This document shows, piece after piece, positions 1 through 64,000 of a stretch of 64,000 bases of DNA. How positions within the stretch are numbered: the first letter of the stretch is position 1; the number at the start of each line of letters is the position of its first letter. Below the pieces are notes generated by a model that was not told the DNA's origin, did no database searches, and saw only the letters and a program-made list of their open reading frames with translations. Source of the DNA: Nocardia sp. NBC_01730 (GTDB lineage Bacteria > Actinomycetota > Actinomycetes > Mycobacteriales > Mycobacteriaceae); assembly GCF_035920445.1 (NCBI RefSeq), contig NZ_CP109162.1, positions 496,001-560,000 on the forward strand. Reading direction: 5' to 3'. A program made the position numbers and the translations under genes.

Positions 1-922
1 TGGCCTGAAATTCGGAATCTACGCCTCTCCCGCCGACCGGACCTGCGCCCAACTGAGCGGAAACTATCCCGGCGCGACCGGCAGCGCGGGTCATGAGCGC
101 ACCGATGCCGCCACCTTTGCCGCCTGGGGCGTCGACTACTTGAAATACGACTGGTGCTCTGAAGATCCCGACCTGCGCCACCAGATCCGCGCCTTCACCG
201 CGATGCGCGACGCGCTGCGCGCCACGGGTCAGCCCATCGTCTACAGCATCAACCCCAACAGCGGTGTCGCGGGCGATCCGCCGGGCAGGCGATTCGACTG
301 GGCAGGCATCGCCACGATGGCCCGCACCACGCAGGACGTGGACTCGGCATGGGCCCTCGATCCTGCCGGCAGCCTGGCACCCAACATAGGCGTGACGCAG
401 GCTGTCACTATCACCGCGCCGCTGACCTCCCGCACAGAGGGCCGGTACTTCAACGACCCGGACATGCTCGTGGTCGGGATACCCGGCGCGCTGGGCTCGC
501 TGACGCCGGGTTTGTCGCAGGCCGAGGCGCGCACTCAGGTCGGGATGTGGGCGATGATGTCGGCGCCGCTCATCGCGGGCAACGATGTGCAAAGAATGCC
601 ACCGTGGGTGCGGGCGATGCTGATCAACCCCGCCGTGCTGGCCGTCGACCAGGACATAGCTGGAGGACCGGCTATCCCGTTGCGCAGTGAGCCCGGTGTC
701 TGGCGCCGGCCTTCCTCCGACGGCGCGCTCGTCGTTGCCTGCCGCAATGAGGGCAACCGGGACCGACGGTGGGCGCTTTCGCTCGCCCAGCTCGGACTGC
801 CTGCGGGCCGGTACACGGTCATCGACCTCTGGACGGGCGCGACCGAACCGCTCGCCGGACAATTGGTTCGGACCGTCGGTGGCCACGACACCGCGTTGCT
901 GCGTATCGTGCCGACACCGTGA
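1..922 (+). CDS. Alpha-galactosidase-like GH27 glycosidase, 3' part
   Basis: The gene is cut by the left edge of the window; 306 codons are visible from base 2 and end at TGA 920-922. The translation has the glycoside hydrolase family 27 layout. YLKYDWC near visible residue 46 carries the Asp expected to be the nucleophile. RYFNDPDM near residue 150 carries the Asp expected to be the acid/base. AVDQDIAG is the usual strand before the C-terminal beta domain. Family members hydrolyse terminal alpha-galactosides and are often secreted; the signal peptide would lie outside the window. The C-terminal domain (LLRIVPTP end) looks complete. The exact sugar specificity (alpha-galactose, alpha-N-acetylgalactosamine or beta-L-arabinopyranose) cannot be read from this fragment. 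Confidence 0.85.
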   Translation, partial: GLKFGIYASPADRTCAQLSGNYPGATGSAGHERTDAATFAAWGVDYLKYDWCSEDPDLRHQIRAFTAMRDALRATGQPIVYSINPNSGVAGDPPGRRFDWAGIATMARTTQDVDSAWALDPAGSLAPNIGVTQAVTITAPLTSRTEGRYFNDPDMLVVGIPGALGSLTPGLSQAEARTQVGMWAMMSAPLIAGNDVQRMPPWVRAMLINPAVLAVDQDIAGGPAIPLRSEPGVWRRPSSDGALVVACRNEGNRDRRWALSLAQLGLPAGRYTVIDLWTGATEPLAGQLVRTVGGHDTALLRIVPTP

Positions 923-1139
923 ACGGTGCACATTCCGCCATGCACAGCAGCGGAATGTGCGAATCTCTCGTCCGGCCGGGCACGGAGTTCGACGGGACCT
1001 ATCCGAACCCGAGCAGCGTGACCGTCGCTATGGGCAGCAACGCGGACTTCACGCGGGCCCGCTCCGGTTCCGCGGCCGTGCACGCCATGACACACTGCCA
1101 CATGCACCTGTCCGACCGCCGAGCGAAAGGCTGAACCCA

Positions 1140-2156
1140 ATGCAGAGCACCCGAATTGTGCTGGCTTCACGACCGACCGGCATGCCGACATCGGAGAACT
1201 TCCGGACCGAAACCGTCGACCTGCCCGCCCCGGCGCCCGGCGAGGCCCTGCTGCAGACGCTGTATCTGTCGCTGGACCCCTACATGCGCGGGCGCATGAG
1301 CGACGCCCCGTCCTATGCGCCGCCGGTGGAGATCGGGCAGCCCATGGTCGGCGCGACCATCTCCCGAGTGCTCGAAACCACCGAAGACACCCTGCAATCC
1401 GGCGATTTCGTGCTCGGATACGGTGGCTGGCAAACCCATTCGGTGGAGCCGGTGCGCATCCTGCACCGCCTCGATCCCGCGGCCGCGCCGCTGAGCACCG
1501 CACTTGGCGTGCTCGGCATGCCCGGGTTCACCGCATACTCCGGATTGCTCACCATCGGGCGGCCGCAGCCGGGCGAGACCGTGGTCGTCGCGGCCGCGAC
1601 CGGACCGGTCGGGGCGACGGTCGGTCAGCTCGCCAAGCTGCGGGGCGCGCGGGCGGTCGGCATCGCGGGCGGTCCGGAAAAGGTCGCGCTGCTGCGTGAC
1701 TATTTCGGCTTCGATGCCGCGATCGACCATCGCTCTCCCGACTTCGCCGAGCAGCTGGCCGCCGCCACGCCCGACGGCATCGATGTGTACTTCGAGAACG
1801 TCGGCGGCGCGGTCTTCGATGCGGTGCTTCCGCGGCTGAATCAATACGCCCGAATTCCTGTGTGCGGCTTGGTCTCCCGCTACAACGCCACCGAATTGCC
1901 GCCCGGCCCCGACAGGTTGGGCAAGCTCATGGCGACGGTGTTGTTCCGCAGCCTCACCGTGCGCGGGTTCATCCAGACCGAGTTCGCCGCCGAACAGTAC
2001 CCGGCCTTCCTGGCCGACACCGCGGGCTGGCTGGCCGACGGGAGGATGAAGTACCTCGAGGACATCGTCGAGGGGCTCGACAACGCCGTCGAGGCGTTCC
2101 AAGGTCTGCTCGTCGGCCGCAACCTCGGCAAACTGGTGATCAAGGTCGCCGACTGA
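1140..2156 (+). CDS. NADP-dependent MDR-family oxidoreductase
   Basis: A 338-residue zinc-independent medium-chain dehydrogenase/reductase of the curcumin reductase / leukotriene B4 12-hydroxydehydrogenase type. These enzymes reduce the double bond of alpha,beta-unsaturated ketones with NADPH in the cytosol. Visible landmarks are LSLDPYMRGRM near residue 47 (substrate-domain signature of this subfamily), AATGPVGATVGQLAK near residue 152 (Rossmann nucleotide loop) and VYFENVGG near residue 215. No structural zinc cysteines are seen. The frame is open upstream to 687, but that extension overlaps the GH27 gene and is poor in composition, so the ATG at 1140 giving MQSTRIVLA is chosen. The 217 bases before it hold no convincing gene. 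Confidence 0.85.
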   Translation: MQSTRIVLASRPTGMPTSENFRTETVDLPAPAPGEALLQTLYLSLDPYMRGRMSDAPSYAPPVEIGQPMVGATISRVLETTEDTLQSGDFVLGYGGWQTHSVEPVRILHRLDPAAAPLSTALGVLGMPGFTAYSGLLTIGRPQPGETVVVAAATGPVGATVGQLAKLRGARAVGIAGGPEKVALLRDYFGFDAAIDHRSPDFAEQLAAATPDGIDVYFENVGGAVFDAVLPRLNQYARIPVCGLVSRYNATELPPGPDRLGKLMATVLFRSLTVRGFIQTEFAAEQYPAFLADTAGWLADGRMKYLEDIVEGLDNAVEAFQGLLVGRNLGKLVIKVAD

Positions 2157-2693
2157 ACGGGCCGACCCGGGTGCTCGCGCAGTCGGCGGCACCGTGCTGA
2201 GGTTCTTTACTCTTCGGCTTCTCCCACGATGCGTATACCCAGCGCCGGAAACCCGCTGGATCATGGTGGTTGCCGCGCGGTACATCTCCGATCGGCCGCT
2301 CACTTCGTCGAAGTCTTCGTGTCGATGTGAGGGCTCCGGACCTGCTTGACCGCCGTCGACGCTGATGTGCCTAGCCGTCGTGGGCGTTGTGGCTGGAAAG
2401 CGGTCCGATGCCGACGAGGCTGGATATCTCAAAGCACTGTAAAGTTTCCCCGTTTTCATTGCGTCTAGGTGTAGTCGCGGAATATGTAGGAGTGGTGTGT
2501 GCAACATTGCCGGTCGGAGCCGTGAACCGTGTGGCTCGTAACGTACCTAGGGCACGGTATCGGTTGTGGCTCAGTGGGTATGCGGCTCTCGATCCGGGGA
2601 TCGCGGTGACGGTGCCCTGGTCGATCCGGCCGACGGACATTCGTCTCGAGCCGGGTCGAGACCGATCGTCGGCTGCTGGGCGGTGTACCCACG
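2157..2693. other. Intergenic region upstream of the two-component system
   Basis: No open frame here has convincing coding character. A lower-GC stretch around 2430-2490 is the likeliest place for the promoter of the downstream regulator-kinase pair. I could not assign clear -35 and -10 boxes. Confidence 0.4.
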
Positions 2694-3428
2694 GTGAGTG
2701 AGCACCACGAAACCGGTCCGCCGGACCCTGCCCACACGGATTCGTCATCCGGGAAGGATCGGAGCGTGCGGCTGGCGATAGTCGAAGACGACGACGAAGT
2801 GGGCGATGCGCTGGTGGAGGTCCTCACTGACCAGGGGTTCTTGGCAGAACGTATGCGCCGGGGAGCGGATCTGCTCATCGGGCACCGCCGCTGCGATGCG
2901 GTGATCCTCGATCTAGGGTTGCCGGACGGCGATGGGCTGCAAGTGCTGAGGCAGCTTCGTGAGGTCAGTTCGGTGCCTGTGGTGATCCTCACCGCGCGCG
3001 ACGACGAACGTACCGTGGTCCGTGGCTTACGAGGTGGTGCCGACGACTACCTCGTCAAACCACCGCGTATTGCGGAACTGGTTGCCCGGCTGGAGACGGT
3101 GACCCGGCGCGCCGCTGTCGCTGCGGCCGGCCCGGAGGCCACCGTGATTATCACCGGGGATGTTCGGATCGATCTCGAGATGCGGCAGGTCGAGGTCGGC
3201 GGTGAGCCGGTGACTCTCACGCAGAAAGAGTTCGAATTGGTAGAGGCACTGGCGGAGCGGCCGGGCTCCGCGGTGAGCCGCGAACTACTGATGGACCGGA
3301 TCTGGGGGGATGCGTTCATGGCGGTGTCCCGCTCTCTGGATGTGCATATTTCGACGTTGCGTGCCAAGCTCGGCAGACCGGGATTGATCACGACTATCCG
3401 TGGATTCGGCTATCGCTGGGGCCAATGA
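2694..3428 (+). CDS. OmpR/PhoB-family response regulator
   Basis: A 244-residue two-component regulator. The receiver domain (about residues 25-140) has the acidic cluster VEDDDE, the phospho-acceptor Asp73 in LDLGLPDGDG, Thr100 in LTARDD and Lys122 in YLVKPP. The C-terminal winged helix (about 150-244) ends in the usual ITTIRGFGYRW signature. GTG 2694 gives a 24-residue polar leader; GTG 2766 (VRLAIVED) is an equally plausible start closer to the usual family length. The kinase gene follows 15 bases downstream, so the two are almost certainly cotranscribed. A TAXI lipoprotein gene follows the kinase, which suggests that uptake of a small organic acid is sensed or regulated; that link is inference. 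Confidence 0.9.
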   Translation: MSEHHETGPPDPAHTDSSSGKDRSVRLAIVEDDDEVGDALVEVLTDQGFLAERMRRGADLLIGHRRCDAVILDLGLPDGDGLQVLRQLREVSSVPVVILTARDDERTVVRGLRGGADDYLVKPPRIAELVARLETVTRRAAVAAAGPEATVIITGDVRIDLEMRQVEVGGEPVTLTQKEFELVEALAERPGSAVSRELLMDRIWGDAFMAVSRSLDVHISTLRAKLGRPGLITTIRGFGYRWGQ

Positions 3429-3443
3429 GTACAGGTTGAGACT

Positions 3444-4865
3444 TTGCGACGACGGCTGCTGGTGACGCTATTGGCTTTCGCTGCGCTGGCAGTGTCCGGA
3501 CTTTCGGTTCCGTTGGGGGCCATGGCGTCCACCACTCGGACACAGCAGCTGTGGCTCGGTCGGTACGTGGACGCCGAGTGGTTCGGCGAACTCGCCGAGC
3601 AGGCGATGGCGACCGGTGACCGTCAGCCGCTGGTCGCGGCGATGGAGCGCCATCACGACCTGTATGAGGACGCCGTGCTCGTGGTGGATGCCAGCGGTGC
3701 CGAGTTCGCGAACATCGGGGTGGACATCGACGATCCGGCAGTTGTCGATGCCGTGGCAGCGGCCCGCAGTAATCGGCATTCGACGCGGTTCCCGCATCGT
3801 CTGGGGACCTGGGACCCGGACTCGATGATGATTGCCCGTCCCATCGGATCCGGAATGAAGGTCGACGGTGCGGTGCTCATCGAGACGTCGACGGTACGGG
3901 CCCAGCGGGATATCGCTGACCGCTGGGCACTGATCGCGGTGGGCATCTGGACGGCGCTGGCGCTGTTCACGGGACTGGCGCTGGCACTGAGCCGATGGGT
4001 GCTGCGTCCCCTAGCACGGTTGTCGCAATCGGTGGCGACATTGACGGATACGTTGCCGAGGCCGGTCGCGGACACCCCGCCCACGTCGATCATGCGGCAG
4101 TACGACGGACCGCCGGAGGTGCGCGCGCTGGCCCGATCGTTCGATGCGATGGCGCTGGCGGTGGCCGATGCGGTGGAAGCCCAGCGCCAGTTGGTCGCGG
4201 ATACCGCGCACGCCATCCGGAACCCCTTGGCTGCGCTCGCCATTCGGTTGGAATCGCTGAAGCCCGTGATACCGGATCAGGCCGCGCATGCGTTTCAGCG
4301 CGCCGGCTCACAGGTCGACCGACTCGCGGCGGTGCTCGATGGTCTGCTGCGTTTGGCGGTGGCCGAGACACCCGTGGGGTTCCACCCCACACAGCCTGAT
4401 TCCGATTGGCCGAGCTGCTGCGATGCGGTGCGAGTTGTCGCGGACCGGGTGGAGGCGTGGGGGGTGGCTTTCGAGCGGGCCGGCATGGACGTCGCGGCCG
4501 CTGTCCCGGACGGCGAGGTCGAGGTGGCAGCGCCAGAGGATGCGCTCATGCAGATCCTTGACGTGCTGCTGAGCAATTCGTGTCGCTATGCGGGCGCGGG
4601 CGCGCGGACGGAGGTTCGCGTGCGTGGCGGGAAGCGGTGGGTGACCGTGTCGGTGGTCGATGACGGGGTGGGTGTCGCGGAGCCCGAACTCGACAAGCTG
4701 ACTACGCGATTCTTCCGTGGTTCGTCGGCCATACCCGGTGGGTCGGGACTCGGCCTGCCCATTGCGGCGGCGCTGGCACAGCGATATCGGGGCGAGCTCA
4801 CGGTCGGCCCGGCGGTTCCGCAGGGGCTGCGCATAACAGTTCAGCTGCCGGTGAGAGCGTCATGA
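3444..4865 (+). CDS. Sensor histidine kinase
   Basis: A 473-residue membrane kinase starting at TTG 3444 (LRRRLLVTLLAF). A first transmembrane helix lies at about residues 5-27, an extracytoplasmic sensor region at about 30-155 and a second helix at about 157-182. A HAMP linker follows. The H-box DTAHAIRNPLAAL has the phospho-accepting His256. The ATPase part shows an N-box (LLSNSCRYA) and G-boxes VVDDGVGVAEP and GGSGLGLPIA. This is the classical HisKA/HATPase layout and pairs with the regulator just upstream. The sensor domain has no motif that tells me the signal. The weak TTG start has no strong ribosome site, so coupling to the upstream gene is likely. Confidence 0.9.
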   Translation: MRRRLLVTLLAFAALAVSGLSVPLGAMASTTRTQQLWLGRYVDAEWFGELAEQAMATGDRQPLVAAMERHHDLYEDAVLVVDASGAEFANIGVDIDDPAVVDAVAAARSNRHSTRFPHRLGTWDPDSMMIARPIGSGMKVDGAVLIETSTVRAQRDIADRWALIAVGIWTALALFTGLALALSRWVLRPLARLSQSVATLTDTLPRPVADTPPTSIMRQYDGPPEVRALARSFDAMALAVADAVEAQRQLVADTAHAIRNPLAALAIRLESLKPVIPDQAAHAFQRAGSQVDRLAAVLDGLLRLAVAETPVGFHPTQPDSDWPSCCDAVRVVADRVEAWGVAFERAGMDVAAAVPDGEVEVAAPEDALMQILDVLLSNSCRYAGAGARTEVRVRGGKRWVTVSVVDDGVGVAEPELDKLTTRFFRGSSAIPGGSGLGLPIAAALAQRYRGELTVGPAVPQGLRITVQLPVRAS

Positions 4866-5142
4866 TCGGTCGCGTGGCGGCGCGGATCGTCTTCGAACCC
4901 AGCTGATCGATGGTCGCTGAAAATTTGTCACGACTCCGAGCTTGGCGGGGCCAGGGCCAGGCACCTGCTGACATTCCTCGGGCGGTTGAAATACCATCCG
5001 AAATGGGAGGGCGATGTTCGCGGCACCAGGTCGCCACGCGACAGGCCCCGGTGACGGCAAGACGGTCAGGAGCGCGGATGTGTTGCAGCGTTTCTGGCGT
5101 ATGGCCGGACGGTGGCAGACCATCGTCGGTGGTGGTGCGACG

Positions 5143-6051
5143 ATGATCAATCGCCGTGATCTGTTCGTCGTCGTGGCGGCCGTGGCGACTGTCTCCAGCT
5201 GTGGTGTCGGCCGCAACCCCGTCACGATCCGGCTCGGTTCCGGGCGGGTCAACGGCTTGTTTCACGAAATCGCCCAACTCTTCGCTGCCGTGGCGGCCGA
5301 GTCCGGCACGGTGCACGTCGACCCTGTCGTCACCGCCGGGTCACAGATGAACCTCGACCTGCTGGCCCGCGGCGAGATCGATGCCGCACTGGCCCTCGCT
5401 GATTCGGTGTATGAGTCCCAGACTCGTCCACTTGCGATCGGACGCCTGTACGAGGTGTACCTGCAGATGGCCGTGCTCGCCGACAGCGCGATTCAGCAGG
5501 TGGGTGATCTACGTGGGAAGCGAGTCGACCTCGGCGTCGTCGGCTCGGGTGCTGCGATGACCGCAGAACGCGTACTGCGGGCGGCCGGCCTGGACCCAAC
5601 GGTCGACGTGGTGGCTGGTCCTCGGCAGCTTGCCGGGGCGGTGGAAGCCCTCCACAGCGGTGAGGCGGACGCGATCCTCTGGGGCGGTGGCGTGCCGACA
5701 CCCGGTCTGGACATCCCCCGGCGGATACGGTTGATCGACCTGGGGGAGTTCCCCCAGATGATGCGTGAGCAATTCGGGTACCACTACGACCGCGTGGTGA
5801 TCCACCAGAATGCGTACCCAGGGGGTCCGGCGGTCAGTACCGTCGGAATACCGAACCTGCTACTCGTCGCGCCGACCATCGCGCATTCCGCGGTAGTCGC
5901 GATCACAGAACTGCTGCTACGGTACCCCGACAGTTTGGTGCCCGAGCATGCCAAGGGATTTCAGTTCCTGGACCGGCGCTGGCTGGTCGGGACCAGGGAC
6001 GTTCCGCTGCATCCCGCCGCCGCTGATCTCTATCGCAGCTGGCGCGACTGA
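5143..6051 (+). CDS. TAXI-family TRAP solute-binding lipoprotein
   Basis: A 302-residue extracytoplasmic binding protein of the TAXI family, the solute-receptor type of TRAP transporters. ATG 5143 gives MINRRDLF followed by a hydrophobic stretch and the lipobox-like VSSCG, so the mature protein is probably lipid-anchored at Cys20. The mature N-terminus (VTIRLGSGRVNG) and the run LLARGEIDAALALADS are typical of the family. The longer frame from 5014 would bury the signal peptide and is rejected. No TRAP membrane subunits are adjacent, so the protein may work with a distant permease or as the signal receptor for the upstream kinase, as in the known pairing of binding proteins with TctDE-like systems. 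A paralogue lies at 17848-18753. Confidence 0.8.
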   Translation: MINRRDLFVVVAAVATVSSCGVGRNPVTIRLGSGRVNGLFHEIAQLFAAVAAESGTVHVDPVVTAGSQMNLDLLARGEIDAALALADSVYESQTRPLAIGRLYEVYLQMAVLADSAIQQVGDLRGKRVDLGVVGSGAAMTAERVLRAAGLDPTVDVVAGPRQLAGAVEALHSGEADAILWGGGVPTPGLDIPRRIRLIDLGEFPQMMREQFGYHYDRVVIHQNAYPGGPAVSTVGIPNLLLVAPTIAHSAVVAITELLLRYPDSLVPEHAKGFQFLDRRWLVGTRDVPLHPAAADLYRSWRD

Positions 6052-6104
6052 GTCCCTGCCGCGAACGACAAGGTCTGGCCGCTGCCGTATGCCGGCCCCG
6101 AGGA

Positions 6105-6575
6105 TCAACGGTGGTACAGCAATTGCTGGACGCAGGCGGCCCGTGGAGTCGCTCCATCGAATGCACGGGCCGCCGAGGGCTGCCGGATGGCCATGTCAGT
6201 CGCCGGTACGAGCGGCACCGACCTGCCGTAGCCCATGCCCGCCCGTTCTTCCTCGAGCCGTTCCAGCGTCTTCGGTGGCTTCATCACGTCGGCAACGGTC
6301 TTCGCGCCGGTGGTCGCCGCGTTCGCCGGCATCGGGATGATCTGTCTCAGCCGCGACACCATCTGCATCGGGCCGACACCGGTCGGTGCGTTCGTGATCG
6401 GTACTTTTGCTCCGGTCGCGGTCATCTCCGCGCTGTACACGGTCAGCTCGGCGCGGGTCGCCGCCACGACAGCGGTTGCCTCGGCAACAGTCTCGGTCGA
6501 CATCGCCAGCACGAACGCCTGACCCGGCGGGGTGGCGAGGAACGGGCCAGCGGCGGGCGATTTCGCCAACGTCAC
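6105..6575 (-). CDS. Hypothetical protein, possibly truncated by the IS insertion
   Basis: About 156 residues read leftwards from GTG 6575. Third-position GC is high over most of the frame, so it looks genuinely coding; the opposite strand has no better frame. The middle is rich in Ala and Thr (STETVAEATAVVAATRAEL), then a Pro/Met-rich part (IIPMPANAATTGAK) and an acidic helix (TLERLEEERAG). I do not recognise the family. The frame stays open upstream as far as 6701, exactly where the IS701-like element begins, so the true N-terminus may have been separated by that insertion. It could be a remnant of an ESX-type substrate, but no WXG or PE signature is visible. Confidence 0.4.
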   Translation of the reverse strand: MTLAKSPAAGPFLATPPGQAFVLAMSTETVAEATAVVAATRAELTVYSAEMTATGAKVPITNAPTGVGPMQMVSRLRQIIPMPANAATTGAKTVADVMKPPKTLERLEEERAGMGYGRSVPLVPATDMAIRQPSAARAFDGATPRAACVQQLLYHR

Positions 6576-6701
6576 CGAGTACGAGAAGGCGCGCGCCGCG
6601 GCGCCCAGGCTGAGGTGTCGCCTTCGCCCGGAGCAGTGCGTGCGACGCCGAAAGCTCGTGGTGGAGTTGCGAATTGCTAGTGGGCGCGGATTGCGTGAGT
6701 G

Positions 6702-6718
6702 CCTTAATACTGCAACTG
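6702..6718. repeat. Left terminal inverted repeat of the IS701-like element (outer half)
   Basis: This is the exact reverse complement of 10144-10160. The inner half of the same repeat resumes at 8800 after the intron. Confidence 0.9.
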
Positions 6719-7262
6719 GTGCGCCCAGAGATCAGGAGGTGATCGTTTTGCGGTCATGACCTGTGTCGGAAGCTCGTCGTCGCCTGCCGGTGTGAGTCCG
6801 GTCCGGGTAGCTGGCTGGCGGTTCGGTCTGGAAACGGGTCGGGTCGAAGCCCAGCGTCGAAAGCCCCGTTGGGGGAAGCGACTGAGCGGTCCGTAGCGGG
6901 AGCGAAGCCTGCCGCGTCGTTAGACATTGAGGGAGAGCCGAGCCGGGCTGTTCACGGTGAAGGCCATGGAAGCGGTGAAGAGCCTGGATGTGCAGCCGTG
7001 AAGGACTCCCCGGCGTAGAGGGCGCGGAACGTTCAGAAGGTGGCGGCGGGAACTGGGGAGGCCCTCCCCGGCCGAAACGCACTGCGAAATTTTGCGTGGA
7101 AAGGCTTGTCCTATAACCGGTGTGGAGCCGGGAAGTGGATCGGGTGCCGGGAGGGAGTCGGAGGCGGTCGTAGTACTGATCGAGCCGAGCGGACAACATA
7201 ACCGCCGGTGAGGGAAGGGCCGCTGCTTCGTTCGTGCGTTGTGTCTGGAAAGGATGGGCCCG

Positions 7263-8606
7263 GTGAGTGCCGGTCAGGCTAGTTCCGTCGCTGTGGGGTC
7301 GTTGGACCCGGTTCGAGCCTTGCAGCACACGCTTTACCGGTCGGCCAAGGCCGATCCGGGACGACGGTTTCATGCGTTGCGGGACAAGGTCTATCGCAGA
7401 GACGTCCTGTGGCGTGCGTGGGTGAGGGTGCGCCGCAACAACGGCGCGCCGGGTATCGACGAGACCACCCTGGCCGAGGTCGAGGAATACGGTGTCGAGA
7501 AGTTCCTCGACGAGCTGGCTGAGGACTTGAAGAACGATCGGTGGCGGTCGCGGCCCGCGCGGCGGGTGCTCATCCCCAAACCGGGGTCGAGTGAGAAACG
7601 GCCGCTGTCGATTCCTGTGGTGCGTGATCGTGTGGTGGCTGCGGCTGTGAAGATCGTGCTCGAGCCGATCTTCGAAGCACAGTTCCTGCCGTGCAGTTTC
7701 GGGTTCCGCCCGAAACGGTCGACACACGACGCGCTGCAGGTACTCATCGACAAGTCCTGGCGGGGCAACCGGTGGGTGGTCGAAACCGATATCGCCAACT
7801 GCTTTTCAGCGATTCCGCATGAGAAGTTGATGCAGACGATCGAGGAACGAGTCAGTGACCAGGGTGTGTTGAAGCTGCTGCGCGCGATGCTGCGAGCGGG
7901 AGTGATGGCCGATGGAGTAGTGCGTCGCGAGGTGACCGGAGCCGCGCAGGGCGGTCCGCTGTCACCGTTGTTGTGCAACATATATCTGCACCGACTCGAC
8001 CGGGCATGGGACACGGATGCGCACGGAGTGTTGGTGCGCTACTGCGATGACCTGGTGGTGATGTGCCGGTCACGGGGACAGGCCCAGGCCGCGCTGGAGC
8101 GGCTGAGGGTTTTGCTCGCCGGGCTCGGACTCGAGTGCAAGGAGTCCAAGACCCGCATCGTGGAGCTGGCCGAGGGAGGCGAGGGAGTGGATTTCCTGGG
8201 CTTCCACAATCGGTTGGTGCGTGGGCGGACTCCGCGATCGGCGCACCTGGTGTTCCTGGCTCGCTGGCCCTCACGCAGGGCGGTGCAGCATGCCCGGGAC
8301 CGGATCCGGTCGATCACGGCCCGGTCCCGGATGCTGCTACCGACCGAACAACTCGTGGCGGAACTGAATCTGTTCCTCCGCGGGTGGGCCGGATACTTCC
8401 GATACGGAAACTCCGCCCTGGTGTTCGGTCAGGTCAGAAACTATGCCCTGTCCCGGCTGGCGCTGTTGTTGTCCAAACGAGGCAACCGGCGTCGGGCGTG
8501 GGGCTGGGGCATGGCCCGGGTGCTGGCCTCGCCGGATCACCTGGGATTGATCAGCCTCGATGGAATTGTCGTGCTGCCCAGGCCCTTTCGGGCTTGGAAG
8601 GGTTGA
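7263..8606 (+). CDS. ltrA: Group II intron reverse transcriptase/maturase
   Basis: The intron-encoded protein helps splicing and copies the intron into new sites. The translation shows the N-terminal NNGAPGIDE region, RPLSIPVVRDR, FGFRPKRSTHDAL, VETDIANCFSAIPH, the polymerase block GAAQGGPLSPLLCNIYL, and the catalytic box as YCDDLVV where YADD is usual. The maturase (X) domain follows with LFLRGWAGYFRYGN. No HNH endonuclease domain is visible after domain X, as in bacterial class C-like introns. GTG 7263 is preceded by GGAAAGG at a workable distance; ATG 7254 sits directly on that site, and TTG 7239 is further upstream. With GTG 7263 the protein is 447 residues. The gene is intact, so the intron may still be mobile. 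Confidence 0.9.
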   Translation: MSAGQASSVAVGSLDPVRALQHTLYRSAKADPGRRFHALRDKVYRRDVLWRAWVRVRRNNGAPGIDETTLAEVEEYGVEKFLDELAEDLKNDRWRSRPARRVLIPKPGSSEKRPLSIPVVRDRVVAAAVKIVLEPIFEAQFLPCSFGFRPKRSTHDALQVLIDKSWRGNRWVVETDIANCFSAIPHEKLMQTIEERVSDQGVLKLLRAMLRAGVMADGVVRREVTGAAQGGPLSPLLCNIYLHRLDRAWDTDAHGVLVRYCDDLVVMCRSRGQAQAALERLRVLLAGLGLECKESKTRIVELAEGGEGVDFLGFHNRLVRGRTPRSAHLVFLARWPSRRAVQHARDRIRSITARSRMLLPTEQLVAELNLFLRGWAGYFRYGNSALVFGQVRNYALSRLALLLSKRGNRRRAWGWGMARVLASPDHLGLISLDGIVVLPRPFRAWKG

Positions 8607-8629
8607 ATGCCGCCGGTGAAGAACGTCGG

Positions 8630-8663
8630 TAAGCCGTGTGCGGGAGAACCGCTTGCACGGTTT
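8630..8663 (+). ncRNA. Group II intron domain V
   Basis: A 34-nt hairpin pairs AGCCGTG (8632-8638) with CACGGTT (8656-8662), with an inner GCGG/CCGC stem and a GAGA-type loop. It includes the AGC that forms the catalytic triad in this domain. Confidence 0.85.
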
Positions 8664-8802
8664 GACGGGCGGGAGCTGGAAACGGAAACCAGGGATGGTC
8701 ACGGTGACGGAGAAGAACAACCGAGCGGGAAACCGCCCGGTCACAGCGGCTCCCTCACCTTCCATCAGCCCGGGTCACCGCGCCAGCTCTCGACCCAACC
8801 AC

Positions 8803-8997
8803 TCAGGTGAGTGGGTGGCCGCGGCGTCGGTAGTGCGAGAGCCTGGCTTGATGTTGTCGGCGTCGTCGCCAGCGTGACCAAGCCCAGACGTGGTCGGCGG
8901 GATTGAGGCGAGTGAGGACGAACGCGACGAGTAAGCGGCGGATCTCGGGTAACGTGAAAGCGATCATGCCGTCTTCGCTGTCGGTGAGTCCCCCTTT
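8803..8997 (-). CDS. C-terminal tail of the IS701 transposase in the -1 frame
   Basis: This frame encodes the conserved basic tail of IS701 transposases. It includes LPEIRRLLVAFVLTRL, WAWSRWRRRRQHQARL and HYRRRGHPL, with no start codon of its own at the right place. The stop TGA (8805-8803) lies inside the terminal repeat, next to the intron boundary. It can only be used after a -1 shift from the main frame at 8990-8997. A full-length fused product would be about 435 residues. Confidence 0.6.
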   Translation of the reverse strand, partial: KGGLTDSEDGMIAFTLPEIRRLLVAFVLTRLNPADHVWAWSRWRRRRQHQARLSHYRRRGHPLT

Positions 8998-10109
8998 GCA
9001 GCAATGGTTTTGGTGGCCGCGAGCCAGGCCAGGGCGAGCATCGACAAAGTGATATGCGCATACCAGGCACGCCATTTTCGGACCTGGTAGTGATCGAGGC
9101 CCGCTTCGCCCTTGGCTTGCTGGAATGCCTCTTCCACATGCCAGCGCGACCCGGCAGTCCAGGCCAGGTCGACCAGCCGCGTGGTCGCTGGACCGTAGCA
9201 GAGGTAGTAGGCGATCTCGAAGGTCCCCTTGCTGTTGGGTGTCAACGCCCGCCGGGCCAGCAGCCAGTGTCCGCGACCGCTGTTCCAGGTGCCCTCGATC
9301 TGGCGGCGCGCCCAGTCGTATTCGCGGGGACCGTGCGCACCGGCACCGACCGAGAGTCGCTGCCAGGTGCGGTCCCCGAACTGCGCTACCAGATCATCGG
9401 CGCGGGCGATGCGGTCGGCGCGGGTGCTCACCTGCTGGTCGCAGCGGGTGGCCAGCACGTAGAACACGTCGTGGTCCTCGCACCAGTCGCGCAGGTAACC
9501 AGCCTGACCGTAGGCTTCATCGGCGGTGAACCATGCGAAGGGCACCTTCGCGGCCAGGGCGCGTTCGAGCATGGCGATCATCTGCTGCGGCTTGGTCGCG
9601 AACTCGACCTCGTCGCCGATCCCGGCGTCGCGGCAACGCGCGCGATCGACGGTCCACGATTGCGGAACATAGAGCTCCCGGTCGATCAGGGCGTGCCCGT
9701 GCTTGGACGCGTAGGCCAGGAAAACTCCGATCTGGCAGTTCTCGGTTCGCCCGGCGGTACCGGAGTATTGGCGTTGCACACCAGCGGATTTGGTGCCTTT
9801 CTTCAGGAACCCGGTTTCGTCACCGGCCAGCACCGCCGCAGGGTCACCGAGGTGTTCGATGACGTAATCACGCACATCGTCACGGACCCCGTCGACGTCC
9901 CAGTCCGCGGCCCGCAGCAACCGCTGCATCCCATCCGGGGTGCCCTCACCAGCACGTTCGGCCAGGGTCCACCCATTCTTGCGTTCCAAACCGGCGACCA
10001 GCCCTGACACATACTCACCAGCACGTCCCCGCGGTTCAGTGCGGGTAAACCGCTCCCCGATCCTCGCCATCAACGAATCCAGCTCGGCCACAGCACGATC
10101 CAACACCAC
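8964..10109 (-). CDS. IS701-family transposase (main frame)
   Basis: A DDE transposase of 381 residues in this frame. Landmarks are the first acidic block LAGDETGFLKKG near residue 97, RTENCQIGVFLAY, the second acidic block WFTADEAYGQ near residue 198, and a C-terminal HVEEAFQQAKGEAGLDHYQVR block near residue 340 with the last catalytic Glu. The frame stops early at 8964. The usual IS701 C-terminal tail (PEIRRLLVAFV, WAWSRWRRR, SHYRRRG) continues in the -1 frame to 8803. The switch point lies at AAAGGGGG, the complement of 8990-8997, which is either a frameshift mutation or a programmed -1 site. Confidence 0.85.
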   Translation of the reverse strand: MVLDRAVAELDSLMARIGERFTRTEPRGRAGEYVSGLVAGLERKNGWTLAERAGEGTPDGMQRLLRAADWDVDGVRDDVRDYVIEHLGDPAAVLAGDETGFLKKGTKSAGVQRQYSGTAGRTENCQIGVFLAYASKHGHALIDRELYVPQSWTVDRARCRDAGIGDEVEFATKPQQMIAMLERALAAKVPFAWFTADEAYGQAGYLRDWCEDHDVFYVLATRCDQQVSTRADRIARADDLVAQFGDRTWQRLSVGAGAHGPREYDWARRQIEGTWNSGRGHWLLARRALTPNSKGTFEIAYYLCYGPATTRLVDLAWTAGSRWHVEEAFQQAKGEAGLDHYQVRKWRAWYAHITLSMLALAWLAATKTIAAKGDSPTAKTA

Positions 10110-10143
10110 CCGACAGGTCTACCAGCACCGAACCACATGAGTG

Positions 10144-10160
10144 CAGTTGCAGTATTAAGG
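10144..10160. repeat. Right terminal inverted repeat of the IS701-like element
   Basis: This is the perfect 17-bp partner of 6702-6718. Inward of it, TGAGTG (10138-10143) pairs with the bases at 8800-8805, so the uninterrupted repeat is about 26 bp with one mismatch. Confidence 0.9.
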
Positions 10161-10307
10161 AAGTGTTAGAAATCGTGGTTCCGCGTCCGGCACTGTTGCG
10201 CCCGCTGCCGAAACCGACTGAAGTGTTGGGACACAGTCAGTTACGTGCTATGACCAGAAACGGCATGGACTGCCGGGGTGATATTGCGACATCTCGGCGC
10301 AGAGGCA
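10161..10307. other. Right flank of the IS701-like element, no gene seen
   Basis: No reading frame with coding character is seen. It separates the IS end from the espG-like relic and probably contains decayed sequence from whatever the IS interrupted. Confidence 0.35.
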
Positions 10308-10454
10308 ATGAGGCCGACAGGGGTCTGGTCCAGGGCGGAGCGAGCGGGCGATTCTGTTGACGAGGAGGCCACGGTGTGGGAACCGGGAAGCATGCTGGCA
10401 GGAGGCGCGAGGCTGCGGCCGAGTCCGCTGGCGGCAGGTGCCCGCTCGTGGTGA
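10308..10454 (+). CDS. Small ORF coupled to the espG-like relic, possible ESX substrate remnant
   Basis: A 48-codon frame from ATG 10308 to TGA 10452-10454. It overlaps the GTG start of the espG-like relic in the arrangement GTGGTGA, the sort of overlap seen for translational coupling. The tail DEEATVWEPGS is acidic, then Ala/Pro-rich. The intact locus at 31704-34396 has the same order, an ESX substrate overlapping espG by one base, so this could be the last piece of such a substrate. The sequence is too short for proof. Confidence 0.3.
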   Translation: MRPTGVWSRAERAGDSVDEEATVWEPGSMLAGGARLRPSPLAAGARSW

Positions 10455-10970
10455 CACGGAGTTGGCATTTCACAGGTCTCGAGTTCCTTGTCCTCTGGGA
10501 GGATGCGGGTGCGCAAGGTCCTCCCGCGCCGTTCACCGTGACCAACCGTATTCGGCAGAATTGCGACCTGGCACGAGCGAAGCGAGAAGCGCGCAAGGCG
10601 GTGCGGGCTCAGTTGGGTGGATGCTTCGAGGACGTGCTCGATGTGGTGGCCGTGCCCGATATCCGGATCACGGTGCAGGGGTGGGACCCCGGCGAGTGTG
10701 ACAACCCGAGGTCGTGGATCCGGATGCTCGGAGCCTGTAACGGCAAGCGGGTGTACCTGCTGGAGCAGCTTCCGGGTGAGACGGCTCCGCGCAGTAGTGG
10801 GTTTGCCATCACAGAATACGGTGTGCGGGAGTTCGGTGCTGTCGTCGTCGCCCGGCTGCCCGAAGCTCCGAGGGGCAAGCACGGCAGTATCGATCTGTCC
10901 GCCCATGCCTACTGCGATACGGATCAGATGTTCCGCCGGTCCCGGCTCTGTGCGTCCGCGGAGAAGGCCG
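10451..10970 (+). pseudogene. espG-like ESX chaperone, 5' part (split by IS1380-like element)
   Basis: The fragment encodes the N-terminal two thirds of an EspG-family protein, the cytosolic chaperones of ESX (type VII) substrates. It aligns throughout with the intact paralogue at 31704-32486: RSWHFTGLEFLVLWE against RSWTLTDVEFVVAWD, then PDIRITVQGWD, YLLEQLPGETA and a VVVARLPE block. GTG 10451 gives the start equivalent to the paralogue. Coding breaks at 10970, where the IS1380-like element begins. The missing C-terminus lies at 14641-14894. Removing the element and one copy of the 6-bp duplication AGGCCG rejoins the two parts in frame as a 255-residue protein, so this was a good gene until the insertion. 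Confidence 0.85.
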
Positions 10971-10987
10971 CTAGCCTCGGCCATTCA

Positions 10988-11020
10988 CGCTAATTCCGGC
11001 ACTGCGTGCCGGAATTAGCG
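10988..11020. repeat. Perfect 15-bp-arm palindrome near the IS1380-like left end
   Basis: Arms 10988-11002 and 11006-11020 (CGCTAATTCCGGCAC and its complement) are separated by TGC. It lies about 85 bp before the transposase start. It could act as a transcription terminator against readthrough from the target gene, or as a transposase-binding or cruciform site. No U-tract follows. Confidence 0.75.
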
Positions 11021-11104
11021 AAAAGGTGCTCTGAACTGCGATAATTCGATTTGTCTAGGACCGAAGTTCGCAGTTGCAGGAGCACCTTCTCGGTGAAGCA
11101 GTCT

Positions 11105-11252
11105 ATGTCGTGGTACCCGTCGCTGAAAGTTGGCGGGGATGGTTCGGGTGTGGTGTCGCAGGCCGGGGCGGTGGCGTTGCTGCGGACCGCGGTCACGGTC
11201 GGGTTGGATCGGGCGCTGTCGGCAGCGCTGTCGCCGTGGCGCAAGCCCCTGG
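11105..11252 (+). pseudogene. IS1380-family transposase, 5' fragment
   Basis: It encodes the first 49 residues (MSWYPSLKVGG to SPWRKPL). VVSQAGAVALLRTA and GLDRALSAAL are typical IS1380 N-terminal blocks. The gene is interrupted at 11252 by the IS1634-like element and resumes at 13233. The 148 bases here plus 1,223 bases from 13238 make 1,371, a multiple of three, with the 5-bp duplication counted once. That gives an intact ancestral transposase of 456 residues. Confidence 0.85.
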
Positions 11253-13232
11253 CCCGCATTCCGCGTAATTCTGGTCGCCTGGAGCCGCGATTTGGGTCCT
11301 GAACTGCGTGGACATGGGTGAGTGCGCCGGGAGACCGTGTCTCTAGGCGTGGGTGTCGGTGCTGGTCAGGGGGTTGGGGTGAGTTCGATGATCTGCTTGG
11401 GTGCAGGGATGTCGAGCTTGGCGAGTAGGTCGCGTTGGGGCTTGGTGGGTTCGGTGGTTCGGCGGAAGGTGCCGGTGGGGCCGGTGAAGGTGCCGACGTG
11501 GAGGCGGTCGAGTTCGCGGCGGGCATTGAACCAGGTTGTGCCGGTGGTGGTTTCGGTGATGCGGATGAGCAGCAGCGCGAGCCAGCAGAGGATGACGTGG
11601 GCGCGGATGCGTTCCTCGAGGCGGTGGTAGACCGGTCGCAGGTCGAGGACCTGTTTCATGTCGCGCCAGCCGCGTTCGACTTCGAGGAGCTGCTTGTATC
11701 CCAGGGCGATGTCTTCGGCAGACAGTTTCGGGTCGCTGCAGCGCAGCAGGTACTTGCCGTCGAAGTTGGCTTCGGCCTTGACCTTCGCGGCGTCGATGCG
11801 CAGCTTCCCGCTCGGGGTGACGCGCAGGAAGCGGGTCAGTCCGGGCTTGGCTGAGATCTTGCCGCGCAACTCGCCGCGTTTGAAGTCCGACAGGGTGTCC
11901 GAGCCGTCGATCAGCTCGCCCAGCTGGGCGACGAGCTGTTCACGCATGTGCTTGTCACGGTCGGCGGCCTCGGGGTTGTGGCAGATCACGAACCGTTCCG
12001 ACTCGCTGATGCGGACTTCCTTGACGCGCATGTTCTCGGCGATCTCGAGGTAGCGGCCTTGGCGCGACATCGCTGCCTTGACTTCTTCGGAGCCCGACCG
12101 CATCTTCTCGCCGATGATGTAGTGGTGATCGCCCGAGCGCAGGTAGCGGCGGTTTTCCGCGGAGGAGAAGCCGCGGTCGGTGACCCACACGATCTTGGCC
12201 AGTGTCCAGTCCCGCATGTCGTCTTTGACCTGCCGGATCAGCGCCTGATCCGACGCGTTGCCCGGCCAGCACCAGGCGCGCACCGGGATCCCGTCACGGG
12301 TCACGGCCATGCCGATCACGATCTGCGGCAGGTCGTCACGGGAGTCCTTGCTCTTGCCGTAGGTACGGAACCCGCCCTCGGCCGCATCGGTGGTCTCGCT
12401 GCCGGGGATCGGGGTGCCGCGCTCATCACGGGCGATCGGGTCGTCGGCGTCGGCGAGCTCGAAATATGTTGAGGTGGTATCGAAAAACAGCAGGTCTACC
12501 TCCAGGTTGAGCAGGGTCGCGACCCGGTCGAACACCTGCTTCTCCAACTCCTCGCGCACCGAGTGCAGCCAGTCCATCGCCCGATAACAGGCATCGTCGC
12601 TGGTCTGTGCCAGTCTGTCGATGTGCACGTCGTGGTTGATCCAGTCCGCGGCAGCCAGTTTCGACGACGGCGCCAGCGCCCGGTTGGCGACCAGCCCGAA
12701 CAAAACCCTCTCGGTCGCGCTCACGTCCCGGGGCCGGCCGCGGCGCGGCTGCCCGAGCCGGGACACGATGGTATCTATGCCCAGCCGCCGCCATAGATGA
12801 TCGAGCACATACGCCCCGCCGAACGCCCTGGAGGACACGAACTCCAACCCCGCACCCTCCGCTGTGGCGGCCAGGCCCTCGCCCGGCTCGAGCAGCCGCG
12901 ACAACGACCCGACCAGCCGTTTCACCGCGTCACGGTCAAGTTCGTCCTCACGGCCGAAGGTAAACAGCACCTTCGGAGTCGCCCGCCCCTTCACCGGATC
13001 CCACACGTTGTGGGCCAGATGCAGATACCTGACCGTGCCGGACTTGTTGTCCCGCTTGGTCGTCTTCACGTACATGACTCCAGACGCTACGACAAAACAG
13101 CAGAACAATCCACTGAAACAACAAGAATCGCGTCTCTAGGCAGAATCAGGGAATCCTCTCCACTCCGACCCGCCGACCAGCTGATACGCCAAGCCACTAC
13201 CTCCACAACCCCCGAATTACGCGGAACGCGGG
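11253..13232 (-). mobile_element. IS1634-like insertion sequence
   Basis: A complete 1,980-bp element with 19-bp terminal inverted repeats (11253-11271 and 13214-13232, beginning CCCGC and differing at one base). It is flanked by the 5-bp target duplication CCTGG (11248-11252 and 13233-13237). It carries one minus-strand transposase gene. The clean ends and duplication show a simple transposition into the IS1380-like transposase gene. Confidence 0.92.
11366..13075 (-). CDS. IS1634-family transposase
   Basis: A 569-residue IS4-type DDE transposase. It starts at ATG 13075 (MYVKTTKRDN), the canonical N-terminus of the family, followed by GTVRYLHLAHNVWDP. The catalytic core shows LLFFDTTSTYFE (first Asp), IVWVTDRGFSSAENRRYL (second Asp) and, after a beta-strand insertion, LEVERGWRDMKQVLDLRPVYH with the catalytic Glu. 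The longer frame to 13108 adds only 11 hydrophobic residues and is not favoured. Length and order match intact family members, so the element is probably active. Confidence 0.92.
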   Translation of the reverse strand: MYVKTTKRDNKSGTVRYLHLAHNVWDPVKGRATPKVLFTFGREDELDRDAVKRLVGSLSRLLEPGEGLAATAEGAGLEFVSSRAFGGAYVLDHLWRRLGIDTIVSRLGQPRRGRPRDVSATERVLFGLVANRALAPSSKLAAADWINHDVHIDRLAQTSDDACYRAMDWLHSVREELEKQVFDRVATLLNLEVDLLFFDTTSTYFELADADDPIARDERGTPIPGSETTDAAEGGFRTYGKSKDSRDDLPQIVIGMAVTRDGIPVRAWCWPGNASDQALIRQVKDDMRDWTLAKIVWVTDRGFSSAENRRYLRSGDHHYIIGEKMRSGSEEVKAAMSRQGRYLEIAENMRVKEVRISESERFVICHNPEAADRDKHMREQLVAQLGELIDGSDTLSDFKRGELRGKISAKPGLTRFLRVTPSGKLRIDAAKVKAEANFDGKYLLRCSDPKLSAEDIALGYKQLLEVERGWRDMKQVLDLRPVYHRLEERIRAHVILCWLALLLIRITETTTGTTWFNARRELDRLHVGTFTGPTGTFRRTTEPTKPQRDLLAKLDIPAPKQIIELTPTP

Positions 13233-14460
13233 CCTGGCGGTGCACGATCCGGGCAAGATCGTGCTGGATCTGGCGGTGGCGATCGCGTGCGGCGCCGACT
13301 GCGCCGCGGATCTTGCCCTGTTACGGTGCGAGCCAGCGGTTTTCGGTTCGGTGGCCTCGGATCCGACGGTGTCCCGCACTGCTGCGGCACTGGCCGCCGA
13401 CGCGCCGAAGGTGTTGTCCGCGCTGGCTTCTGCGCGCGCCGCGGCGCGGGCGCGGGCATGGGCGCACGCCGGCGAGCATGCTCCCGATCACGGGATCGAC
13501 GCCGAGCATCCGCTGATCATCGACCTGGACGCGAGTCTGCTGGACGCGCATTCGGACAAGGAGCACGCGGCACCGACGTTCAAGAAAGGTTTTGGCTTTC
13601 ACCCGTTGTTCGGGTTCATCGATCATGGCGCCACCGGTACCGGTGAACCGGCGGCGATCCTGCTGCGTCCCGGGAATGCCGGGGCGAACACCGCCGCCGA
13701 CCACAAACTGGTCCTCGCCGCCGCGCTGGAGCAACTGCCCTGGCAGCCGGGCTACCGCGTCGGGCGGAAAGTGTTGGTGCGCACCGACGCTGGCGGCGGC
13801 ACCCATGACTTCGTCACCTACTGCACCAACCGCAGGGTGCAGTACTCGCTCGGGTTCACCCTCACCGACGCGCTCGTCGAGGCCGTCAACTCCGTGCCGA
13901 AGCAGGTGTGGACCCCGGCCTACAACGCCGAGGGGCAGGTCCGCGACGGCGCGTGGGTCGCCGAGATCACCGATCTGGCCGATCTGTCGGGCTGGCCCGA
14001 CGGTATGCGGCTTATCGTGAGGAAAGAACGCCCGCATCCGGGAGCACAGCTGCGGTTTACCGATGTCGACGGGCTGCGGCTGACCGCGTTCGTCACCAAC
14101 ACCCGCCGCGGTCAGCTCGCCGATCTCGAGCTACGGCATCGTCGCCGCGCTCGCTGCGAGGACCGCATCCGTGCCGCGAAGGACACCGGGGCCCGTAACC
14201 TGCCCTTCCACGGCTATGCCGCCAACCAGATCTGGCTCGCTGTCGTCGCCCTGGCGCTGGACCTGACCGCGTGGCTACAAACTCTTGCCCTGCACGACCA
14301 CCCCGCCCGCCGCTGGGAACCGAAAACCCTGCGCCTGCAGCTGTTCTCACTTCCAGCCCGCATCACCCGCCACGCCCGACGCATTTGGCTGCGCCTGCCA
14401 CGGCACGCCCCGCACACTCACCTGCTCACCACCGCGATCTGTCGCCTGCAACCCGGCTGA
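13233..14460 (+). pseudogene. IS1380-family transposase, 3' fragment
   Basis: This is the remaining 407 codons of the IS1380 transposase, in frame with 11105-11252 once the IS1634-like element is removed. VHDPGKIVLDLAVAIACG starts the fragment. IIDLDASLLDAHSDKE carries the first catalytic Asp, and VGRKVLVRTDAGGGTHDF the second. The basic C-terminal part contains RCEDRIRAAKDTGARNLP with the usual E/D block. The fragment could be translated from the GTG at 13240, but the product would lack the N-terminal DNA-binding part. Confidence 0.88.
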
Positions 14461-14640
14461 CCAGCCTCAACCGCCCCCGCGAGACGAAAGGACGATCACT
14501 CCGGACCCGTGGAACCCGGCAGCCAACCCGCTGACCGGGCCATCCTCGGTTGCCCGCACGCTGCCGGTCAGCAGCAAAAACCCAATCCGAACTCGATCAC
14601 GCCGGGCCGAAGGCCCAGCGAAAGATCGAGGCTAGGTTGC

Positions 14641-14894
14641 AGGCCGAGAAATTCTTGCGGTCACCGGTGACCTGCGCGGGGGCTATTTTTGTCGGTCAGG
14701 GGACTTCGCGGTTCGATCGCCGTCGTGCCGATCGGCGGATGCTGGAGTGGCGTGATATTTCCGGGGACGGCAGATATCTGATCATCGGGAGTGCTCCCCC
14801 GATGGCGCAAGGGGTCGACGCGAAACGCCTCACTGCTCGAATCGACACCGAGATCGCCGGTGTGGCTCGGGCAGTCAAGGATGAATGTTGCTGA
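14641..14894 (+). pseudogene. espG-like ESX chaperone, 3' part
   Basis: This is the C-terminal end of the split espG-like gene. AEKFLRSPV, IFVGQGTSRF, LEWRDISGDGRYLI and the final VARAVKDECC align with AELLRKPV, VEVRQGVTRF, LWWRDIADDGRYVI and VIRLIKDERR of the intact paralogue. The gene ends at TGA 14892-14894, with its last 20 bases overlapping the end of the convergent small membrane-protein gene. Confidence 0.85.
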
Positions 14895-15027
14895 TGTGTT
14901 CGCGATCTCGGGTTGTCCGCTGACTGGGGGCCGTTGGCCGCCGCCGTGGTGGCCAACATACGGCCGCAACAATTGTCAACATCTCGAGGCCGACGACCAC
15001 CACGGACACGATCTGAAGCATGGTCAT
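14875..15027 (-). CDS. Small single-pass membrane protein with Glu15/Cys24-Trp-Pro motif, copy 1
   Basis: A 50-residue protein read leftwards from ATG 15027 to TGA 14877-14875. Residues 6-23 are hydrophobic except for Glu15, followed at once by CWPPRRR and a short basic tail. It aligns without gaps over the first 27 residues with the proteins at 31163-31426 and 34512-34727. All three share Met1-Thr2, Gln5, Glu15, Val20, Ala22 and Cys24-Trp25-Pro26 plus basic residues. It is convergent with the espG-like relic and overlaps its 3' end by 20 bases. Positive residues after the helix suggest the C-terminus is cytosolic. No known family is recognised; the conserved intramembrane Glu may mediate assembly with a partner. 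Confidence 0.7.
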   Translation of the reverse strand: MTMLQIVSVVVVGLEMLTIVAAVCWPPRRRPTAPSQRTTRDREHISNIHP

Positions 15028-15061
15028 CTGCCTGGTGGCCTTTCGCAACCTTACTGGTCCG

Positions 15062-15102
15062 GCGGTGTCGGCGCGCTGTCCGGAATGCCCGGGATGCCGC
15101 CA
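15062..15102. repeat. 41-bp repeat shared with 19727-19767
   Basis: The sequence from GCGGTGTCG through GATGCCGCCA recurs at 19727-19767 with two mismatches. In one frame both copies read GMPGMPP, the style of Gly/Met/Pro tails in ESX substrates. Each copy lies in decayed sequence. Confidence 0.7.
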
Positions 15103-15226
15103 TACGGAGAGCTTAGGGGAGGAGCTGACCGAGTATCAGTGTCGGAAACGACATGATAGGTGATGGTTCCGACAGCAAGGTCGCGGCGGAGCCTGTCCCT
15201 GCCGGGTCCCCGCCGCCCACCGAATG

Positions 15227-15453
15227 TCACAGGGGCGCGATGAGTTCGATGTTGATACCGGCAGGATCGCGATTCCGAACTCGGCCGTGTTGGTGACCTC
15301 ACCGTGTGCGGTGTCGGCCCCGTCGAGCCGGACCCACGCCGACCAGCTGGAACGGATCGTGCGCACCTGCGGATCATCAGGGCCGCCCGGCGACCCGGCG
15401 CAATCGGGAACCCGGCCACATCCCGGTAGATGGCACAGGGATTCGTTCGGCAT
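15227..15453 (-). pseudogene. Possible VOC/glyoxalase-family relic
   Basis: Read leftwards, the end of this stretch encodes RNRDPAGINIELIAPL and a stop, which is the typical last strand of vicinal-oxygen-chelate proteins. Immediately upstream the sensible frame (RLDGADTAHGEVTNTAEFG) is a different one, so a frameshift is needed at about 15275. The 5' part is not recognisable. No intact start or full domain remains. The match is short and only suggestive. Confidence 0.35.
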
Positions 15454-15664
15454 CGGGTCACCATCAGCGGATGTGGTCGGTGTCGGCGGGCTTCGCGAAT
15501 TGGCATGTGAAGTCCGAAGAGAGGCGGTGGAAGTGTCCGACGTCAGTCGTGGTGAGATTCTGGCAATTAAGGAACTCCAGAGCGGACCGTCGCATCAGAA
15601 AGCGTAGGCTGAGTCGGTCCGCAAGAGGAGTGTCGGGATCGACACATTCAGTAGGGTGTGCGAC

Positions 15665-16639
15665 ATGCAGGTTGCGGTGTTCGTCGTGGACGGGGTCGCC
15701 GACTTCGGGTTTGCGGCCCTACGTGAAACGTTCGGCATGGCAAACGCTCTGCGTGTTGAGCTGGCACATGCACCTGCACCGTGGGATGTCCAGATCGTGT
15801 CGCTCGGCGAGAGTGTGCGTTCCAGTGACGGGTACGTCGTGCCCACCACACCGCTCGCGAGTATGCCCGAAATGCCCAGCACGATGATCGTGCCGGCGGT
15901 GAACGTCCTGGGCGCAGAGCCGCTGATCGACATGGTTTCCTCGTCGGCGAACCGGCAAGCGCTGGACTGGATCACACGTGTACGCTGCGCCGGTGGCTAT
16001 GTCGCCGCGGCCTGCACGGGGACGTTCTATCTCGCCGAAGCCGGCGTGCTGGATGGCACGGCGGCGACGACGAGCTGGTGGCTCGGTCCGAGCTTCCGTC
16101 GCAGATATCCGCGGGTCGATCTCGACGAGAGCCGAACGCTGTGCCGCGGGGATCGGGTCATCACGGCGGGAGCATCGCTGGCGCATGTGGATCTGGCGTT
16201 GTCTCTCGTGCATTCCGTGAGTCCCGCGCTGGCGGAACTGGTTGTCCGGTATCTGGCGGTCGGAAACCGGAAGAATCAGGCTGACTTCGCCATTCCGGCG
16301 GTGGTCGCGAAGGGGGATTCCCTGACCGCCGCGTTCGAGCGGTGGGCCCGTGAGCGCGTAGCCGAGCAATTCCAGATCTCCCGTGCCGCATGCGAATTGG
16401 GTGTGACCGAACGGAGTTTGCAACGCGCGGTCCGGGCCGAACTCGGCATGACTCCTAGGGATTTCGTGAACGACATCCGCCTGGAGTTGGCCGCGCGGTT
16501 GCTGCGGACGACCTCGCTGACGGTGGACGCGGTGGCGAATAAGGTCGGCTACGCCGACGCGAACGCTCTGCGTAGTCTGGTACGGAGGCGTCGAGGGATG
16601 TCCATCGCCGAGTTTCGAGCTTCGCGGTTTGCGTGGTGA
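15665..16639 (+). CDS. GlxA/AraC-type transcriptional regulator with DJ-1/PfpI-like domain
   Basis: A 324-residue regulator. The N-terminal half (about residues 1-190) is a class I amidotransferase-like fold. It starts MQVAVFVVDGVADFG and has GGYVAAACTGTFYLAEAG at the nucleophile elbow; the Cys at that elbow is present, although these domains usually bind ligands rather than catalyse. The C-terminal AraC domain has two helix-turn-helix units (VAEQFQISRAACELGVTERS and TVDAVANKVGYADANALRS). ATG 15665 is chosen because TAGGG at 15652-15656 lies eight bases upstream; GTG 15656 has no such site. No obvious target gene is adjacent, since the next gene leftwards is decayed. Confidence 0.88.
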   Translation: MQVAVFVVDGVADFGFAALRETFGMANALRVELAHAPAPWDVQIVSLGESVRSSDGYVVPTTPLASMPEMPSTMIVPAVNVLGAEPLIDMVSSSANRQALDWITRVRCAGGYVAAACTGTFYLAEAGVLDGTAATTSWWLGPSFRRRYPRVDLDESRTLCRGDRVITAGASLAHVDLALSLVHSVSPALAELVVRYLAVGNRKNQADFAIPAVVAKGDSLTAAFERWARERVAEQFQISRAACELGVTERSLQRAVRAELGMTPRDFVNDIRLELAARLLRTTSLTVDAVANKVGYADANALRSLVRRRRGMSIAEFRASRFAW

Positions 16640-16744
16640 CGTAGACGGGTCCGAGCGCATCTGGCGATACGAATCATTGCTGTCGGATATTGTCAGGCCG
16701 CCTGTTTTATACCCCTTGGAGCTGGTGCGGCCTTTTTCTCGAAG

Positions 16745-17474
16745 CTATGAAACGGCTTCGTGAGACGGGAGCCGGCATTTTGTCGCGGTCGTGTCGGTGA
16801 GGGCGGTATAGGTGAGCGCTCCAGTGTCGGTGAATCCGCCGGAGGCCGGGTCGTCGATGCTTGTCGAGGTTTCGGTGTTGTCCGATGGATCGGGAATCGT
16901 CGGGTGATTCGACACTATCTCCGAGCTCGCGTAGTTCTTCGAGTGCCTGTTCGGCATCGTCTTCCACGGTCTCGAGAGTCTTGTCCAGCAGGTTCTACTC
17001 GGTGCCGGCCGAAAACTTTTCACCGTCGGCCGCCGTCTCGGCTTTGTCGAGGGTTGCCTGGAGTGCGTCTACTGCATCCAGAATCGCCTGATGGTGAGCG
17101 GCACCGACTTCATCGGCACCGAAAGCGGCGGTGTCGATACTCGCTTCGAGATCCCGCAGAAAATGCTTGATTCCGTAGGTATCATGCGAGGCGTTGTCGG
17201 CTCGTTCCTGGGCCGCGCGCCGCTCTACCCAATCCCAATTGTCTTGGTACCAGTCGGTCAGCGATTCGCGGATATGGTCCCCGATGGATTCGACGTCTTC
17301 CCCCTCGGGGGTGGGGAGGTCCGGATCGGTCCGGCCGGCGCGAACAATGTCGGTCTCGGTGGTTGGGTAGGGACCCGGTCCTGCGGTATCGCAGGATATC
17401 TCGAGGCCGCTGTTCCTGCGGGCGTGGCCGGGCCGTCGCCTGGCCCTGCTGACGAAATCGCTTTCGCTGATCAT
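16745..17474 (-). pseudogene. Hypothetical coiled-coil protein, broken by a nonsense codon and a frameshift
   Basis: The frame starts at ATG 17474 (MISESDFVSRARRR). It runs through an acidic helical region (DWYQDNWDWVERRAAQERAD) into a heptad-like stretch (DAVDALQATLDKAETAADGE), then hits TAG at 16997-16995. The same frame continues beyond the stop with clearly related helical sequence, LLDKTLETVEDDAEQALEEL. Some 70 bases later the plausible frame shifts, giving DNTETSTSIDDPASGGFTD and ending near 16745. Two independent lesions indicate a recent pseudogene. The family is not recognised. A readthrough product is possible but would still meet the frameshift. Confidence 0.6.
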
Positions 17475-17552
17475 GGGCACTTTCAGATAGTGGTGATCGC
17501 CACGAGCCGGTCGGACGGCTGTCATGGGACAGTCAGCGGGTGATCCGATCAT

Positions 17553-17847
17553 GCCGTCGGGTATGACATTCGGCTCTCACCGTCTTCTGGTTTGATTGCC
17601 TCACGCTATCGATCGGCTTGTGGCTCATATGTGATCGCTCGGCGGTCGCTGAACATGCGGAAAGCATGGCAGGAGGTTTCTACCGACCGCAATTAGCGGC
17701 CGCATATTTGACTATGCTTTGAGGTTGCGGGGGTATCGCGGACGAGTCGTATTTCCTGCGGCCGCATGCGGCCACGTCAGTCGAAATACGACTATGGCGA
17801 CAAGCCTTTCCCCGATAGCATCCAGGCGCGCTCGGCATGGGTATTGT
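17553..17847. other. Intergenic sequence with a short YezG-like gene relic
   Basis: No intact gene is present. At about 17781-17812 the plus strand encodes YDYGDKPFPD, which matches YDYGDEPFPD in the protein at 29555-31237, with identical DNA over the first 15 bases. A base disruption just upstream breaks the frame before it. I read this as a tiny fragment of a third or fourth member of that family. Confidence 0.4.
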
Positions 17848-18753
17848 TCACCCGTGCCAGGCGCGGTAGACATCGACCGATGCGGGGTGTATCGGGATAG
17901 CGTCGGTTCCGACCAGCCACCGTCGATTCAGGAACTGAAATCCCACGGTGCGCGTCGGTGCCAGTCCGTCGGCGCGCTGCAACAGCAGTTCAGTGATCGC
18001 GCTCACTGCGGAATGCGCTAGATCGGGTTTGGCGAGAAGCAGGTTGGGGACGCCGACTGTGCTTACGGCGGGACTGCCCGGATAGGAATCCGCGGGGATC
18101 GTCACCCGGTGGTAGTCGAATTCGAACCGTTCTCGCATAACCGTGACCAATCCGCCGAGGTCGATCAACCGCAGACGCCGCGGGATGTCGGGACCCGGCG
18201 TCGGCACACCGGCGCCCCACATGATCGCGTCCACTTCACCGGCATACAGCGCCGACACCGCGTCGGACAGCTGTCGATGGCTGACCTGCAGGTCCGCCGT
18301 GGGGTCCAGGCCCGCCGCCCGCACCACCCGTTCGGCGCTGATCTCCGCACCCGACCCGAGCGCCCCGAGGTCCACTCGTGCGCCGCGCAGGTCTTCGACC
18401 CGGTGAATCGGGCTCTCGGCGGGCACAGCCAAGTGGAGATAGCATTCGTGCAGTCGTCCGATGGCCAGTGCGCGTGTGCGCGACTCGCGCGCCGAATCCG
18501 ACAGTGCGAGAGCGGCATCGATCTCGCCGCGGCCAAGCAGATCGAGGTTCGTGCACGATCCCGCCGTGATGACCGGATCTATCCGCACGGTGCCCGCTTC
18601 GGCGGCCGCATCGGCGAGGAGGCGGGCGAACGTGTGGGACAGCCCGCCGACCCGCCCAGAGCCGAGCCGTACCGTGACCGCGTCATCGCCGATGGAACAA
18701 GCAGACACGGTCGACAGCGCGGCGAGCGCAAGGAATCCGCGGCGGCCGATCAC
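17848..18753 (-). CDS. TAXI-family TRAP solute-binding lipoprotein, second copy
   Basis: A 301-residue paralogue of the protein at 5143-6051. It has the same signal-peptide logic (VIGRRGFLALAALSTVSACS, with a lipobox around VSAC) and the same family runs: VTVRLGSGRVGG, LLGRGEIDAALALSDSA, GSGAEISAERVVRAAGL and DAIMWGAGVPTPGPDIP. GTG 18753 places the lipobox Cys about 19 residues in, as in the first copy; the frame is open further upstream to 18828 but that would bury the signal sequence. No kinase, regulator or TRAP permease genes are nearby. The two copies probably arose by duplication of a larger segment, since the flanking genes differ. Confidence 0.8.
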   Translation of the reverse strand: MIGRRGFLALAALSTVSACSIGDDAVTVRLGSGRVGGLSHTFARLLADAAAEAGTVRIDPVITAGSCTNLDLLGRGEIDAALALSDSARESRTRALAIGRLHECYLHLAVPAESPIHRVEDLRGARVDLGALGSGAEISAERVVRAAGLDPTADLQVSHRQLSDAVSALYAGEVDAIMWGAGVPTPGPDIPRRLRLIDLGGLVTVMRERFEFDYHRVTIPADSYPGSPAVSTVGVPNLLLAKPDLAHSAVSAITELLLQRADGLAPTRTVGFQFLNRRWLVGTDAIPIHPASVDVYRAWHG

Positions 18754-19486
18754 TGTCCGACCACGGTGCCGGGAGTGATCGCACTGTGCGTCGCGAACGC
18801 TGTCACGCCTCGTCGCTCCGTCGACCATCTCGGCTCTGCCGGACGTCGCCGTGGGCGTAACCCTCCAATGATCGACATCAACTCAACTACTCCGTCATAG
18901 CTATCAAGTGGACCTATGCCCAGCTCGACGCCGGATCGGGGCGCAGGCTCTGGTTTATGGAGCCGGGGCTCTCGGCGCCGGGCCGCGGTGGGCAACCCGA
19001 AAACATTACACGCCAGCGGCCTTAACGAAGTCTTAAGAATATATTGGGAAACGATCCAGGGCGGAATACCCTCACCCGACACAGCCCTTGGAGTCACCCT
19101 CTTCCGAGGGGTGGATATCAAGCAGGAGTAAATCCAGCACGCTGAAGATGGCATCACATGGCTTTACCGGTTACTTTTGCTTGCGCCGGGTAGTGCAAGG
19201 GGGCGGATGACAGTGAACGACCGCCATAGCCGAAAATTGCAATATCTGACGTCCTGGATGCCCAACCGGAAGGAATCTGCCATTGAAGCCGATTTTTACG
19301 TTCCCTTGAGTCTGTCTTTGCTTGGGGGTGGGGACGTCTGGTGGAGTTCGTGAAACGATAATCGTGAACATCGATTGTGCCACGTACCGCACCTCTTCTT
19401 ATTCGAAGATTCGGGGAGTATGGGCTCGTCGGTGGAAGTCTAGAATGGCGGATGGGGATAACCGCAATGTCCGAGGTGTGTAAGAA
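18754..19486. other. Long intergenic region
   Basis: No convincing gene is seen. GC content drops around 19000-19060, where CTTAA and TTAAG flank seven bases (CTTAACGAAGTCTTAAG), a possible regulator site or promoter element. Around 19176-19200 a short hairpin is formed by CTTGC and GCAAG. Short open frames here have random codon use. Confidence 0.35.
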
Positions 19487-19726
19487 GTGAACAATCTAAC
19501 GGACTGCGAAGGTCGAGACGGCGCAGCAGAATTCGACGAAACTCCCGATATTGTGTTCCGCCTCCTTGGTGGAAGGTCAGGTGGAGGAAGCCGACGTCAC
19601 GACTGCCATCGAGCAGGAGTCGGGCGGTGGCGAGGTTGCCGATGCCGCGGCGGAATCCGGCCCGGTGTCCGGTGTCGATGAGGCGGTGGACGACCTTTTC
19701 CGGCGCGTTGTCGAAGAATTGAGCCT
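19487..19726 (+). pseudogene. YezG-like (DUF600-like) paralogue, decayed 5' end
   Basis: From GTG 19487 the translation has the N-terminal signature of the two large paralogues. ETPDIVFRLL matches APDIVFSLL and TPDIAFTLA. After a frameshift near 19560 the next frame reads SGVDEAVDDLFRRVVEEL, against DTDEAVDDTPRRIVDEL in the 34938-36461 protein. Homology stops at about 19726, where the 41-bp repeat begins. About 80 residues of an ancestral protein of roughly 500 remain. It shows that a third full gene once existed here. Confidence 0.6.
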
Positions 19727-19767
19727 GCGGTGTCGACGCGCTGCCCGGAATGCCCGGGATGCCGCCA
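19727..19767. repeat. 41-bp repeat shared with 15062-15102
   Basis: This is the second copy of the Gly/Met/Pro-coding repeat. It abuts the breakpoint of the YezG-like relic, which suggests a recombination or deletion junction. Confidence 0.65.
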
Positions 19768-19936
19768 GGTGACCGGGCTCCACCGCGGAGTCGACCCCGT
19801 CGGGGAAGCCGGCGTGGATGTGGCTGAAATGGCCACATACCGTCTTACTCGGGCCGCGAGTGAACTCGGTGTGACCACTACCTCGGACGCAAAGAATTGA
19901 CCAGGAGATCCCACAGCTGGCGAAGGTATCAAAGTC

Positions 19937-22423
19937 ATGAACTGGACTACTGAAGACCGAGATGGTCAGAGGGTCGGTGTTCCGCGCGGTCGGCTCGGCG
20001 ATGGATCCGGCTCAGGGGTCGAAAGTATCTCGATGTCGAGCACCGGTGGAATTCGTTGCCTCCAGACAGAATCGATCAATAGGCGAATAATCGGCACGGC
20101 ATTCGAGTTATGGGATCCGGCGCGGTGGCGACCGCGGGTTTTGGTGCAGCGGCTTCGGTGTTGGGTCGACGCTACTCGCCGACGGCGGAGGATTGTGTGG
20201 TTGCTGGGGATCACTTGTGCGCTGTCCGTCTTCCCGGGCGTTGTCGGCGCGGTGGCTGTAGCGCAGACGCACAGCGGTATGGCGGCTGGTCGGTCGAGCA
20301 TCGGCATGCTCAGCTGGATGAATATCCGGGACTCGTCCGGGGTTCGGTTGACCGATTATGTGTTCGCGACCGGTCACGGGAGCGTGTTGAATCCGTTGGA
20401 GACGATCGTTTCGTTGATCCTGGGTTTGGAGTTCATCGGCTATATGGTCATCGTGACCTCTGCGGTGTGGTTGATCGGTTTCGCGATCAGCTTTCAGTGG
20501 CTGGATTCGTTCGGTCGAGCGTTGACCGGTGTCGCGGACAACCTGACCGGGCAGATCGCGACACCCATGGTGCTGATCGTCGCGGCGGGGATCGGTGCGT
20601 TCTTCGTCGCCTGGTTCGTGGTGCGTGGGTTTGTCGCCAAGGCCACGATGCAGGTGGTGACGATGCTGGGGGTTGCCGTGCTCGGGCCGATCGTGCTGGC
20701 GGAGCCGTTGGCTGATGTCTTGTCCTCGCACGGTCTGCTCGCGCAGGGCCGCAACCTGGGTATCGCGGTGGCGGCGGGGCTCAACGGTCACGCGAGCCCG
20801 AATCCGAACCAATTGGTCGCCACCATGCAGGGGGATCTGGCCGACAACTTCGCACGCCGCCCGGTGCAGGTGTGGAACTTCGGTCACGTCGTCGATCAGT
20901 CCCCGCGGTGCGCTGCGGCGTGGTCGGCGGGCGTGCAGTCGGGTGACGATGCCCGGGTCTTGAACGGCATGCGGACCTGTGGCGACTCGGCGGCGTATGC
21001 CATGGCGGATAATCCGAGTTTAGGGCAGGTCGGCTCCGGACTGGTGCTGTTGCTGTGTGGGACGATCCTGCTGGTGTTCGGGGTGTATCTCGGAAACAAG
21101 ATCATGTGGGCTGCGCTGGACTCGATCTATCACGCGTTCATGGCGATCTTCGGTTTCGCGGCAGGCGGGTTCATCTACGGTCCGACACAGACGTTTTTGG
21201 TTCGCAATGTCGTGGATGCTTTCGTCGCGGCGGGAAGGATGGCGGCTTATACGGTCTTTCTCGGTGTCTACGTGTTGTTTCTGGGCAACTTGTTCCGGCA
21301 GGCCGGAGGGCAGGTCGGGGTGGTACTTGTCCTGGGCGCCATGGTTGAGATCGTCGCCATCCTGCAGCTGAGGCGCCTCAGCGCGAGCATCGGCCGTGGC
21401 AACAATTGGGTCGCCAACCGGTTTGCTCTCGCGATACAGGGTGCGGGTGGTTCTGGTGGGGGCGGCGGTGGCACCGCTTTGGGTATGGGCAACATGGGGG
21501 CAGGCCACAGTCTGCCGGGGGCCGGTCTCATGGCCGGAATGGCCGCCATCAACACCGTCGGCGCCAACCCGATCACCGCGCTGCTCTTCCGCAGGCGGTC
21601 ACCGTGGGACCTCGACTCGAAACTGAGGCATCGCGTCGACATGTTGACTCTCAAAGCAAACGAGAAGATCCTCGGGAAGGGCTGGTCGGTCAACGCAATG
21701 CGGGTCCGGGAGGGGTATATCGAAGCCGCCAGATCCGCTGCCAAGGAATACGGCTTCACCCATCGCGGCGCCGCCGCGGCTGTGGACCGTGTCATCAATC
21801 GTGGCGGATCCCTGGGTGACGTCGTCACTTCTATGGTGGACGCCGGGTTCAAGGATAAAGACATGATGGTCGGTGCGATGAGGGCCTACAACTACCGGGA
21901 GCAGTTCGGTCCGAGTGTATGGGATGGTGACGCGTACATCGGTGAGGCCGCGGCCTCGATGTCGATCCTCAAATTGGGTCAAACACCGACGAACATGGCT
22001 CTCTTCCAGCACACCGCGCACAGGTTGGCAAACCGGCGCTATATCGACCATGTACCGTCGTCCGCCCTCACTCAGGCCGAACGGGACTATCTCGACGACT
22101 ACTTCGAAAACCCCACAAGGGACAAGATCAGAGGCATCGAAGCCCTCGCCAGTGGGAGCACGATTACTCGAGATCCCCGCACAGGGGCTCTTAAACAGTC
22201 GAACGACGATTACCCGCTGCCGGAAAAGTTCGAGGGCTGGAGTCAGGAACGTGGCCTGCTGATGAACAGGTTCATCATGCCTCATCTCAGTCAGAGATAC
22301 CTGGCCGCCGCCAACAAGGGCGACCTCCACGAAGCTTCGGAAATATTGCAGATCATGGCGCATTCCGAATACTGGACAGGCAACGTCAAGTTGACCCCCT
22401 CGAAGGCGATTCCACGGTTCTAG
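19937..22423 (+). CDS. TrbL/VirB6-like polytopic membrane protein
   Basis: An 828-residue protein resembling the polytopic channel components of conjugative type IV secretion systems in Rhodococcus and Nocardia plasmids. A basic N-terminus precedes about eight hydrophobic segments, near residues 84-108, 155-185, 207-230, 238-262, 366-384, 395-412, 435-452 and 458-476. A Gly/Met-rich linker (SGGGGGGTALGMGNMGAG) follows, then a soluble C-terminal domain of about 290 residues. No other conjugation gene (ATPase, coupling protein, relaxase) is visible in this window, so it is an orphan. The start ATG 19937 has only a weak upstream purine stretch; a later in-frame Met is possible. Confidence 0.6.
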   Translation: MNWTTEDRDGQRVGVPRGRLGDGSGSGVESISMSSTGGIRCLQTESINRRIIGTAFELWDPARWRPRVLVQRLRCWVDATRRRRRIVWLLGITCALSVFPGVVGAVAVAQTHSGMAAGRSSIGMLSWMNIRDSSGVRLTDYVFATGHGSVLNPLETIVSLILGLEFIGYMVIVTSAVWLIGFAISFQWLDSFGRALTGVADNLTGQIATPMVLIVAAGIGAFFVAWFVVRGFVAKATMQVVTMLGVAVLGPIVLAEPLADVLSSHGLLAQGRNLGIAVAAGLNGHASPNPNQLVATMQGDLADNFARRPVQVWNFGHVVDQSPRCAAAWSAGVQSGDDARVLNGMRTCGDSAAYAMADNPSLGQVGSGLVLLLCGTILLVFGVYLGNKIMWAALDSIYHAFMAIFGFAAGGFIYGPTQTFLVRNVVDAFVAAGRMAAYTVFLGVYVLFLGNLFRQAGGQVGVVLVLGAMVEIVAILQLRRLSASIGRGNNWVANRFALAIQGAGGSGGGGGGTALGMGNMGAGHSLPGAGLMAGMAAINTVGANPITALLFRRRSPWDLDSKLRHRVDMLTLKANEKILGKGWSVNAMRVREGYIEAARSAAKEYGFTHRGAAAAVDRVINRGGSLGDVVTSMVDAGFKDKDMMVGAMRAYNYREQFGPSVWDGDAYIGEAAASMSILKLGQTPTNMALFQHTAHRLANRRYIDHVPSSALTQAERDYLDDYFENPTRDKIRGIEALASGSTITRDPRTGALKQSNDDYPLPEKFEGWSQERGLLMNRFIMPHLSQRYLAAANKGDLHEASEILQIMAHSEYWTGNVKLTPSKAIPRF

Positions 22424-22449
22424 TAGTACCTTGTCAGGTTTGTTACCGG

Positions 22450-22690
22450 CGGGGTGCCGGAGCCGCCGCCGCGGTCGAGGCGCGCTGGGCCAAGTGCGCC
22501 GCTCCCCACGACGAACGGCATCGCGCGAAATGGGAGATGGTGCTCGAGGCGATCGACGAGCTCATCTCGTGGGCGGGATGCCGCCGCCGGCTACGGCAAA
22601 ACCGCCGAGTTCCCAACCGGACTCACACGACGAGACCTGCCGTATGTGGTGGCCATTCCCGCGACCATCACCGCCTACCACCGCCGACAT
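22450..22690 (+). pseudogene. IS701-family transposase relic
   Basis: Two frames together encode the core of a transposase. ARWAKCAAPHDERHRAKWEM and VLEAIDELISWAG lie in one frame up to about 22578. The second frame gives AAGYGKTAEFPTGLTRRDLP and YVVAIPATITAYH, the conserved second acidic block region of one IS701 branch (where AGYG is usually preceded by an Asp). A frameshift or small deletion separates the halves and both termini are gone. It differs in sequence from the intact transposase at 8964-10109, so it comes from another element. Confidence 0.65.
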
Positions 22691-22791
22691 CTTCTTCGCA
22701 ACCCCGGCGTGGTCCGGACGTGGGCCACTTCTGTTGCGGGACATGACGTTGTCGACGGCGGACAGCACCTGACGGACCTTGGCAGGTACTG

Positions 22792-23214
22792 TCACCGCAT
22801 TTCGTTGTCGGGGTACTTCTCGTCGTAGGCGCGACGGGCATGCGCGATGACGTCCCGATGTCCCAGCGACCAGTCAGCAAGCGCCTTGACGAGATGAGTG
22901 AGGCTGGCTCCGGTCTCGGTCAGTCGGTAGTCGACCTGGGCGGGCACGGTTGGATAGACAGTCCGAAGCACAAGGCCATCTCGTTCGAGCCGACGGACTG
23001 TGAGCGTAAGCATGCGTTGAGAGATGCCGTCGATTGCTCGATGTAGCTCACTGAAGCGGCGCAGGCCGTTCGCGAGCTCGACGATGACGAGCACCGACCA
23101 CTTGTCCCCGACACGGTCGAGGACGTCGCGGATGCCGCAGTCGGGATGGTCCGGCTGCCCGCACGGGTTCAGCTCGGCCACGCCGGTGGTTACAGCGGTG
23201 TGCGTGGCTGACAT
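22792..23214 (-). CDS. HxlR-family transcriptional regulator
   Basis: A 140-residue winged-helix regulator. The start ATG 23214 is preceded by AAGGAGG at the ideal distance, so the longer frame to 23259 is rejected. The family core is plain: CGIRDVLDRVGDKWSVLVIVEL, LRRFSELHRAIDGISQRMLT, LRRLERDGLV-type recognition helix and wing, and AQVDYRLTETGASL. The N-terminal Cys in NPCG/DCGI is the residue that senses electrophiles in many relatives. It is transcribed divergently from a QorB-like reductase, the same pairing as ytfH/qorB in E. coli, so it very likely represses that neighbour until a quinone or aldehyde is present. Confidence 0.92.
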   Translation of the reverse strand: MSATHTAVTTGVAELNPCGQPDHPDCGIRDVLDRVGDKWSVLVIVELANGLRRFSELHRAIDGISQRMLTLTVRRLERDGLVLRTVYPTVPAQVDYRLTETGASLTHLVKALADWSLGHRDVIAHARRAYDEKYPDNEMR

Positions 23215-23297
23215 CAAACTGCCTCCTTGTGAGCAAGCCTGGGGTGAATCAAGATCCATCGTAGTTACTGAAAAGAACCACGAAGGACTGTGAACTC
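23215..23297. promoter_or_regulatory. Divergent promoter/operator between hxlR-like and qorB-like genes
   Basis: This 83-bp gap must hold both promoters and the regulator site. The leftward ribosome site AAGGAGG (complement near 23222-23228) and rightward GAAGGA (about 23280-23285) are clear. An operator cannot be fixed by eye. Confidence 0.6.
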
Positions 23298-24113
23298 ATG
23301 ATTTTGGTGACCGGGGCCAACGGACATCTCGCCTCCCTGACACTGGCTGAGCTACGGGCGCGCGGGGTAGAGGCCGTAGGAGGAAGTCGTATTCCGGGAG
23401 ATGGCGTACGACGTCTGGATTTCGACGATCCGGCCGGTCTCGATCTGCACGGTATTTCCACCCTCGTGCTGGTCTCGGCGGGGTACGCCGAGGACGATCA
23501 GGTGATCGCCCGCCATGGCGCGGTCCTGGACGCCGCAGTCCAGGACGGCGTCACCCACGTCGTCTACACCAGCCTGACCACTGCGGGTGATCACCTGGGC
23601 TTCGCCCTTGCCCACCGCGCGACCGAGCAGCATGTCAAGAACAGCGGATTGGGGTGGACACTGCTGCGCAACGGTCTGTACGCCGAATTGTTCGGTGCGT
23701 TGCTGATGTGGTCTCCCGACGGCGTGGAGTCGGCATTCGGCACTGGCGCATTGTCGGCGGTGGCACGCGAGGATCTCGCCGCCGCGGCAGCGATCGTCGC
23801 AACCGCACCTGCAGCACACACAGGCAAGATCTACGACCTGGTCGGCGACCCGATCACGGCTGACGACGTCGCCGATCGGCTCGGCGTCGCCCACCACACG
23901 ATCGGTTTGGGCGAGTACCGCGCTCGCTTGCTCGCCTCCGATGAACTGCTGCCGTTCCAGCCACCTATGCTCGCCTCGATCGCAACCAGCGTCCGCCACG
24001 GCTTCCTGAGCAACATCAGCCCCGACCTACACAATCTGCTCGGACGCCCCCTCATCGACCCGCTCATGGTTGCCGCAGACAGCGCAGCCGCCGCGCGTCC
24101 TGGCCTTGCCTGA
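23298..24113 (+). CDS. QorB-like NAD(P)H quinone oxidoreductase (atypical SDR, NmrA type)
   Basis: A 271-residue Rossmann-fold protein. MILVTGANGHLASLT holds the dinucleotide-binding GxxGxxG-like loop; VTHVVYTSLTTAG, GWTLLRNGLYAEL, VAREDLAAAAA and GKIYDLVGD follow in the order seen in QorB. The catalytic Tyr-Lys pair of classical SDRs is absent, as in the NmrA branch. The likely job is NADPH-dependent reduction of quinones or related electrophiles. It is divergent from the HxlR-type regulator and probably controlled by it. Confidence 0.88.
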   Translation: MILVTGANGHLASLTLAELRARGVEAVGGSRIPGDGVRRLDFDDPAGLDLHGISTLVLVSAGYAEDDQVIARHGAVLDAAVQDGVTHVVYTSLTTAGDHLGFALAHRATEQHVKNSGLGWTLLRNGLYAELFGALLMWSPDGVESAFGTGALSAVAREDLAAAAAIVATAPAAHTGKIYDLVGDPITADDVADRLGVAHHTIGLGEYRARLLASDELLPFQPPMLASIATSVRHGFLSNISPDLHNLLGRPLIDPLMVAADSAAAARPGLA

Positions 24114-24233
24114 AACTCGGCATGGCTCACGCGCACACGCCGCTTTCCTATGTCCGGCAACGGATCCGGCGGCGAAGGCGGTCTCCCGACTGGTCCACCA
24201 CCCAGCGGCCGCCAGGTCGGCGACGCGATCGGA

Positions 24234-24626
24234 CTACTGGGTGGAGTCGACGATGAAGTTCCGTCCGAGTCCCAGCAAGACGCTGTCCGCGGTCAGTAAG
24301 CTCAGGCGTTCACACAACGCCTGAGCTGTGATCAAACGATCGAACGGGTCGTGCCGTACCAATTCGGGGAATTCACGCAAGCCCTCCGCGTGCTGTCCGG
24401 TGACATCCAGAATTCCGAGCCCCTGGTCACTCATCGTGTCGGTGAGGTTCGTCGGCACCGACAATTTACCCAGCATGGACTTGATCGTTAGTTCCCAGAT
24501 TGTCGCCACCGAAACATAGACCTCGGTTGCGGACGTGATCGCCTTGCGGGCAGCCACACCCAATCGGGGATTGTCATCGAGCACCCAGAGTGCGGTCTGA
24601 CTGTCAAGCAGAAGCATCGGCGTCAT
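24234..24626 (-). CDS. VapC-like PIN-domain toxin
   Basis: A 130-residue PIN ribonuclease toxin. ATG 24626 gives MTPMLLLDSQTALWVLDD with the first catalytic Asp; an inner Met at 24617 is also possible. IWELTIKSMLGKL provides the conserved Glu, HDPFDRLITAQAL the central Asp pair, and LLTADSVLLG the final Asp. The gene overlaps the antitoxin stop by 23 bases, typical of translational coupling in type II toxin-antitoxin operons. The expected action is cleavage of tRNA or other RNA when the antitoxin is degraded. Confidence 0.9.
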   Translation of the reverse strand: MTPMLLLDSQTALWVLDDNPRLGVAARKAITSATEVYVSVATIWELTIKSMLGKLSVPTNLTDTMSDQGLGILDVTGQHAEGLREFPELVRHDPFDRLITAQALCERLSLLTADSVLLGLGRNFIVDSTQ

Positions 24627-24849
24627 CTCCGTAGAACATGCGCTGCATGTCCGGATCGACGTCGAATGCATTGTCGTCGTACCGCAGCTGCCCCTTCAGG
24701 CCGCCGATCGTTACCGGAGCCGCCTGATGAGGCACCAGGTCAGCGATCGGCTTCCCAGCTTTGGAGATCACGATGCGCTCCCCCTTTTCGACCCGCTCCA
24801 AAAGCCTGGACAGATGCGTTTTCGCCTCATGGATGTTCACCGCAGTCAT
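24604..24849 (-). CDS. Phd/YefM-type antitoxin of the VapBC pair
   Basis: An 81-residue antitoxin. MTAVNIHEAKTHLSRLLERV and GERIVISKAGKPIADLVP form the Phd/YefM DNA-binding fold. The C-terminal tail (DDNAFDVDPDMQRMFYGDD) is acidic and should wrap around the toxin. It lies directly upstream of the toxin gene. Repeats at 24864-24884, just before its start, are a likely autoregulatory operator. Confidence 0.9.
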   Translation of the reverse strand: MTAVNIHEAKTHLSRLLERVEKGERIVISKAGKPIADLVPHQAAPVTIGGLKGQLRYDDNAFDVDPDMQRMFYGDDADASA

Positions 24850-24863
24850 GCGGATACCATATC

Positions 24864-24884
24864 AGACTTAGTCTAGTCTAGTCT
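24864..24884. promoter_or_regulatory. Candidate VapB operator: AGACT plus three AGTCT repeats
   Basis: AGACT at 24864-24868 and AGTCT at 24870-24874 form a palindrome around one T. Two further AGTCT units follow in tandem to 24884. The site begins 15 bases upstream of the antitoxin start and overlaps the end of the upstream small gene. Confidence 0.5.
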
Positions 24885-25115
24885 GTCGCCGCAACCGCGG
24901 ATGTCCGTTCGCCTCGTCCCATCGCTCGGTAATGGGAACGACAGGGCACCAGCTTGCCGCGATCCCCCGGCCCTCGAAGTGCTGCTGGAGTATCAGGCCG
25001 TCCGGGCGACCAGGTCGCGCAACATTTCCGCGGCGGCGATGGGGTCGACGTCGGCGAAGGTGCATGCGGTGCCGTCTTGGTGACCCCAGGTACGGGCGTC
25101 CAATCGTGTGCCCAT
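24868..25115 (-). pseudogene. Small hypothetical gene, apparently frameshifted
   Basis: From ATG 25115 a 40-codon frame reads MGTRLDARTWGHQDGTACTF and DVDPIAAAEMLRDLVARTA, then stops at 24993. Sensible sequence continues in another frame as DGLILQQHFEGRGIAASWCP and VVPITERWDEANGHP to the stop at 24868. One lost or gained base near 24997 would join them into about 80 residues. The family is not recognised. Two separate small genes are an alternative. Confidence 0.4.
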
Positions 25116-25228
25116 GATTCATCACTGGTTTCTGGAACATATTTGATGCTTGTGACGCGGTCGCTCATGGCTTCTTGCTTCCTATACCTGCATCGCTCTC
25201 AATCAACTGAAAATAGGACGGATGCTGG

Positions 25229-25681
25229 TTACGGACGAGGCGGTATCCGGGACGTTCGGTGGGCGGCTGGAGGAGACGAGCCTGCGCCGCAATCGAATCC
25301 GGTTCCTGTGCCGGCGGTGGGTGCCTTTCGTTCTGGTTCACCAGGGTTTCCCCAGAGTCGGTGTCGTCGTGCGGAATCGGGGTGAATGCGTCCGGCCGCG
25401 ACCAGCGCCGCGAACGCGACGCGCTTGCGGGCGCAGTCGTGGTCGCGGTGCAATTGCATTGCGATATGGGCATCGGCGAGGGTGAACGGCTGGCGGGGTG
25501 GGTCGCAGGTCCATGCCTTCGGCCATTCGACCGGGCGCGACTGGCAGCGGCTGACGGGTCGATTCGCCGGGACGTGACGTCGGGGCTGGTTGATCGGCCA
25601 CACGCAAGCCGCTCCGGCCACGGTGCACGCGCCGCCTCCGACGACCGCGAGAACGCTGTGCACGATCTGCCACGCGTCCAT
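25229..25681 (-). CDS. Hypothetical protein with N-terminal membrane segment
   Basis: A 150-residue protein, third in a leftward three-gene set starting at 26403. The N-terminus MDAWQIVHSVLAVVGGGACT is a likely membrane helix. The middle has AHIAMQLHRDHDC and VAFAALVAAGRIHPD, which resemble AHQQMRTHRAC and VAYYTLVYHGRIAPQ in the neighbouring protein, so both share a small His/Cys-containing motif. The C-terminus is Gly/Pro-rich. Its gene starts six bases after the previous stop, indicating cotranscription. The function is unknown. Confidence 0.6.
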   Translation of the reverse strand: MDAWQIVHSVLAVVGGGACTVAGAACVWPINQPRRHVPANRPVSRCQSRPVEWPKAWTCDPPRQPFTLADAHIAMQLHRDHDCARKRVAFAALVAAGRIHPDSARRHRLWGNPGEPERKAPTAGTGTGFDCGAGSSPPAAHRTSRIPPRP

Positions 25682-25687
25682 GGCCGT

Positions 25688-26026
25688 TCAGCTCTCGCCG
25701 CCGCTGCCCGAGTGGGTCGGCGGTAGTGCCAGTTGCGCGAGCCCGTCGATGACCTGCTGGAACGTCTGGGGTTCGGGTGTGCCATCGGGTGCGGCGCGGT
25801 CGGTGGCGTCGGCCGGGTAGTCGAGACCGCGCAGGTGGGCACGTTCGCGCGGGCTCAACTCCTGCGGCGCGATCCGGCCGTGATATACGAGGGTGTAGTA
25901 GGCGACCCACTTCCACGCGCACCGGTCGACCCGGCATGCCCGGTGCGTGCGCATCTGCTGGTGCGCCAGCTCGACCTCGGCGAAGCCGCAGATGATGGGC
26001 GGGGTGACGATCGTGTCGCCGCTCAT
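25688..26026 (-). CDS. Hypothetical protein
   Basis: A 112-residue protein starting MSGDTIVTPPIICGFAEVEL. Its start overlaps the stop of the preceding gene in the arrangement TGATG, so translation is probably coupled. The motif AHQQMRTHRACRVDRCAWKW with VYHGRIAP is shared with the next gene's product and could bind a metal through His and Cys. Such small genes commonly sit opposite XRE/DUF397 pairs in Nocardia. No function can be assigned. Confidence 0.65.
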   Translation of the reverse strand: MSGDTIVTPPIICGFAEVELAHQQMRTHRACRVDRCAWKWVAYYTLVYHGRIAPQELSPRERAHLRGLDYPADATDRAAPDGTPEPQTFQQVIDGLAQLALPPTHSGSGGES

Positions 26027-26403
26027 CACGCGGCCCCCGCGTCGACATCGGGCCCGGGCTGGGCCGAGCGGGTCCACGTGCCTTGTGGGCACACGGTTTC
26101 CAGGTCGAAACCCTTGTCGCAAACCGACGAGGGCTGGCTGTCCACGTGCCCGAGGTCGAAGACAACGATCACTTCGACGCCGAACTCGGCCGCCATGCCG
26201 AGCAGGTAACCGATCGGGTCATCGGTGTCGGCCGGTGGCCGCACGGTGTACACGTACCGGTAGCCGAGCCTGCGGGCGTGTCGTTGCACGTCGCCGGCGT
26301 GGCGGAGCGCATGCGGACCGGACACGTCATTGCGGACGAACTTAAGAGCTTTCGGCTTGCCGTCCGCCGAGGGCGGTGCGGCGATGGCTTGCGTGTGTGT
26401 CAT
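26026..26403 (-). CDS. Hypothetical protein opposite the XRE regulator
   Basis: A 125-residue protein from ATG 26403 (MTHTQAIAAPPSADG). The core KFVRNDVSGPHALRHAGDVQ, RLGYRYVYTVRPPADTDDP and IGYLLGMAAEFGVEVIVVFD looks like an alpha/beta fold. It superficially recalls the N-terminal catalytic lobe of serine recombinases but lacks an identifiable nucleophile. The longer frame to 26463 is less likely. The gene is divergent from the XRE regulator at 26729, and the 325-bp gap probably holds both promoters. Confidence 0.65.
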   Translation of the reverse strand: MTHTQAIAAPPSADGKPKALKFVRNDVSGPHALRHAGDVQRHARRLGYRYVYTVRPPADTDDPIGYLLGMAAEFGVEVIVVFDLGHVDSQPSSVCDKGFDLETVCPQGTWTRSAQPGPDVDAGAA

Positions 26404-26728
26404 GGTTCCCCCGAACCTGGTCGATGTACTGGCTTGTGGGGGCGTTTGGGGAACCGGCAACAACGATCACCATATCTCGCGAGGATGATTCTCGAACCGC
26501 GATGCACAGCGGAAGTTGTTGTAGCTCCCGCCTGTCGGAGGTGGCTCCAACCTGCGATGTCCCCTGAACGCCGTGCCTCAGCACAGCACGAGTACGTGGA
26601 CGAGAGCCGGAATTCGGTCCGTCCGAATCTTTTTGGTCCAAGCTGCCAGGATTCGGTCCGCATCCGGCGTACAGTCTGATCCGCGTTCGGTGCCATTTCG
26701 TTCCGCTTTTGCAGAGGATGCAGACAAC

Positions 26729-27619
26729 ATGACCAGCGACGATGAACCATCGACCCTGCCGAGGCGGCAACTGGGGCGTTTCCTGCGCGAGGTCCGCGAA
26801 GGCAGCGGACTATCCCTCGACCGAGCCGCTCAGCTCGTGGAGCTCAGCAAGACCGCTCTGCAACGAATCGAGACCGGGGGTGTGAAGAAGTTCCGTATCC
26901 GCGACATACAGGCGCTATGTGAGCTGTATGAGGTCAAACCCGACGACACCGACCGTGCGGTCGAACTCGCCAAGCAAGCGCGGGTTACCTCGTGGTACAA
27001 GGCGTTCGGCGGGCTGTACAGCGATGCGACGTTCAACATGTACGTGGAGCTGGCGGCTTCGGCGCGCCACCTGATCGCGTACCACGAGATCGTTCTCGGC
27101 CTGCTGCAGACCGCCGACTACGCGCGAGCAGTGATCAGTGCGTTCTATCGCGACAACAGCCCGGAAGACATCGAACGTCGGGTCGAGCTGCGACTGAAGC
27201 GGCAAGCGATCGTGACCCGCAAGGCCGACCCGGTGAAACTCCAACTGCTACTCCATGAGTCGGCGCTTCATCGCATAATCGGCGGTCCCCGTGTGATGGC
27301 GTCGCAGATGCGGCACCTGGCCGAGATCAGCAAGCTACCGAACATTTCACTGCGCATTCATCCGTTCGCGGACGGATGCGCGTCAGGACTGTTGCACGGT
27401 CCATTCGAGATCCTCGACTTCGGCACCGATGCCAAAGGCCGGCTGGTCGAGCCCTCTCAGGTCTATCTCGAAGGGGCAGGGAGGCCGGACCTGTACTTGG
27501 AACACGCCGATGGCGTGCGGCGCTACCATGACATTGCTTCGGCCGTACGGAGTGCGGCCCTGGATGAGACGCAAACGCGAGACGTGCTCAGGCGGGCAGC
27601 AAGGAGTTATGCAGCGTGA
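26729..27619 (+). CDS. XRE-family regulator with DUF5753 (Scr1 type)
   Basis: A 296-residue protein from ATG 26729 (MTSDDEPSTLPRRQLG). The helix-turn-helix spans about residues 10-68 (LREVREGSGLSLDRAAQLVE, LSKTALQRIETG). The rest is the DUF5753 ligand-binding-like domain: WYKAFGGLYSDATFNMYVEL, GLLQTADYARAV, LLLHESALHRIIGG and RIHPFADGC. The frame is open upstream to 26573, but the earlier part has random composition. It overlaps a DUF397 gene by four bases, the standard actinobacterial pair (WhiJ/BldB-like), in which the small partner modulates the regulator. It likely controls itself and the divergent three-gene set. Confidence 0.92.
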   Translation: MTSDDEPSTLPRRQLGRFLREVREGSGLSLDRAAQLVELSKTALQRIETGGVKKFRIRDIQALCELYEVKPDDTDRAVELAKQARVTSWYKAFGGLYSDATFNMYVELAASARHLIAYHEIVLGLLQTADYARAVISAFYRDNSPEDIERRVELRLKRQAIVTRKADPVKLQLLLHESALHRIIGGPRVMASQMRHLAEISKLPNISLRIHPFADGCASGLLHGPFEILDFGTDAKGRLVEPSQVYLEGAGRPDLYLEHADGVRRYHDIASAVRSAALDETQTRDVLRRAARSYAA

Positions 27620-27825
27620 ATACTGACCTATCTGTGGTGACGTGGTTCAAGAGCAGCTACAGCAGCGGCCAGACCGCCTGTGTCGAGGTGGCGTGGCTCA
27701 AGGGGAACAGGGTTGGTGTCCGTGATTCGAAGAACCCGACCGGTCCGGCGCTGATTTTCACGCCGGGTGAATGGGATGCCTTCACGGCCGGTGTCATTGA
27801 CGGTGAGTTCCGCCGCCCCGCCTGA
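27616..27825 (+). CDS. DUF397 protein
   Basis: A 69-residue protein from GTG 27616, overlapping the regulator stop. WFKSSYSSGQTACVEVAW, VGVRDSKNPTGPALIF and EWDAFTAGVIDGEF are diagnostic for DUF397. It is the small partner of the preceding XRE/DUF5753 protein; relatives act as antitoxin-like or developmental modulators. A strong hairpin follows within 25 bases, so the two genes form a closed transcription unit. Confidence 0.93.
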   Translation: MNTDLSVVTWFKSSYSSGQTACVEVAWLKGNRVGVRDSKNPTGPALIFTPGEWDAFTAGVIDGEFRRPA

Positions 27826-27848
27826 GCCATTCAGTACCAAGAACCCTA

Positions 27849-27886
27849 GCGGCCCGTCCCGGCGAGTCGTGTCGGGACGGGGCCGC
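27849..27886 (+). terminator. GC-rich terminator-like hairpin after the DUF397 gene
   Basis: GCGGCCCGTCCCG (27849-27861) pairs with CGGGACGGGGCCGC (27873-27886), with one bulged G. No T-run follows, as is common in actinobacteria. Confidence 0.65.
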
Positions 27887-28232
27887 CTGCCGTCTCCAAG
27901 ATTGGTAGTTCGAGTGGCTCGTCCTTGCCGTAGCTTTGATCAGTGGCCGAGGCGTTTCAGCAAGTCGTCCAGTGCCTTTGGTGCGCATCATGCATGCGGT
28001 GCCGCTGCCGCCGCGCTTGCGCCTCCGACTCGTCCATGCTGCTTCCGCTCGCCCCGCCGATCCGGCCGATCGGAGCCAGCCCTGCGGCTCCTGTCGTACC
28101 TGCTCCTCCATCATTTCCTGCCGCGCCACCATCTTCCCGCGTGGGAGCCCGGCGAGCGCGAGTACATCGGGCTTGACGATGTTATGGTCACGCTGATTCA
28201 AAACTGCTTGGAAATCTGCTGGTCCGGGCAGC
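27887..28232. other. Intergenic region before the ATP-grasp gene
   Basis: A leftward frame can be read here (MMEEQVRQEPQGWL, ending in Arg-rich sequence). Its codon use is irregular and it overlaps the ATP-grasp start, so I do not call a gene. Confidence 0.35.
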
Positions 28233-29114
28233 ATGATGCAACCTGTGATTCTTCTCGTTCCTGCCGATGTTCTGCATCCTCGCCGTGTCGATGAACATTT
28301 CGCCGCTGAAGCGGATGCCGCCGCTGCGGCCGGGATGGATGTCGCGCTGGTCGACCATGATGCGTTGACCGGGCCCGCTGGCGCTGACGACGCGGTCCGC
28401 CGGGTGCGGGTGTCGGGTCCAGCGTTCTATCGGGGCTGGATGCTGCGCAGTGACCGGTACGCGTCATTCGATGAAGCTCTGCGCCGCCGCGGTGTCATGT
28501 TGCCGACCCGTCCGGAGCAGTACCGGCGGGCACACGAGTTGCCGGGCTGGTATTCGGATCTCGCCGCTCTGACACCTCGGTCGGTATGGACTGTCGGGCA
28601 CGATCGGGAGGCGTTCGATCGTGCGTGTCGGGAACTGGGATCGGGTCCTGCTGTCCTGCGCGATTACACCAAGTCGATGAAGCACTACTGGCATGAGGCG
28701 GCATTCATCCCGGAGGTGAACGACGGGGATGCCGCATGGCGAGTGGCAAGTCGATTCCGAGAGCTGCGCGACGAGGACATGACCGGCGGATTTGTGCTCC
28801 GTGCTTTCGAGCATTTCTCCGCCGCGGAGGTTCGCACCTGGTGGATAGATGGCAGATGCCGGTTGATCGGCCCTCATCCCGACACTCCGCAGGAACTGCC
28901 CGCTGCGGAGTTGGACCTGACGGAGATCGAGCCGCTGATCGCGAACCTCCGTCTGCCCTTTGTGACAGTCGACTTCGCCTTGCGCACCGACGGGGCATGG
29001 CGCGTGGTGGAGCTCGGCGATGGGCAGGTCAGTGACCGGCCGCGCACGATCTCGCCCGAAACGTTGATCACTGTCCTCCGCAAAGGTTTTAGTAGTAGCT
29101 TACTCGAGTATTGA
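28233..29114 (+). CDS. ATP-grasp domain protein (DUF4343 type)
   Basis: A 293-residue protein. The N-terminal half starts MMQPVILLVPADVLHP and has SGPAFYRGWMLRSDRY. The ATP-grasp core has VLRDYTKSMKHYWHEAAFIP (lysine region), GGFVLRAFEHF and TWWIDGRCRLIGPHP, and ends with LPFVTVDFALRTDGAWRVVE and ELGDGQVSDRP, the Mg-binding acidic/polar end. Family members form carboxylate-amine bonds through an acyl phosphate, for example in peptide tailoring or natural-product assembly. No partner substrate gene is obvious nearby, so the reaction is unassigned. ATG 28233 and 28236 are equivalent starts. Confidence 0.85.
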   Translation: MMQPVILLVPADVLHPRRVDEHFAAEADAAAAAGMDVALVDHDALTGPAGADDAVRRVRVSGPAFYRGWMLRSDRYASFDEALRRRGVMLPTRPEQYRRAHELPGWYSDLAALTPRSVWTVGHDREAFDRACRELGSGPAVLRDYTKSMKHYWHEAAFIPEVNDGDAAWRVASRFRELRDEDMTGGFVLRAFEHFSAAEVRTWWIDGRCRLIGPHPDTPQELPAAELDLTEIEPLIANLRLPFVTVDFALRTDGAWRVVELGDGQVSDRPRTISPETLITVLRKGFSSSLLEY

Positions 29115-29554
29115 ACTGAAACGTCTTGGTTGCCTCGCTTGTTGAGGGTGCGTGCGCGATCAGGACTTGTGGCGGTTGTCGAGTTCGTGGCCGGATTGCT
29201 GGATGCTGAGCGAGCGCGGCGCCGGAACTGCGCCGGACGGTGGGCATTGGTCTGAAACGGGCTATGCACACCCCTCGGTGCGGAATTCGCCGCCGTCGGC
29301 GCGGCTATCACCCGAATATCCCGGGCGTGCAACCATACCGAGAACTCTTGCAACGCAACGATTCCGCCCGGGCCGTTGTCATAGGTGATGATGTGACCAG
29401 GGTCCTGTAGGTTTCGGCGAAGCTGGTCACCGCGATCTCGATACGCGTCTTCTCACGAACCTCGTGAATCACGGTGCACGGCTGAACATCCCCTGAGCAC
29501 GAATTTTACCTCGCCTTGAGGGAATTCGTGCACAATTTGTGAAAGGGTTCAGGC
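29115..29554. other. Intergenic region upstream of the first YezG-like gene
   Basis: No intact gene is present. On the minus strand around 29290-29440 a stretch reads VREKTRIEIAVTSFAETYR in one frame and ITYDNGPGGIVALQEFSVW in another. This is possibly degraded coding sequence of unknown origin. The last 60 bases hold a nested inverted repeat. Confidence 0.35.
29497..29531. promoter_or_regulatory. Nested inverted repeat before the YezG-like gene
   Basis: GCACGAATT (29497-29505) pairs with AATTCGTGC (29523-29531). Inside it, CCTC (29509-29512) pairs with GAGG (29518-29521). The centre is about 40 bases upstream of the GTG start at 29555, a position suitable for an operator, a cruciform or an upstream terminator. 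Confidence 0.5.
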
Positions 29555-31237
29555 GTGACGGGCGAGGACAGCCGAGATGCCGAGGACATAGCAGATGGAA
29601 CTCCGGATATCGCGTTCACCCTCGCCGAATTAGGCGGACCGGCGGAGGCCGGTGATATCGCGGTGCACAGTGGCGTGCCCGGTAGTCTCGCGGTCGGCAA
29701 CGTGGCCGGGGCGGAATCCGAGTCACCGTCCGATGCCGGTGCGGCGGCTATCGTCGAGCGCGCCGAATTCGACGGACCGGGCGCGTCCGGTGATATCGCG
29801 GTGTCCGATGGCGTGCCTGGTAGTTCCGCGGCGGGCGGGGCGGAATCCGAAGCACCGTCCGACGATGGTGCGGCGGATATCATCCAGCGCGTTGCCGATG
29901 AATTGCGCAGCGTAGCGCCGGTCGGGTGGCAGCGGCTGACCGTGGAGTTCGCGATAACCGTCACGGCCGGCAGTGCCCGGGCGGTATGCGCCACCGACGA
30001 CGCCGAGGTCGAGGTGGATGTGCCGAATCGGGTACTGGAGGTGGTCCGCGAGCATCGAGGGGTTGCGGCGGATTCGTCCACCGGTCCGTGGTGGCGACTG
30101 CTGCTGCAGCTCACCGCCGAGGGCCGCGCCGATGTCGAGTACGACTATGGCGACGAGCCGTTTCCGGACGAGCAGTTACTGGCGCCCGAGGCGTATCGCG
30201 CCGACCTGGCGGCGTATCCACGTGCGCGCCTGCCGGTGTGGCTTGCGGCCTACATCGGCCACGGCGGGCGGCAGACGCGCAGCCCGCAACAGGCCGCCGC
30301 CGCGGCACGGGCGGACCGCGACGCCGCGGTGTGGTCGACGTTGGCGGAGAACGAGTTTCCGCCGTACCCGGTGATGTGGGCGCGGTGGACGACGATCGCG
30401 GCGGCATTCGTCGCGGCTGGGTCGGAGTGGGGGCCGCGAATGTTCCCATCGCTGGCCGGGTTCGAAAGTTCGCGGCGCAGCGGCGCCACCCTCTGCGCGC
30501 TCGCTGGTGGCCGGGCGGTGCTCTCGGGTGGTGTGTGGAACGCACCGGCGCTGGAGGACACCTACAACGGCGACGCCGAGATGCCGAACTTCTTTGCCGG
30601 AGCCCCGGATTGGGTTGCCGACCCGGTGCTGAATCCGCGCGCCGGTCTCGGCCTGATGTCGTTCTGCTACTGGTGGGAAGCGGGCCGGTGGTACCGGGGC
30701 GAATCGCCGTCGGCGGAGCGGTGCGCTCCAGCGATACCCGGAGTCTGGAGTGCCGACACCGTCGTGGACATTGTCGCGCGCCTCATCTCGCGCCGACCGG
30801 GCGCGGCGCAACGGTCGGCGGCGGCGACTCTGCTGTCGGCCGCCGAAGTAGGTGTGGTGACGCCGGAAACTGTCGCGAAGACGTTCGGGGACAACGATGC
30901 TGACGGTGCGCTGTTCCAGTTCCGGATGGCCGGGCTGGTGGCCGACACACCGCAGCCGATGCCGCAGCAGCTGGCCATCGCCCGAGTTCGCCAGTACATC
31001 CTCGGGCGGGGGCTGGATACCACCGGCTACCCACTGGACGGACTCGTCGCCGACCGGCTCAGCTGCGGCTGGATGGTGTTCGCACCGGTACCGGGCGGTG
31101 AGCTCGCGATCGGCCGTGCCATCTTCTATGTCGCCGATGACGGGGTGCTGGAACCGTCTTCGTCATCGGTGCCGCCGGCCAGGTTCGTGTCGGGATTCCA
31201 GGAACGGTTCCGGCAACGTCAACAGCCGACGGGATGA
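29555..31237 (+). CDS. Large YezG-like (DUF600-like) protein, paralogue 1
   Basis: A 560-residue protein from GTG 29555. Residues 1-105 are acidic, Gly/Ala-rich and contain an imperfect internal repeat (GDIAVHSGVPGSLAVG and GDIAVSDGVPGSSAAG). The next 120 residues (IIQRVADELRSVAPVGWQRL, WWRLLLQLTAEGRADVEYDY, GDEPFPDEQLLAPEAYRADL) follow the pattern of YezG/DUF600 immunity-type proteins. The C-terminal 320 residues (VWLAAYIGHGGRQTRSPQQA, MSFCYWWEAGRWYRGESP, PARFVSGFQERFRQRQQ) are shared only with the paralogue at 34938-36461. No signal peptide or membrane helix is seen. Placement among ESX genes suggests an immunity or adaptor role for toxin-like neighbours; the YezG assignment is by pattern only. 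Confidence 0.65.
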   Translation: MTGEDSRDAEDIADGTPDIAFTLAELGGPAEAGDIAVHSGVPGSLAVGNVAGAESESPSDAGAAAIVERAEFDGPGASGDIAVSDGVPGSSAAGGAESEAPSDDGAADIIQRVADELRSVAPVGWQRLTVEFAITVTAGSARAVCATDDAEVEVDVPNRVLEVVREHRGVAADSSTGPWWRLLLQLTAEGRADVEYDYGDEPFPDEQLLAPEAYRADLAAYPRARLPVWLAAYIGHGGRQTRSPQQAAAAARADRDAAVWSTLAENEFPPYPVMWARWTTIAAAFVAAGSEWGPRMFPSLAGFESSRRSGATLCALAGGRAVLSGGVWNAPALEDTYNGDAEMPNFFAGAPDWVADPVLNPRAGLGLMSFCYWWEAGRWYRGESPSAERCAPAIPGVWSADTVVDIVARLISRRPGAAQRSAAATLLSAAEVGVVTPETVAKTFGDNDADGALFQFRMAGLVADTPQPMPQQLAIARVRQYILGRGLDTTGYPLDGLVADRLSCGWMVFAPVPGGELAIGRAIFYVADDGVLEPSSSSVPPARFVSGFQERFRQRQQPTG

Positions 31238-31426
31238 GACCGCCATGTTCATGCGCCGCCGGCCAGGTTCGTGCCTGGATTCCAGAAACGGTTCCGGCAA
31301 CGTCAGCGGCCGACGGCGTGCGCGCACCGCGTCATTGCACCGCCGTCGTGGCCAGCACAGTGCCATCACGATGATGCCGCTCTCCACGACGACAACCAGG
31401 AGAATTACGGTCTGAAACACTGTCAT
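31163..31426 (-). CDS. Small single-pass membrane protein with Glu15/Cys24-Trp-Pro motif, copy 2
   Basis: An 87-residue protein from ATG 31426. It starts MTVFQTVILLVVVVESG, then a hydrophobic run to Ala22 and CWPRRR. It aligns without gaps with the copies at 14875-15027 and 34512-34727. The tail is basic and contains LTLPEPFLESRHEPGRR twice, because its DNA is antisense to a duplicated piece of the YezG-like gene's 3' end; the real tail may therefore be accidental. It lies 277 bases downstream of the espG gene on the same strand and converges with the YezG-like gene, overlapping it by 75 bases. Confidence 0.65.
   Translation of the reverse strand: MTVFQTVILLVVVVESGIIVMALCWPRRRCNDAVRARRRPLTLPEPFLESRHEPGRRRMNMAVSSRRLLTLPEPFLESRHEPGRRHR
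31171..31316. repeat. Direct repeat duplicating the end of the YezG-like gene
   Basis: The block 31171-31232 recurs at 31255-31316, offset by 84 bases and nearly identical (GCCGCCGGCCAGGTTCGTG, then ATTCCAG, AACGGTTCCGGCAACGTCA). The first copy is the coding end of the gene; the second lies after its stop codon. Confidence 0.85.
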
Positions 31427-31703
31427 ACCCCAGGGAGCGAGCGACCTTTCGTGTGCGCGGCGTCGGTCCGCGCCGGGGGCCGAGTCGCATACTGGCGCGA
31501 TCCTCCTTGGTCGCGGTCAATGAGCCATTCCAACGTGATTCCGGGCTTGCGGATACGGTCGGTATAGATCAGGGTGCCCTCCACGCCGCGAGCTCATGGC
31601 CTGCGGCTTTGCGCCGCGAATGGACCATCCGATGACGGTGTCGCCGCGCCCATGGGAAGTGTGGAGCTGGCGGAGTGAGGAGTCCGAGTGATCGCCGCGC
31701 GAA

Positions 31704-32486
31704 TCAGCGCCGCTCGTCCTTGATCAGACGGATCACGTCGGCAACAGCACGATTTATCGAGCTAACCAACCGCGCCGTGTCGACGCCGGTAGCAATGGCC
31801 GGGCTGCCAGGAGTAATCACATAGCGTCCGTCGTCGGCGATATCGCGCCACCACAATCCACGTCGAGCCAGATTCCGTGGACCGAATCTCGTTACCCCCT
31901 GCCGAACCTCCACGATACCTCGGCGCGCCACCGGTTTGCGCAGAAGTTCGGCACCATGCTGGTCGACCGGAGCTTCCTTCGGTTCCCGCACCATCGATGC
32001 ACCGAATTCGGCGTCGAATTCCGCGTCGGTAGATCTGCGGGGTAGCACGACATTGTCGAACTGCCCGCGCTCCTCCGCCGGCAGACGGGCAGCGATCCGT
32101 TCGGCCAGGGAAAGGCAATCGCACTCGGTGATTGTGACACGGCCGCCGTCGTAAGTGGTCCTGCCCGGAATCTGTTCGAGGAGGTAGCCTCGGTCGGCGC
32201 GCCGAATGGCATGGAGACGGATATGTGACGTCGGATCGGCGGCAGCGCGCTGATCCCAACCGTGCGCGATGATACGCAAATCAGGCTTCGCTACGATGTC
32301 GAACACCTCATCGAGCCCACTGCTCCACCGAGTCCGCAACCCCAGCCACGCTTGGCGTTCTTCGTATTGCTCATCCCAATCCAGATCACGCACGAGAGCG
32401 GTGAAAGGCGCGGGCAGCCGCAGCTCTCGCATGCGGTCCCAGGCAACGACGAACTCCACGTCGGTGAGTGTCCAGCTCCGGTCCAT
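31704..32486 (-). CDS. espG: EspG-family ESX secretion chaperone
   Basis: A 260-residue cytosolic chaperone for type VII substrates. The family layout is complete: DRSWTLTDVEFVVAWDRM, LRLPAPFTAL, PDLRIIAHGWDQRAA, SHIRLHAIRRADRGYLLEQI, VTITECDCLSLAERIAARLP, RRGIVEVRQGVTRFGPRNLA and the terminal WRDIADDGRYVITPGSPAIA with VIRLIKDERR. Its ATG (32486-32484) overlaps the TGA of the upstream substrate gene, so the pair is translationally coupled and probably forms a chaperone-substrate unit. The split homologue at 10451-14894 is its closest relative here. Confidence 0.92.
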   Translation of the reverse strand: MDRSWTLTDVEFVVAWDRMRELRLPAPFTALVRDLDWDEQYEERQAWLGLRTRWSSGLDEVFDIVAKPDLRIIAHGWDQRAAADPTSHIRLHAIRRADRGYLLEQIPGRTTYDGGRVTITECDCLSLAERIAARLPAEERGQFDNVVLPRRSTDAEFDAEFGASMVREPKEAPVDQHGAELLRKPVARRGIVEVRQGVTRFGPRNLARRGLWWRDIADDGRYVITPGSPAIATGVDTARLVSSINRAVADVIRLIKDERR

Positions 32487-34396
32487 CAGGGCGCCTCCGG
32501 CTGCCGAACGATGATCGGCTCCTCCGGACGCGGCGCCCGCGGCGGATCCGAGCGCGACATCCGCGGCCGATTCGGCTGCTGCTCCGGCGGCGCCGGCTGT
32601 TGCGCCTGTTCAGTCACGTGACGCGCCTGTATCCCTCCCACCACCGCGCGGGTCATGTCGGGCGCCTCACCCAGTGCGTCATCGAGATGCTCCGCGGAAT
32701 CCAGGTACTTCGGGCGCTCGCGCTTGCTCTCCTGGCCACCGCCACGCGCACCGGCAGCTGGCGTGCCTGCGGGGCCAGGCGTGCCCGTCATCGGTTGACC
32801 CGCCATGGGGGCGGCACCGGCCCGCGGCACCTGAGCCGCCGACCCGGCCATGGTCGTGCCCGCGTTCACGCGTGGAAACAACCGCGATGCGTCGTACGGC
32901 GCCTTCGGCGCGCTGTGCGGCGCTCCGCCGACACCACCACCGCCGACCTTGCCGCCAACCAGGTTCCGTGCTGCATCAAGCCCCGCCGAGGTCGACGGCA
33001 GGTCGGCGGCCGGCGGCTTCATCAGATCGCTGGGCAGTGCGTTCTTCGCCGCACCCAGTGCGTTCTGTACCGCATTCGACGCCGTGGACAGGGCGTCCGT
33101 GAGGGCGCCCATACCGTTCGAGAGCCCGGCGGCAGGGTCGGCACCAATAGGATCGAGCGCGTTCGCGTATCCGTCCAGATCCGCAGCCTGTTGCTCCAGT
33201 TCATCGGCATATGAATCCAGCGCCGCCCATTGCTTGTCCAGCGGCGAACCGCCGAGACCGTTATTCAGACCAGCACCGCCACCACCCGCTTGAGTGTACT
33301 CATCGTCGGTGCTCTGGCCGTCATTCGGCGTGCCTGCATACTCCGGAAACTTCGGAAAGTATTTGGTTGTTTCCTCGTAACCGGCCTTATATGTGTTGCG
33401 GTAAGCTTCCTGATATTGGGGTGTCGGGTCGTCTTCTACCCGCTTCGCTGTGCCAAAGATCCACCACCCGTCCTCGTTGACGACATAACTGTTCGGATTC
33501 TCAGCATCCTGCGGCATCTCCTTCTGCGTTTCATCGAGCCAGTAGCCTGCATGAGTGTACACATGACCAGCCTGATGCATTGCCCGCCACAATGGATCCA
33601 GTTGGTTCTTGAAATTGTCGACAGTCGTGATGGCATATTCTTTTCCCTTCCCGGTCCACGAGTCGGAAGCGGCCAGTACGAGATCATTCTTGAATTCTGT
33701 GGACTTGTCACGGAGAGTATCACCCATCCGATACCAGAGAATGGCTCTCGACTCATAGTGGTACGGCAAATCCACCCCCCGGATGAACTCACCCAGATCG
33801 TACAGTTGTTTGTAACTCAGCTTCGAAGGATCCGGGCCGATCTCGTCCGAAACAGACTCGAACGATTCGCCCTCGGGCAGTAGCTCGTCGATTCTACTAC
33901 TCGTCGGAACCCAGCTTCCGGGAGTGCGATCGATCAAGGGGGTAACACCGCCGGAGGTTATGCTGTCGAAATCTGACGCCGAGATGCCTTCAGCTATCTC
34001 GTACGCCTTACCGGCCGATATAAAAAGCTCCTTCAAATTGTTCAAATCATGCAGCCGAGTGCCCTCTCGATCCTCGCTGCCAATTATGTCGTACAGTTTG
34101 GTTCCCAGGTTTGTGAGATATATGTCGAGCGTCTCCAGGGAAGGCAGCGGAGCGCCACCGTACCCGGCATCCTTTGCGTACGCCACATACGAGCTCGCCC
34201 CCTCGACATCTCCCTGATCCCTGATACCCCTCAACACCTCGATGAAGTCGGCACACAGATTTGCACATGTCAGGGCGATGTCATTGTCGACGAGCAGATC
34301 ACCGGCGCCCACGAACTCGTTCAACATCGACCAGGAAGCCGCCTCCGTGACGGACTCGCCCGCTCTCTCTTCTCCACCCTCTTCTTGGGGAGGCAT
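32486..34396 (-). CDS. WXG-type ESX secretion substrate with Pro/Ala-rich tail
   Basis: A 636-residue protein. ATG 34396 (MPPQEEGGEERAG) has AGGAG upstream at good spacing; the open extension to 34672 is rejected. The N-terminal 240 residues are helical. Trp247 lies in DSWTGKGKEYAITTVDNF, a WXG turn, followed by helices (LDPLWRAMHQAGHVYTHAGY). A second helical, Ala-rich part (ADELEQQAADLDGYANALDP) leads to a Gly/Pro/Ala-rich stretch and RPKYLDSAEHLDDALGEAPD, a C-terminal motif common in Nocardia and mycobacterial ESX-1-type substrates. It is likely exported by an ESX machine not present in this window, with the coupled EspG as chaperone. Confidence 0.8.
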   Translation of the reverse strand: MPPQEEGGEERAGESVTEAASWSMLNEFVGAGDLLVDNDIALTCANLCADFIEVLRGIRDQGDVEGASSYVAYAKDAGYGGAPLPSLETLDIYLTNLGTKLYDIIGSEDREGTRLHDLNNLKELFISAGKAYEIAEGISASDFDSITSGGVTPLIDRTPGSWVPTSSRIDELLPEGESFESVSDEIGPDPSKLSYKQLYDLGEFIRGVDLPYHYESRAILWYRMGDTLRDKSTEFKNDLVLAASDSWTGKGKEYAITTVDNFKNQLDPLWRAMHQAGHVYTHAGYWLDETQKEMPQDAENPNSYVVNEDGWWIFGTAKRVEDDPTPQYQEAYRNTYKAGYEETTKYFPKFPEYAGTPNDGQSTDDEYTQAGGGGAGLNNGLGGSPLDKQWAALDSYADELEQQAADLDGYANALDPIGADPAAGLSNGMGALTDALSTASNAVQNALGAAKNALPSDLMKPPAADLPSTSAGLDAARNLVGGKVGGGGVGGAPHSAPKAPYDASRLFPRVNAGTTMAGSAAQVPRAGAAPMAGQPMTGTPGPAGTPAAGARGGGQESKRERPKYLDSAEHLDDALGEAPDMTRAVVGGIQARHVTEQAQQPAPPEQQPNRPRMSRSDPPRAPRPEEPIIVRQPEAP

Positions 34397-34511
34397 ACCG
34401 CACACTCCTAATAGCCCCAGCGCCCCTCGGACATACCGGGTCGTGAACCGTCTGATTTCATCGCACTTGGTCAATGGCTCCCGGTCAACGTCGTAGACGC
34501 TACGGTCGTAT

Positions 34512-34727
34512 TTATTTACACTCGGTTGAGGCGGGACCACTCGCCGATAGGACCTGTGGGCCCGCCCGCCGCAACGGTCGCTGGTGGCTGTGCCCAGGGC
34601 TCTGGCGTTGTTGACGGGCGAGGCTGCGACCTGGGGTGGGACTGCGCCGCGGCCAGCACAGGGCGGCGACAACGATGGCTGCCTCTACGCCGATGATCGT
34701 CAGGGCAATCGACTGAGTTGTGGTCAT
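34512..34727 (-). CDS. Small single-pass membrane protein with Glu15/Cys24-Trp-Pro motif, copy 3
   Basis: A 71-residue protein from ATG 34727. It begins MTTTQSIALTIIGVEAAIVV, and AALCWPRRSP follows. The 30-residue N-terminus matches copies 1 and 2 position by position, including Gln5, Glu15, Val20, Ala22 and Cys24-Trp25-Pro26. The tail is polar and basic (RSLARQQRQSPGHSHQR). It lies 210 bases downstream of the second YezG-like gene and 115 bases upstream of the ESX substrate on the same strand, so the five minus-strand genes may form one operon. A Cys just after the helix could be acylated. Confidence 0.7.
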   Translation of the reverse strand: MTTTQSIALTIIGVEAAIVVAALCWPRRSPTPGRSLARQQRQSPGHSHQRPLRRAGPQVLSASGPASTECK

Positions 34728-34929
34728 CTCGGTACTTCTCTCTATGTCCTGGACCGCCGCATCTGCGATGGCTACCTCCGATGCGGCGGTGGCGCGCGGT
34801 TTTCGTGCATCGCCGCGGTCCGCCTCTCGCGATACATTTGTTCATGGAGGCCTTGGGCTTCGCTTATCGGATCCTTGTCGCGTCTCGATCGAAAAGTGTT
34901 GCCGTGTACGGCAGTCCGGGCAAGCTCGG

Positions 34930-34941
34930 GTGAACGTTCAC
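34930..34941. repeat. Perfect 12-bp palindrome at the end of YezG-like paralogue 2
   Basis: GTGAACGTTCAC covers the TGA stop of the minus-strand gene. It could be a regulator half-site pair for the genes downstream. Confidence 0.5.
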
Positions 34942-36461
34942 ACTTCCGATCGTTGGCGCTGCTGGAACCTCTTCTCGAACCCATCGACGAACTGCACTGG
35001 CGGCACCGAGGATGATGACCGTTCAAGGACCCCGTCGTCGGCGATGTAGAAGATCGCCCGCCCGCCCGCGATCTCGCCGCGCGGCACCGGCACAGACACC
35101 ATCCAGCCGCAGCTGAGCCGGTCGGCGACCAGATCGCCCAGCGCGTAGCCGGTGGTGTCCAGGCCGAGGCCGAGGATGTACTGCCGCACTCGGGTGATGG
35201 CCAGTTGCTTGGGCATTGCTTCCGGTACCACGGTGACCAGGCCGGCCATCCGGAACTGGAGGAGGGCGCTGTCGATATCGAGTGAACCGACGTCGCCGAA
35301 GGCATTCAGGACGGTCTCGCGGGTCACGACACCCACTTCCGCGGCCGAAACCAGTGTCGAGGCGGCCAGGAGCTGGGCCTTGTTCGGCTGGCTGGAGACT
35401 GCTCGTGCCACGATGTCGGCGACCGAATCCGCCGACCACACTCCGGGCATGGCGGCAGCACACTCGGATGCCGGGGGTGACTCGCCCCGGTACCACCGGC
35501 CGGACTCCCACCAGTAGCAGAACGACATCAGGCCCGCCCCGATGCGCGGGTTCAGCATCGGATCGGCCACCCATTCCGGTGCTCCGGCAAAGAATTTCGG
35601 CATATCGCTGCCGTCGTTGTAGGTGGCGTCCAGGGTCGGCGCGTTCCATACCCCACCGGAGAGTACGGCACGACCATCGGGCAGTGCATACAGCGTGGAA
35701 CCGCTGCGCCGGGAACTTTCGAACCAGCCGAGTGCGGGCAGCATTCGCGGCCCCAACTCCGAACCAGCGGCGACGAATCCGGCCGCGATCGTTGCCCACC
35801 GCGCCCACATCACGGGAAATGTCGGAAATTCGTTCTCCGCCAAGGTCGCCCACACCGCCGCGCGGCGATCCGCGCGAGCCGCGATAGCCGCCTGCTGTGG
35901 ACTGCGGGACTGCCGGTCCGCGTGTCCGAGGTAGGCCGCGAGCCATACCGGCAGGCGTTCGCGCGGATAGGTTTCCAGGTCGGCGCGATACGCGGCGGGC
36001 GGGAACAACTGATTGTCCAGGAAAGGGCGATCGCCGTAGTCGTAGTCGACATCGACAGAACCATCGGAGGTCGCGTGTACCAGCATCCGCCACCATGGCG
36101 CGGCGCTCGGGCCGGAACCGTCCGAGCCCGCGGCAGCCTCTCGATGCTCGCGGACCAAACGCAGTGCCGACTTCGGTACCGCCACCGCGACCTCGATGTC
36201 TTCGACGGAATAGACCGCCTGCGCCGCTTCGGTCGACACCGTGATGGCGAACTCGGCGTACAGTCGCTGCCATTCGTCCGGCGCCGCGGTCTTCAGTTCG
36301 TCCACAATGCGACGGGGGGTATCGTCCACCGCTTCATCGGTGTCCGACGCCGGGGCTTCGTCGGCCAGCAGGCTGAATACGATATCCGGAGCGCGCTCCG
36401 ATTCCGCCGCGTCATCCTGGGGCAGGTCGTCTCGACCGCTCTCCGCTTGTCCACTTGTCAC
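34938..36461 (-). CDS. Large YezG-like (DUF600-like) protein, paralogue 2
   Basis: A 507-residue protein from GTG 36461. An acidic N-terminus (ERAPDIVFSLLADEA, DTDEAVDDTPRRIVDELK) leads into TAAPDEWQRLYAEFAITVST, WWRMLVHATSDGSVDVDYDY and GDRPFLDNQLFPPAAYRADL, the YezG-like domain. The C-terminal region matches paralogue 1 almost throughout (LPVWLAAYLGHADRQSRSPQ, MSFCYWWESGRWYRGESPP, LAITRVRQYILGLGLDTTGY, FVDGFEKRFQQRQRSE). It is transcribed divergently from the operon of the giant toxin-like protein. Paralogue 1 differs mainly by an extra Gly/Ala repeat insert near the N-terminus. An immunity or targeting role is inferred from domain pattern and context only. Confidence 0.65.
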   Translation of the reverse strand: MTSGQAESGRDDLPQDDAAESERAPDIVFSLLADEAPASDTDEAVDDTPRRIVDELKTAAPDEWQRLYAEFAITVSTEAAQAVYSVEDIEVAVAVPKSALRLVREHREAAAGSDGSGPSAAPWWRMLVHATSDGSVDVDYDYGDRPFLDNQLFPPAAYRADLETYPRERLPVWLAAYLGHADRQSRSPQQAAIAARADRRAAVWATLAENEFPTFPVMWARWATIAAGFVAAGSELGPRMLPALGWFESSRRSGSTLYALPDGRAVLSGGVWNAPTLDATYNDGSDMPKFFAGAPEWVADPMLNPRIGAGLMSFCYWWESGRWYRGESPPASECAAAMPGVWSADSVADIVARAVSSQPNKAQLLAASTLVSAAEVGVVTRETVLNAFGDVGSLDIDSALLQFRMAGLVTVVPEAMPKQLAITRVRQYILGLGLDTTGYALGDLVADRLSCGWMVSVPVPRGEIAGGRAIFYIADDGVLERSSSSVPPVQFVDGFEKRFQQRQRSEV

Positions 36462-36756
36462 TGTTACGCCCCTCGGACATTACGGTTCTCTTCGTTTGGT
36501 CCGAGAATACCGCTGACGGGGTCCTCGGCCGCCGAATCAGCGGATGGGCACTCTATCTGGGAGTTCACGGCTTGCTCGGCCGGGAGGCCGGGTTCCCATG
36601 GTATGGGAGCAGACTTTGCGATCTCGCGATGTAAGGGCGTAGTGACCTCCGCTGGGGTAAGTGCAGGATTTGACATTCCCTTGAGGTGTGAATTCGGGTC
36701 TGCCGTGCAAGCATTGGGTATACACCTGTGCGTTCGGCAACTGTGGGAGGTTTGTC
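36462..36756. promoter_or_regulatory. Divergent control region between YezG-like gene 2 and the giant operon
   Basis: It contains inverted repeats CTCGGAC/GTCCGAG (about 36472-36505) and CCGCTGA/TCAGCGG (36510-36516 and 36537-36543). TTGACA at 36670-36675 could be a -35 box, but no matching -10 lies at 16-18 bases. GGGAGG at 36745-36750 is the ribosome site of the next gene. Confidence 0.5.
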
Positions 36757-37080
36757 ATGGCGGAACGGATCGAGGTCGACCTCGATGCGCTACAAACGGC
36801 GGCTTCATACGGCGAAGAGGTGTGCGATGGGATCGCGTCCTTCGGCGCGCGCCTGAAAGACATATTGGGGCGGCTGCCCGAGGCCTGCGGTACTGGCAAA
36901 CCCGCCGAACAATTTCTCGAGGGCAGCAACGGTGAGCCGGGGGTCGAGGAGAGCGGGGACGCCACAGTGGAGGCGACTGACGACGTGCATAAGTCAGCCA
37001 TGGTGATGCGTGATGCGGAACTCGACATAGTTAGCAGATTGGAACAGGCCGAAGAGGCATCGACGCGGGGATTCGACTGA
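36757..37080 (+). CDS. Small ESX-type (WXG100-like) protein
   Basis: A 107-residue protein from ATG 36757, six bases after GGGAGG. MAERIEVDLDALQTAASYGE and EVCDGIASFGARLKDILGRL form the first helix; the second contains VEATDDVHKSAMVMRDAELD. This hairpin layout and length fit ESX-type small substrates, although a strict W-x-G turn is absent (LPEACGTGKPAEQF occupies it). It is first in the apparent operon with the YbaB/EspL-like gene and the giant gene. The order small ESX protein, YbaB-type protein, CpnT-like protein recurs in Nocardia and points to a common secretion path. Confidence 0.7.
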   Translation: MAERIEVDLDALQTAASYGEEVCDGIASFGARLKDILGRLPEACGTGKPAEQFLEGSNGEPGVEESGDATVEATDDVHKSAMVMRDAELDIVSRLEQAEEASTRGFD

Positions 37081-37166
37081 CGCGAAGGTCGGTTGGATGC
37101 TGGGGTGATGAGGTAGGCGCACGGCCGTTGGGCTGTGCGGATTCGAGATCGGTTGAGGGACTTCAG

Positions 37167-37835
37167 ATGTGGAATGGGCGCGCCAAAGGCAACGGGTCCG
37201 GCATGGAGGCGATGCTGGGTGAACTGCAGGATCAGTTGCGGCATGTCACCGATGTCGCGCAACAGCGCGCCGGGCTGACCGCCAGCGCGGCGACACGGGA
37301 TAAGCGGGTCACGGTGACGGTGGATGCCGACGGCCATCTGACCGATCTCCAGTTCTCCGCCGATATCAAGCAGCTCAGCTATGACGAGATCGCGGCGGCT
37401 GTTGTCGCTGCCGCGCAGCAGGCGGTGGCGGAGGTGACCCGCCGCGGCGGTGAGCTGTTCGAGCCGCTGAACGATCACCGGGCTCGCATGCCGAAGCTTT
37501 CGGAGCTGATCGAGGGGCTGCCCGATATCGAGGGCCCAGCCGCATCGCGGCCGTCGGTGACGGGTGCGCGGACGAATACCGAAACCGGTGAAGAGATTTG
37601 GGACAGCACGGCGCCCGAGTCGAGCAATGCATCGCTGGTAGCCGCACACCTGGATGACGAAGATCCGGAGCTGCGGATCGTGGACGCGGTCGATTTGCCC
37701 GAGCCGAGCACATCCATGGTTGCCGCGGACATGGACGAGGAAACCACGGAACCGTGGTTCGCGGATGAGGTCGATAACGGTCACATGGCCGGTGATGCGG
37801 AGGGCTCTGAAGTCTCGGATCGCGGCTGGGGGTAG
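37167..37835 (+). CDS. YbaB/EbfC-family protein (EspL-like)
   Basis: A 222-residue protein from ATG 37167, preceded by GAGGGA. The YbaB/EbfC part covers about residues 10-105 (MEAMLGELQDQLRHVTDVAQ, KRVTVTVDADGHLTDLQFSA, LSYDEIAAAVVAAAQQAVAE). A long acidic tail follows (DEDPELRIVDAVDLPEP, MDEETTEPWFADEVDN). In ESX-1 of mycobacteria the YbaB-like EspL stabilises EspE, EspF and EspH, so a chaperone or adaptor role for the giant downstream protein is more likely here than nucleoid binding. The next start lies six bases after its stop. Confidence 0.8.
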   Translation: MWNGRAKGNGSGMEAMLGELQDQLRHVTDVAQQRAGLTASAATRDKRVTVTVDADGHLTDLQFSADIKQLSYDEIAAAVVAAAQQAVAEVTRRGGELFEPLNDHRARMPKLSELIEGLPDIEGPAASRPSVTGARTNTETGEEIWDSTAPESSNASLVAAHLDDEDPELRIVDAVDLPEPSTSMVAADMDEETTEPWFADEVDNGHMAGDAEGSEVSDRGWG

Positions 37836-37841
37836 CCGCTC

Positions 37842-38840
37842 GTGGGACTCGAAGTACCCCCGTACTTGAAGCCGCTCTTCCCTGTGGTGGCTGGCGATCA
37901 TTGGCCGGCGACCGACGAGGAGCAGGTCTGGGCGATTGCGGACGCTCTGCAAGATCTTGTCGATGAAGGGAACGCCGCGCTCATCGAGAAGACGGCCGAG
38001 TGGGCCAGGAAAACGGCCCTGGCCTGGCCGGAGGGAGAGGGTTCTGAGGAGCTGCAGCGGCAGATCAGCCAGCTCGGCATCGCCGGTGCCGGTATTCTCG
38101 AGAATGCTCAGGCGCTGGCGGATGCTATCGGCGCGTTCGGTAATCAGATCTATGCGACGAAACTGAACCTACTCTTTACGCTCGCGTGGGTTTTTATCGA
38201 AGTAACTATCGCAAGCTTGGCAGGGCCGGCCGGTGAAGTGGCCGCATGGCGGTCGATTCTCAGCGGCCGCTGGGCGTCGAAGTATTTCGGTGGCCTGCTG
38301 GATAAGGGTATCGAGTTTGTAACCCGCGTCCTGGCCAAACGTTTGGTAACCAAGTTTCCGCAGATCGCTCAATACATATCCCGTGCAGGTGGTTACCTCT
38401 ACGAGGGTATCCAGGAAATGCTCGAGGAAATTCTTCAAGGGGGCCTGCAGGAATGGATCGTCCAGCAATCGCTGATCGAGAAAGGCCGACAGGACGAGCT
38501 CGACTGGGAAGCACTCGAGAAGACTATGAAGGCCGGTGCCTGGGGTGGTGCCGCGGGCGGCCTTTTCGGCCACCTTCTGCAGCGGTTGATGGGGAAATCG
38601 ACCAAGTTGATGCAGATACTGCCCTACAACAAGTGGGGCGGGCTCGGCCGCGGCGCGATACAGGGAATTCTGACGGGTCTCGTGGGCGCGGTGTTCGGTG
38701 GTGTGGCCGGGGCCCGGTACGACGGCATGTCATGGAGTGAGGCATTCGACTCGATCACCGGGCTGCAACTGCTGAGTGGTGCGGTGTCGGGCGCGCCGTC
38801 GAGCATGGTCTACGGCTTCCGCGGCTATTCGGAATTCGGC
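37842..38840 (+). other. N-terminal CpnT-like WXG100 region of the giant protein
   Basis: Residues 1-333. EVPPYLKPLFPVVAGDHWP begins the region, followed by helices and hydrophobic segments (LNLLFTLAWVFIEVTIASLA, KAGAWGGAAGGLFGHLL, GILTGLVGAVFGGVAGA). These are the features of the helical module that guides such proteins into ESX export. Confidence 0.75.
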
Positions 38841-41800
38841 GGGCGGCCGATCGAGGAGCAGCAGAAATTCCACGATCTCCGGACCTGGATGAGCGACGTC
38901 GAGGCGGACATCCAGGCCGACGTCCTCGTCCGGCAGATGCATCGCGATATCGACCTTTATCTCCAGGACGAGGCCGAGCGGGAAAGCGCCCACCAGACGC
39001 TCGACGCCGCCGTCCGGGAGGTCAGCCAGAGCGTCACCTTCGATAACGAGGGCAAAACCCAGGTCAACCAGCATGCCCGGCGGATGCTGATGGACAAGCT
39101 CCAGGTCAATGTCGCGGAGCGGATCGATCAGGGCGCGTCCCTGGCCGGGGTGTCGACCGAAGCCGATGTCGACGCCGTCTATGCGCGGGGGCAGGCCGAT
39201 GGCATAGTGGCCGGGCTGCATCAGAAGGTGGACGGGCGTTTCTCGGAGGGGACGGAGCAGTTCGCCGCGCATCGGCTGATCGACGACATGCTGTTCGGTA
39301 TCGCCGCGTCGAATCTCGGTGATTCCTCCCTGTCCGAAGCGGAGCGGTTGGCGCGGTTCGAACAGCTCGATGAGGCACTGCAGGAGTGGATGGAGCCAGA
39401 AGCGCCTGAGGAGGAAGAAGAGGAGGAGAAATCCGAAGAATCCGCCGCGACGGTCACACAGGCCGAACAGTCCTCGGGGCCCGGCTTCGTCTCGAGGATC
39501 GTCGGCACCGACATCTTCGCCAGCCACGAAGCCGCCCAGCCAGCCTCCCGGTACGACGAGAACGGCGTCCTGATCGGCGCCGACAACATCGGTCAGTCCA
39601 TCGCGATCACCAAGACTGTGGACGAGATCATGCAGCTGGTGCCGCAGATCCCCGAGGTCGACCTCAGCGGACTGCCGGAGAAGGAGCGGCGCAAACGGCA
39701 GAAGGAGTTGCGGATATTCGAGTTCCGGGTGAACGGATTCCGTGCGGCAGTCACCCAGGCGATCGTCGATGCGGTGCGGCGAACCGGTTCGAATGCGCGG
39801 GTCATTGCGACGCTGGGCGGCGATGGGGTTGTGCAGGTCCGGGTGGTCGACGCGCACGCGGATCTGGGGTTGCGCGCCAATGACCAACTGATCGGAAGTA
39901 GACAGGGCGATCAGTCCGGCCACCGGAAACTGGATTTGGTGTTCGCGAACACGGATAAGTGGGCGTATGGGTGGAATGCATCCGGGCACAACGAGCTTCG
40001 GTTTGAGGCAAATCTGACGGCCCCGAGTTTCACGGCGTCCGCGCCGACCGGCTCCGGGCCGAAACGTACTGCGGCGTCGGTCGATCCGAAGGCGCCGGTC
40101 TTCGACGGCTGGACCGGTGTGGCAGGTCTGGCAGCGGATCTCGCCGAGCTGGTCGGTGCATCACCGGATCTGGAGTTCGGCGACCCCACCGCGTCGACAT
40201 CGGAGTCCGGCGCCGGTGCGGCGCCATCCTCGGAGTACAGCGACCTCACCGCGTTGGAGCAGATGGTCGGCCCCGTCCCCGCCGAATTCGCGGCCGACAC
40301 GTCTATCTTGACGGCACAGCCCGGTGGTGATCGGAAAGTGGACCATCTGGCCAACCATCTGTCCGGCTGGCTCGAGAGCCAGAAGATGCCGTGGATGCAG
40401 GAAGCGTCTCGGCAGATGATGGCGTACCAGGCCGGCGGGCAGCCGATCGGCGGCGTGCACGAGGTGACCGGGCTCGAGGATCTTCAGGATGTTGATGATA
40501 AAGACGAAGTCTTCGTTATCACCGATGGGCTGGCCAAGATCGGGTTGACGATCGCTGGTGACGACGTGGAATCCGGTGTGGCACTGGCACTTCAGGCTTT
40601 GAACGCGATGACCGCGGACTGGTCGCCCACCCAGGCCCAGCATGCGAAGACCGCACTGGAGCAGGCATTGCGCAATGCCGCATCGCTTTCCGGCCGCAAG
40701 GTGCGGATAGAAGCCGAGGTGACCGACGATCCGAAGACGGGACCGCGCCTACGGGTGCATGTGTTCGATCTCGGCATCGGGATGCCGACCGAGCTGTCGG
40801 CGCAGCCGGGCGACGGCGTGCGTGACCTCCCAGCGGTGACGATGCATGCCGACACCTACGGCGTCGACGTCGGGGTCGCCGACAGCACCGGATTCGGCTG
40901 GCGCTACCGACTGCGGTTCGAGATTCCGGCGACACCGGCGGTGCAGTCCGAGAAGTCCGGTCTCCCCGGCATCAGCGGCAGACTGCGAGCCGCGCTCGGG
41001 GAGCTGGCCGACAGCCCGAATGCGTCGAAGCAGATGCGTAAGTGGACCATCGACCGGTTGGTGGCCGAGGCGCGCGACGCGCTGGAGCAGCAGGATCTCG
41101 CTGCCGACATCCGCCAGCAGCTGACCGATGCGCTCGCCGATTTCGACGCACTGGTCGTGCCGGTGACCGAAGCCGCGGCACGGGCGCGGCTGAATCAACT
41201 CGGCGGTGTCGAGGTCGGTCCGTTGGCGCGGGTAGTCGGCGGCAAGCTGCTGCATATCCGCCCGATGCAGACCGACGATCCGGTCCTGGACGATCCGGTT
41301 CTGCGGGCATTGGCGCGGCGGGGCGTTCCGATCGAGCGCTGGCGGGTGCAGGTCGACGCCGCCGGTCTACCGGTGTACCAGCAGTGGCAGAACGGCAAAT
41401 GGGTGCCAGGTCAACCGGACACCAAGGCGCTGGATTCCGCGGGGGCTGCGCTGGCGCAGGAGCACGCCGTGCGGACCGTGCGGGATGTACTGGTCGCACG
41501 CGCCCTGCAGGTGCGCAATGGACGACCGTCGCCGACTGCGAGACAACAGATTTCGGAGCTGCTCGAGCTTGCTGAGCAGGTAGCTGAACTCCAGGAGAAA
41601 CTGAAGAAGGCCCAGTTCGCGCCGGCGCAGGTGGGGAAGCTGGGCGCCGAACCCACTGACGAAGAAGAGGACCGCTCGGCGGAGGCTGTCGAGGAAATGC
41701 GTCAGCAGGTCGCCGACTTGCGCGCCGAGCTGGCGCGGGCCCGGTCGGACTGGTTCGCGCGGGCGCAGGGCATGCAGCTCATTTCCGCGGAGTTGGCCGC

Positions 41801-44800
41801 CTCGGCGTCCGAGTTGCCGGTGCTGCCGGAACAGCTGCCGCAGGCACTGAGCGACATCGATACGCAGATCGGTAACCTCGACACGGAGATCGGCGGTATC
41901 GAGGCCCAACGCGTCGGGCTCGACCTCGGCGAATCAGAACAGCCACGGCGCGGGCGTCGCGCTGAGGCGGCGCAGAAGGCTCGACAGGCCGAGCGGGCGC
42001 GATTGCGGGCCGAACTCGAAGCTCGCAAAGAGGAGCGGGCGCGGCTGCAGGCCGAGCGGGACCGGTTGGCGGCGGTACTGGACCAGGCGGGCGAACTGTT
42101 GGCGCGGCTGGCGCAGTCGCGGGCGGCGGATGGGCTGTCGGAACAGCAGGCCCGCACCGACGACGAGATCGCCGCCGCCGCGGACGATGCGTATCAGATC
42201 GCGAAACGGCAGCTGTATGCCTTCACCGTTGGGATGAATCCATCTGCGGCACATATTGTTTCGGAGGATGCCGTCGCCGCCGCGAACGCCATCACCGGCG
42301 ACGACGCGCACGCCGCGATTCAACGGGTGCAGGCGATCGAGGCGGGCCTGCACACACTCGAAACACAGTTCGGTTCAGAGGTTTCCGGCCGCGATGGGAA
42401 GCCCAGCGCTGCGCCGATGGGCCCCGAACAGTTGGCCCAGGTACTTGCCGCCGCGGGCGTCGAGCTGCCCGAACAGCGGACGGCGACGTTCTTGCTCGCC
42501 GCGGCGGAGCGGGTGCTCAACGACCCGCAGCACACCGATATCCCTGACCAGACGCGGCAAGAGTTGGCCGCGGCCGTAGCTGAACTCCAGCGATCACTTC
42601 GGCAGTCGGCCGCGATCCGCGCCGAACGTGAGCAGGTCGGCGGCGCCCCGATCGGCAACTGGGGCAAGGTGGTCGGCGACCGGCTGGTGATCATTGCCGA
42701 CGAAACCTCGGGCGGCAACCCGATCAGCGATCCGAGTACCCTGACGGCGCTGGAATCGGCTGGGGTCGTGGTCGAGCGGCGTGCGGTGGCCGCAGACGGT
42801 ACGGTGACCATCGCCTACTGGAACGGCGGTTCCTGGCGAACCGAACCGCCGCAGTCGATTGGACCCGATCGGCGGGTCGCGGGCAGCACCGAGTCCGCCG
42901 TGCTGGGCAGCCTCGACGCCCGATGGGCACAGCAACTCCAGACCCTGCGGAGGGTGCAGGAGGTCTTGGCGGCCCAGGCACTCGCCGGGGTGTCGGATGT
43001 GGACAGCAGCATCGATCCGGTCGCCGCGGCCACCGCGCTGGCCGCCGAGGTCGAGCGTCTGGACGCTGAACTCGATGACGTGGCCAGGAAAGTGGCGCAG
43101 ATCGAGACCGAGATCGAGCAGCTCGCGGCCGAACACGCCGAGCTCGTTGCCGCGCTGGAGCAGTCCGACGAGATGCCGGAGTCGATCCGGGAACTGGGGC
43201 AGGCCCGCGCGGCGGCCCAGATCGTCATGCGGGATCAGCTGCAAGCCGAACTCGACGCACTGCGGTCCCAACAGGCGAGGTTGCAGGCGCGGCGAGACAA
43301 GCTGATGGGTGCGGTCACGCCTGAGTCGACCACCCAGAACTCGGATCGGTCGGGACTGCTGCGCGCACTGACCGAGGCGAACGCCTGTGCCGAACAGATC
43401 ACCCGCGAACGCAACCGGCTCGCCCGGATGGCCACCCGCCAGGCCGCCAACCTGGTGGAGCGCCTGTACCAGCGGGTCTTCATGGGCTACCCGGATCCGG
43501 AGCAGCGTGCCGCCGTCCGGGCGAAACTGCAGGAGTTCAGCCGCGCGGATGATGCGAAAGCCAATGGCGCCAATGCATTCCAGCGGTTGTCCAGGGCGGA
43601 GCGCTTGTGTGCCCAGAGCAACATGTTGGAACAGGCCGCTGTCGACGCCGTTGAGCGGCGTCGCGCCGAAATGGGCCGTCCAGAGGTCGTTGCGCTGGTG
43701 CGGGCCCTCGAGGGGTTGGTCGAGTACCCGGAGCGGATGACTCCGTCGCAGTTGCTGGAGCTGGCGCGTCAGCAGCTGGGGCGTATGGACCTGCCGAAAT
43801 GGGCATGGGAGCCCCTAGCCCTCGCGGCGGCCGGATACGAGGACGCGATCTCGGATGGCACATCGCCGGGCCAGGTCCGGAATGAGACCGCCATGCGTTT
43901 GGCGGAGACTTTCGATTCATTGCTCATCAACTGCGACGGGCTGACATTCGACGAAATGTGGGCCGCGGCACAAGCGGTGCTGTCGGGGGAGTCTGACGAA
44001 CTGACCGGGCGGGTCGAACTCCGGGAGGGCGTCGAGCTGTCGCTGGATGACTACACGGCGTTGGACCAGATCCTGGCCGACCATGAATCCGCTCTTGCCG
44101 GGGACAGTGGAAAGCAGACCGCGACAGATCGGAAAGAGGTTGCGGGGCGCCACTATTCGAAGAACGCTGATTCGAAGGCCACCGAGCAGGAGACGACCGC
44201 GCAGAGGATCGCTGAGTCGGGGACCACTGCGTCGGAGACCGACGAGCCGGAGCAGACCGAGTTGGAGGTCCGTCGCATGTTGACGGGTGCGCTTTCGGCG
44301 GTCCGCGGCGATCCGGACCGCATCGGCGCCCTCCCGCTCGGCCAGCTGGCCGACGAGGTTCGCCTCCAGCTGGCTCTGCTGGACCCCGATGACAAACACC
44401 ACGGCGAACTTTCCGAGGCGCTCGCGGAATTCGACGCGCTGGTCGAACGGCTCACCGACGCCGCCATCCGGGCGGAACTGGAACGCCTCGGTGGCGTCCC
44501 GATCGGCACATGGGGTCGGCTGATCGGCGGCAGGCTGATAATCATCCTGCCCGCCGGGGTGCAGGACCCGGTGCTGGACGTGTACGTGCGCCAGGCCGCG
44601 GATCGGCGTGGTGTCGAGATCGAGCTGTGGCAGGCGGGGGTCAATGCCGCAGGTCGGCCGACGTTGCGCACGCAGCGGAATGGCGAGTCGGTGGCTGGGC
44701 GGCCGATGGCCACGCAGGCCGGATCGCCGAACCCCGTTCTGACCGCGCTGCTGCAGGAACACGCGCTGCGGACGCTGCGGGACGCGCTGATCGAGCAGGC

Positions 44801-47800
44801 ATTCCGGGTGCCGCGCGGAATGGTCGCGCGGGAGGAACAACGGCTGCGGGTGCTGCAGCGGGCTCAGCAGCGTCTGGCCCGGTTGCGGGCGCGGGCCGCC
44901 GGACTCGATGGTGAGTCGCCGGAGTGGGCGGCCGCCGCGGCCGACGTCATGGAAGCGCGTCAGCAGGTTGCCGAGCTGTTCGCTGAGCTGCTGCCCGAAC
45001 AACTGCCGCCAGGGGACCGGCGGACGGCGCAGGTGCACGCGATCATCGACCTGTTGGCGGCCGATGTTCGCGGCGCCGAGGACATCGAGGCCACGCTGTG
45101 CTCCTATGCCGATGGTCTCGAACAGTTGCTGTCCGACTATGGTGTCGCGTCGGGCGGAGCCGGGAAGGGACCTGGGGGCCAGGCGCAGCGGTTGCGGAAG
45201 CTGCTGACAGGTTTTCGTGACCTCCGAAAACGTCTCTCGCCAGCGGAATTCGCCGCTGTCTCGGCCGCGGTCGCGGGCCTGGGAAGTTCCGTTGAACCTG
45301 ATGCTCTGGTTGATGACGGTCCGGTCGAGGGGGAGTCTGCGGCTGAGGCCAAAGCTGAGGAGGTAGCCGATTTCGAGGCGAGGCTGAAGCGGGCAGAGTT
45401 TGCGCTGGACCAGTTGGGGAGGCTGGGCGCCGAACCCACTGACGAAATTGAGGACCGCTCGGCGGACGCTCTCGAGAAAATGCGTCAGCAGGTTGCCTAC
45501 GTGCGCGACTTGCGCGCCAAGCTGGTGCGGGCCCGGGCGGAATTGGCCGACATCACGGCCTTGGGTGACTCTGCGGACGGTGCGACGGTCGAGGGCACCA
45601 CCCCCGTGCAGAGTGCTGCTGCCGCGTCGACGTCGAGAGGTTCCGGGTCGGGCAAGGGCGGTCCGGGGTACACGCTCACTGAACGTCTGGGATCTTCGAT
45701 ACTGCGTGTGCTGCCGGAGATGATGGTGCCGGGTGGGGCACTCGGTCAGGTGCTCGAGAATTGGGGTTTGGGCGGAGTATCCGAATCATTGCGGGCGCTG
45801 GTGGCGGCTGGTTTCGCGGCGCACGGGGGAGATGTCAGGGCGTCGCGCCTATCGAGTGGAGCGGTGACCATCACCGGCTACGCGGCCAAGGACGATGGCA
45901 CTGGTGGTAAGGGTAAGCGTTGGGTGAGTGTCACCGCCGATCCCGATTCCGGGGACGTGCAGGTCAGGTGGCGGGTGCAGGCCGAGGGCGACCCGACCGG
46001 GTGGACCCAGCTGATGTCGGACTGGGGTAATTCCGACGATGTCCGTGAGGGGGCCGCCAACTGGTTCTATGAAGTGGTCGGTGACCCGTCGGATGGGACG
46101 GCGCGCAATGTCACGGCGACGTTGTCCGGGCGGGAGCCGGACCGGGCGTTGACCGTGACCGTGAAGGGAGTTCCTGGGGAGAAGACGTTCCCGGAGTCCG
46201 GCGGCGGATCCCGCCCTGCTCCGAAGCCGGACGGCAACCACGTCGATCCTGGTTCCGGCGGTGCGTCGGAACCTGCCGATGGCGCCGGTGCGGAGCAGAC
46301 CGTCGCCGCCGCGCTGTCCGGTGCGCTTGGCGGGTTCGTGGGGCGTTTGCGTGCGGAGCTCGCGGCTTTCGCGGATGATCTTGGGCGGTTGTCGCTTGGT
46401 GAGTTGTTGGTGGTGGCGCGTGGGGTGGTGGCGCGTCCGGAATTGTCGGAGGTCGAGTGGGGTCCGGTGGCGGGGGTGCTGGCCGATTATGACGCTGCTG
46501 TCGCGGCGGCCGCGCGGGCGGTTCGGCAGCGGTTGGGTGGTGTGCCGGTGGGGGATTGGGCGGTGGTGCTCGCGGATCGGGTTGTGGTTGTCGCTCCAGA
46601 GGGAGTGGACGACCCGGTGGTGGACATGCGGGCGCGGCAGGCGCTCGAACTGCACGGGGAGCTGCCGGTCGAGCGTTTGCAGGTCGCCGGTTTCGACGCG
46701 CTCGGCCGGACGATCGTGCAGCAGTGGGTCGATGGTGGGTGGGTGCCGGTCGCGGATGCTCAGGCGGCTGGTCCGGCGGCGCCGGTCACGGTTGGGGAAT
46801 CGCTGCGGCAGCGGCAGGAGCAGTTGCAGAAGGTGGCGGAAGCTCTTGCGTCGCATCATCTTCGAGTGACGCCCGGCCCGCATGCGGCGGCGGCCGTGGC
46901 TGATGTGGTGGCTATGTTCGACGCTGCCCGCACGGTGGATGATTGCGACGAGCACCTGGCCGGTATCGGTGGGCAGATCGAGCGCTTGGAGCAGGCTGGG
47001 TCGGAGCCGCCAGGTCTGTCCCCGGAGCAAGAAAGCACTCTGGAAGCCTTGCGCGCCGAGCGGGATGACCTGATCACCCGCCGGGCCAGGGCCCGTATCG
47101 ATTGGTATGCGTGTGCTGGTCGGTTGGGGTTGCAGCCGCCGCGGCCGGGTGCCCACGAGACCGCTCCGATGCCGTATCAGCTGCCAGATCTGCTGTCGGC
47201 GTTGGACAACCGGATCACTGCCGCTGAGCGGGACGTTGCCCGACTGGCGGACGAACTCGCTGTGCTCGGCGACCTGATCGATCAGCTGCATCTCGGCCGT
47301 GATGATGTGGATGAGCAGCGGGCTCGTAATGCGGCGCGTCGCGCCGAACGGCGGCGGTTGGTTTCCGCGCTGGAGGCCCGGCAGGCGGATCTGGATGGGT
47401 TGCGGGCTGAGCGTGCTGAGTTCGCGGAGATGCTCGGTCAGCCCGACACCATGACGCCGGATCGGTTGGGGGAGACCACGCAACGGTTCCTGGGCCGGTG
47501 GTCGGGCGTCGAGGCGGTGGCGACGGTCGCGGCTCGTGCCGAACAGGCCAGACATGATCGGATGCAGATCGTCAACCCGTTGGTTGATGTGCTCGATGGG
47601 TTGGTGGATGATCCGGATCGGTTGACTACCGACCAGTTGCTGGCGGCGGCGCGTGAGGTATTGGCACGGGAAGACCTCTCGGACGACCAGTGGTGGCCGG
47701 TGGAAAACATCGTGGCCGAATACGACGCTCCGGTCGGTGGCGATCCGATCGGCTCGTTCAACCCGGACCGCATCATGCACGAGAACGCTCCGATGCCACA

Positions 47801-50800
47801 GCCAGGATCGACTCAGGGCGAGGTCGACGATGCTGAGGCTGCGGAGCTGACCAGGCGGCGCGTCATGGAACGAGACGCCGCCTCGGATCTGCCGGATCCC
47901 GACAGCCCTGTCGCGGACGCCGCCCCGAGGGATGCCGCTGTCGGGCTGCCCGATGAGCAACGCGAGCTGTCGGATGGGGGTCTGACTCGGCGTGAGGTGT
48001 TGACTCTGGTCGGCCGGGTTGCGGCTGGGACTGGGTTGGAGGTGGGGGGTGATAGTGCCGCTGGATCGGATTGGTTGCGCGCGACTTTCGGTGATGAGGT
48101 CGCCGAGTTGGTGGGCTATTCGGAGCTGTTGTGCGGGCGGATCAATGAGCTGTTGCTCGAGGAACCTCCGTGGACGATCGGGTTCGGGGATCGTTTTGTG
48201 GTGGATCACGATGCCCGGGTGATTTCGATCGACGAGGGTGCTCGGTCGGATCCGGCGCAGGTTGTGTATCTGCTCGCGATCGCGGTCGCGGAGGCCGGTG
48301 GGTATCCGCTGCGGTATTCGGCTTTTGTGCCGGATCCGGCGGGGATGCCTCGTGAGGATTTTGTGGAGGCGTATCTGCTGGCGCGGTTCTCGCAGTATGC
48401 GGATTATCTGCTGGTGGCTGCGGCGGTTCGGTGGGAGATCCTGGAGGGTACTCGTGCCGCGGATGGGCCGGTGGATATTTTCGATTTCGAGCCGGTTGAT
48501 TTCGGTGTTGTGTCGGATAAGCATCCTGAGGGGGATGCTCTTGATCAGTTGATGATCGGGATCTGGGATCCACAGATTGCGCGCGAATGGGTTGCGCGGG
48601 AGTTGATGGAGGATCCCGACGCGCCTTATTACGATTTGTGGCTGGAAGAGGCTGAGTCGCAGTGGGATTTGGCTAATGGTGGTGGGCGTTCCGGTGGTAA
48701 TAGTGTGCCGGTCGTTGCGGATCCGGGGGCTGGTGATGCGGTTGCGGGGCCGGCTGTGGTTGGTGTCGGCGCGGCGGGGTTCAGTGGTTCCGGCGGCGCG
48801 GGGCGCGCGAACGGGTTGGTCGAAACGGTTCGGGCGGCGGCGGAGGGACCGCAGCAGAATCTGGCGGCCGAAGATGCCGGTGGGCCGAACCCATCGGATG
48901 GTACCGCCGCTTACACCTCTTCCGGACCAGGCGGGATGCCCGCCGTCGACGGTGTCGACGCGGAGCCTACTGCGCAACAGGGGAATAGGCGAAAAGCCGG
49001 TTCCTGGGGGATAGGTGGTCTTTGGCGGAAGATCCTGACCACGGCCGCGCACGCGTTCCTGCCGACGGCTACAGCATCCGCCGCCACACCCGGTACATCA
49101 TCACCGTCGTGGAGCATTGACCCTGATGAGGCGACCACCGTCGATGAGGTTGTATCGGCGTTGCGGAAACGGAACCAAGATGCCGAGGTCGTATCGGCAT
49201 TGGCGAACCTGGCGGGAACCGCACTCGATCCGGAGCGCGGGTTGGTGCGGGTGCGGATCGGCACGACCGAATCCGGTGAGTTGGCTGTCGAGATGCACGA
49301 CGACAAGGGCGTGCTGCTCACAGTGACGGTGTCGGGCACCGAGTTGATCGCGATATGGCGAGTGCTGCCGGGGAATTGGCCCGGGTTCGGTATCGCGCTG
49401 GCGCAAACGGCGAGGTTCGACGCTGTTCGTGTCGGCGAACACTCGCTGCAGCAGGTCGTGGCGGCCCTGGGTGGTTACGTCGACCCCCGTGGCCTGACGG
49501 TGCGGATGACGGTGCCGCGGGGTGCGCAAAATACGCAATCTCCGGCAGTGGTGTGGTGGGTCGGCGATCTGCCGCCCGGCAGGCTGCCCGGGGATGCCGA
49601 TGGTGACGAGGGGGCATCCACTCGGGATCATCCGCCAGTGCGGCAGGCACACGTCGCCGCGACGATGCAGCAGATGGTGCGCATTTCGGAAGAGCGGGGC
49701 TGGGACCAGTACGCCGACGAGTCCGGCATCGGTACGTCCCGGAACCCTGAAGCGGCACAACCCTTGACAACCCGCCTGCGGGAAGCACTCGTGGGCTTGC
49801 GGGATGATCCCGAGGGGATGCCCCTGGTGTGGGAAGCGATCGGGACCCGCGCGGACGATCCAACGCGGATTCCCGTGCGCAGAGCACTTCAGGCTCTCCT
49901 CGCTTATCCTGAGCGGCTTTCCCTCGATGACCTGGTCGTCCTCGCACGCGAGGTGATGTCGTGGCCGCAGCTGTCGGGCGGCAAGTGGGCGGCGGTGGCC
50001 GAGGTACTGGTCGATTACGATGCCAAGGTCGCGGAGGCGGTGTCGGCGCACCTGCAACGGTCGGGTGGTGTGCCGGTTGGTGATTGGGCCACGGTGCTCG
50101 ATGACCGGGTTGTGGTGCTCACCCCGGCGGGTGTGGACGACCCGGTACTGGATCCGCGGGTGCTGAGTGCGATTGAGGCGCATCTTCCGGTCGAGCGCTT
50201 GCGGGTTCGGCTCGATGCGTACGAACAGCCGGTGGTCGAGCAGTGGATCCGCGGTGGTTCTCAGCAACCCCTTACCAGCAGCCTGCGGGAAGTGCCGGCG
50301 ACGGCCGGTTCGGCGGCGCCGATCACCGTGGGGGAGTCGCTGCGACTGCGGCAGCGAAACCTGCAGGTGGTAGCGGAAGCTCTTGCCGTGCAACATCTTC
50401 GGGTCACATCCGGCCCGAAAGCGGCGGCGGTGGCCGACGTGGCGGGGATGTTCGACGCGGCCCGCGCGGTCGATGCTGCGGACGCGCAACTTACCGATAT
50501 CACGTCGCGCATCCGGCTCTTGGAGCAGACGGCCGAGACCTCGGGCTTGTCGCCCGGGCAGCAAGCCACTCTCGCGGAGTTGCGCGCGGAGCGGGACGAA
50601 CTCCTCACCCGCCGCGGGAGAGCCCGCATCGACTGGTACGCGCACGCCGACCGTTTGCAGTTGGATCCGCCGCGGCTGGGTGCGCACGAGACCGCCCCGA
50701 TGCCTTACCAACTCCCGCAACTGCTGGCCGCGCTCGACGATCAGCTCATCGCGGCCGATGACGATATCGATGAGCTGACCACCGAAGTCGAGGAACTCGA

Positions 50801-53800
50801 CTATCAGTTGCGTGGCGATCCGCCCATCCATCAGCTGAACCTCAGCGGCGATGTAGACAAGCAGCGGGCCGCCAACGCGGCCGATCAAGCCGAGCGGCGG
50901 CGGCTGGCCGAAAGGCGCGTAGCTGCAGGGGAAGAACTCGCGTCCCGGTTGGCCGATCGGGACAGGTTGCGTGGTGAGCGTGCCGACTTCGCGGAGATGC
51001 TCGGTCAGCCCGCCACCATGACTCCGGACCGGTTGGGGGAGACCGCACAACGTTTCCTGAGCCGGTGGGCGCCGCTGGAAGTGCTCGCGGCAGTCGCGGC
51101 CCGCGCTGAAGAAGCCGGTGCGGCCCGGAATGAGATCCTCGCGCCGCTGGTCGATGCGCTCGCCCGGCTGGCGGATACGTCGGATGATCCTGACGAGCTG
51201 TTGGCTGCGGCACGGAAGGTCATGACACGTCCGGGGCTGCCGGAAGATCAGTGGGGTCCGGTAGCGCAGGTGCTGGCCGATTACGACGAGCCGGTTGTGG
51301 GGAACGCCGACGCCACGGGCGGGCTCTCCACGGACGGCGCGGCGACCGACACCTCCGTGAACGCGGCAACCGAACCGGGGCGCGAAGACGCGGTCGCCGC
51401 CGAGATCGCCCGCAGCGAGCGGGATTTCGAGGAGCTGTTCGGACTGGTGGCCTACGTTTTGGGCGCGCCCACGTCACCGGAACACGACAGTCCGCAAGCC
51501 CGGCTGCTCGGGCTCGTCAATGCTCTCACCGCGAGCGGCGACCCGGACGATGTTTTCACCGCTTCCGACGAGCACGGCCGCCGGGTGTTCATCGACAACC
51601 CGTTGAGCCCAACCGCTGTCGACGAGTACCGGAGCATCCTCTTGCCGCTGCAATCACGCTTCGAACAGCGCGGTCGCGGCGCGTGGTTCGAAGCGATGAT
51701 GGCCCGCCTCGACGAGATCGAGGCCCATGCCATCGGCGACAGGGACTGGATCCCCCCGGCACCCGATGCGGGTTGGGCGCCCTCGTCCGATTCCCCCAGC
51801 CGCGCCCGCTCGCCGTGGAAGCTGCGGCTGAAACGCCGCACCGCACTGAGGGTGGCGTCGGGGGTCATTCCCGCCTCTTACCTGCTCAGCGTTTCCCGCG
51901 ACAGTTCCTACGGCTCCTTCGCTCTCGGTGAGGACGTGCTGGAGCTGGCAAAGATGTCGCCGGATCTGTGGGATCGGTTGCAGCGGGCGCTGGGCGTGGG
52001 CTATGAGATCGAGTACGGCGATCTGCCGGAGGGCGTGGATGGCAGGTGCTGGACGAAACGGGACGACATCCATCTCCACCACAAGCTGCGCGCGCTGAAT
52101 GGACGTTCGGTGGGTGTGCTGGCCCATGAACTCGGCCATGCCACCGGCATGCAGATCGACACTACCGCCGATCCGCCGCGCCCCGGAGAATCCTTCCGTG
52201 ACTGGATCGAACGCCAGGTGCGCAAGAAGTTCACCAACGAGGCCGAGGCGAACCTGGTGCGCGCCCAGGCCCGCCACGAGATCCTCGTCAGCGCCGGAAT
52301 CGACATCGAGGCCTACCAGGTCCATGACCGTGACGGCGTCCGCCTCGGGGTGCGCCGCGCGTTCGAGAACGAGACGTACGCCCGTGTCGTTCGTGGGGAG
52401 ATCACCTGGGAACAGGCCCGCGAACAAGTCACCGACCACCTGATGCAGGACTTCGACCAGGCCTACGAGGACAACTTCGAGGGTCACGGCTATTGGTACC
52501 AGGACTTCGGCGGCTACTACACCGACGAGTGGTACCGGTTGCTCGACATCACGGTGCGGACGGGCCTCGGCCCCGATGTCGACGGATTGGTGCGGAAGTC
52601 GCGCTCGCTGCTCGACGACGTGGCGGAACTGCTGAATACCGGCTGGACGATCCGGTACATCGAACAGCCCAAAGACTCTGTCGGTAAACGCAAGGAGATC
52701 ATCGCCGACGACTCCAAACGCTCTGTCGATGTCGAACGCAAGGAGATCTACGTCGAGGGCGGCCTCGACGACCCGGAGCGGGCCGTGTGGGTGCTGGCCG
52801 CCCGCGTTGCTACGGCCCGCAGCGCAGCCGCGGACGTGACGATGCAGCCGCCGACCGAGGGCATGACCGAGGAGGAGTGGATCGAGCGGGAAATGCGGCG
52901 GCGGCTGGCGCCGAGGGCGGTCGAGCTGTTGTCGTCGGCGCGGGTGTGGTGGGAGATCGACCAGACCGACGGCACCGACATCGGCAGCTACACCCGCGAG
53001 GTTTATCAGACCGACAAGGATTACGGCGAACTCGATGTCATCGGCGAGGTTATGAACGACGACCTCGACTGGGAGGAAGGCGTCGTGCGGGTCCTCGAGG
53101 GCATGGTCGCCGACCGCACCGCGCCGATCCAGAGGCAACTCCGCCAGGCTCTCGAGGACATCTGGCGCTCAAAGTACACCGAGGTCGATCCCATCACCCC
53201 GGATTCCATCGACTCAGGCTTCGCACCGCCCGGGACGGGCTCCGGCGGCAACTACGCGCCGATCGCCGCCGCGGCCGCGGCAGCCGCCGGAGCCCGCATG
53301 GGTGGTAACGATGGCGACAGCTCCAATGCCGAGTTGTCCGACGATGTCGAAGAGCCTGTGTCGCCACTGCCGCCGGGGGGCGCGCGGCACGTGGAACTGG
53401 GGCGCAATATCGCCCGCACGGCGGCGGGAACGGATCTCGAGGTGTGGGAGGACCGCGTCGCGGAGTGGACGGGGTCGGGTGCGCGCATCATCACCATGCG
53501 CGGCGCGGGTGGTGTCAACGGTATCGATCCGGCTGACCTGGATTCGATCGTGGCCCGTGTGCGCGAATACATCGACGAGTTGCGCGGGCAGGGTCTTCCG
53601 GTGGTGTTGGTTTATGACGGAGACCCGGATGATCGTGCGGCGCCGGATGTCGGCGCGGTGTTCGGGATGCTGGCGGATGCGTTCCAGAACGATGTGGCGG
53701 TGACATTCGTTGCGGCGCAACGTAAGGGCTGGTACGGCGAGCCGGACGATGGGCCGATTCGCAGTGCCGAGGGCACACCTTATGAGACATACGTTTTCGA

Positions 53801-56800
53801 CGATAATCTGCCAGGTGAGCACGCGAGCCTGACCCAGTCAGCGTCGCTGGTTGGCTATGCGGGGTACGAGCAGTTCTTCGTCGGGCCTGTGGGTCCGATT
53901 GCGACCGAGCAGTTGGTGGACCTGGGGGATAAGGTCGCGCAGCGACCGGCGGGCCTGGGGCCGATCGCGGTGAAGATCATAGTGAGTCGAATCAATCCCG
54001 AGCTCGACGAAGCGTTGGATGACAAGCTGCGAGGGCTGCCCAGCGATGACACGTCGAAACGCGAAAAGGTCGCAGCGCAGATTGATCAGCGGCGACGTCT
54101 CCCGTATGGGGCGTTCTGTGACGAGAACGGGAACGTTGTTCTGGACCTGGTACCGGGCCTCGCGATCGAGGTGGTGGGTCAGCTGGGAGGCAAGCCGGCC
54201 GGGCCAGTCGGCATTGGTGCGGCACACCGCACTGTCGACGCTGAGGCTCAGAGTGCGCCTGCACCGGCCGGTTTCGTCGGATCCCCCGCCGACACCGAGG
54301 CACTCGTTGCCTGGTTCGATGGGCATCCGGAATTCGATGACCGCGAACGCGCACTGGTGCTGCGCTACATCGAGGGCCTCGAGAATCGATGCCCGCAGGT
54401 CGGTCTGGAGGCGTACGACGGTTGGTTGCAACTGCAATTCCTTAACTCGGCCGGCTCGGCGATCACCTACCTGCGGGTATCCGGCGGACCTGAGGACCGC
54501 CAGGTGTCGGTTTCCACGACGGCACACATCCATCAAGGGTCGCTGGACGAGGGTTGGGCGCCATACGTGTGCTCACAGCTTGCCGCGTGCTTCGACCACC
54601 CCGGCGCGAACGGTGCGAAGGACTGGATCGAGGAGAAGGTCCGTGCGTCACAGGACCAGGGCAACCTCGCGATGTACGCCACCCTGAAACTGTCAGGTCG
54701 GCCGCGCGTGCAGCTGGGCAACGGCGTGCAAGACACCCACTTCATGCCCGGTCTGGAGGGCCTGGGCGAGTACCAGCTGTCGGAGGCCGGCCTGCCTCCC
54801 GAGCAAGGCGACAGTCATCTGCGGGACTCGAGCATCACTGACGTTCCACCGGAGGATGGCTCGTCCACAGCTGACGAAGCTCGGGGCGGTGGCAGCGAGC
54901 AAGACACGGCGGTGGTCGAGGCCGGAGCGGAATCGCCTGCTCAGTGTGCGCTTCGGCGCAAGTTGGGTGAGGTGTATGCGAACGAGAGCGCGATGTGGAA
55001 ACGGCTGGGCCGTCCTCGGAGCGAGGTCCCGGCGGTGGATGTCTGGGGCTGGGAGCAGGTGCTGGAGGCGGCACACAAGCTCGTAGCGGGCCCCGAAATC
55101 GACCCCGACGATCGTCGGGAGTTGCGGGAAGCGCTGCAGGCGTGGGAGGAGGAATCGGGGAGCGGGACCGAATCGGGTTCGACCCAGGACGCCGCGGCAC
55201 CAACACCTGAAACGCCCAGTTCTCCGTCGGCTTCGTCGCTCTTCTTGCCGCCGGATTACCCTGCGTACGGGGGCGTGGATGGGGCGTATCAGCCAGGGAA
55301 TGCCGGTGTGCCGAAGCGTGATTCGGTGCCCGCGGATCAGGACGCGGCCACAAGTCGTCCGGGTGGCCCACGGATGGCCGACGAGGAGAACGCAGCTCAG
55401 GCATCAGAGGTGGGCGGCACCGCCCCAGGTTCAGCGGCCACGACGGTCGATGGTCGGCGTTCGCGGATCAAACAGGCTCGTGCCGAGCAGGCATCCAGGG
55501 TCGAAGTCGGACTGAACGGGCTCGTCGTCGATGACGCCGTCACGCCGGCAATGTTCGCCGGGATCGCGGCTTTCCTCGAAGGCGCACGCGACTCCGAGGC
55601 TGTGGCACTGCCCGGGGTGATCTCCGTGGCCGAGTTGGACGACAGTGACCAACTGTACGAGGTGGAGATTCATGGCGACGGAGCCGATCGGTGGTCGGTG
55701 CTCGTGCTCAACCGGCGGATCTTCACCGAAGAAGGCTGGTTGTCGAGCGTGCTGGAGTCGCATTCGTGGGCGGTGGATCTGCCCCACGATGTGACGACCG
55801 TGCTCGGTCACGCGATCGGCGCTGCGGCGTATCTATTGGAGTCCAACGACTTCCGTGGTGAGAGCGATCCTGAAGCATATGCACACAACGAGCTCGATGC
55901 GGGGCTTCGTGAACGCTATTCGACGGAGCAGAAGCGGTACGTCGACGATGTCACCGACTCCAAGTACCAGCAGTGGAAGCAATCCGGCTTTCCCAAAGGC
56001 CGCAATGGTTCCCTGCTGAGCGTTGGGGAAGCGGTCGCTGCGTCAGTCGCGAAACTGCTCAGCGGTCAACAGCCGACCTCGGGACTGGAGGGCGACGAGG
56101 CGGGGACCGGAGAACCGTCGGACCAGACACTGAACGAAGTCGAAGCCGGCCTCGTCGAACGGTTCGCGGCGCACCGCTCCAATACCGCGACGACCACATC
56201 CAGGGATCCCCGAACCGGCCCTGTTCGTGATGAACAGACCGGCCTGTCGGCCTGGATCGCCCGGCCTTACACACTGCGGCGAAACGGTGAGCTGACCCAC
56301 GTCTTGACGGCGTGGGGATTCGACGTGGACACCGCACGAATGCTCCAGGATGTGTTGTCCGGCAGCGGAACCGACTATGTCGATATCCGGTTCCAGGAGA
56401 AGTCCGGGCACCTCCGCATCGAGGCATTCGGCGCGGCTTCGTTGATCATCGATGGCACCGACGGTGAGTTGGCGTTCACGTGGACGCTCGAACGTGACGG
56501 CAAGGGGCGCCCGACCGGCTTCTCTTCTCAGTTGCTCGGCAAGCTGGTAGCCGGTTGGCGCAATGAGGCCGCTGATTTCCAGGGCGCGATGGAGCTGCTC
56601 ACCGACGCTGGGGTCCCCGGCACCCAGTCGAATGTGACAGTGACGGTGTCCGGCCGGGCACCGAACCGGTCGCTGCAACGCGAGCGGTCTGGGGTTGGCG
56701 AGCCGGCCAGGTATGTCGAATCTGTTCCACAGCAGACGGAGTCGGGTCCCGATTCGTCGACGCCGACCACCGACCTCACGGCCGAGCTGCCGGATTCCGA

Positions 56801-59800
56801 TGCGCCGTCAGCGGAACAGGACATGGCCCTTGCCGACGTCGAGCAAGGGGGACTGTGGTTGGGTCGCTACACCGATCTGACGGTGGACGAGCTGCTCGAC
56901 CTGTCCCTCGACAAGATCCGGGCGTTCTTCGGCGGCCGCGGCGACGGATTTACCATCCAGCTCGACAGATTGGAGCGGGCGGGCAACGGCGGTGTGCGGC
57001 TGATCTTTTGGCTGGAGCTCGACAATGGTGTGCGGAAGCCGCTCGTCTGGCAGTTCGGACCCGGCAACGATGGCCAGATCACCCAGTTCTCCCCCAGCTC
57101 TTTCCACGGGCCGGACGCGGACGACGTTGCCGCCGCTGCGCGGGCGCTGTCGATCGAGACGGGCGCGTGGCTGGACGAGATGCGGCCAGCAGTCGCACTG
57201 AGTGGTGGGTCCGAGGAATCCGGCCCGGAATCATCGTCGGAGTCGAAGTGGGAATCCGAGCTGGGCGGCTCGGAGACTTCCGCGACTTCCGCGACGCCCG
57301 ACGACGCTACGGCAGCTGCGGGGAAGGCCAGCGAGATCGCCGCTGGGTTGGGCGATGGCGAGATGGCGCCCGTCATCGAAGATTCGGCGCCGAGTGTGCA
57401 GTTCACGCGTTCGGCCGGAACGATGCCCACCGGCAACAAGATTCGCGCCTACCTCGATGAGATCCTCCCGCCGGGCACGCCCGCCGCCGTAGTCGATGCT
57501 GTTGTGCGGCAGGTCGTGCGGTCGCTGGGGTCGCCGGGGTCGGTCGATGTTCGTGAACAATCCGAGGTTGCGATGTCGTGCGTCGACTCCGGTGGCGAAC
57601 CGGTGCTGCGGCTGGAGATCGACACCGCGGGGGCAGCCGAGACTGTCGATATTCCGCTGGTCGAAGAGAAGCCCGGTCGTCGAACGAATTTCGGCAGGGA
57701 TCCGAAGCGCAGCCATACCGGCCATCGACGGGAAGGCCGGAAATGGCGCGACGGTGATTCGGATGGCGATCCAGCGGCCCCCGCCGGTCTGAAGGTTAAT
57801 ACCGAGATCGATCGGACTTTCGACTCGCTTGAGCGTCGAGGTGTCGAGGTGTCGGGCCTTCGGTCGTTGGTTCCGAATGAAACGGTTGACGAGATCGTGC
57901 TTGGTGCGGATGCGGCTCTGGCCAAGTACCCGTGGCTCGGGCTCGATGGCATCGGCGTCGCCACATTCGTGCAGATGCGTCGCAAATTACCGTCGGCTCG
58001 CGAGGACGATGTCGTTTGGACGTATCAGGAGTCCGACGGCAGGGGTGGTGTTTCGACCCGGATCGTGTTCAACGAGGTTTTCATGAGCAACCGGGAATTG
58101 TTCACCGCCGCTGTGGCCGAAACCATTGGCTATGTCGCCGACAGTAGCGATCATCCCGGCCAGACGGCCGTGTACTACGAACTCGGGCGGGTGGCGTACT
58201 GGACCCACCAGCAACGAACCGAGAGCCGTGTCATGGATGTGCTGGTGGGGCGCTGCCATGGACGTCCCCGCGGCGACGTTGACTTCGTGCCGTGGTTCGA
58301 ATCGCAGTTCAGTGAGCGGTCGATCAATCCACGCACGACATCATTCGATCTGAACGAGGCGTGCCCCGAATCGTGGGCCACGATGGAGCTGGCACCTGCG
58401 CGCGCCACCGAGGGGCATGAAGCGATCCACGAGCTGATGGGTGGCCATCCGGCTGACCAGGCCGAATCGACGGAGTCGTCGCGAGAACAGCGGGAGAAGC
58501 TGCCCGACAGCGCACCTGGCGAGGGCACAAATCGAGACGACGAGACCGATACCAGGGTGGGTGGCGGACCTGAGGGTGGGGCCAGTCGTACGGACCGGCT
58601 GGGCGGTTGGAGTGGTCGTGACCGCAAGATGATGCGGGGGCCGCAGGGGCACCCCGATATGCGCAGGTTTCCGGAGAATGTTCCGCCTGAGGACGGGCTG
58701 GAGGGTCATTCGGAGCCGTCAGCGGATACCGATGTTCCCGTTACTGAGGTTGCCTCCGACGCAACGATGGCGGACGAGCAGCTCTGGAGCGTGCGGGTTT
58801 CCCAGGCATGGGACCCGGCGGTCGAAGGCTCGCTGTCCGACCGGGGGCTGACGCCGAATCAGATCCGGGCGGCTCGAACCGCGGTCCAGTTCGCGTTGTT
58901 CGCGCACGAAGGGTTCGCGGACGTCAGTGTCGGTGACGGTGCGACGGGCCCGGTGGTCATCGTGAACGCCACGGACGCTGACAACAACCCGGCGCTGACT
59001 ATGAGCTTCGACGGCAGCAAGCTGTCGTTGACGCTGCCGCTGGTGTGGGACAGTGCGTGGGCCAGTGAAGGCCGTATGTCGTTGATCCTGCTGGCCGACC
59101 AGTTGCTGGGTACCCCCGCGCTGTTTGCTCTGGGCGATCCGGATCGCGAGTACCTGTGGAACTCGTTGGCTGAACAGGAGATTGGTAGTCGGCGTGCGAT
59201 CGACGGCCGTCCCGCTGAGCTGGTTATGGCGCGAACCAATGATGGTGTGGTGCTTGAACTGCGGCCGACGGCCTCCGGCAACAAGGTTCTCGGGTCGTAC
59301 CAGGCCGTTGACGAAGGACTGTTCGTTGCGGAGGCCGATGACAGCAGCGGCGAATCCGGTGCCGACGTTGGTTCGGAAACCGATGGTGCCAGGGCGAAGC
59401 AGCAGATTGCTGACAGCATGCCGGACCGCGGATCCGAACTCGATCCGCTCGCTGTCGAGAAGGATTCGGTACGGCAGCAGATTCTCGAGGTGATGGGGGC
59501 GACCGAATGGGCTACTCCGGAGCAGATTCGCACGGTCGTGAAGTTGGCGGTCGTGCCGGCCGCAGAGGTGATGCACCGCACCGGCGGAGCGGTGTCGGTA
59601 CAGGTGGTGGATGACGGTGGGGTGCACTACGTATCAGTGCGCATATCCGGCGAGGGGGGCGCGCCGTGGACCGTGGGCTGGTCAACTGATGGTGGCTACT
59701 GGTATGACATCGATTACGCTTCTATCGATGGTCGACTCGAGGTATCCGTCAGTCCGAGCGGGCTGCTCGACGGCGTAGTTCAGCAGGGACCTGGCACGCC

Positions 59801-62800
59801 CCCGCTGTCGGAGATGATGGCGGACGTGTCCGCGGTACTTGGGGAGTACTTCCACGAGAACCGGGCGTTCCTCTCCACTGGTCCAGACGCTCAACCCGTG
59901 CCGGAGGGCGGTGCGTACGAGTATGTGGCGCTTCCAGAAGGGCTTGCTTGGCCGCTTGCCGCCGTGCTGGAGGAGTCCTGCACATGGATCGAGGTGGATG
60001 AGCACGGGTTGTTCCGAACTGCGGACGGCGAGCTATACAACAGCGGTCCAGACCTTACCAACTTCGTTCTCGCTAGTTCCTCGGGCACCTTCGTCACGTC
60101 GAAGTACATCCACGACTACCCGACGGCGGCATTGGCGTCCCGAGGCGACGGCGTCGCCGCATTCGGCGTGTGGGAGGTCGAGAACGGCCGGATCACAAGT
60201 GTCACTCCGTACAGCAAATTGTTCGAACACGCCCAATACGATCCAAAGTTCGTTGCTCAACTGTGCAATCAGCTGACGAAGCATGGCGTCGACCCGAGCA
60301 TAGTCCTCGAGCTGGATGTCTCGGGTAAACCTCAGGGGCGGTTGTGGTGGGACGGCGCTGAGGCGCCTGCAGTTGACGATCTGATCGACGGCGGGCTCAG
60401 TGCGGCCGAAGACATTTTCGCTGGGTTTGGGGATGACTTCTGGGTGCAGGTCACCGAAGTGACGTCAATACCAGATGGGGTGTCGGTTACTTTGACACTC
60501 AATCCAGTTAAGGGTGAACCGGGTCCAGTTGAGGATGAACCGGGCATCGTCACGATTCTGGTGCAGCGCAACAACAACGGCGGGACTGCCCAGTGCACCT
60601 CCGTAAACCTCGGCCACGAGTCTGAACGAGTCGCTGACATCCTGGACGCGATGACAGACCGCTTGGTTCCCTGGTTCGCCGCCAACGGCATCTCGTGGCG
60701 CGGAGACGAACTGGAACCAATCGGTACGGCAGCTGAGAGCGTCGACCCGCCTGCTGGCGAACCGGGCCACGATGTGCCTGCGGCAGAGTCGGGGGTGCCG
60801 GGTTTGCCATCGCCGGACACCGTGCGGCGCAGCGAGTTCAATGCCGCGGCACAGGGCACACTGGAGGTCGGTCCGCCGGTGCGTTCGGACTTCCATCCGC
60901 CGGCCGGACCGCCCGACGGGCGACCCACGCGCAGTTCCGGCGGACATCCGCGGCGGCCGGTGTCCCCGTCCACCGATGACGCTGCGCGGGCCGACCCTTT
61001 CACCGGCCGGGTGTCGCTGCTGGATGTGGTTCCGGGTCCGGCGGATCCGCCGACGTCGCCGAGCGAGCGGGAGGAGCTGGTGCGCGCCCGGCTGAGCGCC
61101 CGGCTCGGGCCGCTGCTGCCCTCCGGCGGGAACAACCCCGGATTCGGTCAGGCCGCCGATCTTTTGCTCCGGCTGCACAGTAGTGTGACCGCGGCTCCGT
61201 CGGCCATCGACGCGAAGATCGACACCGTCGCGGGTGTCCCCATTCTCCGGCTGACCGTCACTGTTCCCAAGGATCAGGCCAGGCATCGCGGCGAGATCAC
61301 CGACCTGCTGGGTTCTCATGCCCATGGGTTCGACATGGACGCCCGCGGAACCCGCCTCGTGGTGCGCTGTCAACTGTGGCTTACGCCTCCGGCTGTGCCG
61401 GATGCGACGATCATCGACGACGTCGGCGCCGACGACATGGCGCGCGAGATTGTCGAGGCCTGGAACGGCGGTCGTTCCCCTGTGTTCACCGGAGTCGACG
61501 AGCGAGGCAAGCAGCACAGTTTCCGGCCCGAGCATGTGCGCCGGGTGCGGCTGATCGGCAACGACGGCCGGCGGGCGGGTATCAGTTTCGGCACCCTGGA
61601 GCGGACCGAGTTCGCGCAGCGGTGGATGACCATGCCGATTCAGCAGCACCGGACCATGTTCACCCCGGTGCGGCACGTCGACACCTGGGACGGTCGACGG
61701 CAGGTCCGCGCGGATCCGGTTCCGGCGCCGTGGCCGTCGGATTCAATGCTCATCGACGCACACCACGATGAGCAAGGCTTCTGGATCCAGATCGAGGATC
61801 GGTTCGGCCGTGTCCGTGACATCGCCGTCGACGGTCGGACTTTCGGTCTGTTGGCGTCAGCCGATCCGGACGTGCGGGCCGCGACCACCGTGAACGTATG
61901 GTCGTGCGAGGCCGCCGCCGACTCGGACGGCGACGACGCGGTGACGGCGAACCATGACTCGGTGACAGCGCTGTCGGCGTCGGACGCCGAGGCGATGGTG
62001 GGCGCGTTGCGTGCCGCCGGGGTGGACGGCGACGTGTGTGTCTCGAGTCGGACGCTGTATCTGACGCTGACCAGATACGCGGATTCGGATGTCCCTGTCG
62101 GTGCCGGGATCGGCGCGGACGTCGAATTCGGTCCCGATGGCGCCATCGTCGCATCGCCGTGGACGGTGTACACAACGCCGGTTTCAGGCCGTGGCCGGCC
62201 GCCGAACCATCCCGGTCTGGGTGATGTGTCCGGCCCGCGCAGTCACGACGGAAGCGGACGCGGAGAGCCGCCAGGCAGGCGGTGGAGTGCCAATGGTGGG
62301 CGAGCCGCCGCGGTGGCGGCGACGGTCCGGCACCCCGCCGTCCGCTCCATGACCGAGGTCGGCGCGGCGGTGGACGCGGGTGCGACAGTGGTCGAGGTGC
62401 CGGTGAGCGTGACGGCCTCCGGCGAGGTGGTCGCCGACTTCGCCGACGGTGCGATGGACGTGGCTGCGGTGACCGAGTTTTGGGCTGAGCGTGGTGTGAC
62501 GTTGCATGTGCTGCTGGCCACCGCCGGTCTGCGCAGCGATCGAGAGGTGGCGGCCACGGTGAGCGCGTGCCTCAGCGCGCTCGCGGACCTCGAGGTGTCG
62601 TACGGGGTTTCGAGCAGCGACCCGCGCGTGTGGGATCACGTTCCCGAGGACGTGGACGTCGTGGCCCGGCTGACGCCGGAGGCGGTGGCCGCCCGCAAGC
62701 CCGACGTGTTCGATCGGGCGTTGCGGGCGGGTGCGCGCGAGATCGTGCTCGAGCCGGGGGTGCCGATCGACGGATCTGTCGTGATGCGTGCCGAGGGGAT

Positions 62801-64000
62801 TCCGGTCACGGCGGTGACCGATGACGTCGATGCCATCCACCGGGCGATGAACCTCGGGGTGACTGGATTCGAAACCGCCGCGCCGCAGCACGTTCGCTCG
62901 GCCGCAGCGCGCATTCCGGACGTGCGGGGCGTGCCGAAGGATCCCGGCGGCCCGAGGGCGTCCGAGGTGAGTCTCGACGCGACGATGGATCTGCCCGCCG
63001 TGATCGCGGCGCTGTCGCAGAACGCGGACCGATTCACCGCCCGGGTCGTGCTTGCCGCCGACGGCACACCGATACTTGAGCATGCGCCGGGGACGACGCC
63101 GGTGGCGCTGGCCGATGTGGCGCGGGCGCTGGCCGGGCGATCGCACGGCCCCAGCCTGGATGTGCACCTGCCGGAGGCGAGCGGCGAGGACGCCGCGCGC
63201 GCAGCCGAATCTGTTATCGCCGTGCTGAATCAGCATAATCTGAGGCGCTATTGGGTTACCGGCGAATCCGGCCGGGTCGCCAAGGTGGTGCACCGCCGGG
63301 TGGCTGTGCCCCCGCAGGGCTGCAGCGCCATCTACGTCGAACCCGAACCGCGTGCCGTGCAACGTCGTGATGTCGAGAAGTTGCCGCCGCACCTTCGTCG
63401 TGCCGCCCGGCTCATCTGGCTGCACAACGTGAAACCGGCGAAAGCCGCTCGCGCCATGGGGATCTCCCGCGCAGAGCTCTGGACGCTGTTGGGGCAGGCG
63501 AATATGTCGCCGGCCGCTGCGTCGGAGGAGTCGATGCGCCGTCGGGACACCGCGAGCCCGACCGAGTCGACTGATTCCCGTCCCATCCCTGGCACCACCC
63601 GTGGCCACGGGGATCAGCGCCCGGATGACCGCGGGCGTTATCGGCCGACTCGCGGTCCGATGCTGGGCGATCCGGACCGTTTCGGCGGCTGGCACCGCAA
63701 TTCCGGCCCGGACCGGGAACTGGCCGGCGAGGTGTTGCGGGAGCAGGTGTCGGCCGGCGACGACCTCGAGTCGATCACGGGCACCATCGTGGAGACACTC
63801 TCCGACGACGTGACCGATGCGCTCGCCATCGAGGTGGCCGATCACGTGCGCGGCGTGCTGTCCGCACACGGCGGGGAGGTCGCGCTGAGCGCGCCGACCG
63901 AGTCGGAATCCGCCGAATACTACTGGCAGATCGACATTCGCAGCGGACCGGTGCGCATCCTGCTGCTGGTGGCCGCCGACGGGCGGGTACAGCTGCGCTG
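37842..64000 (+). CDS. Giant CpnT-like WXG100 polymorphic-toxin-type protein (open at window end)
   Basis: GTG 37842 opens a frame with no stop up to base 64000: at least 8,719 codons. The N-terminus (GLEVPPYLKPLFPVVAGDHW) is the CpnT-like WXG100 region of ESX-exported toxins. After it come acidic and coiled-coil stretches, five copies of a GGVPVGDW module, a 1.4-kb internal duplication, zincin-like units of which one keeps HELGH (residues 4762-4766), linkers rich in Gly, Ser, Pro and acids, a His/Cys region near 7975-8022, a GDPD-like stretch and an HTH-like segment near 8525-8555. The effector tip presumably lies beyond the window. Repeated modules and dead enzyme copies suggest growth by duplication. 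It is the last visible gene of the operon starting at 36757. Confidence 0.88.
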   Translation, partial: MGLEVPPYLKPLFPVVAGDHWPATDEEQVWAIADALQDLVDEGNAALIEKTAEWARKTALAWPEGEGSEELQRQISQLGIAGAGILENAQALADAIGAFGNQIYATKLNLLFTLAWVFIEVTIASLAGPAGEVAAWRSILSGRWASKYFGGLLDKGIEFVTRVLAKRLVTKFPQIAQYISRAGGYLYEGIQEMLEEILQGGLQEWIVQQSLIEKGRQDELDWEALEKTMKAGAWGGAAGGLFGHLLQRLMGKSTKLMQILPYNKWGGLGRGAIQGILTGLVGAVFGGVAGARYDGMSWSEAFDSITGLQLLSGAVSGAPSSMVYGFRGYSEFGGRPIEEQQKFHDLRTWMSDVEADIQADVLVRQMHRDIDLYLQDEAERESAHQTLDAAVREVSQSVTFDNEGKTQVNQHARRMLMDKLQVNVAERIDQGASLAGVSTEADVDAVYARGQADGIVAGLHQKVDGRFSEGTEQFAAHRLIDDMLFGIAASNLGDSSLSEAERLARFEQLDEALQEWMEPEAPEEEEEEEKSEESAATVTQAEQSSGPGFVSRIVGTDIFASHEAAQPASRYDENGVLIGADNIGQSIAITKTVDEIMQLVPQIPEVDLSGLPEKERRKRQKELRIFEFRVNGFRAAVTQAIVDAVRRTGSNARVIATLGGDGVVQVRVVDAHADLGLRANDQLIGSRQGDQSGHRKLDLVFANTDKWAYGWNASGHNELRFEANLTAPSFTASAPTGSGPKRTAASVDPKAPVFDGWTGVAGLAADLAELVGASPDLEFGDPTASTSESGAGAAPSSEYSDLTALEQMVGPVPAEFAADTSILTAQPGGDRKVDHLANHLSGWLESQKMPWMQEASRQMMAYQAGGQPIGGVHEVTGLEDLQDVDDKDEVFVITDGLAKIGLTIAGDDVESGVALALQALNAMTADWSPTQAQHAKTALEQALRNAASLSGRKVRIEAEVTDDPKTGPRLRVHVFDLGIGMPTELSAQPGDGVRDLPAVTMHADTYGVDVGVADSTGFGWRYRLRFEIPATPAVQSEKSGLPGISGRLRAALGELADSPNASKQMRKWTIDRLVAEARDALEQQDLAADIRQQLTDALADFDALVVPVTEAAARARLNQLGGVEVGPLARVVGGKLLHIRPMQTDDPVLDDPVLRALARRGVPIERWRVQVDAAGLPVYQQWQNGKWVPGQPDTKALDSAGAALAQEHAVRTVRDVLVARALQVRNGRPSPTARQQISELLELAEQVAELQEKLKKAQFAPAQVGKLGAEPTDEEEDRSAEAVEEMRQQVADLRAELARARSDWFARAQGMQLISAELAASASELPVLPEQLPQALSDIDTQIGNLDTEIGGIEAQRVGLDLGESEQPRRGRRAEAAQKARQAERARLRAELEARKEERARLQAERDRLAAVLDQAGELLARLAQSRAADGLSEQQARTDDEIAAAADDAYQIAKRQLYAFTVGMNPSAAHIVSEDAVAAANAITGDDAHAAIQRVQAIEAGLHTLETQFGSEVSGRDGKPSAAPMGPEQLAQVLAAAGVELPEQRTATFLLAAAERVLNDPQHTDIPDQTRQELAAAVAELQRSLRQSAAIRAEREQVGGAPIGNWGKVVGDRLVIIADETSGGNPISDPSTLTALESAGVVVERRAVAADGTVTIAYWNGGSWRTEPPQSIGPDRRVAGSTESAVLGSLDARWAQQLQTLRRVQEVLAAQALAGVSDVDSSIDPVAAATALAAEVERLDAELDDVARKVAQIETEIEQLAAEHAELVAALEQSDEMPESIRELGQARAAAQIVMRDQLQAELDALRSQQARLQARRDKLMGAVTPESTTQNSDRSGLLRALTEANACAEQITRERNRLARMATRQAANLVERLYQRVFMGYPDPEQRAAVRAKLQEFSRADDAKANGANAFQRLSRAERLCAQSNMLEQAAVDAVERRRAEMGRPEVVALVRALEGLVEYPERMTPSQLLELARQQLGRMDLPKWAWEPLALAAAGYEDAISDGTSPGQVRNETAMRLAETFDSLLINCDGLTFDEMWAAAQAVLSGESDELTGRVELREGVELSLDDYTALDQILADHESALAGDSGKQTATDRKEVAGRHYSKNADSKATEQETTAQRIAESGTTASETDEPEQTELEVRRMLTGALSAVRGDPDRIGALPLGQLADEVRLQLALLDPDDKHHGELSEALAEFDALVERLTDAAIRAELERLGGVPIGTWGRLIGGRLIIILPAGVQDPVLDVYVRQAADRRGVEIELWQAGVNAAGRPTLRTQRNGESVAGRPMATQAGSPNPVLTALLQEHALRTLRDALIEQAFRVPRGMVAREEQRLRVLQRAQQRLARLRARAAGLDGESPEWAAAAADVMEARQQVAELFAELLPEQLPPGDRRTAQVHAIIDLLAADVRGAEDIEATLCSYADGLEQLLSDYGVASGGAGKGPGGQAQRLRKLLTGFRDLRKRLSPAEFAAVSAAVAGLGSSVEPDALVDDGPVEGESAAEAKAEEVADFEARLKRAEFALDQLGRLGAEPTDEIEDRSADALEKMRQQVAYVRDLRAKLVRARAELADITALGDSADGATVEGTTPVQSAAAASTSRGSGSGKGGPGYTLTERLGSSILRVLPEMMVPGGALGQVLENWGLGGVSESLRALVAAGFAAHGGDVRASRLSSGAVTITGYAAKDDGTGGKGKRWVSVTADPDSGDVQVRWRVQAEGDPTGWTQLMSDWGNSDDVREGAANWFYEVVGDPSDGTARNVTATLSGREPDRALTVTVKGVPGEKTFPESGGGSRPAPKPDGNHVDPGSGGASEPADGAGAEQTVAAALSGALGGFVGRLRAELAAFADDLGRLSLGELLVVARGVVARPELSEVEWGPVAGVLADYDAAVAAAARAVRQRLGGVPVGDWAVVLADRVVVVAPEGVDDPVVDMRARQALELHGELPVERLQVAGFDALGRTIVQQWVDGGWVPVADAQAAGPAAPVTVGESLRQRQEQLQKVAEALASHHLRVTPGPHAAAAVADVVAMFDAARTVDDCDEHLAGIGGQIERLEQAGSEPPGLSPEQESTLEALRAERDDLITRRARARIDWYACAGRLGLQPPRPGAHETAPMPYQLPDLLSALDNRITAAERDVARLADELAVLGDLIDQLHLGRDDVDEQRARNAARRAERRRLVSALEARQADLDGLRAERAEFAEMLGQPDTMTPDRLGETTQRFLGRWSGVEAVATVAARAEQARHDRMQIVNPLVDVLDGLVDDPDRLTTDQLLAAAREVLAREDLSDDQWWPVENIVAEYDAPVGGDPIGSFNPDRIMHENAPMPQPGSTQGEVDDAEAAELTRRRVMERDAASDLPDPDSPVADAAPRDAAVGLPDEQRELSDGGLTRREVLTLVGRVAAGTGLEVGGDSAAGSDWLRATFGDEVAELVGYSELLCGRINELLLEEPPWTIGFGDRFVVDHDARVISIDEGARSDPAQVVYLLAIAVAEAGGYPLRYSAFVPDPAGMPREDFVEAYLLARFSQYADYLLVAAAVRWEILEGTRAADGPVDIFDFEPVDFGVVSDKHPEGDALDQLMIGIWDPQIAREWVARELMEDPDAPYYDLWLEEAESQWDLANGGGRSGGNSVPVVADPGAGDAVAGPAVVGVGAAGFSGSGGAGRANGLVETVRAAAEGPQQNLAAEDAGGPNPSDGTAAYTSSGPGGMPAVDGVDAEPTAQQGNRRKAGSWGIGGLWRKILTTAAHAFLPTATASAATPGTSSPSWSIDPDEATTVDEVVSALRKRNQDAEVVSALANLAGTALDPERGLVRVRIGTTESGELAVEMHDDKGVLLTVTVSGTELIAIWRVLPGNWPGFGIALAQTARFDAVRVGEHSLQQVVAALGGYVDPRGLTVRMTVPRGAQNTQSPAVVWWVGDLPPGRLPGDADGDEGASTRDHPPVRQAHVAATMQQMVRISEERGWDQYADESGIGTSRNPEAAQPLTTRLREALVGLRDDPEGMPLVWEAIGTRADDPTRIPVRRALQALLAYPERLSLDDLVVLAREVMSWPQLSGGKWAAVAEVLVDYDAKVAEAVSAHLQRSGGVPVGDWATVLDDRVVVLTPAGVDDPVLDPRVLSAIEAHLPVERLRVRLDAYEQPVVEQWIRGGSQQPLTSSLREVPATAGSAAPITVGESLRLRQRNLQVVAEALAVQHLRVTSGPKAAAVADVAGMFDAARAVDAADAQLTDITSRIRLLEQTAETSGLSPGQQATLAELRAERDELLTRRGRARIDWYAHADRLQLDPPRLGAHETAPMPYQLPQLLAALDDQLIAADDDIDELTTEVEELDYQLRGDPPIHQLNLSGDVDKQRAANAADQAERRRLAERRVAAGEELASRLADRDRLRGERADFAEMLGQPATMTPDRLGETAQRFLSRWAPLEVLAAVAARAEEAGAARNEILAPLVDALARLADTSDDPDELLAAARKVMTRPGLPEDQWGPVAQVLADYDEPVVGNADATGGLSTDGAATDTSVNAATEPGREDAVAAEIARSERDFEELFGLVAYVLGAPTSPEHDSPQARLLGLVNALTASGDPDDVFTASDEHGRRVFIDNPLSPTAVDEYRSILLPLQSRFEQRGRGAWFEAMMARLDEIEAHAIGDRDWIPPAPDAGWAPSSDSPSRARSPWKLRLKRRTALRVASGVIPASYLLSVSRDSSYGSFALGEDVLELAKMSPDLWDRLQRALGVGYEIEYGDLPEGVDGRCWTKRDDIHLHHKLRALNGRSVGVLAHELGHATGMQIDTTADPPRPGESFRDWIERQVRKKFTNEAEANLVRAQARHEILVSAGIDIEAYQVHDRDGVRLGVRRAFENETYARVVRGEITWEQAREQVTDHLMQDFDQAYEDNFEGHGYWYQDFGGYYTDEWYRLLDITVRTGLGPDVDGLVRKSRSLLDDVAELLNTGWTIRYIEQPKDSVGKRKEIIADDSKRSVDVERKEIYVEGGLDDPERAVWVLAARVATARSAAADVTMQPPTEGMTEEEWIEREMRRRLAPRAVELLSSARVWWEIDQTDGTDIGSYTREVYQTDKDYGELDVIGEVMNDDLDWEEGVVRVLEGMVADRTAPIQRQLRQALEDIWRSKYTEVDPITPDSIDSGFAPPGTGSGGNYAPIAAAAAAAAGARMGGNDGDSSNAELSDDVEEPVSPLPPGGARHVELGRNIARTAAGTDLEVWEDRVAEWTGSGARIITMRGAGGVNGIDPADLDSIVARVREYIDELRGQGLPVVLVYDGDPDDRAAPDVGAVFGMLADAFQNDVAVTFVAAQRKGWYGEPDDGPIRSAEGTPYETYVFDDNLPGEHASLTQSASLVGYAGYEQFFVGPVGPIATEQLVDLGDKVAQRPAGLGPIAVKIIVSRINPELDEALDDKLRGLPSDDTSKREKVAAQIDQRRRLPYGAFCDENGNVVLDLVPGLAIEVVGQLGGKPAGPVGIGAAHRTVDAEAQSAPAPAGFVGSPADTEALVAWFDGHPEFDDRERALVLRYIEGLENRCPQVGLEAYDGWLQLQFLNSAGSAITYLRVSGGPEDRQVSVSTTAHIHQGSLDEGWAPYVCSQLAACFDHPGANGAKDWIEEKVRASQDQGNLAMYATLKLSGRPRVQLGNGVQDTHFMPGLEGLGEYQLSEAGLPPEQGDSHLRDSSITDVPPEDGSSTADEARGGGSEQDTAVVEAGAESPAQCALRRKLGEVYANESAMWKRLGRPRSEVPAVDVWGWEQVLEAAHKLVAGPEIDPDDRRELREALQAWEEESGSGTESGSTQDAAAPTPETPSSPSASSLFLPPDYPAYGGVDGAYQPGNAGVPKRDSVPADQDAATSRPGGPRMADEENAAQASEVGGTAPGSAATTVDGRRSRIKQARAEQASRVEVGLNGLVVDDAVTPAMFAGIAAFLEGARDSEAVALPGVISVAELDDSDQLYEVEIHGDGADRWSVLVLNRRIFTEEGWLSSVLESHSWAVDLPHDVTTVLGHAIGAAAYLLESNDFRGESDPEAYAHNELDAGLRERYSTEQKRYVDDVTDSKYQQWKQSGFPKGRNGSLLSVGEAVAASVAKLLSGQQPTSGLEGDEAGTGEPSDQTLNEVEAGLVERFAAHRSNTATTTSRDPRTGPVRDEQTGLSAWIARPYTLRRNGELTHVLTAWGFDVDTARMLQDVLSGSGTDYVDIRFQEKSGHLRIEAFGAASLIIDGTDGELAFTWTLERDGKGRPTGFSSQLLGKLVAGWRNEAADFQGAMELLTDAGVPGTQSNVTVTVSGRAPNRSLQRERSGVGEPARYVESVPQQTESGPDSSTPTTDLTAELPDSDAPSAEQDMALADVEQGGLWLGRYTDLTVDELLDLSLDKIRAFFGGRGDGFTIQLDRLERAGNGGVRLIFWLELDNGVRKPLVWQFGPGNDGQITQFSPSSFHGPDADDVAAAARALSIETGAWLDEMRPAVALSGGSEESGPESSSESKWESELGGSETSATSATPDDATAAAGKASEIAAGLGDGEMAPVIEDSAPSVQFTRSAGTMPTGNKIRAYLDEILPPGTPAAVVDAVVRQVVRSLGSPGSVDVREQSEVAMSCVDSGGEPVLRLEIDTAGAAETVDIPLVEEKPGRRTNFGRDPKRSHTGHRREGRKWRDGDSDGDPAAPAGLKVNTEIDRTFDSLERRGVEVSGLRSLVPNETVDEIVLGADAALAKYPWLGLDGIGVATFVQMRRKLPSAREDDVVWTYQESDGRGGVSTRIVFNEVFMSNRELFTAAVAETIGYVADSSDHPGQTAVYYELGRVAYWTHQQRTESRVMDVLVGRCHGRPRGDVDFVPWFESQFSERSINPRTTSFDLNEACPESWATMELAPARATEGHEAIHELMGGHPADQAESTESSREQREKLPDSAPGEGTNRDDETDTRVGGGPEGGASRTDRLGGWSGRDRKMMRGPQGHPDMRRFPENVPPEDGLEGHSEPSADTDVPVTEVASDATMADEQLWSVRVSQAWDPAVEGSLSDRGLTPNQIRAARTAVQFALFAHEGFADVSVGDGATGPVVIVNATDADNNPALTMSFDGSKLSLTLPLVWDSAWASEGRMSLILLADQLLGTPALFALGDPDREYLWNSLAEQEIGSRRAIDGRPAELVMARTNDGVVLELRPTASGNKVLGSYQAVDEGLFVAEADDSSGESGADVGSETDGARAKQQIADSMPDRGSELDPLAVEKDSVRQQILEVMGATEWATPEQIRTVVKLAVVPAAEVMHRTGGAVSVQVVDDGGVHYVSVRISGEGGAPWTVGWSTDGGYWYDIDYASIDGRLEVSVSPSGLLDGVVQQGPGTPPLSEMMADVSAVLGEYFHENRAFLSTGPDAQPVPEGGAYEYVALPEGLAWPLAAVLEESCTWIEVDEHGLFRTADGELYNSGPDLTNFVLASSSGTFVTSKYIHDYPTAALASRGDGVAAFGVWEVENGRITSVTPYSKLFEHAQYDPKFVAQLCNQLTKHGVDPSIVLELDVSGKPQGRLWWDGAEAPAVDDLIDGGLSAAEDIFAGFGDDFWVQVTEVTSIPDGVSVTLTLNPVKGEPGPVEDEPGIVTILVQRNNNGGTAQCTSVNLGHESERVADILDAMTDRLVPWFAANGISWRGDELEPIGTAAESVDPPAGEPGHDVPAAESGVPGLPSPDTVRRSEFNAAAQGTLEVGPPVRSDFHPPAGPPDGRPTRSSGGHPRRPVSPSTDDAARADPFTGRVSLLDVVPGPADPPTSPSEREELVRARLSARLGPLLPSGGNNPGFGQAADLLLRLHSSVTAAPSAIDAKIDTVAGVPILRLTVTVPKDQARHRGEITDLLGSHAHGFDMDARGTRLVVRCQLWLTPPAVPDATIIDDVGADDMAREIVEAWNGGRSPVFTGVDERGKQHSFRPEHVRRVRLIGNDGRRAGISFGTLERTEFAQRWMTMPIQQHRTMFTPVRHVDTWDGRRQVRADPVPAPWPSDSMLIDAHHDEQGFWIQIEDRFGRVRDIAVDGRTFGLLASADPDVRAATTVNVWSCEAAADSDGDDAVTANHDSVTALSASDAEAMVGALRAAGVDGDVCVSSRTLYLTLTRYADSDVPVGAGIGADVEFGPDGAIVASPWTVYTTPVSGRGRPPNHPGLGDVSGPRSHDGSGRGEPPGRRWSANGGRAAAVAATVRHPAVRSMTEVGAAVDAGATVVEVPVSVTASGEVVADFADGAMDVAAVTEFWAERGVTLHVLLATAGLRSDREVAATVSACLSALADLEVSYGVSSSDPRVWDHVPEDVDVVARLTPEAVAARKPDVFDRALRAGAREIVLEPGVPIDGSVVMRAEGIPVTAVTDDVDAIHRAMNLGVTGFETAAPQHVRSAAARIPDVRGVPKDPGGPRASEVSLDATMDLPAVIAALSQNADRFTARVVLAADGTPILEHAPGTTPVALADVARALAGRSHGPSLDVHLPEASGEDAARAAESVIAVLNQHNLRRYWVTGESGRVAKVVHRRVAVPPQGCSAIYVEPEPRAVQRRDVEKLPPHLRRAARLIWLHNVKPAKAARAMGISRAELWTLLGQANMSPAAASEESMRRRDTASPTESTDSRPIPGTTRGHGDQRPDDRGRYRPTRGPMLGDPDRFGGWHRNSGPDRELAGEVLREQVSAGDDLESITGTIVETLSDDVTDALAIEVADHVRGVLSAHGGEVALSAPTESESAEYYWQIDIRSGPVRILLLVAADGRVQLR
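41202..41430 (+). repeat. GGVPVGDW module, copy A
   Basis: From residue 1121. GGVEVGPLARVVGGKLLHI begins the unit; DDPVLRALARRGVPIERWRV and YQQWQNGKWVPG follow. It shares its layout with copies at 42639, 44490, 46536 and 50064. Confidence 0.75.
42639..42860 (+). repeat. GGVPVGDW module, copy B
   Basis: From residue 1600. GGAPIGNWGKVVGDRLVII begins the unit; SDPSTLTALESAGVVVERR and AYWNGGSWRTEP follow. It is the most diverged copy. Confidence 0.7.
44490..44720 (+). repeat. GGVPVGDW module, copy C
   Basis: From residue 2217. GGVPIGTWGRLIGGRLIIIL begins the unit; GVQDPVLDVYVRQAADRRGV and EIELWQAGVNAAGRPTLRTQ follow. Confidence 0.75.
46380..47742 (+). repeat. 1.4-kb internal duplication, first copy (contains module copy D)
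   Basis: Residues 2847-3301. The order is LSLGELLVVARGVVARPELS; module D (GGVPVGDWAVVLADRVVVV); ESLRQRQEQLQKVAEALASH; RARIDWYACAGRLGLQPPRP; GAHETAPMPYQLPDLLSALD; FAEMLGQPDTMTPDRLGETT. The same order returns at 49917-51303. Confidence 0.85.
49917..51303 (+). repeat. 1.4-kb internal duplication, second copy (contains module copy E)
   Basis: Residues 4026-4488. The order is LSLDDLVVLAREVMSWPQLS; module E (GGVPVGDWATVLDDRVVVL); ESLRLRQRNLQVVAEALAVQ; RARIDWYAHADRLQLDPPRL; GAHETAPMPYQLPQLLAALD; FAEMLGQPATMTPDRLGETA. It is collinear with the first copy. Confidence 0.85.
51930..52480 (+). other. Zincin-like metallopeptidase module (HELGH) in the giant protein
   Basis: Residues about 4697-4880. VLAHELGHATG holds the HExxH zinc site with His4762, Glu4763 and His4766. 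FTNEAEANLVRAQARHEIL follows some 35 residues later and can supply the third ligand. The pattern HELGH then an EAEA helix is typical of metallopeptidase domains in polymorphic toxins. Confidence 0.7.
61370..61960 (+). other. His/Cys region resembling the 'lonely Cys' domain
   Basis: Residues about 7850-8040. SDSMLIDAHHDEQGFWIQIE with His7974/His7975 precedes TTVNVWSCEAAADSDG with Cys8022. The spacing and the small beta-strand context recall caspase-like (clan CD) His-Cys dyads and the lonely-Cys region of giant actinobacterial proteins. Activity is uncertain. Confidence 0.45.
62340..62930 (+). other. GDPD-like stretch without the usual catalytic residues
   Basis: Residues about 8167-8363. SMTEVGAAVDAGATVVEVPV and TAVTDDVDAIHRAMNLGVTG, with FETAAPQHVRSAAARI, resemble the first and last strands of glycerophosphodiester phosphodiesterase barrels. 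The HRG and HD catalytic motifs are not present, so it would be a dead or repurposed fold. Confidence 0.35.

What the first reader, a model, noticed from the sequence alone, without database searches (positions are those of the whole stretch)
37842..64000. A single reading frame of more than 26 kb, probably one of the largest proteins in the genome
The frame from GTG 37842 has no stop codon up to the window end: at least 8,719 codons. Sampled stretches along it translate to sensible, repetitive protein. It starts with a CpnT-like WXG100 region, so an ESX machine would have to move a protein of roughly 0.9 MDa or more. It contains many enzyme-like and coiled-coil modules before any effector tip, which is still unseen.
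Basis: partly seen in the sequence, partly recalled or inferred. Interest (0 to 1): 0.9.

Follow-up and report, generated by a model that had tools for sequence, protein, structure and literature searches.

The report
Giant modular Nocardia toxin-like gene, interrupted
A Nocardia bacterium carries one unbroken reading frame for a protein of about 28,600 building blocks, strung together like a chain of toxin and enzyme parts behind an export-type head, but in this strain jumping genes have cut off its natural tail.

The parts
37842..64000 (+). Window part of the giant frame (codons 1-8719); continues outside the window to a stop at coordinate 123767, 28,641 codons in all
37842..39401 (+). Conserved head, residues 1-520; matches in 127 of 148 same-genus genomes, own genome counted
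37869..38243 (+). WXG100_2 (CpnT-like) domain, residues 10-134
   Evidence: E 6.5e-11, above curated cut-off
37842..41501 (+). N-terminal ~1,220 residues collinear with three closest giants; order of matches differs after this
40329..40940 (+). Module A, residues 830-1033, shared with 6 other giants; GHKL/anti-sigma-ATPase-like by eye only (no PDB profile match)
41121..41507 (+). Repeat D copy 1 (residues 1094-1222)
42564..42983 (+). Repeat D copy 2 (1575-1714)
44409..44804 (+). Repeat D copy 3 (2190-2321)
46467..46862 (+). Repeat D copy 4 (2876-3007)
49995..50399 (+). Repeat D copy 5 (4052-4186)
48081..48668 (+). Module B copy 1 (3414-3609), metallopeptidase-like family, without HExxH
51918..52502 (+). 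Module B copy 2 (4693-4887), putative metallopeptidase with HELGH at 4762; DUF6782 (1.1e-4) and SprT-like matches below their cut-offs
52560..53171 (+). Module B copy 3 (4907-5110), paired copy without HExxH
55605..56084 (+). Module E copy 1 (5922-6081), partial
57861..58451 (+). Module E copy 2 (6674-6870)
61422..61943 (+). Module F copy 1 (7861-8034); 3 copies in the frame; no Pfam match above cut-off
62319..62981 (+). Module C copy 1 (8160-8380); glycerophosphodiesterase-barrel-like by eye, one weak PDB profile match (E 0.96)
55506..57176 (+). Block shared in phase with the 27,921-codon giant of G005, dN/dS 0.55
37128..37835 (+). YbaB/EbfC-family gene, 6 bases before the giant's start; homologue found in 11 of 14 related loci examined
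36688..37080 (+). Small protein, 130 aa as called, no Pfam match; homologue found in 4 of 14 related loci
34938..36461 (-). Companion-family gene (507 aa), homologue (some partial) found in 11 of 14 related loci
29555..31237 (+). Second companion-family gene (560 aa); YezG-like immunity match below cut-off (E 0.043)

Best explanation
The frame is the 5' 28,641-codon part of a giant multi-module polymorphic-toxin gene. Its WXG100_2 head, perhaps helped by the small protein and the YbaB-family protein encoded just upstream, would present the chain to one of the cell's ESX (type VII) machines, which would thread it out. The chain carries toxin- or enzyme-like modules in series (metallopeptidase-like, papain-fold, glycosyltransferase, phosphatase), with cyclase-fold modules toward the C-terminal end in relatives; papain-fold and zinc-protease-like modules could also cut the chain into separate effectors, as MARTX toxins release theirs (recalled). 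The family grows by in-frame duplication and recombination of modules. In this strain mobile elements have cut the gene before its cyclase-fold part, so any product lacks it. Shown: frame, head, module families, shared blocks in phase and in a different order, coding constraint, interruption. Inferred: translation to full length, ESX export, self-cleavage, target.
Confidence: 0.6

Rival explanations
1. An in-frame cassette store: the head and a nearby module are the working toxin, and the tens of thousands of codons behind are a recombination reserve that is rarely or never translated to the end; new toxins arise when a module is moved up behind the head.
For: Near-identical 5' parts (97-99.7% over about 1,400-2,600 codons, besides the first ~850-900 codons) continue into different downstream parts in own17k, own32k and own36k. 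A 691-codon block is present twice at 100% identity in own32k. Degenerate copies are common. Six compact relatives of 1,868-3,648 codons have the head, one cyclase-fold module and, of modules A-I, only one copy of G in one frame.
Against: Blocks deep in the frame (codons 8,959-9,226, 13,293-14,510, 20,164-20,468) show dN/dS 0.33-0.43 and stay in phase; a 28,641-codon run without one stop is not expected of silent DNA.
Confidence: 0.22
2. A giant cell-surface or scaffold protein (adhesin, coat or predation organelle), like those proposed for Omnitrophota, not a toxin.
For: Size class is similar (39,678 aa in Velamenicoccus, PMC10066038 passages). Most of the chain is unassigned.
Against: No adhesion, sorting or carbohydrate-binding Pfam domain in 12 of 12 tiles at E up to 0.05; 13 membrane-like hydropathy windows, two of them in the head, by a simple scan; several identified modules are toxin or conflict families.
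Confidence: 0.1
3. Assembly or annotation artefact (false join, missed stops).
For: Only one assembly was available; no reads could be checked.
Against: Single-contig genome; codon-position signal continuous in all 20 tiles; other genomes have frames of 11,301 to 40,807 codons with related heads.
Confidence: 0.03

Closest known systems
Actinobacterial giant multi-toxin polymorphic toxins (SACTE_5178 of Streptomyces sp. SirexAA-E, 13,652 aa; Zhang et al. 2012, PMC3482391, passages seen)
   Same: One actinobacterial chain combining several toxin domains, including metallopeptidase and other peptidase kinds
   Different: About twice the length here and up to about three times in the genus; WXG100_2 head; cyclase-fold and many papain-fold modules; this copy is interrupted. 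I did not compare sequences with SACTE_5178
CpnT (Rv3903c) of Mycobacterium tuberculosis (recalled, not from a call)
   Same: WXG100_2-type head (Pfam match)
   Different: No TNT domain was found; far longer than CpnT (its size recalled) and carries many modules
MARTX toxins (recalled; an ExoY module of one is a structural match)
   Same: Could work alike: one long chain carrying several effectors, among them an ExoY-fold module in relatives, with protease-like modules that could free them
   Different: No RTX-repeat Pfam match; other secretion head; not filed as a member
Giant ORFs of Omnitrophota (39,678 aa, PMC10066038 passages; up to 85,800 aa cited in PMC12057145 passages)
   Same: Size class
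   Different: Those are described with many transmembrane helices and adhesion or carbohydrate domains; no such domain was found here

Membership tests
CpnT | WXG100_2-type N-terminal domain | tested here: met
   E 6.5e-11, 42.9 bits against cut-off 27
CpnT | C-terminal TNT (NAD glycohydrolase) domain | tested here: not met
   No TNT family among Pfam matches of 12 of 12 tiles or of the separated 3' piece as far as L006 holds it
CpnT | ESX-dependent export | not testable with these tools
   Three EccB loci exist in the genome; no functional data
Polymorphic toxin systems | Trafficking head followed by varied, recombining toxin modules | tested here: met
Polymorphic toxin systems | Immunity gene next to the toxin | tested here: inconclusive
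   YezG-like E 0.043 and SMI1_KNR4 E 0.0037, both below Pfam cut-offs
Papain fold toxin 1 (Pfam PF15644), module G | Conserved Cys and His on a papain fold | tested here: met
   Cys 92%, His 97% of modules with the column filled; 5 of 47 match PF15644; papain-type toxins and peptidases lead the structural list. In this frame 2 of 4 copies keep both, and the one copy scanned alone had no Pfam match
ExoY/EF/CyaA-type nucleotidyl cyclase toxins, tip module (in the separated 3' piece and in relatives) | Fold | tested here: met
ExoY/EF/CyaA-type nucleotidyl cyclase toxins | Match to a curated sequence family | tested here: not met
   Pfam scan of 11 members: no cyclase family up to E 1; PDB profile matches to cyclases only at E 0.25-1.1
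ExoY/EF/CyaA-type nucleotidyl cyclase toxins | Cyclase activity | not testable with these tools
   no assay
MARTX | RTX repeats | tested here: not met
   No RTX-repeat family among Pfam matches in 12 of 12 tiles
MARTX | Conserved N- and C-terminal arms and cysteine protease domain | not tested
   no arm profile was compared
Omnitrophota-type giant surface proteins | Many transmembrane helices and adhesion or carbohydrate domains | tested here: inconclusive
   No such Pfam domain; 13 membrane-like windows by a simple hydropathy scan, no dedicated predictor

The most novel reading that the evidence does not exclude
Nocardia makes and exports, through type VII secretion, multi-megadalton effector chains (3-4.4 MDa) that are cut by their own proteases into many separate effectors, several of them edema-factor/ExoY-fold cyclases in relatives; these would be among the largest secreted proteins of any cell and evolve by in-frame cassette growth.
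Probability: 0.3. Interest if true: 0.92.

Novelty: new variant of a known kind. Interest (0 to 1): 0.74.

Why it matters
If the chains are made, they are a test case for how long a polypeptide a type VII machine can move and how a cell survives carrying many toxins in one molecule. The short-to-giant series with the same head and a cyclase-fold module (1,868 to 27,921 codons) makes the growth of giant genes testable in one genus. About 4% of this genome is four such frames.

Tried and rejected
Artefact or chance frame: rejected. Full-length relatives in the protein database: residues 1-1220 of the window part gave no match among the 548 candidates scored; the database may lack proteins of this size. 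Head against plasmids: no match. BLAST of the whole chain against itself in one piece returned nothing; redone with tiles. PDB profile searches with module B and A alignments found nothing up to E 1, with module E three weak rows (best E 0.056), with module C five rows at E 0.15-0.98, one a glycerophosphodiesterase, with module G six unrelated rows at E 0.24-0.98. Pfam on 23 members of module E found nothing above chance. NCBIfam on 4 of 12 tiles: no family reached its curated cut-off; the best were inositol-/histidinol-phosphatase kinds (to 2.3e-38). My by-eye readings of module A (GHKL ATPase), C (glycerophosphodiesterase barrel) and F (clan CD cysteine protease) stay unproven. One companion protein (560 aa) in the PDB: best E 0.034, a tail sheath protein. 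One search is void: one locus was pasted in twice; one search replaces it. Papers: the listings showed no report of giant Nocardia frames; of these I opened passages of four papers only; the library lacks most subscription papers and bioRxiv. A profile of the tip module found 2 proteins among 8,000 candidates scored, one a 348-aa hypothetical protein of Nocardia sp. NPDC023852.

Full report
1. The observation. The frame from GTG 37842 is open to the window end, 8,719 codons with no stop. The window is positions 496001-560000 of a one-contig genome of 8,676,891 bases. Reading on through fetched stretches, the frame ends with a stop at window coordinate 123767: 28,641 residues, 3.09 MDa. There is no in-frame start upstream; a TAG at 37833 precedes it. 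The other five frames hold 151-685 stops; second-position GC is lowest in 20 of 20 tiles; third-position GC is highest in 211 of 284 windows of 300 codons.

2. Genus and family. The closest heads are in Nocardia paucivorans NBRC 100373 and N. flavorosea NBRC 108225, so the genus is Nocardia. Residues 1-520 match 127 of 148 same-genus genomes at E 0.001. In the rows printed there (the list was cut), I count 27 frames of 10,000 codons or more in 17 genomes, the longest 40,807 codons in G051, read through at 4.42 MDa. In the order, 107 of 298 genomes match a profile of the head; printed frames outside the genus range from 165 to 12,458 codons (list cut). The window's genome holds six heads: frames of 36,589, 32,451, 28,643, 17,118, 648 and 644 codons, stop to stop. 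The four long ones make 114,801 codons, 3.97% of the genome.

3. Anatomy. Pfam on 12 tiles of about 2,490 residues, E up to 0.05: WXG100_2 at 10-134 (6.5e-11), GT4-conflict glycosyltransferase (4e-49), DUF218 (1.2e-10), Inositol_P (1.4e-50) and Abhydrolase_8 (1e-6); all other matches were below their cut-offs apart from two glycosyltransferase families overlapping the GT4 one. Profiles built from the frame itself and searched over 13 giant frames (one of them partial, one cut at the end of the fetched DNA) and the 3' piece gave nine repeated module families: B (8 copies here, three with HExGH), E (7), D (5), G (4), F (3), I (3), A (2), C (2), H (1). They cover 5,735 residues. HExxH occurs 6 times against a mean of 0.65 in 20 shuffles (maximum 4).

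5. Module H. Its profile matches sigma-factor region 4 in the PDB (best 6.9e-13; 131 sequences at E up to 1, most of the 60 shown being sigma factors or kindred regulators). 42 copies in 8 frames, 11 each in two of the own paralogues, one here. Why a predicted secreted toxin should carry sigma-type modules is unexplained.

6. The missing end. The frame stops at a nest of mobile elements: a transposase in two pieces (HTH and DDE_3 parts; IS630-type by recall) around an oppositely oriented transposase-like frame (by eye, not scanned), a group II intron (RVT_1 2.6e-37, GIIM; Rfam RF02003 E 1.2e-22) and a DDE_5 transposase. Beyond, coordinates 129813-140165, is a frame of 3,450 codons; its first ~115 residues are not giant-like, partly overlapping the transposase, and the rest has 22 alignments to giants, most to residues 16,626-20,737 (the C-terminal part) of the N. 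flavorosea 20,758-residue giant. So the gene is interrupted here and its end lies apart. I describe this only.

8. Evolution and constraint. After about 1,220 residues the order of matches differs between giants. Ours shares five blocks over 300 bases, at 67-89% DNA identity and all in phase, with the G005 giant, in a different order; dN/dS is 0.36, 0.33, 0.38, 0.55 and 0.43, and 0.37 and 0.34 for two internal repeats (Nei-Gojobori, no housekeeping control). Among the four own giants 20 of 20 near-identical pairs are in phase (many overlap around one repeat), with one 691-codon block present twice at 100%; the window's frame takes part in none of these. Only 11,482 of 28,641 residues match any of the 12 other frames at 1e-5.

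9. Neighbourhood. Directly upstream lie a YbaB-family gene (9.4e-8) and a small protein without Pfam match. By tblastn at 1e-3, YbaB homologues are found in 11 of 14 related loci, the small protein in 4 of 14, the companion protein in 11 of 14 (some partial; some loci hold little upstream DNA). Three EccB genes lie at 7.1-7.7 Mb, far from the giant.

10. Literature. Zhang et al. 2012 (PMC3482391, passages) describe actinobacterial giants combining several toxin domains, the longest toxin in their set being 13,652 residues. Omnitrophota giants reach 39,678 residues (PMC10066038, passages) and up to 85,800 (cited in PMC12057145, passages). The huge-protein survey PMC11573180 (passages) does not name Nocardia or WXG in its main text. 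My searches found no report of these Nocardia frames.

11. Verdict. A real and remarkable frame, bigger than reported, of a known kind (multi-toxin polymorphic toxins) in a larger size class and with a cyclase-fold end in its relatives; in this strain the gene is interrupted. Function stays inferred.

Noticed in passing
L045, L047 (own genome 2946001-2957000 and 6933001-6944000): Two of five near-identical giant heads in this genome end after about 645 codons near a simple repeat, while a long open run continues in another frame; the other three stay open. Could be phase variation or decay.
   Followed up: partly
own32k, codons 23148-23838 and 25986-26676: A 691-codon block present twice at 100% DNA identity, in phase: very recent duplication, or an assembly effect.
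   Followed up: partly
Module H, e.g. L004:3331-3765: Sigma-70 region 4-like modules occur up to 11 times in single giant chains; purpose unknown.
   Followed up: partly
window 7239-8606 and 8964-10109: Frames that read the same as the group II intron reverse transcriptase and the DDE transposase of the nest that interrupts the giant, as far as printed.
   Followed up: no
G096:C2 170326-282800; G051:C1 1903496-2062110: Giants lie near one another: two in N. flavorosea, three in G051.
   Followed up: no
L007:682-1211 (-): YoeB/YefM-type toxin-antitoxin pair just beyond the separated 3' piece (9e-30 and 4.2e-13).
   Followed up: no
L007:4897-5745: SMI1/KNR4-like protein (below cut-off), a common immunity family, about 5 kb beyond the 3' piece.
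   Followed up: no
L044 (own17k): Upstream of the 17,118-codon paralogue about 0.3 kb holding most of the YbaB-family gene is missing compared with its near-identical sisters.
   Followed up: no
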